Source: a virus. From it: a stretch of DNA of 42,019 nt. A model generated the notes under the pieces. The model was not told where the DNA came from, searched no databases, and worked only from the letters and a program-made list of their open reading frames with translations. The translations under genes were made by a program, and so were the position numbers. Location of the stretch: positions 1 through 42,019 of IMG/VR virus record IMGVR_UViG_3300033388_002837, one strand, 5' to 3'. Shown in pieces: positions 1-42,019 of this stretch. Position 1 is the first letter of the stretch, and each line of letters opens with the position of its first letter.

Positions 1-453
1 CTCTGCCTCGTTCGATTCATCGGACAAAGCTTTTTTATCTTTTGTTCTTTTGTTCTTATGTTCTTGTTTGTGGTGAGTTGTTGGTGAGTTGTTGGTGAGT
101 TGTTGGTGGTTTTGCTGGTGGTCTTTTTCTTCCACCTGATATAACCCCCAGTTAACAATGGATATAATAGAAAATTTGTTGGTGCTTTTGATGGTTAAAA
201 TTTCGAGTTTTTTTAAAGTTGCAAGACAAGTGCGTATTTTGTTCTCCGTTGTCTTAAGGTATGCAGCAGAAACCTTTCTTCCAAAAACAAACTGGCCGGG
301 GTCAAGTTCAACCATCACATGGCCTACCATGTGTTTTGTTTTTTTATGGGTGGCCTTTAAAAGACAGTAGCTCATGAATTGCCAAAGATCTGCGTTTTGC
401 AGAACTCCACCATCTTCAAGTCTTCGCCATATCTTTATGTAGCCTCTGTGCAT
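1..453 (-). CDS. Putative phage replication initiator, N-terminal part (cut by window edge)
   Basis: The first 151 codons are open and run off the left edge. Residues 1-100 look like the winged-helix N-terminal domain of phage replisome-organizer proteins: an opening IKIWRR, a mid-domain GQFVFGRK, then a helix pair with KTTENKIRT. A Gln/Asn/Thr/His-rich linker and a Lys-rich stretch follow. In the family, this domain binds origin repeats and recruits helicase or loader. The ATG overlaps the stop of the upstream zinc-ribbon gene by one base (TAATG), so the two are coupled. The linker DNA carries tandem repeats (73-105). A DnaB-type helicase gene lies just inside the right edge on the same strand, as expected if the genome is circular. 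The family call is by pattern only. Confidence 0.6.
   Translation of the reverse strand, partial: MHRGYIKIWRRLEDGGVLQNADLWQFMSYCLLKATHKKTKHMVGHVMVELDPGQFVFGRKVSAAYLKTTENKIRTCLATLKKLEILTIKSTNKFSIISIVNWGLYQVEEKDHQQNHQQLTNNSPTTHHKQEHKNKRTKDKKALSDESNEAE
73..105. repeat. Three perfect 11-bp tandem repeats inside the initiator gene
   Basis: The unit GTGAGTTGTTG occurs at 73-83, 84-94 and 95-105 without mismatch. Beside it, TGTTCTT recurs at 43-49, 51-57 and 59-65. The 11-bp period is not a multiple of three, so the repeats do not encode a repeated peptide. The period is close to one helical turn. Lambdoid phages keep origin iterons inside the initiator gene, so these are candidate initiator-binding sites. 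That is inference. Confidence 0.6.
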
Positions 454-716
454 TATATCCCAAGCTCCTTGCAAAGTTCTTTAATTTTCTGATCGTAGTC
501 CTCGTAAGACGTACACTCTTCCCATATCAGAGCTTTCCTTTGTTCATACTCTGCCCATGGGTTGTTCCTCCTGGCTTCATTTCGGACTCGCACAGATTTC
601 CAATATTCAGTTAATGGTTTATTCCAGTACCTTGAGTTGCAGCGAGGGCAAGCCTTCGGTTTGCTCTCGCCTCTTTGCATCCATGTGTGATCACATCTTT
701 TACATTCTAAATCCAT
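453..716 (-). CDS. Small zinc-ribbon protein (87 aa)
   Basis: The N-terminal 30 residues hold two CxxC pairs (CKRC at 5-8, CPRC at 23-26), a compact zinc ribbon like those of small phage DNA-binding proteins. The rest is charged and helical, ending KIKELCKELGI. It sits directly ahead of the putative initiator with a one-base stop/start overlap. Start ATG at 716 is preceded by GGAGG at good spacing and by an A/C-rich unstructured leader. No precise function can be assigned. It may bind DNA as part of the replication operon. Confidence 0.75.
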   Translation of the reverse strand: MDLECKRCDHTWMQRGESKPKACPRCNSRYWNKPLTEYWKSVRVRNEARRNNPWAEYEQRKALIWEECTSYEDYDQKIKELCKELGI

Positions 717-795
717 ATTGCCTCCGTTTGGTTTGTTATGGTTCGACTATAGCACATTGCGAAAGCCTGTCAACCCGAAATCGACAGGCTTGGGG

Positions 796-894
796 TTATT
801 TAAGCAAGATCATCACCAGTAGAATTATTACAATAGCCGGGAATGGGCCGAGGAAATAAAATAGTAGGATTGCGCCGATTATGTCGAAAATCAT
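796..894 (-). CDS. Very small membrane peptide (32 aa)
   Basis: A 33-codon frame with a strong SD (AAGGAGAG) before ATG 894. The product is almost wholly hydrophobic, with segments around FDIIGAILLFYF and AIVIILLVMILL: a single or re-entrant membrane segment with one terminal Lys. The leader carries a possible 7-bp stem with two G.U pairs. Such peptides are common in phage early operons and have no assigned function. It is real if the SD is used. Nothing in the sequence indicates lysis or exclusion specifically. Confidence 0.55.
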   Translation of the reverse strand: MIFDIIGAILLFYFLGPFPAIVIILLVMILLK

Positions 895-941
895 ATCTCT
901 CCTTCGACTGCCACCTAAATGACAGCCTGGGTTGTTATTGA

Positions 942-1076
942 TTAATCAAAAAACCCGAGCATTACCGGGAAGAAAAACCCAAACACAGGATCAGCGGTTT
1001 TTGTAACCCAAACAGCAAACGCTATAGTGGCTCCGGTTGCAGTCCATACTACCATGTGTACTATGTGACGTTTCAT
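942..1076 (-). CDS. Small membrane protein (44 aa)
   Basis: Starts at ATG 1076 behind the SD AAGGAA. A short basic N-terminus (MKRH) is followed by a hydrophobic segment at residues 5-22, and a second hydrophobic stretch (FGFFFPVMLGFF) forms the C-terminus, so two membrane passes are plausible. Function unknown. Its leader contains a stable hairpin with a UCCG tetraloop, only a few bases 5' of the SD. It belongs to the series of small membrane genes with structured leaders on this strand. Confidence 0.6.
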   Translation of the reverse strand: MKRHIVHMVVWTATGATIAFAVWVTKTADPVFGFFFPVMLGFFD

Positions 1077-1087
1077 ATCATTCCTTC

Positions 1088-1105
1088 GCCCGCCCGGAGG
1101 CAGGC
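1088..1105 (-). promoter_or_regulatory. UNCG-tetraloop hairpin in leader of the 44-aa gene
   Basis: On the transcribed (minus) strand the sequence reads GCCTGCC-TCCG-GGCGGGC: a 7-bp stem (one T.G wobble) closed by a C(UCCG)G loop, the exceptionally stable UNCG class. It ends a few bases before the SD of the gene starting at 1076. There is no U-tract, so it is not a standard terminator. Confidence 0.55.
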
Positions 1106-1158
1106 TGGTGGGTTATTATTTTGTTCACGAAATGTGTTTCGTGAACATGGGGTGTGGT

Positions 1159-1818
1159 TTAGACTATGCGCCATTTTGAGACAGCCATTTCGCATATCTG
1201 TTTAGCGGTATAAGTTTCTGATATCTCATATCCTGCTGAATCATGGATGCCCCCACACTCATCAACCTCTAATTCTCCACCCCTTAATTGACACTGTATT
1301 TTTTCTTTATCTTTTAGGCCTGCCAAATGGGCTTCCTCATATGTCAGGTCGAAGACGGGTTCGTGACTCTCGTCGGTGCTGTCGTTTTCGGGGTCGATGG
1401 ACGCAAATGGAGTCTTGACTTGATACCACCCTGGAGTCATGTACGCCGCATCGAGTTCAAATACAGGGCCTTCAACAATCCCATTCATAAAGTAGAGCAA
1501 CTCATTGTTTTCGGCGCAAGATACAGACCTGCCTTCCCTCATGTTCCCGTGTTTAACATGGTCCCCATTAAGGGCCATGGCGATTGCTACGGCTGGATAA
1601 ACATACTCCCTCGGCTCCTCCCAGGGTTGCCAAGGCGCTATGATCTCGCCAAAATCAAGCCCGGATGTGGATCTGGAGCAACTTTTCCCAGGGAAAAATT
1701 TTGAAAGCTTCCCGTCCCAAAGCCCGTATTGCTGGTTTGACTCATCTCCAACTATCGAAATGGGTTTCCCGGTTTTCTTGGTCCATATTGTAGCTTCTTT
1801 TAAATCCATTGGTTCCAT
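1159..1818 (-). CDS. Phage hypothetical protein (219 aa)
   Basis: Start ATG 1818 lies behind AGGAG at correct spacing. The protein is soluble, acidic and mixed alpha/beta, with no motif I recognise. The central part has a GNMREGRSV stretch, and the C-terminal third is Asp/Glu-rich before the helix TAKQICEMAVSKWRIV. It is the longest gene among the small membrane and HTH genes of the leftward operon. It could be an accessory host-interaction protein, but nothing in the sequence decides this. Confidence 0.7.
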   Translation of the reverse strand: MEPMDLKEATIWTKKTGKPISIVGDESNQQYGLWDGKLSKFFPGKSCSRSTSGLDFGEIIAPWQPWEEPREYVYPAVAIAMALNGDHVKHGNMREGRSVSCAENNELLYFMNGIVEGPVFELDAAYMTPGWYQVKTPFASIDPENDSTDESHEPVFDLTYEEAHLAGLKDKEKIQCQLRGGELEVDECGGIHDSAGYEISETYTAKQICEMAVSKWRIV

Positions 1819-1829
1819 GCTGTTTCTCC

Positions 1830-2096
1830 TTAATAAGTTATTTTGCCTTCCTTGGTTAAAACCTCTCCAGAATACACCCGCTTGTAAAGCTCATCCCTGC
1901 GTAATTTCTGGATCTCCTCGTATGTTTTGCCTTGCCCTGACGCAATATTCATAAGGCATCTGTGGCCGTCAGTTTTGAATATTTGGGTTATGGCCTGTCG
2001 CGAAATCCCGTAGTGATCCCCCGTGTAAGTCAGAGATGTATCAACAGCCATGGTGACTATTTTTAGTCGGGCTGCATTGTTGTATTTCCGGCTCAT
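1830..2096 (-). CDS. HTH-type DNA-binding protein (88 aa)
   Basis: Residues 5-43 form a likely homeodomain-like helix-turn-helix: a first helix RLKIVTMAVDTS, then HYGISRQAITQIFKT, where GISRQAITQIF is the recognition-helix pattern. The C-terminal half is a basic helix (EEIQKLRRDELYKRV). GGAGG sits 8-9 bases before ATG 2096, which supports this start over the internal ATG at 2051. The gene overlaps the end of the upstream HTH gene (2041-2283) by 56 bases in another frame, so the two regulators are tightly packed and probably coupled. Confidence 0.6.
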   Translation of the reverse strand: MSRKYNNAARLKIVTMAVDTSLTYTGDHYGISRQAITQIFKTDGHRCLMNIASGQGKTYEEIQKLRRDELYKRVYSGEVLTKEGKITY

Positions 2097-2283
2097 CTCT
2101 CAACCCCTCCATATATTTGATTGCCTTGTCTGTTTTCCAGTTGCGCTGAATATGCCCCTTTTCGAACTGACTAAGCTCCCCGTGAGACACTCCGGTTGCT
2201 CTCATGATAGCCCGATGGTTAAGCCCAAGCCCGGTCCGTAATGCGTAGTATTTTGATTTTGAGAATCGCGATGGTTTACCCAT
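2041..2283 (-). CDS. XRE/Cro-like HTH protein (80 aa)
   Basis: Start ATG 2283 is chosen over longer options because a very strong purine-rich SD (GGGGGAGG) precedes it. Residues 12-45 fit the XRE helix-turn-helix: LRTGLGLNHRAIMRATGV, then SHGELSQFEKGH, with the family-typical Q/F/E/K-G pattern. The C-terminus holds a short helix and a polar tail. It probably binds operators in the phage control regions. Its 3' end overlaps the following HTH gene. It could be a Cro-type repressor, but its target is unknown. Confidence 0.65.
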   Translation of the reverse strand: MGKPSRFSKSKYYALRTGLGLNHRAIMRATGVSHGELSQFEKGHIQRNWKTDKAIKYMEGLRDEPEIQQCSPTKNSHHGC

Positions 2284-2312
2284 TAGAACCCTCCCCCTAT
2301 CCACTCTTTGAG

Positions 2313-2426
2313 TTAGTGAACCGGCACTACGATCACAGTAATCGTAAACGCTATGCTCAATAGTAAAAGCAACGGCCAAAAGTATTTTTCAAGTTTTCGT
2401 GAAATAATTTGAATTATGAATTTCAT
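2313..2426 (-). CDS. Small membrane protein (37 aa)
   Basis: A 38-codon frame with a near-perfect SD (AAAGGAGGAGG) ahead of ATG 2426. The N-terminus is basic and amphipathic (KFIIQIISRKLEK), followed by one clear transmembrane helix at residues 17-35 (WPLLLLLSIAFTITVIVV). No known family. A GAAA-tetraloop hairpin (2443-2458) lies directly upstream of the SD, as with three other small genes in the window. Confidence 0.65.
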   Translation of the reverse strand: MKFIIQIISRKLEKYFWPLLLLLSIAFTITVIVVPVH

Positions 2427-2442
2427 GACCCTCCTCCTTTGT

Positions 2443-2458
2443 GCCGGGTTTCCCCGGC
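2443..2458 (-). promoter_or_regulatory. GNRA-tetraloop leader hairpin, copy 1
   Basis: Transcribed strand: GCCGGG-GAAA-CCCGGC, a 6-bp perfect stem with a GAAA (GNRA) loop, then CACAAAGGAGGAGG and the start codon of the 37-aa gene. No U-tract follows, so it does not look like an intrinsic terminator. Related copies are at 2660-2675, 34605-34620 and 34898-34913. Confidence 0.7.
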
Positions 2459-2469
2459 GGTTAATCATA

Positions 2470-2646
2470 TTAGAAGATTAAAGACCCTGCCCAAACTGCG
2501 CAACCACTCGAAATAAGCAACAATAAAACGTCTGTTCCTATTGAGTTTTTAATGACCCTTGGATAACTGCAAAAAGAAATGACTAATCCTCTTAACAATA
2601 TCCCCACTATCCCAACCCAAAAACTTACAGTTATATAAAACTCCAT
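2470..2646 (-). CDS. Small membrane protein (58 aa)
   Basis: ATG 2646 follows a perfect AGGAGG. Two hydrophobic segments are visible: residues 3-20 (FYITVSFWVGIVGILL) and 40-57 (VLLLLISSGCAVWAGSLIF), joined by a short polar loop with Arg, Lys and Asn. This is a two-pass inner-membrane topology. No recognised family. It shares the hairpin-plus-SD leader (hairpin 2660-2675) with its downstream neighbour and with two genes on the far side of the genome. Confidence 0.65.
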   Translation of the reverse strand: MEFYITVSFWVGIVGILLRGLVISFCSYPRVIKNSIGTDVLLLLISSGCAVWAGSLIF

Positions 2647-2659
2647 GGTTCCTCCTAAT

Positions 2660-2675
2660 GCCGGGTTTCCCCGGC
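2660..2675 (-). promoter_or_regulatory. GNRA-tetraloop leader hairpin, copy 2
   Basis: Same 16-nt core as copy 1 on the minus strand (GCCGGG-GAAA-CCCGGC), followed by ATTAGGAGGAACC and the start codon at 2646. The SD stays outside the stem, so it is exposed rather than sequestered. Confidence 0.7.
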
Positions 2676-2681
2676 TAATCG

Positions 2682-2834
2682 TTAGCGTATGGTGAATGCT
2701 CCTACTGCGGTTGTCCAGTTGGTAGTTCCCATGGTGTCCATTAAGAGGAACTGGTCTGCTTCTTCGACTGGCATTTCAGAAAAGTCTTCGTAAGTTGCGT
2801 ATTGGCCGTCTGTATATTTGATTTGGTATTTCAT
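2682..2834 (-). CDS. Small phage protein (50 aa), first gene of the leftward operon
   Basis: Start ATG 2834 lies behind AAAAGGAG. The sequence opens MKYQIKYTDGQYATYEDFSE, a short beta-rich module of a kind often seen in tiny phage proteins. The rest is acidic, then WTTAVGAFTIR. It is the promoter-proximal gene of the leftward operon, about 35 bases downstream of the predicted start site. No function is recognised. Confidence 0.6.
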   Translation of the reverse strand: MKYQIKYTDGQYATYEDFSEMPVEEADQFLLMDTMGTTNWTTAVGAFTIR

Positions 2835-2875
2835 GTTGGGCTCCTTTTAAGTTGGTTTTCGTTTGGTTCTGATTC

Positions 2876-2904
2876 AACGTACATTTTGTGATGGGGTATG
2901 TCAA
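2876..2904 (-). promoter_or_regulatory. Leftward early promoter
   Basis: On the minus strand, TTGACA (2899-2904) is followed after 17 bp by TACGTT (2876-2881): a consensus -35 and a weak -10. It would drive the leftward small-gene and replication operon. Three CGTTAT units lie immediately upstream of its -35. Confidence 0.5.
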
Positions 2905-2905
2905 G

Positions 2906-2931
2906 CGTTATTCGTTATTAATATTCGTTAT
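2906..2931. promoter_or_regulatory. Candidate operator array (three CGTTAT units)
   Basis: CGTTAT occurs at 2906-2911, 2913-2918 and 2926-2931. The last two sit inside a 9-bp direct repeat ATTCGTTAT (2910-2918 and 2923-2931). The array lies between the divergent -35 elements, where a Cro-like protein (66 aa or 80 aa, both nearby) could control both promoters. Confidence 0.45.
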
Positions 2932-2952
2932 GAAAATTAATAATTAAAATAC

Positions 2953-2980
2953 TTGACTCCTCGTGATGGGATGGTATGGT
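2953..2980 (+). promoter_or_regulatory. Rightward early promoter
   Basis: TTGACT (2953-2958), a 16-bp spacer, then TATGGT (2975-2980). It fits sigma70 and lies about 30 bases before the first gene of the rightward recombination operon. Confidence 0.5.
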
Positions 2981-3012
2981 TGTTCAAACACCAACGAAAA
3001 GGAATTAACAAT

Positions 3013-3213
3013 ATGGACCTGAAATACAAAACAAGATTAAACGCGGCAATTGCAGCTACTGGGAAAAAGAAAAAAGATATCGCGGATGAGCTCGATATCC
3101 CCAGGGCAACCTTTTATTCTTTATGTGCAGGGCACGTTATGCCAGGACCAAGAGGGATACTGGCAGCTTACCTCGGCAAAACCGTTAAGCACCTGTTTGG
3201 GGGGTATCGATAA
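3013..3213 (+). CDS. Cro/XRE-like HTH regulator (66 aa)
   Basis: ATG 3013 follows AAAAGGAATT. The protein is one HTH domain: helix 1 RLNAAIAATG, then KKKKDIADELDI and PRATFYSLCAGHVMPG, matching the Q/K-x3-A-x3-G/I...P..T spacing of XRE repressors. The C-terminus (ILAAYLGKTVKHLF) closes the fold. It is the first gene after the divergent control region, the usual position of a Cro protein. It probably binds the CGTTAT repeats upstream (inference). Its stop overlaps the next ATG by one base. Confidence 0.7.
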   Translation: MDLKYKTRLNAAIAATGKKKKDIADELDIPRATFYSLCAGHVMPGPRGILAAYLGKTVKHLFGGYR

Positions 3214-3428
3214 TGGATGTAACTTTAAAAAATTGCGAATCTCCCGAAGACATGATCAAGGCTGTAAAGATAATAAATAGGTTTGTACTTTCTTTTTCAT
3301 CTGGCGATTGCGGTAAAGAGTGCGCTTACAAGATGGGCAAAGATGCATTGCTTGTGAAGTTAACCAAGGCTGGAAACGTCATAGGGACTAAATCAAGAGT
3401 AGTTTGGTTACCAAGTCTTGACAAATGA
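3213..3428 (+). CDS. Small phage protein (71 aa)
   Basis: Starts at ATG 3213, which shares one base with the preceding stop (TAATG). A run of six G lies upstream as SD. The protein is Cys-containing (CGKEC) and mixed alpha/beta, with a beta-like second half around DALLVKLTKAGNVIG. No family recognised. Its position in the compact early operon suggests an accessory factor. Existence is supported by the coupling and by a frame open to the next gene. Confidence 0.6.
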   Translation: MDVTLKNCESPEDMIKAVKIINRFVLSFSSGDCGKECAYKMGKDALLVKLTKAGNVIGTKSRVVWLPSLDK

Positions 3429-3446
3429 TAACCCACGGAGGCAAAT

Positions 3447-3548
3447 ATGACAAGCTTCGAAGCATACGAAATGATCATGAACGAAATGCGCAAGGGGCAG
3501 AGAAAGCAGGCGATAATTTTAGCAAAGAAGCTTTGGAGGTTTTTGTAA
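3447..3548 (+). CDS. Very small helical protein (33 aa)
   Basis: A short frame with a good SD (CGGAGG, then 6 bases to ATG 3447) and a stop that overlaps the next start (TAATG at 3546-3550). The peptide is a single amphipathic, basic helix containing NEMRKGQRKQAIILAKKLW. It is preferred over a 138-aa frame through the same DNA starting at 3425, because that frame's first 41 codons lack an SD of their own and read like an out-of-frame sequence. Function unknown. Confidence 0.5.
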   Translation: MTSFEAYEMIMNEMRKGQRKQAIILAKKLWRFL

Positions 3549-3841
3549 TGGGGAAAATATCAATAGCAGACAAATACTGTCCCAAGGGAAACACGTTTTG
3601 GGAACTTGCAGACGCAGATGGGGACGCAGACGGTAACGGATTGCATATCGAGTGCACCTATAACGCCAAGCTTGAGATTGTTGAATATTGGCTCAACAGA
3701 GAACTTGTGGAGCAGGACAGCCTGATTGTCTTATTAGCAGACCTCTACGACAACGAGCAGACAGAAATGGATATCATAGACCACGAGATTACCGAAGAGG
3801 GGCACAGGATGTATTTAAGAGAGCATGGGGGAGAATTGTAA
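3548..3841 (+). CDS. Acidic phage protein (97 aa)
   Basis: Start ATG 3548 overlaps the stop of the 33-aa gene, and GGAGG sits 9 bases upstream. The sequence is strongly acidic, with an ADADGDADGNG stretch around residues 20-30 that resembles a Ca-binding loop but is not a clear EF-hand. A helical C-terminus follows. The stop overlaps the erf start by one base, so it is translated just ahead of the recombinase. It may partner the recombination system, on context only. Confidence 0.6.
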   Translation: MGKISIADKYCPKGNTFWELADADGDADGNGLHIECTYNAKLEIVEYWLNRELVEQDSLIVLLADLYDNEQTEMDIIDHEITEEGHRMYLREHGGEL

Positions 3842-4488
3842 TGACTGAAATAAATATGAATCTGCGCCAGAAGCTTGTTGAGATTAGGAAATCAATAGAG
3901 TTTTTGCAGAAAACAGAAAAGGGAGACCGGGGGAATTACGTTGACGCAGCGGTATTGCTCCACAAAATACGGGAAGGCATGAACACATATGGCGTTTTGC
4001 TTTCTCCATCCATAACAAATGCCGTGACAAAGCAGGTAGAAGCTCCGACAAAGAACAGTTCAACCAATAAAGATTTCATGGTTGATCTTCACATGTCTTA
4101 TGCCTGGCACGATTCAGGCTCTGACGAGATAATAGTCGTTCCGTGGTTCGCTACTGGAACCCACATGAAAGACCCCTCTATGGCATTTGGAGGGGCACTG
4201 ACATACTCTGAAAGATACTTTCTTATGAAATATTTCCAGATCCCAACATCAAACGACGATCCAGAATTGTTCGAACAAAAAACAACAGAGTACGTGTCCA
4301 ATACTCAGGTTTTAGAACTTCAAAACATGGTAAATAGCAAAGGTTTCCCGGTAGATGCGACACTTCAGGCATTTGCAGCAAAAAGAATGAACGTTCAAAA
4401 CATCTGGAGCCTTCCGGAAAGTAAGTTTGATGAGGCCAAGGGGCTAATAAATGCCCTGGAACCTAAGAAGGAGGCTGCTGAAAAATGA
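3841..4488 (+). CDS. erf: ERF-family single-strand annealing protein
   Basis: 215 aa, close to P22 Erf. The family signature is plain: GALTYSERYFLMKYFQI at residues 118-134, followed by DD at 139-140. ERF proteins form rings that anneal complementary ssDNA and are used in phage recombination and genome circularisation. The N-terminal 60 residues (VEIRKSIEFLQKTEKG, DAAVLLHKIREGM) also follow the family pattern. The C-terminal region (residues 150-215) is helical and probably contacts ssDNA-binding or host proteins. It is followed with a 4-base overlap by an Exo-type nuclease, its usual partner. Confidence 0.88.
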   Translation: MTEINMNLRQKLVEIRKSIEFLQKTEKGDRGNYVDAAVLLHKIREGMNTYGVLLSPSITNAVTKQVEAPTKNSSTNKDFMVDLHMSYAWHDSGSDEIIVVPWFATGTHMKDPSMAFGGALTYSERYFLMKYFQIPTSNDDPELFEQKTTEYVSNTQVLELQNMVNSKGFPVDATLQAFAAKRMNVQNIWSLPESKFDEAKGLINALEPKKEAAEK

Positions 4489-5099
4489 TCCAGGGATCTC
4501 CAGAATGGTTCGCAGCCAGAATGGGCAAAATCACATCCTCAAGATTTGGGGATGTGATCGCAGCCCCGGCTACCAAGCGATACCAAAACTACCAACAAGA
4601 ACTTGTAGATGATCTCATGGGAGTTCCCCACTTCGGAGAAGATGATAAGCCATGGTTCCGGCATGGAAAGGAAATGGAACCTGAAGCAAGATCTCAATAC
4701 GAATGGTACATGTTTACTAAGGGGCATGAGGCCGAAGTTGAAGAAGTCGGGATGATAGTTCATCCTAAGCATGATTTCATTTCTTGTTCTCCAGATGGCG
4801 TAATTAATGGTTCTAAAGGTCTTGAAATAAAAAGCAGGATAAGCCACAAGGCACACCTTTCAAGCATAAAGGCAGGGCTGCCAAGCAACTACAAGCCGCA
4901 AGTCCAAGGTTCTCTTTGGGTGTCAGGGTTCGATGAGTGGGACTTCATATCCTTTTTTAAAGACCCTGACGGCATGGTCGATATGGATCTAAACGTTACC
5001 ACCGTGTTTCCTGATCTTAGTTATTTTGAAAGGCTTGAAGGCGCTTGTCTGAGATTTTGGGAAGAGGTCCAAATACGAGTTAACCAAATATCAATTTAA
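4485..5099 (+). CDS. YqaJ/lambda-Exo-type recombination exonuclease
   Basis: 204 aa. PD-(D/E)xK nuclease features are in order: GSPEWFAAR at 4-12, HGKEMEPEA at 60-68, SPDG at 102-105 (catalytic D104), LEIKS at 113-117 (E114, K116) and a PQVQG motif at 138-142. This family degrades one strand from dsDNA ends to give the 3' overhang loaded by the annealing protein. It overlaps the erf stop by 4 bases (ATGA), so the two-component recombinase is co-translated. In a phage with a P22-like head it would help form circles or concatemers from terminally redundant DNA (inference). Confidence 0.88.
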   Translation: MIQGSPEWFAARMGKITSSRFGDVIAAPATKRYQNYQQELVDDLMGVPHFGEDDKPWFRHGKEMEPEARSQYEWYMFTKGHEAEVEEVGMIVHPKHDFISCSPDGVINGSKGLEIKSRISHKAHLSSIKAGLPSNYKPQVQGSLWVSGFDEWDFISFFKDPDGMVDMDLNVTTVFPDLSYFERLEGACLRFWEEVQIRVNQISI

Positions 5100-5108
5100 G
5101 GGGATGAC

Positions 5109-5426
5109 ATGGTTATTAATAAATATAAAACAGGGATAGAGAATTTTTATCTGATAATTTCCCACAAAAAAAATGGGGAGACAAACTCGTCATATATTCT
5201 GGTTAATGATAAAAATACCAGCATGGTTGAAATCATTCCGAAATACGGGCCACTCACAATTTTAAATCAAGAAAATGTTTTGGAATCTTACCTTGATGGA
5301 AAAATTATTGACCGAGGGAACTGGGACCAAGAGTCGTTTGATGAATCAGGAATAAACGCCTTGCTTAGTGCGGGAGAGATTGAGGGTGTTATGAGGGTTA
5401 TGAAAGAAAGGTTACCCAACTACTAA
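5109..5426 (+). CDS. Phage hypothetical protein (105 aa)
   Basis: Start ATG 5109 behind AAGGGGATGAC. A soluble alpha/beta protein with a beta-rich first half (YLIISHKKNG, SSYILVND) and a helical end (INALLSAGEIEGVMRVMKERL). No recognised family. It follows the exonuclease by 9 bases in the recombination operon. It may be a recombination accessory or nuclease modulator, on context only. Confidence 0.6.
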   Translation: MVINKYKTGIENFYLIISHKKNGETNSSYILVNDKNTSMVEIIPKYGPLTILNQENVLESYLDGKIIDRGNWDQESFDESGINALLSAGEIEGVMRVMKERLPNY

Positions 5427-5467
5427 CCAGCCCACAGCCCTGGCAACGGGGCGGGATAGGAGATAGC

Positions 5468-5602
5468 ATGGCAATAATAACAGGGCTTATCGCAATCATC
5501 ATAGGAGCATGGATGGGACACGCGATGACAGAGTGGGTCAAGCGGGACGTTCGCGCAAATAACTACACCAACGCCCTTCGGGGCACAAAGGATATGACAT
5601 GA
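5468..5602 (+). CDS. Small membrane-anchored protein (44 aa)
   Basis: ATG 5468 follows the SD AGGAG. The N-terminal 15 residues (AIITGLIAIIIGAWMG) form one transmembrane segment. The remainder is basic and polar, ending RGTKDMT. The stop overlaps the start of the wHTH gene (ATGA). A GCCC-TTCG-GGGC hairpin lies in the last part of this gene, upstream of the next SD. Function unknown. Confidence 0.6.
   Translation: MAIITGLIAIIIGAWMGHAMTEWVKRDVRANNYTNALRGTKDMT
5573..5584 (+). promoter_or_regulatory. UUCG hairpin upstream of the wHTH gene
   Basis: GCCC-TTCG-GGGC, a 4-bp stem capped by UUCG, lies inside the 3' end of the 44-aa gene, with the SD AAAGGAT of the next gene a few bases after it. It is similar in kind to the other stable hairpins placed before SDs. 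Confidence 0.4.
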
Positions 5603-5949
5603 AAATAACAATCATAATGGCCGAGATGAAAATCATAATTGACACAGAAAGCGGAATCGTCGAGACAGAAAAAAAAACGATCACCCCGGCCCAGCGTGAG
5701 GCTGCTCTTAAAACACTCAGAATCAAACCCGCTAAACATTGCCCAGCTGCAAAGCCCAACGGGGAAGTATCAAATAAAATACTTGAAGCTCTGGCGGGTC
5801 GGAACGTTAGCCCATGCGGAGCCAGTGTCGAGCAGATTAAGGCCATGACAGGGTTAACAGGGAAGCGAACAGTAGCGAACGCTCTGTACAAGCTGCATAA
5901 GGCGGGGCTGGTGGAATCAGTTCGCCGCGGAGTGTATGTGAAGGCATGA
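5599..5949 (+). CDS. Winged-helix DNA-binding protein (116 aa)
   Basis: The C-terminal half is a winged helix-turn-helix: VSNKILEALAGR (residues 57-68), then ASVEQIKAMTGLTGKRTVANALYKL, then a wing AGLVESVRRGVYVKA. This is the general MarR/DprA-tail type used to read DNA. The first 30 residues are beta-rich, and KPAKHCPAAKP forms a linker. It probably regulates early genes or recognises phage DNA. ATG 5599 overlaps the upstream stop, and a second in-frame ATG follows 6 codons later. Confidence 0.65.
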   Translation: MKITIIMAEMKIIIDTESGIVETEKKTITPAQREAALKTLRIKPAKHCPAAKPNGEVSNKILEALAGRNVSPCGASVEQIKAMTGLTGKRTVANALYKLHKAGLVESVRRGVYVKA

Positions 5950-6296
5950 AAGACCACCACGATATACAAAAGTTGAAAGCAGGATACGTTAAGGCAAACC
6001 TTGACCTTAAAACATTTAATGAAGAGCTTGAGTCTTTAGTGGATCCCAAAAGCGTAACCGAAAGAGATTACAGGGTAGGACGGGCCAAGGCTACGATTAG
6101 ACTTAAAGATGAGAAAGTCGCCGCAACAATAAGTAAAGCAATCGTTGATGGAGAGACGGCAGATTTAAGGATGGAAAGAGATGTTGCTAAGTCCATGTGG
6201 GATGTTTGCAAAGCCAATATAGAACGATGCCACAAGCACATTGAATCTTACCGGACTCTGGTGAGTCTGGCTAAAACGGAGATTAACTTGAAATAG
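5946..6296 (+). CDS. Coiled-coil phage protein (116 aa)
   Basis: Almost entirely helical and highly charged. Heptad-like stretches run through residues 10-30 and 60-110 (around AKATIRLKDEKVAATISKAI, ANIERCHKHIESYRTLVSLAK). Proteins of this size and composition are common beside phage annealing-protein/exonuclease pairs, but I cannot name the family. ATG 5946 overlaps the previous stop. It may act as a recombination accessory or nuclease inhibitor, from context only. Confidence 0.6.
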   Translation: MKDHHDIQKLKAGYVKANLDLKTFNEELESLVDPKSVTERDYRVGRAKATIRLKDEKVAATISKAIVDGETADLRMERDVAKSMWDVCKANIERCHKHIESYRTLVSLAKTEINLK

Positions 6297-6309
6297 GGAA
6301 AATGATATT

Positions 6310-6558
6310 ATGAAAAGAAATTTCATGAAAATAAAATTAACAGACGAACAAATCAAACAAATGGAACCTCTTTTTGATGAAGCTGAAAAATATCATCTGC
6401 CTGGGGTTAGGAATGGTGCAGTTATGGCACAGGCCAAGGTTGACCTCGCGACAAGGAAAGACGGCGTGCTTGTCGTTGGATTCGTAGGGCAGGAGCATGG
6501 GTTAATGATAGCGGAAATCCTCAATAATGCGTTCAACCCTGGGGACACGAAGTTATGA
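6310..6558 (+). CDS. Phage hypothetical protein (82 aa)
   Basis: Starts at ATG 6310 (or the internal ATG 6325; the SD AGGGAAAA favours the first only weakly). The fold looks like a helix (DEQIKQMEPLFDEAEKYH) followed by a beta strand (GVLVVGFVG) and another helix (GLMIAEILNNAFN). No family recognised. Its stop overlaps the start of the HNH-like gene (ATGA), so it is translated in the same block. Confidence 0.6.
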   Translation: MKRNFMKIKLTDEQIKQMEPLFDEAEKYHLPGVRNGAVMAQAKVDLATRKDGVLVVGFVGQEHGLMIAEILNNAFNPGDTKL

Positions 6559-6848
6559 ATCCACAGCCAAAACAAAAGCCCCTGCGCTCCAAGAAGGCAA
6601 GAGGATGGTTCCGGGGGCAACCGTGCCACATGTGCGGGTCTACTGAAACAACCGGACATCATGAGCCCTTGAATGGGCATGGAATGGGCAGCAAAGGGCC
6701 AGATGATCAACAAATACCTATGTGCTTTGGTTGTCACCGAATGAGACATGATGTTGGTAGAGACACCTTTTACAAGGCATATAGTATGGATTGGCGGGAG
6801 TCCGTTAAATACTACAAACAGCAGGTTAACGAATCAATAAAGGGGTAG
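6555..6848 (+). CDS. HNH / DUF968-like zinc nuclease (97 aa)
   Basis: A small Cys/His-rich protein: CHMC near residues 24-27, a GHHEP motif near 34-38, then CFGCHRMRH around 57-65. This His/Cys arrangement matches phage HNH-like and DUF968-type proteins, in which the HH pair lies in the active site and the CxxC pairs hold zinc. The short FYKAYSMDW helix and a basic tail complete it. Its neighbours suggest a role in recombination or DNA processing. Whether it is active cannot be told. Confidence 0.65.
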   Translation: MNPQPKQKPLRSKKARGWFRGQPCHMCGSTETTGHHEPLNGHGMGSKGPDDQQIPMCFGCHRMRHDVGRDTFYKAYSMDWRESVKYYKQQVNESIKG

Positions 6849-6858
6849 GGGGTTGGGA

Positions 6859-7239
6859 ATGGAAATACTTGAAGAAATGACCAAGGACGAATTGAAAAGA
6901 TACATCCGTGGGCACGTAGGGTTTTGCATGCATCCACCAAAAAAAAGCGATCTGTTATTTTGGCGATGGGAAAATGAATCGGCAAAGCTCGATCTCAGGT
7001 CAAAGAAGAATATAGAATATGGTAGCAGTCTTAACATGGGAGAACGTGACAGGCTTGCGCGGCTATTTAATGCCACTCAGGATATTAATGAGCGGGTATC
7101 CTATGCTAATAAAATGAAACCATATGAGCAACAACTCAAGCAATATCTTGATGAGTCAAGAAGCATTATGGCGGGTGAACGTAAGAATCAAAAGCTTTAC
7201 GACTCGATAAATATTGAGAGACAAAAAGAAAACAAATAG
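6859..7239 (+). CDS. Helical phage protein (126 aa)
   Basis: ATG 6859 is chosen (a TTG two codons earlier is possible), with GGGGTAGGGGG as SD. The protein is charged and largely helical. The N-terminal LEEMTKDELKRYIRGH resembles a SAP- or HeH-type short helical start. The middle NMGERDRLARLFNATQDINERVSYANKM and the C-terminal half read as coiled coil. No family recognised. It lies between the HNH-like and RyR-like genes. Confidence 0.6.
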   Translation: MEILEEMTKDELKRYIRGHVGFCMHPPKKSDLLFWRWENESAKLDLRSKKNIEYGSSLNMGERDRLARLFNATQDINERVSYANKMKPYEQQLKQYLDESRSIMAGERKNQKLYDSINIERQKENK

Positions 7240-7248
7240 CCTTCGGGC
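7239..7248 (+). promoter_or_regulatory. Short UUCG hairpin before SD
   Basis: GCC-TTCG-GGC directly after the preceding stop, then GAGGGGGATGG and the ATG at 7260. The stem is only 3 bp, but the UUCG loop is very stabilising. It fits the pattern of hairpin-plus-SD leaders in this phage. Confidence 0.3.
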
Positions 7249-7259
7249 GAGGGGGATGG

Positions 7260-7568
7260 ATGATTGATTTAAAAGCACTAAAAGACAATAAAGAGGCAAT
7301 CGCAGCTAAAGTTCATGACGCATGGTGGGACGAGAAGGAGAACCAGGGGTTTCATAGTCCAATAAACTGTTTTTCAATTGATGCGGAAGTTGCACATAAT
7401 ATAGTAGAAATATCGTCAGGCGAACATCAGTTCCCAAAGTTCCGCAAGTTTTGCGACAAGTGCCACACCGACATGTATCCGTATCCCGACCTTCCGGAGC
7501 ATGTCAAAGATTATGACCGGGTAACAGTGGACGCTGTTATTAAGGCGATTGAGGATTTGGATATTTAA
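7260..7568 (+). CDS. RyR-like domain protein (102 aa)
   Basis: The N-terminal AAKVHDAWWDEKENQGF and the C-terminal PYPDLPEHVKDYDRVTV (around residues 78-94) with DAVIKAI match the layout of RyR domains, whose usual core is His-x2-Trp...Gly and PY..LPE.EK.YDR. Some phage and bacterial small proteins carry one such domain and may bind nucleotide-like ligands. Two CxxC-like Cys (CDKC) lie between. This is the last gene of the first rightward operon, and a terminator follows. The assignment rests on pattern recall, not on a search. Confidence 0.6.
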   Translation: MIDLKALKDNKEAIAAKVHDAWWDEKENQGFHSPINCFSIDAEVAHNIVEISSGEHQFPKFRKFCDKCHTDMYPYPDLPEHVKDYDRVTVDAVIKAIEDLDI

Positions 7569-7575
7569 ATAGCAT

Positions 7576-7600
7576 AGCCCTTCGGGGCTTTGTCTTATTG
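7576..7600 (+). terminator. Intrinsic terminator of the recombination operon
   Basis: AGCCC (7576-7580), UUCG loop (7581-7584), GGGCT (7585-7589), then a T-rich tail TTGTCTTATTG. Short stem but a very stable loop. It sits right after the RyR-like gene and before a new promoter. Confidence 0.65.
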
Positions 7601-7613
7601 TTTGACTTAACAG

Positions 7614-7642
7614 TTGACAGTTGCGCGGATATCATCTACTAT
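7614..7642 (+). promoter_or_regulatory. Strong sigma70-type promoter of the rha operon
   Basis: TTGACA (7614-7619), 17-bp spacer, TACTAT (7637-7642). Transcription would start about 20-25 bases before the SD AAGGAGG of the Rha gene. A second TTGAC lies 12 bp upstream. Confidence 0.7.
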
Positions 7643-7671
7643 TAATTAAACATTAAGAAAAGGAGGTCACT

Positions 7672-8325
7672 TTGGTTGAGTTAGTTGTTGCAATGAATGG
7701 TGGGGCTTTCGCGCAAAGTCAAGAAGTTGGCCCTAACTTTGAGAAAGAACACAGAAACGTTCTTCAAAAAATAGACGGAATAGTTGTTGATCTAATTTCG
7801 GCTGCTGGAAAGTCAGCAGTCGAAAACTACTTTGTGGAGTCAGTATACGTTAACGAGAAAAATAGAACGTACAGAAATTACCTGATGACAAGAGACGGTT
7901 TTTCATTGCTGGCTATGTCATTCACCGGTAAAAAAGCCATGGAGTTTAAGGTTAAATACATTGCTGCATTTAATGCCATGGAAACTTGCATAAAGTCAAA
8001 AAATCAAGCAAGGGCGATAGGGAAAGAAATACGAAAGTCTTTAACCGATGGCGTAAAGGAATCAGGCGAAAATGAGCGAATGCACGGATATGGTTATTCA
8101 AACTACACCAAATTCGCATATAAAACCATCGGGATCAATTACAAAAAACCAAAAAAAGGAGAACCTGATGTTAGGGACTCCTTATCGACTAATGAACTTG
8201 ACAGGCTTAAAACTGTTGAGTCAATGATAAAATCATTGCTTGAAATCGGGAAAGAATACGACCAAATAAAGAAAACAATAACAGAAATATTTGGACCAAA
8301 CCAAAAGAAACTGGAGGGGGAATGA
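7672..8325 (+). CDS. rha: Rha-family phage regulatory protein (217 aa)
   Basis: Residues 15-105 match the Rha (pRha) domain: FEKEHRNVLQKI, then NYFVESVYVNEKNRTY, then YLMTRDGFSLLAMSFTGKKAM and FKVKYIAAFNAME. Rha proteins are phage regulators known to interfere with growth in some hosts, and they are often fused to other DNA-binding modules. The C-terminal half is helical and basic around KFAYKTIGINYKKPKKG. The start is a TTG at 7672, six bases after AGGAGG; the later ATG at 7693 has no SD. First gene after a consensus promoter. Confidence 0.85.
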   Translation: MVELVVAMNGGAFAQSQEVGPNFEKEHRNVLQKIDGIVVDLISAAGKSAVENYFVESVYVNEKNRTYRNYLMTRDGFSLLAMSFTGKKAMEFKVKYIAAFNAMETCIKSKNQARAIGKEIRKSLTDGVKESGENERMHGYGYSNYTKFAYKTIGINYKKPKKGEPDVRDSLSTNELDRLKTVESMIKSLLEIGKEYDQIKKTITEIFGPNQKKLEGE

Positions 8326-8555
8326 TGGAAAAGTTAACGAGCGCAATGAAAGAAATTCACGAAATGGAAACAGAGGCAACTCTAAGATCGAATGTAATCA
8401 TAGAGAGGCTTTACAATTTTGCCCAAAACGAAGGATTGACTATTCCGAAGGAGATATGCGGTGAGATTGAAAACTTGAACGAAATATATACAACACTTCT
8501 CGGGAAAAGAATAGCGGCCAATGACCTTCTTGAAATAATGAAAAGCGCAATTTAA
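8322..8555 (+). CDS. Small helical protein (77 aa)
   Basis: Starts at ATG 8322, overlapping the Rha stop (ATGA), with GGAGG upstream. The protein is an uninterrupted charged helix in its first half (SAMKEIHEMETEATLRSNVIIERLY) and helical again at the C-terminus (ANDLLEIMKSAI), so a coiled-coil dimer is likely. Translational coupling with Rha suggests that they act together (inference). No family recognised. Confidence 0.65.
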   Translation: MMEKLTSAMKEIHEMETEATLRSNVIIERLYNFAQNEGLTIPKEICGEIENLNEIYTTLLGKRIAANDLLEIMKSAI

Positions 8556-8585
8556 CCAAAACCAAATAACAAAGGGGATGATGTG

Positions 8586-8807
8586 ATGGGAGCAAGGAAA
8601 GTTGAGATTTTAAAGAACAAATATGTAACAGGCGGTCATCTGCCAGTTGGGAAAGAGGGTACTGGCGTTTTTGGAACGTTTATACAATACAGCATGGGCT
8701 ACGAAGAGTTCGAAACTGGGCCAGGAAACTTTGCGACCGCAATAGTTGAACTTGACGACGGGTCCGTACTTAATGAAATGGTTGAATTTATTAAGTTTGT
8801 GAAATAA
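8586..8807 (+). CDS. Small beta-rich phage protein (73 aa)
   Basis: ATG 8586 (a GTG one codon earlier is possible) follows AAAGGGGATGATG. The sequence looks like a small barrel: RKVEILKNKYVTGGHLPVG, a Gly-rich loop, FGTFIQYSMGYEEFET, then NFATAIVELDDGSVLNEMV. This resembles an SH3-like module, but no family can be named. The leader CCAAAACCAAATAACAAAGG recurs almost unchanged before the next gene. Confidence 0.6.
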   Translation: MGARKVEILKNKYVTGGHLPVGKEGTGVFGTFIQYSMGYEEFETGPGNFATAIVELDDGSVLNEMVEFIKFVK

Positions 8808-8836
8808 CCAAAACCAAACAAGAAAGGATAGGGGAT

Positions 8837-9109
8837 ATGAATAGAGAGCTTACAGAAAACGAAAGAAGTCATAAACACATGGAGTTGAATTGGGCAGTTA
8901 ATGATTTAAGATCAATCGTTGACCATGTTAATGAATTATTAAATGAAATAGTCGGCCCAAAGTCAGAGCCTATCTGCGCAAAAGATAATGGTGCAATAAT
9001 ATCAGAACCAACATTCGCGGAAGTGTTATCACAATCACCGGATAAAATCCGTAAACGCATAGCAGAAACCCATGAAATCATCGAGCAAATAAGAAACCAA
9101 TTATTCTAA
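8837..9109 (+). CDS. Helical phage protein (90 aa)
   Basis: ATG 8837 after AAAGGATAGGGG. Two helical segments (residues 13-42 with DLRSIVDHVNELLNEI, and 63-90 with PDKIRKRIAETHEIIEQI) flank a loop with PICAKDNGA. The likely structure is a coiled-coil hairpin. The leader is a near copy of that before the preceding gene (CCAAAACCAAAC). Function unknown. Confidence 0.6.
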   Translation: MNRELTENERSHKHMELNWAVNDLRSIVDHVNELLNEIVGPKSEPICAKDNGAIISEPTFAEVLSQSPDKIRKRIAETHEIIEQIRNQLF

Positions 9110-9116
9110 CCCCCAG

Positions 9117-9147
9117 ACCTCGGCAAGTCGCGAAACTGCCGGGAGGT
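9117..9147 (+). promoter_or_regulatory. SD-sequestering leader hairpin, copy 1
   Basis: ACCTC (9117-9121) pairs with GAGGT (9143-9147), GGC (9122-9124) with GCC (9138-9140), and AGT with ACT around a CGCGAA loop. The 3' arm is the SD (GGGAGGT) of the gene starting at 9151, so the fold would block ribosome binding. A near-identical copy lies at 9572-9602. Confidence 0.7.
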
Positions 9148-9150
9148 GAT

Positions 9151-9318
9151 GTGGAAGATTACGAAGCGAAATATTATGAACTAAAAAAGTTCCTGATTAA
9201 TTTAAGGCCCTATTGTGATACCTGCAAACATAGTGACAACGAAAGCGTGTGTGATGAGTGCAACAGAAAAGCCTTTAACTGGTCTTTTGATGAAAAAGTC
9301 TTAAATAAGGATGGGTGA
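9151..9318 (+). CDS. Small zinc-ribbon protein (55 aa)
   Basis: GTG 9151 lies four bases after the SD GGGAGGT, itself locked in a hairpin. The protein has CDTC (residues 22-25) and CDEC (34-37) around KHSDNESV, a compact four-Cys zinc knuckle. The N-terminus is helical (YEAKYYELKKFL). The TGA stop overlaps the next ATG by one base. Tiny four-Cys proteins are frequent in phage early operons, and their role is mostly unknown. The start by GTG and the SD hairpin suggest low or conditional expression. Confidence 0.6.
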   Translation: MEDYEAKYYELKKFLINLRPYCDTCKHSDNESVCDECNRKAFNWSFDEKVLNKDG

Positions 9319-9557
9319 TGAGCGAAAAATTACAGGCTGAAATTGATGCACTTTGCAGCGATGAAAGAAAGTGGGAGTGGGTTGCTAATAATCAGAATAC
9401 AGGAGTGGTTGTTATTCTGGATAATGATGACACATTCGCGGCAATCCCTGGGAAGGATGACGACGATGTTTATTTTAGGTTTGACAACTATATTGGTAAC
9501 GGGCCTGGGGTCCCAGGTCTTCTCGATTCCTTTAATATAAAAAGCCAATCATGTTAA
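9318..9557 (+). CDS. Conserved-looking phage protein (79 aa)
   Basis: ATG 9318 overlaps the stop of the zinc-ribbon gene (TGATG). The first half is a charged helix with KWEWVANNQ. Then come VVVILDNDDTFAAI, a DDDD-containing acidic loop, FDNYIGNGPGVPGLLDSF and a C-terminal Cys. The pattern of a helix, LDNDDT strand, F.NYIG loop and LL.S..I resembles a small phage protein type seen in many genomes, but I cannot name it. The acidic loops could bind metal. Confidence 0.65.
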   Translation: MSEKLQAEIDALCSDERKWEWVANNQNTGVVVILDNDDTFAAIPGKDDDDVYFRFDNYIGNGPGVPGLLDSFNIKSQSC

Positions 9558-9571
9558 TTCAATAACCATAG

Positions 9572-9602
9572 ACCTCGGCAAGTCCCAAAACTGCCGGGAG
9601 GT
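9572..9602 (+). promoter_or_regulatory. SD-sequestering leader hairpin, copy 2
   Basis: Same arms as copy 1: ACCTCGGCAAGT at the 5' side and ACTGCCGGGAGGT at the 3' side. Only the apical loop differs (CCCAAA in place of CGCGAA). The ATG of the next gene follows at 9606. Both arms are kept while the loop varies, which supports an RNA fold. Confidence 0.7.
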
Positions 9603-9605
9603 GGT

Positions 9606-9833
9606 ATGGATTTAATATATGCTCCTGCAAGGCATGTCGCTCATCATAATGGGTATCCGATAACGGGGGTTTTTATAGCAAAAAGGCTTGCTCTTTTTAT
9701 TATGTACAAAAATAGCCTTGGCAAATGGAGATTTCCGTTGGTTGTATTACCGCATGAAAGAGTAAACATCATGCACCACAACGCAGCCATGGTTTCTCTT
9801 TATAACGGAACTGTTTATTTAACCAAGAAGTAG
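9606..9833 (+). CDS. Phage hypothetical protein (75 aa)
   Basis: ATG 9606 follows GGGAGGTGGT, whose SD is the 3' arm of a hairpin. The product is basic and His-rich (RHVAHHNG, NIMHHNAA), with beta-like segments GVFIAKRLALFIMY and FPLVVLP. It is not clearly transmembrane. No family recognised. The histidines could bind metal, but their spacing matches no motif I know. Confidence 0.6.
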   Translation: MDLIYAPARHVAHHNGYPITGVFIAKRLALFIMYKNSLGKWRFPLVVLPHERVNIMHHNAAMVSLYNGTVYLTKK

Positions 9834-9842
9834 GGAGGTGAT

Positions 9843-10274
9843 ATGGATAATTTAAAAATAAAAGAATGCCCATTTTGCGGGAACGATGATTGCAGAGTTG
9901 AAAAGCATATTGGTGGAAGATATTTTGCTCAGTGTCGGAACCCGCGATGTGCAGGAAACAGTGGTTTCAGTGATTCGGAAAGTGGTGCCATAGAAACATG
10001 GAACACAAGGGCCGACTGCCTGGAGAAACTCGGGATTGTGACGGTGGTGGATGAGATAGACACAACGGCAATGGATCGAGCAGGGTTATCTCTGGCATTA
10101 AAAGCATTGTTGCTTACGAGAGATTATGTGGGGGAAGATATGCTTCCCGCATTGCCAGGGTGGGAATGGTACGAGGCGTGTACGCTGTTGTCAGGATTAG
10201 TTCCAGAAAGCCCATGGGTGGAACAGTTCAAGCTAAGAAAAGAAGCATATCTAAAGAGCGCGAAAGGAAAGTGA
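9843..10274 (+). CDS. Lar-like zinc-ribbon protein with C-terminal extension (143 aa)
   Basis: Residues 7-56 match the Lar/restriction-alleviation ribbon: CPFC at 9-12, Y-F-A-Q-C at 27-31, C36, then SGAIETWNTRA. Lar-type proteins modulate host type I restriction in some phages, and many relatives are uncharacterised. Residues 57-143 are an extra helical region whose two ends (EKLGIVTVVDE and AYLKSAKGK) recur in the next gene. The SD GGGAGGTGAT precedes ATG 9843. Confidence 0.7.
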   Translation: MDNLKIKECPFCGNDDCRVEKHIGGRYFAQCRNPRCAGNSGFSDSESGAIETWNTRADCLEKLGIVTVVDEIDTTAMDRAGLSLALKALLLTRDYVGEDMLPALPGWEWYEACTLLSGLVPESPWVEQFKLRKEAYLKSAKGK

Positions 10275-10275
10275 T

Positions 10276-10614
10276 GTGAAAAACAACACAATGCAATTTC
10301 TCGGAATGAAAAACAATGTTCATCTTTGTGATAGTTGTACGCATGATTTTCCAACATGCAAAATAAAATCAGATGACGTGATTTACGGAACTGGAAAAGG
10401 GAACGATAACATCGCGGCGTGTTCTCTGCATGTTCCCGTAGGGATGCACATGGATCTGGAGAAGCTCGGGGTTGTGGAGGTGGTGGATGAGGAAAAGGTG
10501 AGGTGGGCTGAAATCATAATGCACACATTTGAATATGGGAGGCCCCCAGGGTCTCTCGATGGGAATGTTTACGGGAAAGCCGATGCCTACCTAAAGAGCG
10601 CGAAAGGAAAGTGA
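10276..10614 (+). CDS. Cys-rich protein sharing its C-terminal module with the Lar-like neighbour (112 aa)
   Basis: GTG 10276 is the best start; AAGGAAAG lies upstream in the end of the previous gene. The N-terminal half contains CDSC, then C and a later C (residues 15-48), a probable zinc site unlike the Lar ribbon. The C-terminal half repeats the previous gene's ending: EKLGVVEVVDE near residue 65 and AYLKSAKGK at the end, with high identity at DNA level. This suggests module exchange between adjacent genes. Function unknown. Confidence 0.6.
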   Translation: MKNNTMQFLGMKNNVHLCDSCTHDFPTCKIKSDDVIYGTGKGNDNIAACSLHVPVGMHMDLEKLGVVEVVDEEKVRWAEIIMHTFEYGRPPGSLDGNVYGKADAYLKSAKGK

Positions 10615-10624
10615 TAAGGTAATC

Positions 10625-10756
10625 GTGATTTATCTTGATGACGCAGACGGGGAGCATAATAAAGCGTATAATCAGTGCGGAATGAAATGTTCTGAGATCG
10701 TCGCGCTTCTCGAATCTGTAAAAGCATCTTTTGTTAAAATGTTAAATGGAGAATAG
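10625..10756 (+). CDS. Very small protein (43 aa)
   Basis: GTG 10625 follows AAGGTAATC. The frame is open to a TAG just before the next gene. The peptide has an acidic N-terminus (IYLDDADGEHN), two Cys (CGMKC) and a C-terminal helix (CSEIVALLESVKASFVKML). It fills the only gap in this operon at good spacing. Support is SD and position only. Confidence 0.45.
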   Translation: MIYLDDADGEHNKAYNQCGMKCSEIVALLESVKASFVKMLNGE

Positions 10757-10757
10757 C

Positions 10758-10928
10758 ATGGACAAAACAACATTAGAACGAATAGTCAGACGGTCACTGC
10801 ACAGAGGGACAACACTCCCGGTGGAAATCCGGTTAAACGGAAGGGAAGTCGAAAAGGAAGTTTCGAAAATGATCGCGGAACTCGAAAAGGACGGGATTAT
10901 CAAAGCAACGTACAGTGGGGGGAAATGA
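10758..10928 (+). CDS. Small winged-helix-like protein (56 aa)
   Basis: ATG 10758 is preferred because GGAGAATAGC precedes it; an in-frame ATG at 10746 lies within the SD. The peptide reads ERIVRRSLHRG, then VEKEVSKMIAELEKDGIIKATYSGGK, a helix-helix-wing arrangement as in small transcription factors. The stop overlaps the start of the holin-like gene. DNA binding is plausible but not proven. Confidence 0.55.
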   Translation: MDKTTLERIVRRSLHRGTTLPVEIRLNGREVEKEVSKMIAELEKDGIIKATYSGGK

Positions 10929-11404
10929 TGAATATACTTGCAGGAATAACCAATTTTGTAGGCGGTGGGTTATTTAAAGAAATCAAAGAGGCAATAACTT
11001 CTTATTTCCCACCGGATATGACTCCGCAGCAGAAAGCAGAAATGGAGATCAAGGTTTCGCAAATGCTTGAGAACAAGTTGGAAAAAGCCAATAATCTTTT
11101 AAGCGATGCGTCAAAGCAACTTGACAGCCGGATTGCAGAGCAGGAGGGAACCGCAAAAGATCTCCAAGGCATTCCCCTTCTTGGCCCAATCGTTCTGTTC
11201 CTGCGCGGAGTTCAGCGCCCTGCATGGGGATTCGCTACGATGTGGATGGACTTCAAATGGTTTTTCGAAGCTGGGGTGTTTTCCGACAAACAAGAAACGG
11301 CGATGATCGTGATTAACATGCTTGTTTTGGGATTTCTCTTCGGTGAGCGCACAATCAAAAACCTGGAACCGCTGATTGTGAAGATTTTTGGTGGGTCAAA
11401 ATAA
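10925..11404 (+). CDS. 3TM holin-like protein (159 aa)
   Basis: The C-terminal half resembles the three-TM holin family first named for gene-transfer-agent release. It has a hydrophobic stretch from IPLLGPIVLFLRGVQRPAWG, an aromatic segment WMDFKWFF, and a last helix MIVINMLVLGFLFGERTIK with the conserved GERT-like end. The N-terminal 80 residues are amphipathic and charged (PQQKAEMEIKVSQMLENKL). Holins permeabilise the inner membrane to release or activate endolysin. The lysozyme is far away (35919), so lysis genes are split among operons. ATG 10925 overlaps the preceding stop. Confidence 0.65.
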   Translation: MMNILAGITNFVGGGLFKEIKEAITSYFPPDMTPQQKAEMEIKVSQMLENKLEKANNLLSDASKQLDSRIAEQEGTAKDLQGIPLLGPIVLFLRGVQRPAWGFATMWMDFKWFFEAGVFSDKQETAMIVINMLVLGFLFGERTIKNLEPLIVKIFGGSK

Positions 11405-11419
11405 CAACACGGAGGGGAT

Positions 11420-11593
11420 ATGGGTGAGGTAATTGCGACAATAGGTCCTGGTCCTGACACGGACCCAAACCACATACTTAAAGATGATGATATATTGTGG
11501 GTATGTAATTGTGGAGGTGATTTATTCTTTTTAACTCCAGACGGGGCAGTATGTCAACAGTGCGGAATAGTCCGCATTCAATGTTCAGAATAA
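11420..11593 (+). CDS. Small zinc-ribbon protein (57 aa)
   Basis: ATG 11420 follows GGAGGGGAT. A four-Cys ribbon is visible in the C-terminal half: VCNCGG (residues 29-33), then AVCQQCG (45-49). The N-terminus is acidic and Pro/Asp-rich. The leader ATAACAACACGGAGGGG is nearly repeated before the next gene. A nucleic-acid binding role is possible. No family assigned. Confidence 0.6.
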   Translation: MGEVIATIGPGPDTDPNHILKDDDILWVCNCGGDLFFLTPDGAVCQQCGIVRIQCSE

Positions 11594-11612
11594 ATAACAA
11601 CACGGGGGAGAT

Positions 11613-11801
11613 ATGAAGATCAAGCTGTGGAGGTGGCCGGAGGTGGACCCAAGAGATAAGTGCCAGGGATGCCATTACGAACATACCGATACTTATTGCA
11701 GGAACTATGAGTGTGGATATGGGATATTGAAGTTACAAAAGCCAAATGAGCCAGAACCTGAGTTTGTTGAGGTGGAGGTGGAAGAGTGTGGGGATTTATA
11801 G
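11613..11801 (+). CDS. Small Cys-rich protein (62 aa)
   Basis: ATG 11613 follows GGGGGAGAT. Cysteines lie in a DKCQGCHYEH...CRNYECGYG arrangement (residues 15-36), probably binding one zinc ion. The C-terminal tail is strongly acidic (EPEPEFVEVEVEECGDL). The gene's 3' end overlaps the next gene by 16 bases. Its leader is a near copy of that of the preceding zinc-ribbon gene. Function unknown. Confidence 0.6.
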   Translation: MKIKLWRWPEVDPRDKCQGCHYEHTDTYCRNYECGYGILKLQKPNEPEPEFVEVEVEECGDL

Positions 11802-11932
11802 TTGATGTAGCCACGATGGCATTATGTTTCTATGTGTTGGTAGATCTGTCTGTTTGCAAATCAAACCAGCGCGAGATATTGCACAATCAAAACAAAATCA
11901 AGAGAAGAATGGAGGAACTCATGAAACCATAA
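11786..11932 (+). CDS. Small membrane-anchored coiled-coil protein (48 aa)
   Basis: GTG 11786 with GGAGG upstream, nested in the end of the previous gene. The N-terminal 20 residues (WGFIVDVATMALCFYVLVDL) are a transmembrane segment. The rest (QREILHNQNKIKRRMEELMKP) is a basic helix facing the cytoplasm or periplasm. The layout recalls a minimal i-spanin or small holin partner, but 48 aa is short for a spanin. It is the last gene before the shared terminator. Confidence 0.5.
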   Translation: MWGFIVDVATMALCFYVLVDLSVCKSNQREILHNQNKIKRRMEELMKP

Positions 11933-11963
11933 GGCATAGAGAACGACTCGAAAACAACAAACT

Positions 11964-12005
11964 AAACCCGCCATTATCTTCGTCGATTCAGGCGGGTTTT
12001 TTATT
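11964..12005. terminator. Bidirectional intrinsic terminator between convergent operons
   Basis: AAACCCGCC (11964-11972) and GGCGGGTTT (11991-11999) form a 9-bp stem with an 18-base loop. TTTTTT follows on the plus strand, and a T-rich tail (TTTAGTTTGTTG) follows on the minus strand. It closes the rha operon and the virion operon. Confidence 0.8.
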
Positions 12006-12258
12006 TTGAGATGATTTTGGATTGGGATTGTTTGAGAGCGTCTATTTCGAGTTGGAGTTTTTCGGACTTTAGCGAAGATTCATGTTCCTCCGCTATCAGC
12101 TTTTTTCTCATCGCGTCTGTTTTCCGAATTATGAATATCGAAGCAACTGCCCCGATCAGACCGACCACAACCCCGACCACCTCCGGTATCAGATTTAACC
12201 ACTGGGCCACGCCGACCCAGAATGTTGAAGTTGCTATGGGGGCGCCTATACGATCCAT
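12001..12258 (-). CDS. Holin- or spanin-like membrane protein (85 aa)
   Basis: ATG 12258 starts 13 bases inside the end of the upstream membrane gene. A hydrophobic segment at residues 27-45 (VVGVVVGLIGAVASIFIIR) is followed by a long charged coiled coil (KLIAEEHESSLKSEKLQLEIDALKQSQSK). A single TM plus a charged C-terminal coil is typical of class II/III holins and of i-spanins. Its location at the end of the late operon, after the tailspike, suits a lysis role. SD support is weak (GGATCAAAT), so coupling is likely. Confidence 0.6.
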   Translation of the reverse strand: MDRIGAPIATSTFWVGVAQWLNLIPEVVGVVVGLIGAVASIFIIRKTDAMRKKLIAEEHESSLKSEKLQLEIDALKQSQSKIISK

Positions 12259-12704
12259 ATTTGATCCAAACATAGCCTTGGAAAAGCATCGCGATGAATC
12301 CAACACCGGCTGTACAACATCCGAAGATTTCCCGCCATTCCATAGAATATGCTCCCCCGAAATAATATCCACAATACCCAACCCCAGAACAAGAGAAACA
12401 TTCTGTCGTATTGTCCGGGATCTTGACCCATGAACCACGTAATAATCCCGAATAAGTTAATAAAAATTGAAGTCCATGCGGCAATTGCTAATTCGTCACA
12501 ATCTCCAAACCTGATAATGACACCCGTGACAATCATCCCAACGACACCCGCAGATACATAATAGGGCTGATCCCCCATGAGAGATGAAGCAGCACTATGG
12601 TAGATAACAGGAATCAAGAACAGCAAAGCCACCACGGTCTTGTGTTTGGTTGATTGGTTGGCCCCCAAGATGAGGGCCATTATTGTTAAGATATCAATGG
12701 TCAC
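12246..12704 (-). CDS. Polytopic membrane protein (152 aa)
   Basis: Four hydrophobic segments are visible: residues 3-14 plus 22-40 (TVVALLFLIPVIYHSAA), 48-65 (SAGVVGMIVTGVIIRFG), 72-92 (IAAWTSIFINLFGIITWF) and 100-115 (MFLLFWGWVLWILF). The C-terminal 35 residues are less hydrophobic and Cys/Arg-containing. The GTG start at 12704 overlaps the stop of the Lys-rich gene (GTGA). Similar small polytopic proteins sit next to lysis genes in several podoviruses. Function unknown. Confidence 0.55.
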   Translation of the reverse strand: MTIDILTIMALILGANQSTKHKTVVALLFLIPVIYHSAASSLMGDQPYYVSAGVVGMIVTGVIIRFGDCDELAIAAWTSIFINLFGIITWFMGQDPGQYDRMFLLFWGWVLWILFRGSIFYGMAGNLRMLYSRCWIHRDAFPRLCLDQIWIV

Positions 12705-12805
12705 GTTTTTTTATTCTTGGCCTTTGCCTTGGGTTTCTTCTTTTCAGAAACTACAATCGGTTTCTTCTTTATAACACGTTTTCTGCCTTTTCCGCCAGCT
12801 GGCAT
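12701..12805 (-). CDS. Lys-rich micro-protein (34 aa)
   Basis: ATG 12805 follows AAGGTGAC, and the stop overlaps the next gene's GTG. Nearly half of the residues are Lys or Arg (GGKGRKRVIKKKP and EKKKPKAKAKNKKT), so it must bind nucleic acid, phospholipid or another polyanion. It lies between the tailspike and membrane-protein genes in the late operon. It could be a DNA-condensing virion peptide or a lysis helper. Nothing in the sequence decides. Confidence 0.5.
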   Translation of the reverse strand: MPAGGKGRKRVIKKKPIVVSEKKKPKAKAKNKKT

Positions 12806-12822
12806 GTTGTCACCTTTTATCC

Positions 12823-15021
12823 TTATGGGGTATATTCGTAAATTCCAGAATGTATAAAATCCGTTGCTTGCTGTTTTGTGCTAAAATACGCAATTTGAAA
12901 ATCAGCAATTTGAATGGTAGCTGATCCCCCACCCAATGTCCTGAACGCAGGAGCCAACCCCACTATTTCACCCGCGCTCCTCATATCAATCATTGCAACA
13001 GTAGTCACCCACTCATCCACAGCACCTATTCTGATCGCATTAAGCTGGTTTGATGCTAACCCATCCCAGATGTATGCGTCGAATATCTCATCTGCGCCGG
13101 AAATGACTTTTACTGCTATGGTTGACACAACCCACATAGCTCCTGCAGGGATAGTAGCCCCTATGGTGCCGTCAAATATCTGGGCATTAGCGGGTATTAT
13201 CAACTGGGAACAATCATCATAAAGTAATCCCCCGCCGAGTACGGTTGTTGTAGATACTGTGTTTGAGCCTACAAAAGTATGTGCTGCCCCTTCATAGGCA
13301 TACGCCAGGGATGTCCTGCTGGTAGCCTGAGATTTTACGCTGCGGTGCGCCATTCGTAACGACATAGCCTCGCCCGTAACATATGGTCCTATTGCGGCCG
13401 GAGCAGTATGCGACCATTCATCCACTAATTTACAAAAAAATCCAGATGGATTATAAAGCTGAAGTGACGAAGCATCCTCTTTTACCATATGATACGCACC
13501 CGAAGAAGCATCTATTCTGCAATCTCTTGCCACGACATCAGTGTCCCCGGCAAGATCAACGTCTTTTAGATAAGACCCGGCTATCACTACATTTTTAGCA
13601 TTATTTAATCTTATATCCCTCGGTGTGTACGCTACCGAATCGATGGTCACTGATGCAGATGTGGCGTTATTTTCAAACCACACGTTCCTTAATTCAAAAG
13701 GAGGGCTATTTACTATTGACCCTAGCCCATCCACGAATACCCCAAAACCCGGATTAGACTCGAATAGGCAATCCGTCAAAGTTGTCTGACCGTATCCATC
13801 TGTACTATCCTTTAGATAAAAAGCAGCTAACTCCATCTCCTGAAACTGACAACGCTCTAATCTGTCAGCGCCTACGTGCATTATCCCCCCAGAGCTATCG
13901 GTTGCGTGGTACCCAAAATCAAGGCGGGAGAAATGAGCATTAGTCAGGCTGTTGCCAATGTTACCAGACTGTTTTTGTAAACCGTACGTGTTCGCCCCAG
14001 GCACACCTCCTCGAAATGTTATGTTGTCAAATATCCATCTCCCAGCAAGTTCAGGGATACCCCCATCATCATTCATCGTTACGCATCCAGCCCCAGGAGT
14101 ATCAACCGCGTCAAACGTCAAGTCACTTATTTTGTAAAAATCCCAATCTCCATAGGGCACAGAATGTCTGCCAAGCCGCAAGGCAAACCCATCCTCCGAA
14201 ACTGCGTTAAACGGCTTTAATATTGTCGACGAGCCTTGCCCCTGAAGTTCATAGTCGTTTAGCAATACATTTAATCTGTATTCCCCGGTAGGAATCACAA
14301 ACCGAGTGCCGTTTTCAAGAGTCGCCACACCCGCTAAAAACGCAGCAGAATCATTTGTTATGTCATCACCTTTCATGCCTGACATTTTCGCCGTAAGCGG
14401 GATGCTTCGAATGACCATCCAACGGCCAGTATCAACTGATGAAACTTTTATGATATTAATGCCATCATCTGCTGCTATGCTCGATGCGTCCCAGTAAAAA
14501 TCGTTACCACCGCCATCAGCTATAACATGATATCCATCAACGGTTGTCCTATCCCCATCTTTGGCCCCGCTAAATAACCTGAGTGCGGCGATGTTCGGCA
14601 CGCCTTGCAATATGGTTATATTTTCGGAATTATCACCTGATAAGTTTGTGTTTTCGGGAACGTAATAATATTGAGTACCTGTAGAGGATACTATTTTTAG
14701 CGAGTAGTCCCCATCAACCATAATCGTGATAGGGGATCCGTTATAAAGAGGATACCCACCAGCCGATGTGCTAAGAGGCTGAGAAACCTGCACAGTAGAC
14801 CCATTTTCCTGTAAAACACTTATCTGTTTCTGATTAATTTGAATCTCGGGATCAAGGTCAACTTCCCCTACATATACCTTAGCATTTGATAGGGCTCTCG
14901 AACTCCCAGGATTACCGAAATACTGCGGTGCAAGCTCCACAACATTGAGCGCAAATGAGTTCGATGCGAGGAGGGCGGTTGATAAAAGTATAAACGTGAA
15001 TAGTTTGAGTTTTTTTAGCAT
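12823..15021 (-). CDS. Tailspike with P22-type head-binding domain and predicted signal peptide (732 aa)
   Basis: Residues 1-24 look like a Sec signal peptide: KKLK, hydrophobic core LFTFILLSTALLA, then SNSFA. Residues 25-125 match the P22 tailspike head-binding domain (ALSNAKVYVGEVDLDPE, QVSQPLSTSAGGYPLYNG). A linker with a PNIAALR motif follows, then a long right-handed beta-helix of the pectate-lyase type (about 200-560), and a beta-rich end. Such trimers bind and cleave O-antigen or capsule. It follows the ejection-protein genes and ends the virion block. A signal peptide on a virion tailspike is odd, because assembly is cytoplasmic. ATG 15021 has the SD AAAGGAAT. Confidence 0.85.
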   Translation of the reverse strand: MLKKLKLFTFILLSTALLASNSFALNVVELAPQYFGNPGSSRALSNAKVYVGEVDLDPEIQINQKQISVLQENGSTVQVSQPLSTSAGGYPLYNGSPITIMVDGDYSLKIVSSTGTQYYYVPENTNLSGDNSENITILQGVPNIAALRLFSGAKDGDRTTVDGYHVIADGGGNDFYWDASSIAADDGINIIKVSSVDTGRWMVIRSIPLTAKMSGMKGDDITNDSAAFLAGVATLENGTRFVIPTGEYRLNVLLNDYELQGQGSSTILKPFNAVSEDGFALRLGRHSVPYGDWDFYKISDLTFDAVDTPGAGCVTMNDDGGIPELAGRWIFDNITFRGGVPGANTYGLQKQSGNIGNSLTNAHFSRLDFGYHATDSSGGIMHVGADRLERCQFQEMELAAFYLKDSTDGYGQTTLTDCLFESNPGFGVFVDGLGSIVNSPPFELRNVWFENNATSASVTIDSVAYTPRDIRLNNAKNVVIAGSYLKDVDLAGDTDVVARDCRIDASSGAYHMVKEDASSLQLYNPSGFFCKLVDEWSHTAPAAIGPYVTGEAMSLRMAHRSVKSQATSRTSLAYAYEGAAHTFVGSNTVSTTTVLGGGLLYDDCSQLIIPANAQIFDGTIGATIPAGAMWVVSTIAVKVISGADEIFDAYIWDGLASNQLNAIRIGAVDEWVTTVAMIDMRSAGEIVGLAPAFRTLGGGSATIQIADFQIAYFSTKQQATDFIHSGIYEYTP

Positions 15022-15025
15022 GGGG

Positions 15026-17284
15026 CTATATTCCTTTCAGGGTTGGGAGTTGTGGTGTTTGCGTTTTGTTACTGTCCTTACCAATGGTTTCCCCGGTAAG
15101 ATATCCCATTGCACCAACTACGGCAAGATCCTTTAAAGACTTATCATCAAGAGAGTCTTTCCAACGTTTATATTCCTTGATCTTCTCAAGCATCCTTTCG
15201 GCATCTTTTAGTTTTACTGCTGTGTCAAGATTACCCTTCGCCTTCGCTTTTAACAATCCCCTAAAACGTGGGCTTGCAAGAAATTCATCAGCTGCGATAC
15301 TTCTCTTGGTTCGCTTGGCTGATAAAACAGATCCTATAACCCCGGCTGTTCCTGCGCCTGGGACACCCACTACCGTTCCAATACCTTCTGCTGCTGCCAC
15401 CTTTTTTGCAGTACCGTAAAGTCTGGATGCAAGGTTGTCAGCTTCGTCAAACATGCCAGGAACCGCCGCGATTCTTCCAGTGGTAATCCCACTTTTCCGT
15501 GCTTCTCTAATGCCTCCGATTACGGTGTGCATTAGGTCAAGTCTCTTCATTGCTTCTGGCCCAATCGCATCAGTTAACCTTTTTTTAGATCCCTTGTGCC
15601 TGTTTAGCCCCACCATGAAATCATCAAATCCTGGGATATTCAAAGACCGTTCAGCCCGTGAACCTTGGACAAAAGCATCATTAAGAGATGAAACAACAAT
15701 TGATTTCTTTATTTCTGGCCCAACTTCTGTTGGGATATTATCCATTAAATCATCAAACTGTTTTGTATTACCGTTTTGTAGTCCTAACATTGCCGGACGA
15801 CCTTTCGCAGTAACAGAACCGGCGAGGTCTTTGCCTATTACCTTTACCAACTGCTTTTCTATTGTTTTGCGACTTACAATAAGTTGTGATGCTGTGTTAT
15901 ACAAGTCTCCGATTCCCTGACCTTCAGCAACAAGTTGTTGGTCTTTTCTAAGGGATTTGTATAGCTGCTTAAGTGCTCCTTCGTCTGCGTCACGGAATGG
16001 CCCAGAGTTATCCTTAAGAGCTTTCCCGATTTGCTTACGGTACTTGTCGAGCCTTGCGTATGTCGGTTTTGTTTTTGGACCTAAATTCTTGAGAAGCCCG
16101 GCCTCTTTTGTGCCAAGGTATTTTGCTCCTCCAAGATCCGTTGCCATCTCATTAATAAGACCGATTGTGTTGTTTGCTGAAACCTTCAATCCCTTCGGTA
16201 TCTTTGCACCCACGGCTGTATATGCCTCGTCTGCTTTCATTTCTAAGTCATTAATAACAGATTTTGAAGAGTCTCTAAACCTATCAGAAAGAGAGGACTT
16301 ATCAATCTCTCCACCAAACTCAACAATCAACTCATCGGCTTTTTTTGACAGATCTCCTATCAATCCTTTTTCTCTGGCTGCAAGTTGCGATCCCGGAATG
16401 GATTTAAGCCCCTGTTCGACTGCCACGAATGTAGGGTTCTGCGAAGAGTGAGAGGCAAGCATTTGATCAGCCACCCCAAGTTCTTCTGCTGCCTCGATAA
16501 TCTCTTTTGATGGTTTAACATCTTCTGCGATATCAGCAGCTTTCTTCCCTGGACGGACTCTTGTTGTTGCGGCAGTTCCAATTTCTCCAGCAGATTCGAC
16601 CATGCCTGATTCAAGTATATTTTCAGGCAGCACATCTTTAAGTTCGTCAAGTTCTATTCCGGATCTCTTTAGCCCTGTTCTTATTTCGGGCATTAGGTTG
16701 CCTAACTTATCATAAAGTGCGCCTATGTTTTTCCCTTTAAGCATTTTCCCAAGCGCCATTTTTTTAGCGAGTCTGGTCCCTTTTAATCCAAGGATTTCAG
16801 GAATTGCGCCGAGCATGGTTTTAGCCGCAGCCCCTCCAAAAGGCCCCGCTATATCATACCCTATATCTCCAACGCCCTCAGAAACTTTACCGGCAAGCCC
16901 AACAACAGGCGCTAATGTTTCCCCAACAGCTTGCCCTACCACCGCCCCGCCCCTTGTTCTCGGTTGGTATGTCATTCCCTCCTGAACCTGCTTAACGGTT
17001 TCGGCTCCTGCTTCTGGTCCTGAAGTTATTGTCTTGGCTATCCCGGCAATTCCAGATACAGGTTCAGCTATTACTCCGGTTGCCATGGTTGCGGCGAGTT
17101 CTCCGGTCCCCATGATGTAATCTAATATTCCAGGTTCATCAAGATCAGTGGGTTCAATCGGTTGGCCTGTAAGAGTTGATATTTCATCGCCGATGCGCTG
17201 CGGAGGTTGTTCAACTCCACCGAACCTTGATGCCGGCAAAGAATCTGTCCCGTTAACAGGGATTCCACCAAATTTAGATGTCAT
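15026..17284 (-). CDS. DNA ejection protein, P22 gp16-like (752 aa)
   Basis: A large, Ala/Gly/Lys-rich protein with no enzyme motif, in the P22 gp16 position (between gp20-like and tailspike). The N-terminal 150 residues include hydrophobic glycine-rich helices (ELAATMATGVIAEPVSGIAGI, VVGLAGKVSEGVGDIG) able to insert in membrane. The middle is helical, and residues near 600-660 have another Gly/Ala-rich segment (EGIGTVVGVPGAGTAGVIG). P22 gp16 leaves the virion and helps DNA cross the host envelope. The stop of the gp20-like gene overlaps its ATG (ATGA). Confidence 0.7.
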   Translation of the reverse strand: MTSKFGGIPVNGTDSLPASRFGGVEQPPQRIGDEISTLTGQPIEPTDLDEPGILDYIMGTGELAATMATGVIAEPVSGIAGIAKTITSGPEAGAETVKQVQEGMTYQPRTRGGAVVGQAVGETLAPVVGLAGKVSEGVGDIGYDIAGPFGGAAAKTMLGAIPEILGLKGTRLAKKMALGKMLKGKNIGALYDKLGNLMPEIRTGLKRSGIELDELKDVLPENILESGMVESAGEIGTAATTRVRPGKKAADIAEDVKPSKEIIEAAEELGVADQMLASHSSQNPTFVAVEQGLKSIPGSQLAAREKGLIGDLSKKADELIVEFGGEIDKSSLSDRFRDSSKSVINDLEMKADEAYTAVGAKIPKGLKVSANNTIGLINEMATDLGGAKYLGTKEAGLLKNLGPKTKPTYARLDKYRKQIGKALKDNSGPFRDADEGALKQLYKSLRKDQQLVAEGQGIGDLYNTASQLIVSRKTIEKQLVKVIGKDLAGSVTAKGRPAMLGLQNGNTKQFDDLMDNIPTEVGPEIKKSIVVSSLNDAFVQGSRAERSLNIPGFDDFMVGLNRHKGSKKRLTDAIGPEAMKRLDLMHTVIGGIREARKSGITTGRIAAVPGMFDEADNLASRLYGTAKKVAAAEGIGTVVGVPGAGTAGVIGSVLSAKRTKRSIAADEFLASPRFRGLLKAKAKGNLDTAVKLKDAERMLEKIKEYKRWKDSLDDKSLKDLAVVGAMGYLTGETIGKDSNKTQTPQLPTLKGI

Positions 17285-18528
17285 AATGGTTTCCTAAAGA
17301 GTACGCCGTTTTCAAGATAGGCTGTCCCAGGCGCAAGGCGGTTAAAATCCTCTTGTGTTGTTATTTCTTGGGGCACTTTTGTTTTAGGCTGTTGACGTTC
17401 TCCTTTGCCTGATATTACTTTCTTCATTATTGCTAATCGCGGTTTAAGAGCCTTTGTTTGAGCCTTTATCCATGCATCCAATGCCCTTGGTGACATGGTT
17501 GGGTGCATTGCCTCCACCTCTGCCTCGTGCGCCTTGTCTGTCATCCCTCCACCCCTCATAACGGAGGCTATCTCCATAAGCGCATCGTTGCGTAATGCCA
17601 TATATTCCACAAAATCAGGATCGTTCACATTTTCTTTGTGAAACTTTTGCATTCCACCAATTGCTCTAATGTTGCTAAAATCAACTTTTTTCCCGGCATC
17701 AACAACGTGCTGCATGATATCGGGTAATACCTCGGCTGTCATTGTTTTCTGTCTAAAGGCAGGGTTTTTTGATAATGCGTAATCCGCTGTGGCTGATCTG
17801 ATATCCAGGTCTGGATTTAACTCTTTCGCGCCTGAGACTATCTTGTTATAGGTGTTTCCCCTCTTGGGGAGTTGTGATGCGTCAATTTCCCCATTAGCAA
17901 GCATTGTGGCAAGCCTTAACTCATGTTCTGAAAGTCTGCTTTCATCGGCTACAATCTTGAGTTTTGCGAAATCAGGATGTTTTAAGCCATATTCATAATT
18001 CCTTATCTCTGCGGTTGTTTCGGCTTTCATTGTTTTATCGGCTTTCATCCAATCCTTGAAAGATCCTTTAAAATCATCTTTTAGCCTTGCATATTCAAAG
18101 TTTTTAATATCGGCAGTTCTGGTGTCCTTGGCCTCCGGGGTGACCATACCCTTCTTGACTTTTCCGTACAGATCGGGGTTAATTGACAACAAGTCCCGAC
18201 CTGCATCAGCGTCACCGCCTATCATTAGCCCTGACAATTCTTCTTCTCGTTGCCCTCTTTTATTATCATCTTCAAGGCCCTGTTTCTTCCGAACCGCAAA
18301 GTATAGTTCAGGGTTTTCTTTAAATAATTCTTCAAGGTCTTCATCTTTCCCGCTTTGCATAGCGATCGCCATAAGACCTCTAACCTCCGCGACCTTCTCA
18401 GACGCCCTCTTCATCGCATCTTTTTTCCGCTTAATCTCCCCGCCCTGCCTGATGGATTCGCCCCAACTCGCCATCCCACTTGAGAGATCCCCGCCGGGCT
18501 GGACGTAAAAATCACTTGCTCTCGCCAT
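17281..18528 (-). CDS. DNA ejection protein, P22 gp20-like (415 aa)
   Basis: An almost completely helical, charged protein. The N-terminal SWGESIRQGGEIKRKKDAMK and a coiled-coil region are typical of podovirus ejection proteins. Position (after gp7-like, before gp16-like) and length agree with P22 gp20. In P22 it exits the virion with gp7 and gp16 to build the channel for DNA entry. The C-terminal 60 residues are polar with a short TTQEDFNRLAPGTAYLENG module that recurs widely in phage structural proteins. Start ATG 18528 lies inside the end of the Pro/Gln-rich gene. Confidence 0.7.
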   Translation of the reverse strand: MARASDFYVQPGGDLSSGMASWGESIRQGGEIKRKKDAMKRASEKVAEVRGLMAIAMQSGKDEDLEELFKENPELYFAVRKKQGLEDDNKRGQREEELSGLMIGGDADAGRDLLSINPDLYGKVKKGMVTPEAKDTRTADIKNFEYARLKDDFKGSFKDWMKADKTMKAETTAEIRNYEYGLKHPDFAKLKIVADESRLSEHELRLATMLANGEIDASQLPKRGNTYNKIVSGAKELNPDLDIRSATADYALSKNPAFRQKTMTAEVLPDIMQHVVDAGKKVDFSNIRAIGGMQKFHKENVNDPDFVEYMALRNDALMEIASVMRGGGMTDKAHEAEVEAMHPTMSPRALDAWIKAQTKALKPRLAIMKKVISGKGERQQPKTKVPQEITTQEDFNRLAPGTAYLENGVLFRKPL

Positions 18529-18736
18529 TGGTTTCCTCCAGATATTTAGCGTGGTAGATTTCGGCTAAGATGTTCCAAATGTCACCACCTTGGGGTTTCT
18601 GTTGGGGTTGCATAGGTTGCCCCTGAGGAACTTGGGGTTGTCGCTGTGGTTGCATCCCCGGTCTTTGTGGTTGGGTAACGGGGTTGACTGCCCCCGGTGG
18701 AAGTCCTATTCCTGGAAGTCCTATATTATTAACCAT
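18512..18736 (-). CDS. Pro/Gln-rich small virion protein (74 aa)
   Basis: Residues 10-50 consist of Pro/Gln/Gly repeats (PVTQPQRPGMQPQRQPQ, QGQPMQPQQKPQGG), followed by a helix (DIWNILAEIYHAKYLEE). It overlaps the next gene by 17 bases and the previous by 8, so it is translated within the ejection-protein block. It is likely a small ejection-complex component or linker. No named family. Low complexity makes homology hard to judge. Confidence 0.6.
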   Translation of the reverse strand: MVNNIGLPGIGLPPGAVNPVTQPQRPGMQPQRQPQVPQGQPMQPQQKPQGGDIWNILAEIYHAKYLEETNGESK

Positions 18737-20270
18737 GAGTAATTCCTATTTTTGGGTAAAGAACAAACATAAACATATCTCGCATTATAACAGCTTCCGG
18801 GAACTTTCGGTAGACTTCATCAGCCATGCAGCCGAATGATTCACCGACCATGCCCATTTTGTTTGCGACTATGTTCCAATCCCATCGGTAAAGATTCAGG
18901 CCGTTTGATTCGCCTATCTTTTTGATGTTCTTTTTGAGGCGGCGGTCGGAGAACCAACCTGTATTGGATATCATCTCCCCAATGCCCTGGAGAGCTCCGG
19001 ACTGATAAACGTCTGTGCCAAGTTTCAGACCACCCATAATGTTATCAATCATTTGCTGTTTCTCGGCTTCTTCTCGCTGCTGTGCCGCGGTTCTTCCGGC
19101 TGCTAATGTTTCGCCCGTAGAAGACATGCCCTCTGCAATTTGCGGTGCGTAACTTCCAAGCCCGGTTAACGTGCCGAGCCTAGACATTCTTTGGTTGTAA
19201 GAATCAAGCAAAGCCTTGCGCTCAAGTTGTGCATTGTAATCGTACAGAGCCTCGTTAACATTGCCCGAGCGCAATCCACCAGTTGCGCCAGCGCTTCTTA
19301 ATATCGCTTCTTCCCCTGCCTCACGGCCACCCATGATTGATTTATAAAGTGGTGATGCTATTGTTTGGTCGATAAAGTCTTGTTGGGTCCCTGTTCCTCC
19401 AGGTAGACCAAGGCCACCTGCCATGGCTTCTGTGGCACCGGTTCTGATAGCAGATCTCGAAGCATCTTGCTCCATTAAGAAATTGGTGGCGTCCTGTTTC
19501 CAAAATGCTTGCTCTTCCGCAGGAGATCCCTGAAACCCACCAGATGCACCCGCGCCGAACATTTCTTCCATTTGTCCCATAGTCATTCCCTCCATCCCAG
19601 GCGAACCCGCAATCCCTGACAGCCCACGGTCCTCACCAGATGGGCCGTGGGTTACAGATTGATTCGGATCATTATATATTTGGTTTATAGTTAGCCCATT
19701 TTGCTCCATAAATTTCTGCGCCTCAGGTGCAGAAATTCCGAAGTCGTTCATTACTTTTTTTTCAAGGGCCTTTGTTCGGTCATAGTTGAATTTCAGGGAC
19801 TTGCCGAACGCTTGGAGAGGGCTGCCCATTCCCCCACCCATTAACGGTTTCCCGAACATATCAAAACCAAACTTAGCAAGTCCCGGCAGACTCTTGTAAT
19901 CGTATGGCGCTTCCGGACCCTGGTATGGCGTGGTTGTTGTGCCTACATTCTGGACTCGCTGTGCTTGATCATACTCAATATCGAAATTCTTAACGTAATC
20001 ACGATATTGGTCGATCATCGAACTGGGCACGCTTTGTGGAGCCCCGCCCATCATGGCCTGATCGTATCCCAGGCCACCACCGCCGCCCTCACCAATCCCC
20101 CCGAACCCTAAGTCACTGTCGGTGTTTTGATATCCACCAAACCTGCTAAAGTCGCCAACTGGTGTAGTATTGCTCCTGTCAGATTTCGTGTTGCCACTGT
20201 CTGACGTTTGCCTACCAGAGTGGGAATCTCTCCCAGATTCACGGTCGGCTTTTTGTTGTTCTCTGCCCAT
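18729..20270 (-). CDS. Ejection protein with C-terminal S74-type chaperone domain (513 aa)
   Basis: The N-terminal 75 residues are Ser/Gly/Asp-rich. The centre is helical, with the ejection-protein motif TGGLRSGNVNEALYDYN around residue 330. From about residue 440 to 500 lies WFSDRRLKKNIKKIG, then LNLYRWDWN, then CMADEVYRKFPEAV, the pattern of intramolecular-chaperone (Peptidase S74-like) domains that trimerise fibres and self-cleave before the Ser of SDxRLK. The P22 gp7 position fits. Such domains also occur at the ends of other podovirus ejection proteins. ATG 20270 with GGAG upstream. Confidence 0.7.
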   Translation of the reverse strand: MGREQQKADRESGRDSHSGRQTSDSGNTKSDRSNTTPVGDFSRFGGYQNTDSDLGFGGIGEGGGGGLGYDQAMMGGAPQSVPSSMIDQYRDYVKNFDIEYDQAQRVQNVGTTTTPYQGPEAPYDYKSLPGLAKFGFDMFGKPLMGGGMGSPLQAFGKSLKFNYDRTKALEKKVMNDFGISAPEAQKFMEQNGLTINQIYNDPNQSVTHGPSGEDRGLSGIAGSPGMEGMTMGQMEEMFGAGASGGFQGSPAEEQAFWKQDATNFLMEQDASRSAIRTGATEAMAGGLGLPGGTGTQQDFIDQTIASPLYKSIMGGREAGEEAILRSAGATGGLRSGNVNEALYDYNAQLERKALLDSYNQRMSRLGTLTGLGSYAPQIAEGMSSTGETLAAGRTAAQQREEAEKQQMIDNIMGGLKLGTDVYQSGALQGIGEMISNTGWFSDRRLKKNIKKIGESNGLNLYRWDWNIVANKMGMVGESFGCMADEVYRKFPEAVIMRDMFMFVLYPKIGITHG

Positions 20271-20278
20271 TCGATCTC

Positions 20279-21613
20279 CTATTTTCCGAAAACTCGACCC
20301 TGGCCTTTTATGCCGAAATCAATAAGCCCGGTCAAATCATCTTGTATCAAAGCCTCCATGTAATCGCCACCAGCCCCGCTCAACTCAAAGATTGCCTCTG
20401 ATTCTTTAATCGTCCACCTTCCAGCCGTGCCGTTGTTCCCTGCCGGGGCTTTGTCGCTATATTCGAGGTTAAACATATCTGCACGCATATCGCCGTTAGT
20501 TCGCCATACGGTGCGGGAGAACACTTCACCCTCCTCAATTGTCCGAATCACTACCCCGTTGTCCAACGCCGCAATGCCTCCAAACTTCCCATCATCTCCA
20601 GCCGAGGCATGAATCATGGACGGTAACAGCCGCGTCACCTGATATAATGATTCAGGACCGGTTGTTGGAGGGATTATTTTAAACGACACCGGCGTTACAG
20701 ACCCGTCGACGGCCATGTTTCTAACCACAGACTGTATGGCATCTCCGATAGCGTAATTCCTATCGGCTGGCCTGTTTAGCGTAACGGCGTTAACAACAAT
20801 GGCCCTAATAACAAACGGGAGTTCAATGTTGTCGTAGCCGTTCCTCAGCTCAATGATGTCCCCGACAGAGAGCCCGGCCGCACTCACAACATTTATAGTA
20901 ATGTCCTGAGATGTAACCCCAACAGCTAATGTGGTTGCTGCTACGTCGTCCAGTTGGAAATATTTATTTATAGGGGATTTATGCACCAGCCCGTCAGTTA
21001 CATTTAACGCACCTTCAAAACTTGTGATATCCTCGACTAAACCGCTTTGTTCCCCTACCGCCTGTAACCGCGAAACCCCAAAACGGTACTTAGTGATGTA
21101 GAAATTAGATATCGATATCTGGTCGGTTGTGTGGAATCGAATCAAGATTCCGTTCGCGCCGGTTGTAGGAGGTAGCGCAAAGCCCCTTGAGGGATATTTT
21201 TCGTTATCGGTGGATTCGTCCACCACCTGTGTTAGTATGTCCCCTGAATTAAGCAAGAGAATTTCGGTATTCGAGAGCTCACTGGCCAGTGATCCCAACC
21301 CGATAAACGTGGAGCCCAGTGACCCCTCAAAATGAAATAGGATCTCTTTGGGATCGTTTATCGTATCATCAACTATTGCGGAGTGTAGGTTATCGAAGGG
21401 GTCTGTTATGTTTCCGGAAAAATTCCCTATGTCCGACAATGCCACATCGATATCTTTTGCATACACCCGGTCGCCGTTCGTAGGCACAGGATGCTGCACA
21501 TCCACAGCCGACCCGTCAGGGTTTTTTAATTCGATAGGGACATTACTATTATCTGTCAGGTCAACAACTTTATCGTCCTCATCGGATATGATTGTCTGCC
21601 TAATTAATGTCAT
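20279..21613 (-). CDS. Tail/virion structural protein (444 aa)
   Basis: Start ATG 21613 overlaps the preceding stop (TAATG). Beta-rich, with a repeated module typical of tail and neck proteins: ITINVVSAAGLSVGDIIELR near residue 240, then a C-terminal section TVWRTNGDMRADMFNLEYSD and GRWTIKESEAIFELSGAG, ending DLTGLIDFGIKGQGRVFGK. That C-terminal pattern is shared by structural proteins of many myo-, sipho- and podoviruses. It occupies the P22 tail-needle/gp14 region. It is probably part of the tail machine, but its exact role is not settled. Confidence 0.6.
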   Translation of the reverse strand: MTLIRQTIISDEDDKVVDLTDNSNVPIELKNPDGSAVDVQHPVPTNGDRVYAKDIDVALSDIGNFSGNITDPFDNLHSAIVDDTINDPKEILFHFEGSLGSTFIGLGSLASELSNTEILLLNSGDILTQVVDESTDNEKYPSRGFALPPTTGANGILIRFHTTDQISISNFYITKYRFGVSRLQAVGEQSGLVEDITSFEGALNVTDGLVHKSPINKYFQLDDVAATTLAVGVTSQDITINVVSAAGLSVGDIIELRNGYDNIELPFVIRAIVVNAVTLNRPADRNYAIGDAIQSVVRNMAVDGSVTPVSFKIIPPTTGPESLYQVTRLLPSMIHASAGDDGKFGGIAALDNGVVIRTIEEGEVFSRTVWRTNGDMRADMFNLEYSDKAPAGNNGTAGRWTIKESEAIFELSGAGGDYMEALIQDDLTGLIDFGIKGQGRVFGK

Positions 21614-22251
21614 TAATACCAACCTTTTGTAGCTGAATATTGCAAGTCAAGATGCTCTAAATCTATGAGAAATTCGCTGTCGTTTTTACCATAAAGGAGC
21701 TGCAGCCCATACGGAGTGATCCACGCTTTGTTACCAGACGTACCAGAGTTAATTACTCTAAGAGCAGCACCATCAACACCCATTGGGAGAGTGGCTAATA
21801 TTACACCCGTGTCGGTGTCGTTGTATACTGTCTCGTCTGACACGGCAATATTATAAGGAGACATACCAAGCGTAACAACCACGTCATTTTTTACCCGGCC
21901 TTCACTCTGGACTATCCCTGTAACTTTTAATATCTTATCTACGAGATGCCAGAACAAATGGCCGTTATCCTCAATCAGCTTCCCGCCCTCAACGAAAGGG
22001 ATTGATCCATTTGTAAAATCAGTCGGAATCTCCTCAAGCTTTTGGTCAATCTCAACGTCTAAAAGGTCAGCGATGATTTCCATGCTTGATATCATTGAAA
22101 GCCACGCTTCGATCATCGCGGGTGGCCACTTCGGGTTCATCTCCTGAAGTTCTTCAGGAGATAGATCAAGACCACGAAGTAGATTTACTGTTTTAGTATC
22201 AGGAATAAAGTACCCCCATTTCGGCAAAAGCCATTCGTGAACGCGAAGCAC
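21613..22251 (-). CDS. Tail protein after gp10 (about 200 aa), start uncertain
   Basis: The stop is certain and the start is not. Between the gp10-like stop (22199) and the first clear coding (NLLRGLDLSPEELQEMNPKW) there is no ATG. Options in frame are GTG 22251 (used here), TTG 22227 or ATT 22206; the last has the best SD (GGGGGTAC). The protein has an N-terminal helical region, then a beta-rich C-terminal domain (VYNDTDTGVILATLP and KAWITPYGLQLLYG) like tail-fibre or needle tips. Placed where P22 encodes its needle (gp26). Existence is well supported by codon pattern. Confidence 0.6.
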   Translation of the reverse strand: MLRVHEWLLPKWGYFIPDTKTVNLLRGLDLSPEELQEMNPKWPPAMIEAWLSMISSMEIIADLLDVEIDQKLEEIPTDFTNGSIPFVEGGKLIEDNGHLFWHLVDKILKVTGIVQSEGRVKNDVVVTLGMSPYNIAVSDETVYNDTDTGVILATLPMGVDGAALRVINSGTSGNKAWITPYGLQLLYGKNDSEFLIDLEHLDLQYSATKGWY

Positions 22252-23617
22252 CGCGGAGTTTAAAGCTCGTCCAATCGTCCACGATCCCGAGCCGCCGCAT
22301 AAAAAACCTTGTTTTGTATTCGTTCGGGAGGCCGTATAATTCCCAAATCTCTTTACCATATGTCAGCCCGTCATATGACATGGAAAATGCAACCGTGGCG
22401 TCTGTCGTGGTCGTGAACCCTGGGATTGTTTCAATGTTAATTTCGTCAATAGAATACGTTTCAAGGTCGATGAAAGGAGTATAAAGAATCCATTCGGCCA
22501 ACTCGTCATAGTGGGTTGAGACGGTGTGGTCTATTTTGCCTATGTATTCGTTGCGACGATCACCCACAATCCATTTAGATGACCGAGCATCAAGTACGGC
22601 ATTTATCCCACGGTAAGGAGCCGAGCCCTTAACGTCAGATTTTAAAATGCACCAGGCAACACTTAGTCCGAATTTGGTTGCCAGGGTAAAATTAAAACAC
22701 AAAGTCTCATTTGGTAAGTGGATTATTACAAAAGCAACATCCTGTTCCCGCCGACACTCCATTCGGATATCTGCAAGTTCGGGTTCGGTGTAGGTTGCCA
22801 GTATTTTGTCAATCTCTCGAGTAGATATCTTTTCAACGCCACCGATGGTAACCGCATGGACAGAAACGGACTCCTCTTTTCTTCCACCTACTATGTAATA
22901 GGTCCCGCCGCCTTCGCACTTTGCATGCGTTGCGACGATCCCAATCTTTTTTGCCCGGGTATCGAGCCTCCGGAACCTAAACCCTGTTGTGATTGTGGCT
23001 CCCTGGTCGACGAATGTTTCCGCTGTGTACCGACCCCAAACAATAATTTTGTCCTCTTGGTTTTTAGAAACACCTAGGGTTTTGTCAGGCATGAACTCAG
23101 CAGTCGCAAAGTCCAGAGGATCAATCTGTGATTCATCGCTTGCCTTGGTGTGATATAGGTACTCGCCATCTGTTAGAAAATAAATACCGTTGACCCACAC
23201 ACCGTCTATTGGCTCGCCTAAATCCGGGTCCGTAATTTCCACCAAACCATTAATCGGATCATAGAGCCACATATCACCGTTAGCGATTATCGCCTGTGTG
23301 GTGAATGAGTATGGCAAAGCAACTTGTTCCGCACCTGGGATATCGCCCAGTTCAACAACAGTACCCGAAGAACTCACCTTAATCAGTTTCTGACCTGATA
23401 TCCGGTATTGGTCTTCGAAACGTTCGTTATAAATACCCGCCCTATCAATGCCTGCTCCGTCACCAATCTTGGTAAGGCCAGGGTAGCCGATCATGTAACC
23501 TTTTGCCCCAAGGATGTCCCGAGCAACAGCGTACATATTCACGGGCAATGCGTCCCGGTAATCTGTCTCTGGGCCTACTTTGTCACCTTTTATGAGAGTA
23601 ACGGGCATTTTTGGCAT
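22199..23617 (-). CDS. Tail hub / packaged-DNA stabilisation protein, P22 gp10-like (472 aa)
   Basis: Length equals that of P22 gp10. The sequence shows the repeated beta-blade pattern of that family: GYPGLTKIGDGAG near the N-terminus, WLYDPINGLVEITD, DGVWVNGIYFLTDGEYLYHT, then an RRLDTRAKKIGIVATHAK stretch. In P22, gp10 forms a hexameric hub under gp4 that closes the portal and carries the needle and tailspikes. ATG 23617 overlaps the stop of the gp4-like gene by one base. Confidence 0.85.
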   Translation of the reverse strand: MPKMPVTLIKGDKVGPETDYRDALPVNMYAVARDILGAKGYMIGYPGLTKIGDGAGIDRAGIYNERFEDQYRISGQKLIKVSSSGTVVELGDIPGAEQVALPYSFTTQAIIANGDMWLYDPINGLVEITDPDLGEPIDGVWVNGIYFLTDGEYLYHTKASDESQIDPLDFATAEFMPDKTLGVSKNQEDKIIVWGRYTAETFVDQGATITTGFRFRRLDTRAKKIGIVATHAKCEGGGTYYIVGGRKEESVSVHAVTIGGVEKISTREIDKILATYTEPELADIRMECRREQDVAFVIIHLPNETLCFNFTLATKFGLSVAWCILKSDVKGSAPYRGINAVLDARSSKWIVGDRRNEYIGKIDHTVSTHYDELAEWILYTPFIDLETYSIDEINIETIPGFTTTTDATVAFSMSYDGLTYGKEIWELYGLPNEYKTRFFMRRLGIVDDWTSFKLRGASRSRMAFAEMGVLYS

Positions 23618-24369
23618 TAACGGATCTCCCGGAGTTCAAAATTAATAAGCCGGGTAAATACTCGACCGGTATCCGAGGTTGCCACTATTTTTACCTGAAG
23701 AAAACCACTTGGCCTGCTATCATCACCCAATCCTGTCGCCTGGATCCTGTAATTTACGCCAGGAGTTGACAAAGAATTAGACAATATGGTTAACCCAGTA
23801 TCAGCCTCGATTGTGTAGTTTGTGATGTCTTCAATGTTGCTAAGGACAGAATCGAAATGCTCCGTAAAATCGTCAACGTTCCCGATAAACATCTTGTTTG
23901 TTTTGCAGGAAATCGGTGCTTGTTCGACTGGTCTGTGAAACCTGTTCCATCTGGTTGTGTAGCGCGTTGCCCCGCTTCCTCTCGGCATGCGAGATGGATA
24001 TTGAGTTGGCCTGACTTGGGCTGTTGCTGAGGAGATAAAAGAAAAAGAGGCTCTACGCCTTGACATTAACAGAGGATCTGGTTGCATTCCTTTACCAAAA
24101 GTGGATAGCAATCTCACTGCGAGATTTGTTATGAACGCTTCCCAATATTCTCGTGGAACATTATGAACACTTCCCGAATCGGGCTCATCTTCAAAATTAT
24201 AACCTACGCAGATATTGCGCCCAGGGGATCCCCATTCCGCTGCCATGTTTTCGAGCATCGCAAGCACAAGCGTAAGTTCCGGACCCGTTGCCTTCTTTGT
24301 CAAGCCAGATATTCTGGCCTCATCAAATGCGCTGTCCACGAAATCACCTTTAAGGCTACCTGTGATCAT
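23617..24369 (-). CDS. Head completion protein, P22 gp4-like with C-terminal extension (250 aa)
   Basis: The first 150 residues follow the gp4 family: ELTLVLAMLENMAAEW, NICVGYNFEDEPDSGS, EAFITNLAVRLLSTFGKG, SRMPRGSG. In P22, gp4 binds below the portal and starts tail assembly. P22 gp4 is about 166 aa. Here 80-90 extra residues follow, beta-rich (IEADTGLTILSNSL, FLQVKIVATSDTG, LINFELREI), similar to a small immunoglobulin-like or decoration domain. ATG 24369 is chosen with GGAG eight bases upstream. It overlaps the gene before it by 14 bases. Confidence 0.78.
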   Translation of the reverse strand: MITGSLKGDFVDSAFDEARISGLTKKATGPELTLVLAMLENMAAEWGSPGRNICVGYNFEDEPDSGSVHNVPREYWEAFITNLAVRLLSTFGKGMQPDPLLMSRRRASFSFISSATAQVRPTQYPSRMPRGSGATRYTTRWNRFHRPVEQAPISCKTNKMFIGNVDDFTEHFDSVLSNIEDITNYTIEADTGLTILSNSLSTPGVNYRIQATGLGDDSRPSGFLQVKIVATSDTGRVFTRLINFELREIR

Positions 24370-24631
24370 TAGCAAGCTCCGCTTTCAGGGTTTCAATCCT
24401 GGCTTTCTTCCAGTTATCAATGCCAACATCCTTTGCCATCCGTCTGACTTGTTTATTGCTCATGCCATCAAGGTCCAAAGGGACATCAGATATGAGATAG
24501 GCATCTTCCGGGGAGATAAACCAACCATCACCCATCGCCACCCGCATCTCGTCAGGCTTAAAAGTTTGCATCTCACAGACTGTCCCCCGTATGTTATGAG
24601 TCGTGCCCTGCCGGTATAGTGCAACAGCCAT
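24356..24631 (-). CDS. Small head/neck protein with HeH/LEM-like C-terminus (91 aa)
   Basis: The N-terminal half has the pattern ALYRQGTTHNIRGTVCEM, DEMRVAMGDGWFISPEDAY, common in small phage proteins between coat and neck genes. The C-terminal 30 residues (MSNKQVRRMAKDVGIDNW, then KKARIETLKAEL) form a HeH/LEM-like DNA- or protein-binding helical hairpin. It lies between the coat-region genes and gp4-like, overlapping the latter. Probably a minor virion protein. The function is not known. Confidence 0.6.
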   Translation of the reverse strand: MAVALYRQGTTHNIRGTVCEMQTFKPDEMRVAMGDGWFISPEDAYLISDVPLDLDGMSNKQVRRMAKDVGIDNWKKARIETLKAELANDHR

Positions 24632-24672
24632 GGTATTCCTTTGAGTGACGGGATTTCTCCCGCCATTAAATG

Positions 24673-25194
24673 TTAAGAGATTGCTGCGCCAATGGCCTCA
24701 AGGTTTGTTTCGCCGTCTGCGTAAACAACTGTTGTGTCATCGGCGTCAAGGTTAGTTGTCCCAAACGCGAAATCATCCTCTGAGCCGATTGCTGTTACTG
24801 TGCCCAGCCGAGCATGTCCAGCCGCAGCCGCAGGAATCCCGGCGATTGCAAGAGCAGCCGAGGCGTAGCCGGTCGCGTTGTCTACTGCTTCAATTGCGTC
24901 AATCGTACCGTTAACTCCGATATCAAAAGCGACTGCGCCATATGTGTCCTCGGGGATAACATCATTTCCGGGAGCAGTACCCGCGACGACCGCAGCTTTA
25001 GAATATCGGACTCCAGCAATGGTAAAATCAAGCGCGCCGGTTGCTACAGCTGTTTCGGTAGAGCCGATCGCAAGCCCGGTTTTTGTTACCGGATAATTCC
25101 CAAGAAGTTTATCTCTGATATCATTCGTGAGCGTTTTGGTTTCATTCAATGAAACGCCAGTAGCATCAACTGTTGTACATCGTCCTGTACCCAT
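24673..25194 (-). CDS. Ala/Thr-rich virion protein, possible capsid decoration (173 aa)
   Basis: ATG 25194 is chosen over an upstream ATG because GGAG lies at proper spacing. The product is rich in Ala, Thr, Gly and Val and reads as a beta-sandwich (ALDFTIAGVRYSKAAVV, GTVTAIGSEDDFAFGTTN, VVYADGETNLEAIG). It directly follows the coat gene and is short and uncharged, as capsid decoration or head-stabilising proteins are. No family assignment. Confidence 0.55.
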   Translation of the reverse strand: MGTGRCTTVDATGVSLNETKTLTNDIRDKLLGNYPVTKTGLAIGSTETAVATGALDFTIAGVRYSKAAVVAGTAPGNDVIPEDTYGAVAFDIGVNGTIDAIEAVDNATGYASAALAIAGIPAAAAGHARLGTVTAIGSEDDFAFGTTNLDADDTTVVYADGETNLEAIGAAIS

Positions 25195-25242
25195 ATTATT
25201 TTCTCCATAGTGCATGGGCGAGAAGTCTCGCCCTATTTAATA

Positions 25243-26532
25243 TTAGGAGTACGCTAATGCAACTCCGACATTGGCAGGATCGCGTACGGTGATGCCGTAC
25301 CATATAAACAGCCTGTACCGGAATGTCAGATCTTTAATGTCGCCGTCCCAGATGATGTACATCTTCACGCCGTTCTTCATGGTGTCAGAGTAAGATTTCT
25401 GGCCAGCGAGTGAACTAAACAAGTCGCCAGGAATCGTCCCGCCGATAACCTCGATTGCATCCTTGTCCCAGAACAAGTTGACTTTCGCAGTTGCGTCAAT
25501 GTTAAGACGATCAACGGTCGCCGTGTCGAGAATCTGCGTGTCAATGTTTGCATACGCTTTTTCAAGGGTGGTCAACCCGGCATCGTCAAGAGCAATCGGC
25601 TTCGGGAAAATTTTCAGATGAGTAGAATCGGGCTTGCTGATGATCGTAAACGTCATCGCCTGTCCAGTAGGGTTCTTATCTGCCAGCCCGATGGCTTGTA
25701 CAGGGGTTTCGGAATTAGAGATAGTAACCTTGTCCCCAACGTTATAAGACCCCGAAGCAGCTACGACTATAATGGCTTCCCGGTAGTCTATATTAGTTAC
25801 GGCTTTTGTGGTTGGGTCAACAGACCCGCTTTCAGGTGCAAAAGACTGGTCCCCGGTCACCGTGGTTGCAGGGTCGGCACCACCGATAATATTAGGCAAG
25901 AAGGATGCGGCGTAAAGATCGTACTCCGCGATGTTCTGCCCAATCTGCCCGGTTCTCCATGTTTCATCTGGTTTACCTTGGAGAGTCTGACGGGCTGCAA
26001 GATCTTTTCCAAACTTCAGGTTTGTCCTATCATTCAGAACAAAACATCTGCCCATGTTGTTAAGTTGTCTTTCATTCTGCATTGCCTGGGCTTCTGCGAT
26101 GAAATCATACCCCGAAGAAACATCTGAACGGTAGAAAAGAGATCCCTGCTGATAAGCAGCAGTTGCAATATCTTTGTTTAACTCAGTGGCTTGCTGTTTC
26201 CCGGATTCCCTACCTGCTCTTTCCCAGAATCTCCTATCTCGCATATTATCAATGCGCTGCGAGATGAAATCGTTGTTAGGCTCCCCGAGTACAGCAGGGT
26301 AAGACTCTTCGATGACCCCAGTTTCTAAACCTGTCAGATCCCAACCAGTGATGATTGGCCTGTGCTGCTGCACTGGTTTCCAGATAACGTTGCCCGAGTT
26401 CTGCATCATTCCGCCATCAGGCTCGCTAAAATCAGTCAAGTCAAGCATCATCTCTTGCTTTTCATACGTTTCTTTAGAGTTCTCAAAAAGATATTCTACA
26501 ACTTTACCTGTTGTTAATGCGCCTGTTGCCAT
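25243..26532 (-). CDS. Major capsid protein, P22 coat (gp5)-like (429 aa)
   Basis: Length is within one residue of P22 coat. HK97-fold coat features are in order: N-terminal arm (EYLFENSKETYEKQEMM), a long helix region, IGGADPATTVTG, then an inserted telokin/Ig-like domain (residues about 225-335, beginning VDPTTKAVTNIDYREAIIVV), and the C-terminal IEVIGGTIPGDLFSS and LFIWYGITVRDPANVGV. The inserted domain is a hallmark of P22-like coats. It follows the scaffold gene, with a short intergenic gap holding an SD. Confidence 0.9.
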   Translation of the reverse strand: MATGALTTGKVVEYLFENSKETYEKQEMMLDLTDFSEPDGGMMQNSGNVIWKPVQQHRPIITGWDLTGLETGVIEESYPAVLGEPNNDFISQRIDNMRDRRFWERAGRESGKQQATELNKDIATAAYQQGSLFYRSDVSSGYDFIAEAQAMQNERQLNNMGRCFVLNDRTNLKFGKDLAARQTLQGKPDETWRTGQIGQNIAEYDLYAASFLPNIIGGADPATTVTGDQSFAPESGSVDPTTKAVTNIDYREAIIVVAASGSYNVGDKVTISNSETPVQAIGLADKNPTGQAMTFTIISKPDSTHLKIFPKPIALDDAGLTTLEKAYANIDTQILDTATVDRLNIDATAKVNLFWDKDAIEVIGGTIPGDLFSSLAGQKSYSDTMKNGVKMYIIWDGDIKDLTFRYRLFIWYGITVRDPANVGVALAYS

Positions 26533-26543
26533 TTATTTATCCT

Positions 26544-27494
26544 CTACCACTTCTTGACATCGGCCCCGGCTTTCTTCGCTGCTCCCTTGTGCTTAAACAT
26601 TGCCGAAACATCGCCTTTCTTTACGGCTTCGTCATAGGCTTTTTTGTGCTTAGAGGGAGTAGCAGTGCCCCCGTCTTTCAACTGGGTTACCGGTGGTCGT
26701 GCTTGAGTGGTCTGGTTTGTTTGTTGTTTAGAGAGTCTTTTTTTCTGTTCACCGAGGTACACTGCCGCCTTAATGCCGGTTGGGTCTTTTGAGAGTAGGT
26801 TCTGAAATTTAGCAAGAGCTACCTTGTTTCTCCCAAGATAACCCATTACCTTTTCGGATCCCTTACCCATCCCACTAATAAACAGGTCAACCACAGAATC
26901 ACCGCCATTGGGACGGATAGTCTCAACCGCAGATCTAACCGCGTTATCAGCCGCTTTGTATACCTCAGGACTCATGCCGCTTTCTTTCAAAAGCTCATCA
27001 GCCCTGTCATAGTGAGCTTCCAGAGACTCTTCAAGTTTTGTCTTATGAGTCTCAACAGCCTCGGTTTGCTTTCGCTGATTCTCAATCCTGACTTGACGGC
27101 CTTCAGCCGCTATATCCTCGAACCTGTCCTTGGCTGCGTAATAGTCATCGTCAGTCTCGAAGTCCTCCATCCTGGGTCGCTTGTTTTGCGTGGGTGGCTG
27201 TTCCTGCTGCACCCGCCCATTCTTAACGGCTTCGAGTTCGGCTCTAAGTTTATCAATTTCGGAATCCTGTTCCGAAATCTTCCCTTGCAACCGCTTCTTG
27301 GCTTTGAGATGTTTAACAGGTTTTACGGGTTCGGAATCATCGCCTTCTTTCCCAGGAGTCTCTTCGTCGACTAACTCCCACGCTTCTGGCTGCCTGGCTT
27401 CTTCTTCTTCCGTATTATTATCTTCCACCGCTTCATCGGCGTTCTCGATAACTTCCTCAACATCTCCGTTTTCTATCTCTTCAATAGTTGGCAC
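26544..27494 (-). CDS. Scaffolding protein, P22 gp8-like (316 aa)
   Basis: Placed between portal and coat as in P22. The sequence is acidic and then helical: the first 60 residues are Glu/Asp-rich, the middle is coiled coil (KKRLQGKISEQDSEIDKLRAE), and the C-terminal 50 residues are basic, with a short helix (YDEAVKKGDVSAMFKHKGA) and a Lys-rich tail, the form of the coat-binding helix-turn-helix of P22 gp8. It directs procapsid assembly and leaves before or during packaging. A structured RNA and tRNA lie just upstream. Confidence 0.85.
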   Translation of the reverse strand: MPTIEEIENGDVEEVIENADEAVEDNNTEEEEARQPEAWELVDEETPGKEGDDSEPVKPVKHLKAKKRLQGKISEQDSEIDKLRAELEAVKNGRVQQEQPPTQNKRPRMEDFETDDDYYAAKDRFEDIAAEGRQVRIENQRKQTEAVETHKTKLEESLEAHYDRADELLKESGMSPEVYKAADNAVRSAVETIRPNGGDSVVDLFISGMGKGSEKVMGYLGRNKVALAKFQNLLSKDPTGIKAAVYLGEQKKRLSKQQTNQTTQARPPVTQLKDGGTATPSKHKKAYDEAVKKGDVSAMFKHKGAAKKAGADVKKW

Positions 27495-27586
27495 TTGGCT
27501 TCTCCTTGTAACCTTCCACGACTGCCGCCGTTTTTTCGGTAGGTTTTTCGCCTTGTGGGTTTCGCCCTGGTGGGCAGTAAATAAAA

Positions 27587-27643
27587 AAGCCTTGAAAACG
27601 CATCACCCATCCGATCTCTCGGGAGTTTACGTTGACAAGGCTT
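27587..27643 (-). ncRNA. Structured RNA element / long-loop terminator between tRNA and scaffold gene
   Basis: On the minus strand, AAGCCTTG (27636-27643) pairs with CAAGGCTT (27587-27594), an 8-bp stem enclosing 41 bases. Inside is CCGA-GAGA-TCGG (27611-27622), a GNRA-capped hairpin. TTTTTTATTT runs on directly after the 3' arm. It could be a terminator/attenuator that lowers scaffold and coat transcription, or a small RNA processed from the late transcript. Folding is from reading only. Confidence 0.5.
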
Positions 27644-27665
27644 GAGTGTTTCAATACCTAATATT

Positions 27666-27740
27666 TGGTCGGAAAAGGAGGATTCGAACCTCTGCTTGGT
27701 GGTCCCAAACCACCCGTGCTACCGTTACACTACTTCTCCG
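27666..27740 (-). tRNA. tRNA-Pro (anticodon UGG)
   Basis: 75 nt with encoded CCA. D-arm GTGT/GCAC with GG in the loop. Anticodon stem GGTGG/CCACC with loop TTTGGGA, so anticodon TGG. T-loop TTCGAAT. Discriminator A73 and a C1-G72 pair, as in bacterial tRNA-Pro. Eight acceptor pairs are possible (CGGAGAAG/CTTTTCCG), while the T-stem has four (GAGG/CCTC). This departs from the usual 7/5, but the total of 12 is kept. It sits between two tiny genes and the scaffold in the late operon. Confidence 0.9.
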
Positions 27741-27890
27741 TTAAATCTTCCATGCTGAATTGCCGCAAATACTCATTTGGTTTTTTTCAGGGTTACCTCT
27801 CTCGTAAGCCATGTCGATGTGGGTAGGCGTCTTTGCTTCTCTAAACAACCGCTGCACCCTCCCTATAATAAATGCTCTATTTGGCATCAT
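27741..27890 (-). CDS. Very small protein upstream of the tRNA (49 aa)
   Basis: ATG 27890 overlaps the stop of the preceding small gene (ATGA). A basic first half (NRAFIIGRVQRLFREAKTPTH) and a polar second half with one Cys. The stop codon abuts the 5' end of the tRNA. Support is coupling and frame only. Function unknown; it may mainly act as a spacer in the transcript. Confidence 0.4.
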   Translation of the reverse strand: MMPNRAFIIGRVQRLFREAKTPTHIDMAYERGNPEKNQMSICGNSAWKI

Positions 27891-28021
27891 GGTTTAAAAT
27901 TCTCCGAAACATTCCACGTAACAATCTTACCCTTTTCGAACGAGATTGTCAATTTGCCGTAGAATTTACGGGCTATAAGATTGGTTATGACCTCGGCCAC
28001 GCTTTTACATATCTTGCTCAT
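27887..28021 (-). CDS. Small YezD/DUF2292-like protein (44 aa)
   Basis: ATG 28021 follows GGGGGA. The sequence has a short helix (SVAEVITNLIARKF) and a strand hairpin YGKLTISFEKGKIVTW, the layout of small YezD/DUF2292-type proteins. Their role is unknown. It directly follows the portal gene on the late transcript and precedes the tRNA. Confidence 0.5.
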   Translation of the reverse strand: MSKICKSVAEVITNLIARKFYGKLTISFEKGKIVTWNVSENFKP

Positions 28022-28060
28022 ATTAGTCCCCCGTTAGTGCTTAACTAAGTTATTGATTGC

Positions 28061-30193
28061 CTACATTGTAGCACTGGCGGTAGGAGTTAGCAAGTCCTTT
28101 ACTTTCAATTGGTTGTCAAGGTGGGAGCCCTGTGTGTCGACTTGGGTTTTACTTATAGTTGCCCCGGCTTTTTGTGCCTCAACCTGAACTTTCATTCGCT
28201 CAGTTTCTGCTCTGAAGATCTCAATTTTCTGTTCTTGCTGCCTGATCTGGAAATCCATCTTGTTCTTATCGTCTGCTGTCTTGGCTTGCATCTGGTCGGC
28301 CTTGCCTTTCTCCATCTCAGCTTGAGCCGCAAGCATCATTGGGTCTGGTTTCTCAGGCTGGTTCTGAATCTCCTGCATCATCGCGATTTCTTCATCAGTG
28401 TCAGGCTCACGGATACCCATCTTGATTAGTTCTTTGTTGGAATATTCCCGAATCTCTTCGGTGTCTATGCCGTCCGTGAGTTCCAGAGACTTCAACATCA
28501 AGATCTTAAACGCAGGTGAATTGGGATCAAGTTTACCAAGCTTCTCATCAATAGAAGCGACAGTCTGCTCTTTCTGACTCTTGTAGTCCGGGCCTATCTT
28601 CGTGTAGACTTCGAACTCTGCGCTTCGAAGGTCGTTAAGGATGACCATTTCGTCTGTCTCTTCGTCCCATATCGCAGACATCACATCAATCTGTTTCCGT
28701 GTCCCGTCTGGCGCTGTTACCATCTGTTTCCTCGGTACATCATGAATCTCTGACGACATGGAAGCGTGGATCTCTGCGTCCCGGCGCTTGGCATGTTTAA
28801 AATGAGTCTGGTAAATCATAGACTGCATATCAAGCCTGGCTTGAAGTGCCATGATTGCTTTGCCGGCCAAATCAACATCGGCTACATCTTGGGGGATCCC
28901 CGGGTTCGCGACATCTTCCACTGCTTGTCTCGTTAGGTCAATCAACAACGGCAACGCAGTGGGTACCTGCTGTTCTGGCATTGTAGGTATTGCGCCAATC
29001 GGGATCGGTTGACCGTCTTCATCTTTACTATTGAGCAAATAGTAAGGGAGGTTATTGTCTGCCCCAGAAACATCATACATATTGGCAAACCCCGCTATCT
29101 GCTCGGGGGTGAATATTGGCTTAGGTCGTGGCGAACGAGAAGCTATGTCAGCAACATATGACATGATGAAGTTCCTCAATCGCTGCGGATCTTTCGCGAG
29201 CCTGGTGATACCTTCGTAATGTTCTTCCCCCTCAACATAAGCGTGTTCGCCGTAGCATGGGACAATCGGTATATGCTGACCTGCAATGATTTCCCCGACT
29301 CTCTCGCCGTCCTTCATCTCTCCATTCAGGATCTCAGAACCAGACGCAATGTATTTTGTGACCTGATATCGCTCGGTCATTTTCTCGGATTCGATTGTAT
29401 ACCCGTGGTCCATCATTTCATCCATGACAGATTCAAGCGCTTTCTCACGGAGCTCCGACTCCATACCGAACGGGTCCACCATGGTCAAGATCTTCTCTTT
29501 AACAATCTCCCGATGGTAAAACTCAACAACATAGATCTTCTTGCCTTCGCCGCCAATCCAAGGGAATGTGTATGATTGGTCGGGCTGCTTGAACGAATCG
29601 GCATCGATAGTTTTTGGACGTTCTCCGGTCAATTCCTCGACAAGATCCAAATAACCATCCTCTGAATATGCCCGGAGTTCATCAACCCAACCGGCATCTG
29701 ATTTATCCAGTAACTTTGCATTCGGGTCCCAAAACACAGTGTTGTTAGCTTCGAAGATCGGTCGCCGTTTCACCGTCTGATTTTTATTAGACGATTGGAG
29801 TGACACGTAGTCGGTATACAACGCCCACGCACCAACACCACAGATCACAGCCTCTTGCTTGCCGTTCTCATAAGATTCAATACTTACGTTGTTCTGGTCA
29901 TCAGTCCGATAAATCCCATCGATCAACTCGGCTGCATCATCACGGGTCCCATCCAGAGGTTCAAAGTCCACTTGAACAGGGTTCGAAGCGAGGTCGGAGA
30001 GTATCTGCCGGATCGCCTTTTTAAGTATATTAAACTCTCCACGATACCCAAGGTCCGACTCGCTTAGGAAAGCCTCATCCCATTGAGTGATAAGCGCGAA
30101 CACCATATCGTCAGCAGCCCTTTCCCTGGTGATCTGCCCGGAGTCAAACCCCTTGTCGTGCATCCGCTTTAGGTCAACTAATGTTAACGCCAT
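28061..30193 (-). CDS. Portal protein, P22 gp1-like (710 aa)
   Basis: ATG 30193 is chosen because GGAG lies at proper spacing and the longer reading frame overlaps the terminase gene. Length is near that of P22 portal (725 aa). Typical segments: an N-terminal RGEFNILKKAIRQILSDLASNPVQVDFEP, VICGVGAWALYTDY, PIVPCYGEHAYVEGEEHYEG with an adjacent RNFIMSYVADIASRSPRPK, and a long C-terminal coiled coil that forms the barrel. Twelve copies form the DNA channel of the head. It lies directly after the large terminase. Confidence 0.9.
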   Translation of the reverse strand: MALTLVDLKRMHDKGFDSGQITRERAADDMVFALITQWDEAFLSESDLGYRGEFNILKKAIRQILSDLASNPVQVDFEPLDGTRDDAAELIDGIYRTDDQNNVSIESYENGKQEAVICGVGAWALYTDYVSLQSSNKNQTVKRRPIFEANNTVFWDPNAKLLDKSDAGWVDELRAYSEDGYLDLVEELTGERPKTIDADSFKQPDQSYTFPWIGGEGKKIYVVEFYHREIVKEKILTMVDPFGMESELREKALESVMDEMMDHGYTIESEKMTERYQVTKYIASGSEILNGEMKDGERVGEIIAGQHIPIVPCYGEHAYVEGEEHYEGITRLAKDPQRLRNFIMSYVADIASRSPRPKPIFTPEQIAGFANMYDVSGADNNLPYYLLNSKDEDGQPIPIGAIPTMPEQQVPTALPLLIDLTRQAVEDVANPGIPQDVADVDLAGKAIMALQARLDMQSMIYQTHFKHAKRRDAEIHASMSSEIHDVPRKQMVTAPDGTRKQIDVMSAIWDEETDEMVILNDLRSAEFEVYTKIGPDYKSQKEQTVASIDEKLGKLDPNSPAFKILMLKSLELTDGIDTEEIREYSNKELIKMGIREPDTDEEIAMMQEIQNQPEKPDPMMLAAQAEMEKGKADQMQAKTADDKNKMDFQIRQQEQKIEIFRAETERMKVQVEAQKAGATISKTQVDTQGSHLDNQLKVKDLLTPTASATM

Positions 30194-30194
30194 A

Positions 30195-31667
30195 TTATCT
30201 CCGTCCCATTGGTCTGATTGGTGTTGGCATTTTAAATTTTGGTTTCCCGCTTTCGATATCTCCAACAGGTTTCGCAAATCTTTCCATCATCTTACCGTAC
30301 CGCCCTGCATCAAGTAAGTCATCTCGAACTTTGATGATTGTACCCTTTCCGTCACCTGATCTATGATATTGTCTATGTTCTTCCATGTAATCAGGCTGGC
30401 CCCTGAATATCTTAAACTTACCCTTTTTCTGGAGATCATTAATCATATATATTCCACTCTCAACAGAGTTGCCCCCGCCAATCCATGTGGCATGATTAGG
30501 AAGCATCTTAAACCCAGCCTTAATGTAGTGTTCTTTTTGCATGCGGTTCACATCTCTGCCCTTCTCATGCTGTAACCCGTCATGAGGCCATGCAACCGGG
30601 ATGCCTTTAGCCCATGACTGTACGGCTCCCCACGCATCATTAGCGCTTACCTCTCTGGCCTTCCAGCTGTTTACAACATAAGTGATATCGTTATCAGGAT
30701 CAAACGCCAACTTCACAAACCCTTGGGGATGATCATATCCAAAGTCCATACCAATTATAACGTTCCAGAAATCAGGAATATCAAACGGGTCACACAATAT
30801 GAACTCATCTGCAATGTCATAGATACGCCCATGACCAAGCATCGGTTCACCTTCGGACCTCATCTTTCTTTGGTGTTCAGGATATTGGGCAAGCAGCCGT
30901 TCTTTCTTTTCTTCGGTCATATGAGGAGCATCATTCCAACCCACCTGCATGTATGTCTGGTCTTTGCTTGCGTTGTCAGAGAATTGTATAACTAATTCTG
31001 TGCGCCCGTTCTCGGGGGTAAACGTGTAAATAATTCTTCCACCTTTGCCGCGGTCCCCGTTTATTGTTCGGGTCAGAAGCTGTGGTCTGATTGATTGATC
31101 CTTTGGTTCCTCGTCCACATGCACCCAATCCACAACGTCACCCATGATAGCGTGTTGTCCCTGAGTGTATGACCAAAACTGTACCACCGCTGTTCCGAGC
31201 TTATGTTTTACCCGGATTGTTCGCATTGCGTTGACTGTGCCCTGCGCTGATTCCCAACTAAGGATATCTTCCTTCTTGACCAGGCCACCGGCAAACCCTC
31301 CGGAAGTGGTATACTCTCCGAAGATTTCCTTCTGCAAAAGATCACGGGTCTTCTCCATGGAATAACCAAGCAACCAAGCAACCGGAGCGTGTTTAAATTT
31401 ATGCCCCGGGTAATCATCTGGATAGTCTCCAGTTAAATGATAAGCGTCGATGGTTGTACCTGATCTCGTTTTCCCAATTTGATTAGCCGCACAAAGACAA
31501 GTCTCGAAAAACTCCTTAGTGCTGGCGCAAAACTTCCTCTGCCAGTCATAAAAAGAATCGTATTGCCTCCGGAGCCTGGACCCATCAAACCGCTTCTTCT
31601 TTTCCTTGAGAAGCTGAATCAGCTTGACCTTATCGGCCTTGCTCATGGCTTTGGGGTTCTTACTCAT
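30195..31667 (-). CDS. terL: Terminase large subunit, P22 gp2-like (490 aa)
   Basis: ATG 31667 (a TTG one codon earlier is possible). ATPase motifs: the P-loop variant AANQIGKT at 60-67 and Walker B WVHVDEE at 181-187. The RNase H-like nuclease begins MDFGYDH, with D308 as the first catalytic acid. The protein packages DNA and cuts concatemers, in P22 by the headful mechanism. Its 5' end overlaps terS. Headful packaging would give circularly permuted DNA, consistent with a contig that breaks at an arbitrary site. That last step is inference. Confidence 0.9.
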   Translation of the reverse strand: MSKNPKAMSKADKVKLIQLLKEKKKRFDGSRLRRQYDSFYDWQRKFCASTKEFFETCLCAANQIGKTRSGTTIDAYHLTGDYPDDYPGHKFKHAPVAWLLGYSMEKTRDLLQKEIFGEYTTSGGFAGGLVKKEDILSWESAQGTVNAMRTIRVKHKLGTAVVQFWSYTQGQHAIMGDVVDWVHVDEEPKDQSIRPQLLTRTINGDRGKGGRIIYTFTPENGRTELVIQFSDNASKDQTYMQVGWNDAPHMTEEKKERLLAQYPEHQRKMRSEGEPMLGHGRIYDIADEFILCDPFDIPDFWNVIIGMDFGYDHPQGFVKLAFDPDNDITYVVNSWKAREVSANDAWGAVQSWAKGIPVAWPHDGLQHEKGRDVNRMQKEHYIKAGFKMLPNHATWIGGGNSVESGIYMINDLQKKGKFKIFRGQPDYMEEHRQYHRSGDGKGTIIKVRDDLLDAGRYGKMMERFAKPVGDIESGKPKFKMPTPIRPMGRR

Positions 31668-32067
31668 CAACGCCCTGGCTTAAAGATTCTATTTCTGCGT
31701 CAAGCTCTGCGTTGGTTTTGTTTTCCAGGGATAGACCTCCGGACAATTCCAGCCTGTCCTTAACCTTGCCCTCTGTCCTGTCAAGATATTCCCGGATAGC
31801 TTTAACGTTTCCCGTCTTAGCCTCTGCCAATAGAGCATCGTAAACAGCGTTCCGCTGTTTAACCGATTGCCTCTTCCTTAGATCCAGTGCTTCCGCTTCT
31901 ATTTCGCACAACTGATCAATAGTAAAACACTTATAAAGCCCGGCTACCGTCTTGTATTTGAGCACAGACAAAGCCATGTCTTTTCTGTTCGGGAAATCAT
32001 TTTCGGGATCGCCCATGAACAATAGCAATGTCTCTCTATGTTTGTCTGCCGCTGTCCTATCGTCCAT
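31660..32067 (-). CDS. terS: Terminase small subunit (135 aa)
   Basis: Immediately upstream of terL with an 8-base overlap. A helical N-terminus with an HTH-like region (DMALSVLKYKTVAGLYKCFT), a coiled middle (CEIEAEALDLRKRQSVKQRN) and the family-like C-terminus KTGNVKAIREYLDRTEGKV. It recognises the pac site and recruits TerL. ATG 32067 is preceded by AAAAGGA. In P22 the pac site lies inside this gene; no such site can be picked here by eye. Confidence 0.8.
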   Translation of the reverse strand: MDDRTAADKHRETLLLFMGDPENDFPNRKDMALSVLKYKTVAGLYKCFTIDQLCEIEAEALDLRKRQSVKQRNAVYDALLAEAKTGNVKAIREYLDRTEGKVKDRLELSGGLSLENKTNAELDAEIESLSQGVDE

Positions 32068-32102
32068 TTATAAATCCTTTTCCTGATATCCTGCCAACTT
32101 TT

Positions 32103-32130
32103 ATTATATAATACCCGGCTTAGTGGCTAA
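32103..32130 (-). promoter_or_regulatory. Possible weak promoter before terS
   Basis: A perfect -10 (TATAAT, minus strand 32103-32108) within an AT-rich run, but the -35 (TTAGCC at 32125-32130, 16-bp spacer) is poor. It could add terminase expression to read-through from the upstream structural genes. Confidence 0.3.
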
Positions 32131-32166
32131 TTCTTGGCGAGTCATAAAGTATAACCTCCCGCCATG

Positions 32167-32562
32167 CTAACCCTTCTTCCCCACAACCCCATCCCAACCG
32201 GGGAAATTCTTGATTACATTGCCATCCTCATCCACATGCGTTCCGGCCAATTCCGGATATAGCGCAAACAACACATCCTGCTCGTCCTGTCTGCACACAT
32301 AAAACGGCATGTAGCCCTCAGTTACAAACTCTGTCAGTGCTTCCGTCAGCGTAGTCCCGTTTGATGCAGCCATAAAATCATCGACCACTCTCCATTCGAC
32401 TTGCACCCCAACCAACTCCAAACCGTCCAGCATTATTCCAGGCCTGTAAAATGTGGAGTGTATCGACAACGGCAACAAATCATCATCACACATGAGCGCC
32501 ACTTTCCGCGCGCCAATTTCCTCGGGTGTTAGCCGGGTCCATATACATATAGATTCTGTCAT
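32167..32562 (-). CDS. Accessory virion-operon protein (131 aa)
   Basis: ATG 32562 overlaps the previous stop. Soluble, acidic, mixed alpha/beta. Notable pieces are RLTPEEIGARKVAL, the strand segment LDGLELVGVQVEWRVVDD, then TALTEFVTEGYMPFYVCRQ. It resembles small assembly or baseplate-side proteins but no family can be named. It lies between a large beta-rich protein and terS, outside the canonical P22 order. Confidence 0.55.
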   Translation of the reverse strand: MTESICIWTRLTPEEIGARKVALMCDDDLLPLSIHSTFYRPGIMLDGLELVGVQVEWRVVDDFMAASNGTTLTEALTEFVTEGYMPFYVCRQDEQDVLFALYPELAGTHVDEDGNVIKNFPGWDGVVGKKG

Positions 32563-33902
32563 AGCGCCTCGATTAGTAGCGGTTTAATTTGTTTTGAGAA
32601 TGGAGAGACATCCCACGACAGATAAACCCACGCCTTGCCCTCTCCGTCCACATCAACAATGATGTGCCCTGTGGAATCCTGCGCGGCTCCCCAAACAATC
32701 CCACCACCATCATCAACGCCAATCTGGAAATATCTACCACCAGGCAAAACCCCGGCATCTATCATATCGTTTTCATCGCCGTAACGGATCTTAAATGAGT
32801 ACTCAGTGTTTGCAGCCCAGTCCAAATCATACTCCGCGACATTCGTTCCATCGTCGGATAGCAGTTTCCCGCCTGTCCCGCCATCGTTTTTAAGCAGTAA
32901 CACGCTATCGATCCCGGCTATTGTGCTCAGGACGTTAGTAGTCTCATTTGATGCTAATATTGTATTCCATGCCGCTGCGTTGATCATACCCGATGATATC
33001 TGGGTTCGGATTGGGTCGACGAGCTGTACAGAGTTGGCCACTGATAATGCAAGTGTCGAGGATGCCGTAAATCTATCACCAGCCACCAAACCTACTCCGA
33101 AATAATCTGCTGTGGTTGCGATTATCTCATAATGATCATCTATCGATAGGGTCCCGGTTTCGAGGATTGCCCCTGAAGACTTACCTCTCGTCAAATCCAA
33201 CTCAACAGGAGTCATCTCCTTGCGAGTTTGGGTTGTTGCTGCGAGTGTTGTAGCCCCGAGTCTTGAGCTTGGGATTACTGATATGGGTAGGGTTTTGGAT
33301 TCAATGAGTCGTGGTAGGCGGAAATAGAGTTTGGCTCCAACATTCGCTGATTCTGTACGCACTCTCAATAGACGAGTATTGTCAGATGGAGTGACACTGC
33401 TATTGCCGATAGCGGATATTGTGCTACCAAATTTTACAAAATCTGTAGGTATAAAATTCAAATACGCCTGTATCTCACCAGTTATTAGATCTTCAGTAAA
33501 CCCTTCTATTGCCCACGAATGCGCATTTGTATTACCCACGAGTCCATTTATTTGGAAAACAGCTGACCCAGAATTAAAAGAAGTTATTTCAACTAAATAC
33601 CACTCTGCGCCGTATTTTTCTACAATCACTGGTTCTGACGAGATACTGTTTAGTGTGACTATCCCGTCAACACTCCCCTGAGGTATCCCATCGCACAGCA
33701 CCTTGTTCGTGTATGATGGCTCGGTGAGGATAAAATCCCCAACCCACGCCACCACATCAGCCGCATACTCAACCAACCGATCGCCGATTTTGACGGATAC
33801 CGACCCATCCCTTCGTTGAGTCCAGCGCTTTCCAATTGTCCGAGCCCCGTTCAATATCCACGACAACGGGTGCCCTATTGGCCCATGGAATATGTGTCGC
33901 AT
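32559..33902 (-). CDS. Large beta-rich accessory virion protein (447 aa)
   Basis: ATG 33902 abuts the preceding stop. Segments read as beta-strands throughout: GDFILTEPSYTNKV, VVEKYG-like loops, LVEITSFNSGSAVFQING, GAKLYFRLPRLIESKTLPIS, and a C-terminal part YSFKIRYGDENDMIDAG, GGRYFQIGVDDGGGIVWGAA, AWVYLSWDVSPF that resembles a concanavalin-like or carbohydrate-binding sandwich. It may be a receptor-binding or capsid-surface protein. It is the second gene after the strong late promoter. Confidence 0.55.
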   Translation of the reverse strand: MRHIFHGPIGHPLSWILNGARTIGKRWTQRRDGSVSVKIGDRLVEYAADVVAWVGDFILTEPSYTNKVLCDGIPQGSVDGIVTLNSISSEPVIVEKYGAEWYLVEITSFNSGSAVFQINGLVGNTNAHSWAIEGFTEDLITGEIQAYLNFIPTDFVKFGSTISAIGNSSVTPSDNTRLLRVRTESANVGAKLYFRLPRLIESKTLPISVIPSSRLGATTLAATTQTRKEMTPVELDLTRGKSSGAILETGTLSIDDHYEIIATTADYFGVGLVAGDRFTASSTLALSVANSVQLVDPIRTQISSGMINAAAWNTILASNETTNVLSTIAGIDSVLLLKNDGGTGGKLLSDDGTNVAEYDLDWAANTEYSFKIRYGDENDMIDAGVLPGGRYFQIGVDDGGGIVWGAAQDSTGHIIVDVDGEGKAWVYLSWDVSPFSKQIKPLLIEAL

Positions 33903-34189
33903 CAGCGGGTTTCCCCGAGTTTTACAATGAGATTTGGCGTGCCTGTTTTGGATTTAGCGTAGAACAAAACCCTATTCGTGGGGATAATGTACGCCTCAGT
34001 GAACATAACCTCGGCTTCTATTGTAATTTCGTATGCACCAGCGTCACTCCAGGCCTGGAAATATGCTGGCAGTCCTTCAACCCAATACGTCACAACCCGC
34101 GCCTTATCATGAGACGGATAATCCTTCGGTATTTCAATAGCCGTGTATGTGCTTGCATTCAATGGAATAATTATCGGTTTAGCTATCAT
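33902..34189 (-). CDS. Small virion-type protein, first gene of the late operon (95 aa)
   Basis: ATG 34189 lies about 40 bases after a perfect-consensus promoter, with GAGG upstream. The sequence has the form of small beta-sandwich structural proteins: PIIIPLNASTYTAIEIPK, then a central AYEITIEAEVMFTEAYII, and VLFYAKSKTGTPNLIVKLGE. The pattern of LN.STYTAIEIP and LFYAKS.TGTP.L.V is shared by small structural proteins of several phages. Probably decoration or tail-associated. Confidence 0.6.
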   Translation of the reverse strand: MIAKPIIIPLNASTYTAIEIPKDYPSHDKARVVTYWVEGLPAYFQAWSDAGAYEITIEAEVMFTEAYIIPTNRVLFYAKSKTGTPNLIVKLGETR

Positions 34190-34228
34190 AAAAACCTCAT
34201 AAATTTAGATTTAACATTATTTTCTTTT

Positions 34229-34257
34229 ATTATAGTAACATACGCGGGGGATGTCAA
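34229..34257 (-). promoter_or_regulatory. Perfect consensus sigma70 late promoter
   Basis: On the minus strand, TTGACA (34252-34257), 17-bp spacer, TATAAT (34229-34234). It drives the virion operon leftward. A full-consensus promoter is expected to be strong and in need of repression; inverted repeats lie some 40-65 bp upstream. Confidence 0.8.
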
Positions 34258-34293
34258 TCTATGGCTATTTTGTGTTAATTATTTTCTATCTTT

Positions 34294-34322
34294 CTTGATT
34301 AAATGTATTGCAATTAATCAAG
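34294..34322. promoter_or_regulatory. Operator-like inverted repeat
   Basis: CTTGATTAA (34294-34302) and TTAATCAAG (34314-34322): a perfect 9-bp inverted repeat with an 11-bp gap. A further half-site-like TTTAATCAGG lies 12 bp downstream. The right arm overlaps the spacer of the rightward promoter, so a bound dimer would block it. Confidence 0.6.
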
Positions 34323-34336
34323 AGGCATGTTACATT
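34308..34336 (+). promoter_or_regulatory. Rightward promoter of the short right-side operon
   Basis: TTGCAA (34308-34313), 17-bp spacer, TACATT (34331-34336). It overlaps the right arm of the inverted repeat and leads to the gene starting at 34386. Confidence 0.5.
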
Positions 34337-34385
34337 TAATCAGGATCAAGAAGGAAACCACTAACCCGGCACACAGGTGAAAATC

Positions 34386-34598
34386 ATGAAAACCCAAATC
34401 ACAAAAAGCCAGAAAAAAACAATCAAAATTTTCTCAGACGACATCGGAAATATTAAGTTTCTTGAAAGCGACACAGTGATAAGCGCAGATTTTACCGGGA
34501 CAGAACATGAAGCATGGGGGCGACAGGAGTTCAGGACAGAAGCAGGGAAGGATGCCACGCAGAGATTTTGTGAATTTTACTGTAACCATATTCAATAA
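34386..34598 (+). CDS. Small phage protein (70 aa)
   Basis: ATG 34386 with CAGGTG as SD. A basic N-terminus (KTQITKSQKKTIKIF) then acidic beta-like segments (DIGNIKFLESDTVISADF) and a helical end (EFRTEAGKDATQRFCEFY). No family recognised. It is the first gene after the rightward promoter and thus could be an early regulator. The leader contains half of the GNRA hairpin (ACCCGGCACA) without its partner arm. Confidence 0.6.
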   Translation: MKTQITKSQKKTIKIFSDDIGNIKFLESDTVISADFTGTEHEAWGRQEFRTEAGKDATQRFCEFYCNHIQ

Positions 34599-34604
34599 TA
34601 ACCC

Positions 34605-34620
34605 GCCGGGGAGACCCGGC
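34605..34620 (+). promoter_or_regulatory. GNRA-tetraloop leader hairpin, copy 3
   Basis: GCCGGG-GAGA-CCCGGC on the plus strand, then ATAAAGGAGGAACTGAAC and the ATG at 34639. The loop differs from the other copies (GAGA versus GAAA) but stays within GNRA, which supports selection at RNA level. Confidence 0.7.
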
Positions 34621-34638
34621 ATAAAGGAGGAACTGAAC

Positions 34639-34884
34639 ATGATTAGACTAATGATAGCTATTATATTTATAGGCAGCATATACACACATCGCGTTGAACC
34701 AGAACAACTGACAGGTTTTATGACTGGAGGCATAACATTTCTTGGCATGATGTGCATAGTGTGTGGCTGGGGGGATCTTTATGATTACGAGTCGAGGTGG
34801 TCACCAGAACGTTGTATGTGCTCAATATTAGTTGGCGCGTTATTAACCATTGGTGGAATAGTTGTTATGTGCAATGTGGCTTAA
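34639..34884 (+). CDS. Three-pass small membrane protein (81 aa)
   Basis: ATG 34639 follows AAAGGAGGAAC. Hydrophobic segments: residues 3-15 (RLMIAIIFIGSIY), 26-43 (GFMTGGITFLGMMCIVCGW) and 59-80 (MCSILVGALLTIGGIVVMC). The loops hold acidic and basic residues (LYDYESRWSPER). It could be an exclusion or lysis-timing protein; no known family. It is one of four small membrane-type genes preceded by the GNRA hairpin. Confidence 0.6.
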   Translation: MIRLMIAIIFIGSIYTHRVEPEQLTGFMTGGITFLGMMCIVCGWGDLYDYESRWSPERCMCSILVGALLTIGGIVVMCNVA

Positions 34885-34897
34885 TTTTTAACTAACC

Positions 34898-34913
34898 GCC
34901 GGGGAAACCCGGC
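34898..34913 (+). promoter_or_regulatory. GNRA-tetraloop leader hairpin, copy 4
   Basis: GCCGGG-GAAA-CCCGGC followed by ACAAGAGGAACC and ATG 34926. The flanking TAACC at the 5' side and CAC at the 3' side also match copy 1, so the repeated unit is longer than the stem. Confidence 0.7.
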
Positions 34914-34925
34914 ACAAGAGGAACC

Positions 34926-35006
34926 ATGGACGAATTAGTTATCATATTAGCGGGAGTATGTTTGATAGTGCTCATTTTGGCTTTAACGTTCGGCCCAAAT
35001 TGGTAA
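34926..35006 (+). CDS. Single-TM micro-protein (26 aa)
   Basis: ATG 34926 with AGAGGAACC upstream. The whole peptide is one transmembrane helix (ELVIILAGVCLIVLILALTF) with an acidic N-terminus and a short GPNW tail. Its membrane character and hairpin leader group it with the small proteins at 2313-2646 and 34639-34884. Such peptides may act by binding larger membrane proteins. Confidence 0.5.
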   Translation: MDELVIILAGVCLIVLILALTFGPNW

Positions 35007-35018
35007 ACAGGAGCAACT

Positions 35019-35204
35019 GTGGGGACAGAAACAGTAATAAGGATTGTGGGAGATGTATTCAGGCTCGAAGATATCACGAACACAGACATCGACGCATTAG
35101 TCGAAGAACTTGAGTCCGATGCAACTTTTTTCACAGACCGTGAAATCGAAACCGCCAAGCGCGAACTGGCTGAATACAAAAAGGAGATAGGTAATGCCAA
35201 GTGA
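35019..35204 (+). CDS. Small helical protein (61 aa)
   Basis: GTG 35019 follows AGGAGCAACT. Strand-like start (TVIRIVGDVFRLED), then a long charged helix (DIDALVEELESDATFFTDREIETAKRELAEYKK broken only by ATFF). Coiled-coil dimerisation is likely. It overlaps the RHH-like gene by 11 bases, so the two may work as a pair. No family recognised. Confidence 0.6.
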   Translation: MGTETVIRIVGDVFRLEDITNTDIDALVEELESDATFFTDREIETAKRELAEYKKEIGNAK

Positions 35205-35463
35205 ATTTATCGAAATGATTAACGGGCAGGTTGATAAAAATTTCAAGCCCCTCATCGGGCATGGTGGGAAAAGAGATAGGGCAGGACGGAAAGGGGGGTC
35301 TATAAAACCCGATACTCTGGATGTATTAGTAACATTCAGATGTAGCACAGGGTTTCTAAAGCGGCTTGATGACCATCTTGTCAACCACAAGCAGAACCGG
35401 TCACAGTTTCTGCTTGAAGCGGCCAATAACCAATATAACAGGGAGAGAGACAATGACAGATAA
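35194..35463 (+). CDS. Ribbon-helix-helix-like protein (89 aa)
   Basis: The C-terminal half shows an RHH signature: strand LDVLVTFRCST, helix FLKRLDDHLVNHKQN, then RSQFLLEAANNQYNRE, as in CopG/Arc-type regulators. The N-terminal half is basic and Gly/Arg-rich (GGKRDRAGRKGGS). It probably binds operator DNA, perhaps the inverted repeat at 34294-34322 (inference). ATG 35194 with AAGGAG upstream. Confidence 0.65.
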   Translation: MPSEFIEMINGQVDKNFKPLIGHGGKRDRAGRKGGSIKPDTLDVLVTFRCSTGFLKRLDDHLVNHKQNRSQFLLEAANNQYNRERDNDR

Positions 35464-35809
35464 ATACAGCAAATATAACACGGCAATCGGTGACGACAAA
35501 CTCATCTCAGACATGAGGATCGCACTGTCAGCCATCAGGCCCCGGCCAACGCACTGCCAAAAACATGAAATCTCCCCTGCTGGCATCGGTAGTCTTGGGG
35601 ACGTAGATCCATCTACATTCTCGCCCGGCAAATACGTCTACAGCAAGATAAGCAACGAATACATGCCCTACACCCCTGCTCTGGATAAATATCTCGAAGA
35701 GCCTGGATATTCAGTTGTCATGGTTCACCCCGGCAAAGTAGTGTGGGAGCAAACTGAGGCAGATGAATTCCTGCCACATTTTGACATCTACGTAAACGGA
35801 CAGCGCTAA
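35453..35809 (+). CDS. Phage hypothetical protein (118 aa)
   Basis: ATG 35453 overlaps the end of the RHH-like gene, with GGGAGAGAG as SD. Soluble and mixed, with Pro/Tyr-rich parts (GKYVYSKISNEYMPYTP, LEEPGYSVVMVHPGKVVW, LPHFDIYVNGQR). No known family. It is the last gene before a strong bidirectional terminator. Confidence 0.6.
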   Translation: MTDKYSKYNTAIGDDKLISDMRIALSAIRPRPTHCQKHEISPAGIGSLGDVDPSTFSPGKYVYSKISNEYMPYTPALDKYLEEPGYSVVMVHPGKVVWEQTEADEFLPHFDIYVNGQR

Positions 35810-35816
35810 ACGCAAA

Positions 35817-35842
35817 AAGCCCCGGCGATTAAACCGGGGCTT
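35817..35842. terminator. Bidirectional intrinsic terminator
   Basis: AAGCCCCGG (35817-35825) and CCGGGGCTT (35834-35842), a 9-bp perfect stem with an 8-base loop. TTTTTG follows on the minus strand and TTCTTAG on the plus strand. It separates the convergent small operon and lysozyme operon. Confidence 0.85.
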
Positions 35843-35918
35843 CTTAGGGGAGGAGAGAAAAGCTTAAATTCTTAATCTGATTATTCTTTATCTCATCCCC
35901 TGCGTTTTATGTCAATTA

Positions 35919-36359
35919 TTATTTTCCGGCTCTGTGTATCAGTCCTAATACTTCGAGGGCCCTTGTTGAACCTCTTTTTTCATGCTCCCTAAACCACTTT
36001 GAGTCCATGGCTTCGTTTGCAGTGGTTGCCCAATTGTTTGCCATAGCTGCCTCTATCATGTTCACAAATCCACGAAATCTTGTTTCTCCCATGTTTATAA
36101 TCATGTCCGTGAATGCTTCTACTATCAGAGCAGGAAGGTTGCGTCGTCCGAATATCTTTTCCAGCGAACCCATAGCGTTTTGGATATCATTGCAAAGAAG
36201 AAATTCAGCCTCCTCGACAGTGATACCGTTATCTTCAATATTCCTTCCATACCCTATGGTTAGTTTTCCTGCCGTGCATCGATACGGCTTCAACTCCTCT
36301 CCCTCGCGCTCCTTAGTTCTTTCTATTATGTTCTGAAATGTCTTTGTAACCACATCCAT
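35919..36359 (-). CDS. GH24 lysozyme / endolysin (146 aa)
   Basis: Catalytic triad in the E-8aa-C-5aa-T form: E19 in EREGEE, C28 in YRCTAG and T34 in KLTIGYG. This Cys variant is well known in phage lysozymes in place of Asp. The rest (ALIVEAFTDMIINMGETRF, RGFVNMIEAAMANNW) matches the family's helical lobe. It cleaves the beta-1,4 bonds of peptidoglycan. No signal anchor is seen, so it needs a holin. It is the last gene of the leftward replication operon, far from the holin-like genes. SD GGAGG before ATG 36359. Confidence 0.85.
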   Translation of the reverse strand: MDVVTKTFQNIIERTKEREGEELKPYRCTAGKLTIGYGRNIEDNGITVEEAEFLLCNDIQNAMGSLEKIFGRRNLPALIVEAFTDMIINMGETRFRGFVNMIEAAMANNWATTANEAMDSKWFREHEKRGSTRALEVLGLIHRAGK

Positions 36360-36375
36360 ATCAAACCTCCTCGTA

Positions 36376-36789
36376 TTATTTCTTATTGGCTTTCCGTAGC
36401 TTCTTTAATTCGAAATAGTCAATGAATCCGCCATATTTTTTAACGTATGAAACCCAGGACAGTAACAGGTGGGGGTGAGTTTTTAGGAACATTTTGCGCT
36501 TAATAAGGGCATCTGGGGTACAAAACCCTTTCACGTCAACTACTTCGAGCGTCCCGTCTAAATGCCTGACCACAAAATCAGCTTGGTAAATTATAGCCCT
36601 TATAGTTCCGTCTGGGCCTTTGAATTTTTCTTGCAACACATATCTTGGCTGAAGCTCAAAGTCGGATATTGCCCCGCAAGATTTCCCTTCTTTGAGATGC
36701 TCGTAATACATTCCTTCATGGCCAGAATCGAACCATATCCCATCAATTTTTATTTTCTTTGCGTTGGATCCTCTTGAATTTTTAGCCAC
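36376..36789 (-). CDS. DUF1064-type PD-(D/E)xK nuclease-like protein (137 aa)
   Basis: Follows the DUF1064 pattern: FDSGHEGMYYEHLKEG, FELQPRYVLQEKF, IIYQADFVVRH, EVVDVKGFCTPDALIKRKMF. The acidic residues in YQADF and VVDVKG fit the restriction-nuclease-like catalytic core. Phage members may act in replication or recombination. It lies between the 62-aa gene and lysozyme. Confidence 0.75.
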   Translation of the reverse strand: MAKNSRGSNAKKIKIDGIWFDSGHEGMYYEHLKEGKSCGAISDFELQPRYVLQEKFKGPDGTIRAIIYQADFVVRHLDGTLEVVDVKGFCTPDALIKRKMFLKTHPHLLLSWVSYVKKYGGFIDYFELKKLRKANKK

Positions 36790-36854
36790 GCCCCCTCCTC
36801 ACCCTAAACCTCGTTAACCTCAAACTCAACCCATAATTCCAACCGCTAATTGAT

Positions 36855-36881
36855 GCGCAGGTCTTCTCGTCGGACCTGCGC
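36855..36881 (-). other. Perfect 9-bp stem-loop without U-tract
   Basis: GCGCAGGTC (36855-36863) and GACCTGCGC (36873-36881) with a 9-base loop. It lies 14 bases after the stop of the 62-aa gene on the minus strand, but no run of T follows, so it may act as a 3'-end stabiliser, processing site or leader structure for the DUF1064-type gene. Confidence 0.5.
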
Positions 36882-36894
36882 TGGTTCCAGTGTG

Positions 36895-37083
36895 CTATTT
36901 GCAAAACCCGTCTATTCCTGCCAAGGCAATTTTCAAGCTCGTCCTGTTAGCCCTGACTATATGGCACTTTTTCGTCGCCTTAATCTTACTCTCTTCTTTC
37001 TGTTCTTGCGGAGCAACGTAATATCCGTTATCCCGCTTCCTCTCTTGCTGCATCCTGTTGTTGATCGCTGTTCGTTGTATCAT
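36895..37083 (-). CDS. Small basic protein (62 aa)
   Basis: ATG 37083 follows AGGAGG. The sequence is Arg/Lys/Gln-rich (NNRMQQERKRDNGYYVAPQ, KEESKIKATKKCHIV), followed by a hydrophobic end (LKIALAGIDGFCK). It could bind nucleic acid. No family recognised. It lies 1 base after thyX. Confidence 0.55.
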   Translation of the reverse strand: MIQRTAINNRMQQERKRDNGYYVAPQEQKEESKIKATKKCHIVRANRTSLKIALAGIDGFCK

Positions 37084-37084
37084 A

Positions 37085-37741
37085 TTACCTCCTGAATTCT
37101 AAAATATCGTCGTTAAATTTAGCCCGGAGATCATCAAAAATAACCGGGACTCTCTGCGAAACGTCATCCAGTAGGGGTAGCATTAGTTCCCTAATCTGCG
37201 GGTGAGATGCCTTGGCGCAGCGAAGGTTGAAAATGTGTAACCACTCGCGCAAATTCGTACTGCATATTATGTCGGCCTTTAGACATGTAGGCAGAACCGA
37301 TCTTGCTTCTTGAGCCTTTGAACCTGAGTCCAATAATTCCATGTAGTTTTTTTCAGCTTGCCCCATGGACACGGCCCAAATTCGATATTGTCTTGAGTCC
37401 TCCGGCCAGAATCGCGGCTTTATAACAGTGATTTCCCTTCCGAATTTTTCCTTACTGTAATTCGCATATCTTGTTGATTCCTGAGAGAACGCGCATAAAC
37501 GATGCCTGACCAACTCATGAGTTATCCCCCGATCACAGATAAACCGGACGGAAAAGGAAATATGTTCCAACACGCTGGCATGCCCTGATTTTATCAGCCT
37601 ACGAATCAGATCCTCTGCTGAACCCTCCGTAATTTTATCCTCGGATTTATAGCAGGTTCTGGCTGCAAGTTCCAAGAGCTTCATAATCTCATCACCTGAG
37701 GGGAGATTCAATATTTCATACGATGGTTTTATTATTTTCAT
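37085..37741 (-). CDS. thyX: FAD-dependent thymidylate synthase ThyX (218 aa)
   Basis: The ThyX signature RHRx7S is at residues 79-89 (RHRLCAFSQES), then TRYANYS. Conserved parts ARTCYKS, HASVLEHISFSVRF, and near the C-terminus NLREWLHIFNLRCAKASHPQIRE are present. It makes dTMP from dUMP with methylenetetrahydrofolate and reduced flavin. ATG 37741 has GGGG upstream and is the only methionine that fits the family N-terminus. With the MazG-like gene nearby, it serves dNTP supply for phage replication. Confidence 0.9.
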   Translation of the reverse strand: MKIIKPSYEILNLPSGDEIMKLLELAARTCYKSEDKITEGSAEDLIRRLIKSGHASVLEHISFSVRFICDRGITHELVRHRLCAFSQESTRYANYSKEKFGREITVIKPRFWPEDSRQYRIWAVSMGQAEKNYMELLDSGSKAQEARSVLPTCLKADIICSTNLREWLHIFNLRCAKASHPQIRELMLPLLDDVSQRVPVIFDDLRAKFNDDILEFRR

Positions 37742-37742
37742 G

Positions 37743-38168
37743 CTATTTCCCCTCTGCTTCGATGATCTGTTTGTTTTTCTTGAGGTACTGGTGGAACATA
37801 TAGACCTCACACCCACCCTCTCTGCAAGAAGCCCCTTTGCCTACCATCGAGCACCCTATACTCTTGCAGAAATCATATGACTCATAAGGCCTAATCTCGT
37901 CCTTCACCCCGTCCAAAATCTTGGAATGCATTAAACATGCGTAATGTGCGATTTTCAGAGCATCCCTGTTCGCTTCTTCTGGCCTTGAATTTGATGCAGA
38001 CCGGTTGCAATATCTCTGGATGCAGTCGGAACATTGCTGAACTGTCCAGCCTTCTGCCTGATCATTGGGAAAGTCTCCATATTGTGGCACTGTATATTCT
38101 TCAATGTGATCCAAAACCATCAGTGAAAACTCTTGCCATTGTCGGCCCCTGCTTGAAATTTCATTCAT
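37743..38168 (-). CDS. Cys-rich phage protein (141 aa)
   Basis: ATG 38168 overlaps the MazG-like stop. The N-terminus resembles small phage proteins with QWQEFSLMVLDHIEEYTVPQYGDFP. The middle and C-terminus have seven Cys (CSDCIQRYCNR, CKSIGCSMVGKGASCREGGC), so zinc binding or Fe-S clusters are plausible. The last part is helical. It lies between the MazG-like and ThyX genes, which suggests a link with nucleotide metabolism (context). Confidence 0.65.
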   Translation of the reverse strand: MNEISSRGRQWQEFSLMVLDHIEEYTVPQYGDFPNDQAEGWTVQQCSDCIQRYCNRSASNSRPEEANRDALKIAHYACLMHSKILDGVKDEIRPYESYDFCKSIGCSMVGKGASCREGGCEVYMFHQYLKKNKQIIEAEGK

Positions 38169-38446
38169 ATCATTGGTCCCTCTTCGGTATCGTTTATTCT
38201 TTGCTCAAGCCTTTCAAGCTTTTGCTTTTTAAATTCATCAACAAGCGTTGGTCCTATGATAAGTCTCGCTTGTTCGGCCATAATCAAAACGTCTGCGACC
38301 TCCTCGGCTACTGGCGCACATCCGGTACGGGCCCTGAAATAACGGCTAATTGCAGAAATTAGCTCTGCACATTCTTCCATGACCATCCCTAATTGAGCTT
38401 CCTTACCCCATAATTCAGCTGCTCTGTTGTATAAATTTTCGCTCAT
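38165..38446 (-). CDS. MazG-like NTP pyrophosphohydrolase (93 aa)
   Basis: Metal-binding motif of all-alpha NTP-PPases: EECAEL (E24, E25, E28) and EEVAD (E49, D52). One short domain, helical throughout. It would hydrolyse (d)NTPs or alarmone-like nucleotides to monophosphates and PPi. In phages such enzymes adjust nucleotide pools or counter host stress signals. ATG 38446 is chosen after GGTTGGGG. It overlaps both neighbours by a few bases. Confidence 0.78.
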   Translation of the reverse strand: MSENLYNRAAELWGKEAQLGMVMEECAELISAISRYFRARTGCAPVAEEVADVLIMAEQARLIIGPTLVDEFKKQKLERLEQRINDTEEGPMI

Positions 38447-38730
38447 ACCCCAACCTTTACCCATTTTGAATTATCCATTAACTCCTGGCTTAACGTAAAC
38501 CTATCCCCTGACCCCTGATCGCGCCCCATGCAGCGAAACAATCCACGGGATCCGGTGCTCATCAGCATACATATTTTACGGGTGTTCCGAAGATGCGAGT
38601 TTTCCAGAACATCCCCTGCTTTAATATCGTTCCCCTTCGAATCTTTCATTGTTAATTTCCCGATCTCTTTTTCTATCAAATATTTAATATGTTCAGCTTT
38701 TCTCTCGGTTGGTGTTTTGATGTCGTCCAT
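38443..38730 (-). CDS. Small beta-rich phage protein (95 aa)
   Basis: ATG 38730 follows GAGGGGA. An N-terminal helix (TERKAEHIKYLIEKEIG) is followed by a small-barrel module: KDSKGNDIKAGDVL and, later, FRCMGRDQGSGDRFTL, WVKVGV. The DSKGNDIKAGDVL strand-turn pattern is common in small phage proteins (YopX-like and related). No enzyme features. Overlaps the MazG-like gene. Confidence 0.6.
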   Translation of the reverse strand: MDDIKTPTERKAEHIKYLIEKEIGKLTMKDSKGNDIKAGDVLENSHLRNTRKICMLMSTGSRGLFRCMGRDQGSGDRFTLSQELMDNSKWVKVGV

Positions 38731-38741
38731 ACATCCCCTCT

Positions 38742-38906
38742 CTAACTTTTTTCTGATGCCAATATCTCTCTTTTCCCAAATCTTCTGACAGCTTTCGACA
38801 TTTGCCTCTTCCCGTATTTTGATATCCCAGACTTGCGACTTTTAGCGTGTCTGTTCTCGTCTCTGAAATATTTCCAACCAGCTTCGGACTTGTTGACGGG
38901 TTTCAT
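38742..38906 (-). CDS. Small basic protein (54 aa)
   Basis: ATG 38906 follows GGAGG. The product is strongly basic (RHAKSRKSGISKYGKRQMSK, VRRFGKREIL), with a short aromatic stretch AGWKYFRDE. Likely binds nucleic acid. No family. It is one of several very basic micro-proteins in this phage. Confidence 0.5.
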   Translation of the reverse strand: MKPVNKSEAGWKYFRDENRHAKSRKSGISKYGKRQMSKAVRRFGKREILASEKS

Positions 38907-38931
38907 GCTGCCTCCGTGGTTATTTTTTAAA

Positions 38932-39036
38932 TTAGTCCTTTATCACTTCTATTATCGTACAAATCCCCCACACAATAACTACAAAACATAAAAACGAATA
39001 CCCTGGCTGATTATTCAATAAATCAAAAAATGTCAT
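38932..39036 (-). CDS. Single-TM micro-protein (34 aa)
   Basis: ATG 39036 behind GGAGGAGG. An N-terminal TFFDLLNNQPG, then one transmembrane helix (SFLCFVVIVWGICTIIEV). A 98-aa frame through the same DNA is less likely, because the preceding 64 codons overlap a better-supported gene. The leader is a 30-bp near copy of that of the next gene upstream. Confidence 0.55.
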   Translation of the reverse strand: MTFFDLLNNQPGYSFLCFVVIVWGICTIIEVIKD

Positions 39037-39063
39037 CCCTGCCTCCTCCCTCGTGGGGTTATT
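39034..39063 (-). repeat. Stop-SD-start cassette, copy 1
   Basis: On the minus strand: TAACCCCACGAGGG, AGGAGGCAGGG, ATG. It spans the stop of one gene to the start of the next and matches 39236-39265 with one mismatch in 30 bases. Confidence 0.6.
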
Positions 39064-39238
39064 TGTTATTTTTTCTTCTGGATTTTCTCGCTGCTCGATT
39101 CTTCTTTTTCCTGGAAAGTTTATGCTTTTTCTCAACCGATGTAACATACCGTTTGTCCCAACAATAGATTTTTTCGCGCTCTTTAATTTCGGGTCGTTTT
39201 GTAATGAACCATATGTCTCGAAGATCATCTGGACTCAT
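39059..39238 (-). CDS. Small protein with very basic C-terminus (59 aa)
   Basis: ATG 39238 behind GGGGGAGGAGG. An N-terminal helical/aromatic part (DDLRDIWFITKRPEIKE, KIYCWDKRYV) and a C-terminal tail of basic residues (KKHKLSRKKKNRAARKSRR). The tail is DNA- or RNA-binding by charge. The frame is chosen because of its SD and coupling. Function unknown. Confidence 0.55.
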   Translation of the reverse strand: MSPDDLRDIWFITKRPEIKEREKIYCWDKRYVTSVEKKHKLSRKKKNRAARKSRRKNNK

Positions 39239-39265
39239 CCCTGCCTCCTCCCCCGTGGGGTTATT
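39236..39265 (-). repeat. Stop-SD-start cassette, copy 2
   Basis: On the minus strand: TAACCCCACGGGGG, AGGAGGCAGGG, ATG of the 59-aa gene. One base differs from copy 1 (39034-39063). Confidence 0.6.
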
Positions 39266-39761
39266 TTATTTCTGACATCACAGATTCTAAATCAAATCCA
39301 GTAACACTCATGATCATAAAATCAATATTATCCAAGCTATTTACAGCAACCACCACAGAATCACCTTTGATGTTTTTGACGACTAAATCGTTTATTTCAA
39401 AAAAATTTATGTACAATGAATTGAAGCCCACTGTTTGACCTTTTTCATTTACGAAAACTGAAACAACGTAACCCTCTTCGCTTATCATTTGTAATTTCGT
39501 TTTCCTGTACTTTTCAAAAGTTGTGCCACTCCCTGCTGATCTGATTTCGTTTATGTGAGTACTAAAGTTGACTGGTTTATAACTGATCCGTAGCAACCTT
39601 GGAAAAGCCGCCTTGATTGTTTTTTTGTTTGAGAATAACGCTGAGTTGAAAAGCAGGTTTTTCTTGATCATAAACACACCGTTCGACATCCAATTTCTGT
39701 CATAAAAAACAACATCTCTTTGACTCATTATTTTGGCGGTTATCTTAATGTCTCTTTTCAT
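39261..39761 (-). CDS. Phage hypothetical protein (166 aa)
   Basis: ATG 39761 follows GGGGAGGGGA. Beta-rich and basic in the first half (KITAKIMSQRDVVFYDRN, KNLLFNSALFSNKKTIK). Later strands are VVSVFVNEKGQTVGFNSLY, FFEINDLVVKNIKGDSVVVAV. It reads as a beta-barrel or nucleic-acid-binding fold, but no family is recognised. Confidence 0.6.
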   Translation of the reverse strand: MKRDIKITAKIMSQRDVVFYDRNWMSNGVFMIKKNLLFNSALFSNKKTIKAAFPRLLRISYKPVNFSTHINEIRSAGSGTTFEKYRKTKLQMISEEGYVVSVFVNEKGQTVGFNSLYINFFEINDLVVKNIKGDSVVVAVNSLDNIDFMIMSVTGFDLESVMSEIK

Positions 39762-39800
39762 GATATCCCCTCCCCCCATAAGATATGGGAGTGTTATTTG

Positions 39801-40109
39801 TTAAAGCCCGTTTTTTACCATTTGGTTTGGGTATTTTTGTTTAATCTCAAGAGCGTCTGACTTATCGACTATGTTTATTGTGAGGACTTCAATGCTTTTA
39901 TAGATCATCCATTCTTCTTTTTGGTATTTCTTGGGGAAAAAATCAGTTTGCTTAGTAAATACCCTCAAGGAGTCACCATCGTCACAATATACAAAGTTTT
40001 CATGAAGATCATCATTGTGTAAGTTTAAAAAGAAAACCTCAATCCCGTAAATTGTCATCTCGCAAAAATCTATTTCACTTGGTTCTGTAGGTGCGCCTTC
40101 TAATCTCAT
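39801..40109 (-). CDS. Phage hypothetical protein (102 aa)
   Basis: ATG 40109 follows GGAGGGGAAG. Acidic and beta-rich (EMTIYGIEVFFLNLHNDDL, NFVYCDDGDSLRVFTKQTD, IEVLTINIVDKSDALEI). Not recognised. It sits among small genes upstream of lysozyme and downstream of dnaB. Its leader shares GCTATCCCTTAAATGTT (plus-strand reading) with that of the next gene. Confidence 0.6.
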   Translation of the reverse strand: MRLEGAPTEPSEIDFCEMTIYGIEVFFLNLHNDDLHENFVYCDDGDSLRVFTKQTDFFPKKYQKEEWMIYKSIEVLTINIVDKSDALEIKQKYPNQMVKNGL

Positions 40110-40134
40110 CTTCCCCTCCGCTATCCCTTAAATG

Positions 40135-40401
40135 TTAATAATCTTCAATGCTTACGATTCTATTTTTATTAATGCAGGAACAGTTTCTCTTTCGGTATTC
40201 CCGGAAAACCAAGAACTCGGCTTCTGTATCGTCTTCGTGGAGTTTGCTTATCCCCCAGGACCCGCTTTCATGGTTGTAGCCTTTTTTGTGTTCGCTCATG
40301 ATTTCAGCCTTAAGTTCAATGTTATCCCCAAAACTTCCGGTTATTGTTATTCTCTTGAACTTTGGCTTCTTGGCTCTGTTCTTCGTGACATGTATTTTCA
40401 T
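40135..40401 (-). CDS. Phage hypothetical protein (88 aa)
   Basis: ATG 40401 after AAGGGATAGCGAT. Basic N-terminus with beta segments (KPKFKRITITGSFGDNIELK), then a central EIMSEHKKGYNHESGSWGI, and Cys-containing end (KRNCSCINKNRIVSIED). Possibly a small nucleic-acid-binding protein. It follows the dnaB-like gene by 26 bases. Confidence 0.6.
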   Translation of the reverse strand: MKIHVTKNRAKKPKFKRITITGSFGDNIELKAEIMSEHKKGYNHESGSWGISKLHEDDTEAEFLVFREYRKRNCSCINKNRIVSIEDY

Positions 40402-40427
40402 ATCGCTATCCCTTAAATGTTTGGTTA

Positions 40428-41753
40428 TTAATAGTTGTAGTTTCTTGTATCCTGATACCTAAAAAACTGCCCCTCAAAAGTAACCTTATCAACCATTCCT
40501 ATTGCGCCTTTTCTGTTTTTTGTTACATAAATAATTGCAGGGATTGGACCTTCGTTATTTGTTTTATGCTTTGATTCTTTTTCTTCGTCGCTCCCGGGCT
40601 CTGGCCGAAACGGTCTTGGGAATAAGATAATGTCGCTATCCTGCTCAATCGACCCCGCGTCCCTTAAGTCAGAGTTTTTCGGAGCCTTGACGTTTCTCGA
40701 CTCTATACTCCTGTTCATCTGGCAAAGAACAATTACGGTTGCGTCAATTTCTTTTGCCAAAAGCTTAAGCTGCCTTGTTATCTCAGCTTTGGGGCCCTGG
40801 CCGTCTTTGTTCCACCCGTCAATCAATCCGAGATAATCAACAATTACCCACTTAATACCCCGGGTTATTTTGGCCTTCTTGCTCCTTGCATAAATCTGAT
40901 CCATTGAAAGCTTAGGAGTTGCGTCGATCTCAAATGGCATCGATTGAACAATGTCAAAGCATTCATCAAGTTTCTTTTTTGCCCACTGGTTCTGCTTGTA
41001 AATAATCTTTTGTTGGAAAAGGATATCTGCCGGGATGTTCATCATGTCGCAAGCCATCCTCTTGACAAGCTGATTCCCGGTCATTTCCAGGCTAAATATC
41101 AGCCCTGGAACATTTGCAAAACCCATACTTCTGGCAATATTCATACCAAGGATTGTTTTCCCATCCCCAGGTCGACCCGCCACGATAACAAACTCATTGC
41201 CCATGAAACCTCCGATTGTATTGTCAAGGGCAGTTATTCCGGAAGATAGGCCGTTTGATTTACCAGAATTTATCAACTCGTCCACTTCGTCAGATACTTC
41301 GTCACACAGAGATTTTAGATCCTGGGCCCTTGCACCATCCGTTCCAGTTGTCTCTGATTGGACCTCAGTGAATATATCCGAGGGCTCTTTACCACTTCTG
41401 CAATGTTCCAGGCCTTTGCCATATGCCCTAAACATCTTTCGCAATCTACGGCACTTTACGAGCCTTGATCTTGCTTGTGATAGGTTGGATGTTATAGGGC
41501 TATCAACCAGCCTTACTATTTCAGACGCTTCCATCTGCCCTTTTAAATCAGAACATACAGAAACAAGGTCCGCAGTCCCTCCGGATTTAATGAGGTCGCT
41601 AATGGACCCGAAAACAATTGCCCGGGTTCCTGTGAACATATCCGGAATCATTTCCGCATTAAAATAATCCATATTGTTATTTACAAATGTCGCAATAATA
41701 GATTCTTCTGTTGCTTCATCATACATCGCCATGGTTGTTTGCTCATTATCCAT
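40428..41753 (-). CDS. dnaB: DnaB-type replicative helicase (441 aa)
   Basis: RecA-like core: Walker A GRPGDGKT at 193-200, SLEM at 221-224, Walker B WVIVDYL at 302-308, and the H3/H4 region VIVLCQMNRSIESR and SDLRDAGSIEQDSDIILF. The N-terminal domain (1-110) has the small helical bundle of DnaB. Hexamers unwind DNA at the fork. It is encoded just after the partial gene at the right edge (8-base overlap). Probably recruited by the phage initiator. Confidence 0.9.
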   Translation of the reverse strand: MDNEQTTMAMYDEATEESIIATFVNNNMDYFNAEMIPDMFTGTRAIVFGSISDLIKSGGTADLVSVCSDLKGQMEASEIVRLVDSPITSNLSQARSRLVKCRRLRKMFRAYGKGLEHCRSGKEPSDIFTEVQSETTGTDGARAQDLKSLCDEVSDEVDELINSGKSNGLSSGITALDNTIGGFMGNEFVIVAGRPGDGKTILGMNIARSMGFANVPGLIFSLEMTGNQLVKRMACDMMNIPADILFQQKIIYKQNQWAKKKLDECFDIVQSMPFEIDATPKLSMDQIYARSKKAKITRGIKWVIVDYLGLIDGWNKDGQGPKAEITRQLKLLAKEIDATVIVLCQMNRSIESRNVKAPKNSDLRDAGSIEQDSDIILFPRPFRPEPGSDEEKESKHKTNNEGPIPAIIYVTKNRKGAIGMVDKVTFEGQFFRYQDTRNYNY

Positions 41754-42019
41754 TCAAAATCCTCCCTGCTCCCAAAGCTTTTTCATACTCAGATAATCCA
41801 GAATCATTTTTATTACCGGGCAATTCATCTTCCCACCTTCTTGCCGTTATCCAACCCTGGGCCATTATAGGTGTCGAACCGCCCTCAATAATTCCCGAGC
41901 GCCTCGATGATTCTCCATAAGCAGCGTTAACGATGTTTTCAACAAGCGAATCTGTAAGTTGATGAATATCAATCCAAGAGTCTGCAGCGCTTGCCTTGCC
42001 GGATTTATAATTAAACGCT
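41746..42019 (-). CDS. C-terminal fragment of a replication-operon protein (cut by window edge)
   Basis: Ninety-one codons run in from the right edge to a TAA that overlaps the dnaB start by 8 bases. The fragment has SAADSWIDIHQLTDSLVE, NAAYGESSRRSG, and MAQGWITARRWEDELP, then a charged tail. The GW.TARRWEDE pattern and position before dnaB fit the C-terminal end of an initiator or helicase-recruiting protein, possibly the same gene whose N-terminus is at 1-453. As given, the two ends do not join in frame. Confidence 0.55.
   Translation of the reverse strand, partial: AFNYKSGKASAADSWIDIHQLTDSLVENIVNAAYGESSRRSGIIEGGSTPIMAQGWITARRWEDELPGNKNDSGLSEYEKALGAGRILNG

Follow-up and report, generated by a model that had tools for sequence, protein, structure and literature searches.

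The window analysed here, a stretch of 42,019 bases, is a complete virus record and lacks end repeats. Among its products are portal, coat, ejection and tail proteins of the P22 type, a helicase of the DnaB type and an annealing protein of the Erf type; the DNA belongs to a P22-like virus of bacteria. Among named phages, Pseudomonas phage AH02 and Vibrio phage 1.275.O come closest, with a portal identity of about 54% and coat identities of 66% and 53%, respectively. When the first 20 kb was compared with phages by megablast, no match was returned, and a helicase query found no close relative in viral contigs. An Rfam search over the window retrieved tRNA only, the hairpins described below having no match above the gathering score, and the same search on 12 loci yielded none above that score.

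The motif GCCGGGGNRACCCGGC (GCCGGG-GNRA-CCCGGC) has exactly four matches in the window, all in the transcribed sense (Table 1), against a shuffle expectation of 0.08; none of 100 shuffles reached four, and no further match was found elsewhere in the window when up to two mismatches were allowed. An earlier note on this DNA had reported these four copies, and their positions, strands and orientation were all reproduced, as was the presence of an SD 3–7 nt after each hairpin. All four copies are intercistronic, with the stop codon of the preceding gene 6–13 nt upstream. The description of these sites as leaders thus holds in that they precede SDs, but they are not operon 5′ leaders, and their link to the upstream stop codon is equally tight.

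Table 1. Hairpin copies, the genes behind them, related repeats and further pre-SD hairpins in the window
Feature	Position	Strand	Sequence	Context
Copy 1	2443–2458	−	GCCGGG-GAAA-CCCGGC	11 nt past the stop of the 58-aa gene; precedes the SD of the 37-aa gene
Copy 2	2660–2675	−	GCCGGG-GAAA-CCCGGC	6 nt past the stop of a 50-aa gene (2682–2834); precedes the SD of the 58-aa gene
Copy 3	34605–34620	+	GCCGGG-GAGA-CCCGGC	6 nt past the stop of a 70-aa gene (34386–34598); precedes the SD of the 81-aa gene
Copy 4	34898–34913	+	GCCGGG-GAAA-CCCGGC	13 nt past the stop of the 81-aa gene; precedes the SD of the 26-aa gene
37-aa hydrophobic protein gene	2313–2426	−		
58-aa hydrophobic protein gene	2470–2646	−		
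81-aa hydrophobic protein gene	34639–34884	+		
26-aa hydrophobic protein gene	34926–35006	+		
25-nt identity	2439–2463 (−) = 34893–34917 (+)	−/+	TAACCGCCGGGGAAACCCGGCACAA	Spans copies 1 and 4
Half copy	34361–34373	+	CTAACCCGGCACA	Leader of the 70-aa soluble protein gene (34386–34598)
Hairpin, UNCG loop, unrelated stem	1088–1105	−	GCCTGCC-TCCG-GGCGGGC	Before a 44-aa hydrophobic protein gene (942–1076)
Hairpin, 9 bp, unrelated stem	906–927	−		Before a 32-aa hydrophobic protein gene (796–894); z −3.0
Hairpin, unrelated stem	5437–5452	+	GCCCTG-GCAA-CGGGGC	Before a 44-aa hydrophobic protein gene (5468–5602)
Hairpin	25216–25233	−	GGGCGAG-ACTT-CTCGCCC	Coat-gene junction; homologous in position to the stem-loop annotated in P22
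Hairpin, unrelated stem	24646–24665	−	TGGCGGGA-GAAA-TCCCGTCA	After the coat gene; before a 91-aa gene (24356–24631)

The hairpin has a predicted energy of −12.6 kcal/mol, with a pair probability of at least 0.94. The sense strand 3′ of the stem reads AYAAAGGAG and a U-tract is absent in all four copies, which rules out an intrinsic terminator on the transcribed strand, in agreement with the earlier note; the terminator-like site returned by a consensus scan is antisense only (34621–34604). Promoter-like matches near the copies were all weak (6 at the right end versus 5.1 in shuffles, and 9 at the left end versus 5.1). Since the stems are identical, the copies give no covariation and are, alone, no proof of a selected pairing. 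The loop is indeed GAAA in three copies and GAGA in one, as previously described; given that a random single change in GAAA leaves the GNRA class intact one third of the time, this is weak evidence that the loop class has been kept.

Folding all leaders of the window located five further pre-SD hairpins with unrelated stems (Table 1), which had not appeared in the earlier note. Two of them fall at junctions after the coat gene. A putative stem-loop is annotated in the P22 record (NC_002371.2, 6102–6119) as ‘similar in location to stem-loops in phage HK97 and phage lambda’, so this class of element is known, if little explained. We retrieved 80 loci with related coat genes and considered, in the 61 unique sequences, the 60 nt past the coat stop codon. 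Hairpins with 6 bp or more were present in 58 out of 61, compared to 7.6 expected from dinucleotide shuffles. These 58 hairpins have 48 different 5′ arms, their commonest loops are UUCG and GNRA, and a T-run follows 21 of them. At the coat junction of the relatives, therefore, the structure is kept and the sequence is not, the opposite of the outcome contemplated in the earlier note, namely a sequence conserved without its stem. As relatives retain the stem while varying its sequence, the structure itself appears to be selected, beyond mere homology, and the coat junction in about 60 relatives is strong evidence for this selection.

The four copies share the architecture of the P22, HK97 and lambda stem-loops, each being a GC-rich hairpin in the gap that separates a stop codon from the SD of the following co-directional gene, likewise in a P22-type phage. 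The P22 coat stem-loop, itself recorded as putative, is found at the coat junction, as a single copy in each genome, often with T's behind it. In contrast, the four copies lie at a different locus, adjoining small non-structural genes instead of following the major coat gene, and they are identical and have no U-tract.

Similar stop–hairpin–SD–start junctions occur in many unrelated phages. At least 120 viral-contig stretches contain the exact GAAA hairpin, compared to 25 for a composition-matched non-hairpin control. Among the matches listed, a stop codon lies at most 45 nt upstream of 82 out of 98–99 distinct sense copies, versus 39 out of 98 antisense copies and 15 out of 49 control sites. 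When GAGG was also required, most of the 74 loci showed the order stop, hairpin, SD and start, in unrelated phages. Across loci of phages selected because they carry a hairpin (the selecting site itself being omitted), whose frequencies are consequently not those of all phages, GNRA and UNCG hairpins in general peak 11–30 nt before SD-led starts, on the sense strand only and with the window's own copies included; junction hairpins without a T-run have sense GNRA or UNCG loops in 39 cases versus 2 for the reverse-complement classes. This strand bias in the loops supports the view that the junction hairpin acts as an RNA element. Additionally, a GNRA loop caps this stem at 9 out of 21 true stop–hairpin–SD–start sites and at 5 out of 89 other sites, in a tally made without most of the bias from loci selected for GNRA.

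We assign a probability of about one half to the reading in which the four copies represent a copied intercistronic hairpin–SD unit acting in RNA as a cistron boundary. The unit would comprise a stop codon, 6–13 nt, the GNRA-capped 6-bp hairpin, 3–7 nt, the SD and the start codon. Once transcribed, the hairpin would fold and set a boundary between the two cistrons, leaving the sequence upstream unable to pair with the next SD; processed transcripts would gain a protected end, at the 5′ end of the downstream piece and the 3′ end of the upstream one. The same architecture, built on unrelated stems, is used at the coat junction and at further junctions in P22-like phages and in many others. When the hairpin pairs were disallowed in folding within a longer context, the predicted openness of the SD in the four copies decreased from 0.48 to 0.42, from 0.30 to 0.04, from 0.79 to 0.64 and from 0.86 to 0.41, a drop that is strong in two of the four. 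With a shorter context, the predicted effect was near zero for copies 1 and 2. The remaining hairpins in the window gave mixed results. The intercistronic galE-galT hairpin of Escherichia coli blocks 3′–5′ exonucleases, as established by disruption and restoration (PMC9239205), and hairpins before the RBS have been reported to expose it and to stabilise the mRNA (PMC6993053); 5′ hairpins are also treated elsewhere (PMC3997798). The copied leaders could provide a compact system for separating SD insulation, mRNA protection and gene shuffling. Against the boundary reading stand the gene in Vibrio phage vB_VpaS_PGA that encodes a homologue of the 58-aa protein (38% identical) with no hairpin before it, and the leader in the window that has lost its stem, that is, the half copy.

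The repeats of this genome bear on how the copies arose. The 25-nt identity argues for a common origin of copies 1 and 4, and downstream of the hairpin copies 2 and 4 have GAGGAACCATGGA in common. The repeated unit reaches past the SD to the start codon. The half copy, placed by the earlier note at about 34364–34373, is real and better delimited as in Table 1. It corresponds to copy 4 minus GCCGGGGAAACC, 12 nt between AACC repeats, and could stem from slippage over the hairpin, presumably by deletion. The window holds nine non-tandem exact repeats that are 15 nt or longer, and eight of them connect two gene leaders in the same sense; at a threshold of 14 nt, 10 out of 22 repeats do so, versus 0.10 expected. 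Some of these pairs are neighbouring genes, and one (10251/10591) consists of paralogous genes. Leader-to-leader repeats are also in excess in other phage loci (58 versus 2.3), but come from only 22 out of 211 loci, and none was found in the two named relatives. Outside the window, the extended unit was detected in just two unrelated phage contigs (L126 and L397), while a search among isolated phages with a 39-nt query, a composite of the copies, gave nothing significant. Its absence from bacterial and archaeal contigs led us to reject a host-derived repeat. Copying of the leader unit, together with its SD, to several small genes would explain why the stems are identical. A dispersed set of identical copies, in a genome whose repeats are concentrated in leaders, is the unusual part of this system, and exact repeats concentrated in translation leaders suggest how phages gain small genes.

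The earlier note had proposed a recombination linker, and the repeats in the window do resemble products of recombination. If this were the main role, small genes would be gained, lost or swapped via the leader copies, and a harmless hairpin would be carried along with a good SD. The excess of leader-connecting repeats, the identity between copies 1 and 4, a half copy that matches a deletion product, the Erf-type annealing protein and the existence of a homologous 58-aa gene without the hairpin all agree with it. However, three further small membrane genes carry unrelated stems at the same place, relatives hold the stem and not the sequence, which argues for selection on structure and not for homology alone, and no relative shows an actual swap; we consider a linker as the main explanation unlikely. 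Equally tentative is a reading in which the hairpin-plus-SD unit is a dispersed ‘plug-in’ translation leader that was multiplied in this phage, perhaps via the annealing recombinase, giving newly gained small (mostly membrane) genes an insulated and stable ribosome-binding site.

The position of the hairpins relative to the upstream stop codon raises the alternative that they are 3′ elements of the upstream gene, either stabilisers or pause or attenuation sites like the E-hairpin of galE; short phage gaps alone would then account for the nearby SD. In longer gaps, called with a gene caller that misses genes of fewer than 40 codons, the hairpin lies closer to the stop than to the start. This favours a function for the upstream gene over SD insulation and makes it no less likely than a leader function. 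The stop-codon excess among sense copies in other phages points the same way, as do the T-runs at coat-junction hairpins and at 24 of the distinct sense copies among the matches listed (15 are directly before an SD and start). The galE-galT E-hairpin, a proposed pause stabiliser (PMC9239205), offers a precedent: it is likewise GC-rich, with a 4-nt loop, and located at a cistron junction. It is, though, a single host example that serves the upstream gene and lacks repeats. None of the four copies has a U-tract, the repeated unit also takes in the SD and reaches the start codon, and the half copy's leader has no gene upstream on its strand; all three speak against a 3′ element, which we regard as doubtful.

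The four proteins of 37, 58, 81 and 26 residues each have a hydrophobic segment, consistent with the membrane proteins described in the earlier note, and matched no known family. In the window, seven out of eight small membrane genes with an SD have a pre-SD hairpin (four unrelated stems), compared to two out of 25–28 small soluble genes. Automatic tests retrieved a hairpin at 6 out of 8 and 5 out of 6 membrane genes (Fisher p = 3.6e-4 and 6.9e-4, respectively, in an association test that is post hoc). The corresponding counts were 0 out of 22 in relatives and 8 out of 87 in other phage loci. The tie between hairpin and small membrane genes is therefore real in this phage and not general, and a regulon of small membrane genes was rejected as a general rule. 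A protein-binding operator, with a phage RNA-binding protein recognising the GNRA hairpin and jointly controlling the small membrane genes, would account for four identical hairpins preceding small hydrophobic proteins and for the association within the window. Nevertheless, three of the seven hairpins are unrelated in stem and not identical in loop, relatives and other phages lack the association, and a fifth, broken copy precedes a soluble protein gene, making an operator very improbable. Chance or a composition artefact, to which the merely moderate folding advantage of single leaders over shuffles (z −1.8 to −2.6) might lend some credit, is refuted by the number and position of the copies and by their excess over the control in viral contigs. 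In sum, the observation in the earlier note was confirmed and its interpretation partly supported.

Several known systems resemble the copied unit in part. The CUUCGG hairpins of T4, which Tuerk is said to have described in 1988 as very stable tetraloop hairpins in phage mRNA, share such a tetraloop with the copies; theirs is UUCG and not GNRA. The PeSL of T4, reportedly described by Arbiol in 2010, are mobile stem-loop cassettes in gene shuffling and include an early promoter, for which the matches near the copies described here are weak. In cluster K mycobacteriophages, the Start-Associated Sequences (SAS) are likewise SD-containing repeats located 3–7 nt before the starts of unrelated non-structural genes, and half of them have an inverted repeat just upstream (extended SAS, ESAS); the repeat is a 13-bp GGGATAGGAGCCC, with 17-bp imperfect inverted repeats (PMC3203893). 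The authors favour DNA-binding sites, since RNA pairing finds no support in the changes among these repeats (PMC3203893). The copies described here do not belong to the SAS/ESAS, as their repeat is TAACCGCCGGGGAAACCCGGCACAA, with a perfect 6-bp stem and an RNA-type hairpin. Finally, RiboJ-type insulators and synthetic 5′ hairpins (PMC6993053) also place a hairpin directly before the RBS; they are engineered and located at the transcript 5′ end, whereas the phage copies are natural and intercistronic.

Nearly all of the longer repeats in the window genome lie in translation leaders (table). The 41-nt leader repeat is distinct from the GNRA-capped hairpin unit and precedes two non-identical genes (9151 and 9606). 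On the plus strand of the window, its CCTC base-pairs with the SD, and the repeat is a possible SD-sequestering translational switch ahead of both genes. The 34-aa gene is the only small membrane gene of the window that lacks a strong pre-SD hairpin, and its leader is a near-copy of that of the soluble gene at 39059-39238. The perfect sigma-70 consensus is directed toward the minus-strand genes from 34189.

Leader features and promoter-like matches in the window
Feature	Position	Strand	Remark
Small membrane gene, 34 aa	38932-39036	-	Leader without strong pre-SD hairpin
41-nt leader repeat, two copies	9115-9155 and 9570-9610	+	90% identical
Sigma-70 consensus, TTGACA-17-TATAAT	34229-34257	-	Perfect consensus match
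Sigma-70-like match with TG	773-746	-	11/12 consensus match
Exact leader-to-leader repeat, neighbouring genes	8553/8805	+	14-25 nt class
Same	10251/10591	+	14-25 nt class
Same	11399/11592	+	14-25 nt class
Same	39033/39235	-	14-25 nt class
Same	40119/40404	-	14-25 nt class

Outside the window, the extended unit, ACCGCCGGGGNRACCCGGCAYAA, is present in two unrelated viral contigs (L126 and L397), again behind a stop codon and ahead of a small soluble protein gene. Among the relatives, nine loci (L323, L325, L330, L332, L344, L354, L359, L360 and L377) carry a recurring leader after the coat gene, consisting of a variable stem followed by (U)GAACA(A)AGGAG. Its outer helix pairs with the SD, no match to it was found in Rfam, and it looks like a distinct SD-sequestering element. 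In another viral locus, L142, GTTAAGGTTAAC palindromes and TTGACGAATCAC motifs are repeated at gene starts, often downstream of terminator-like hairpins; they are candidate operator or promoter arrays.
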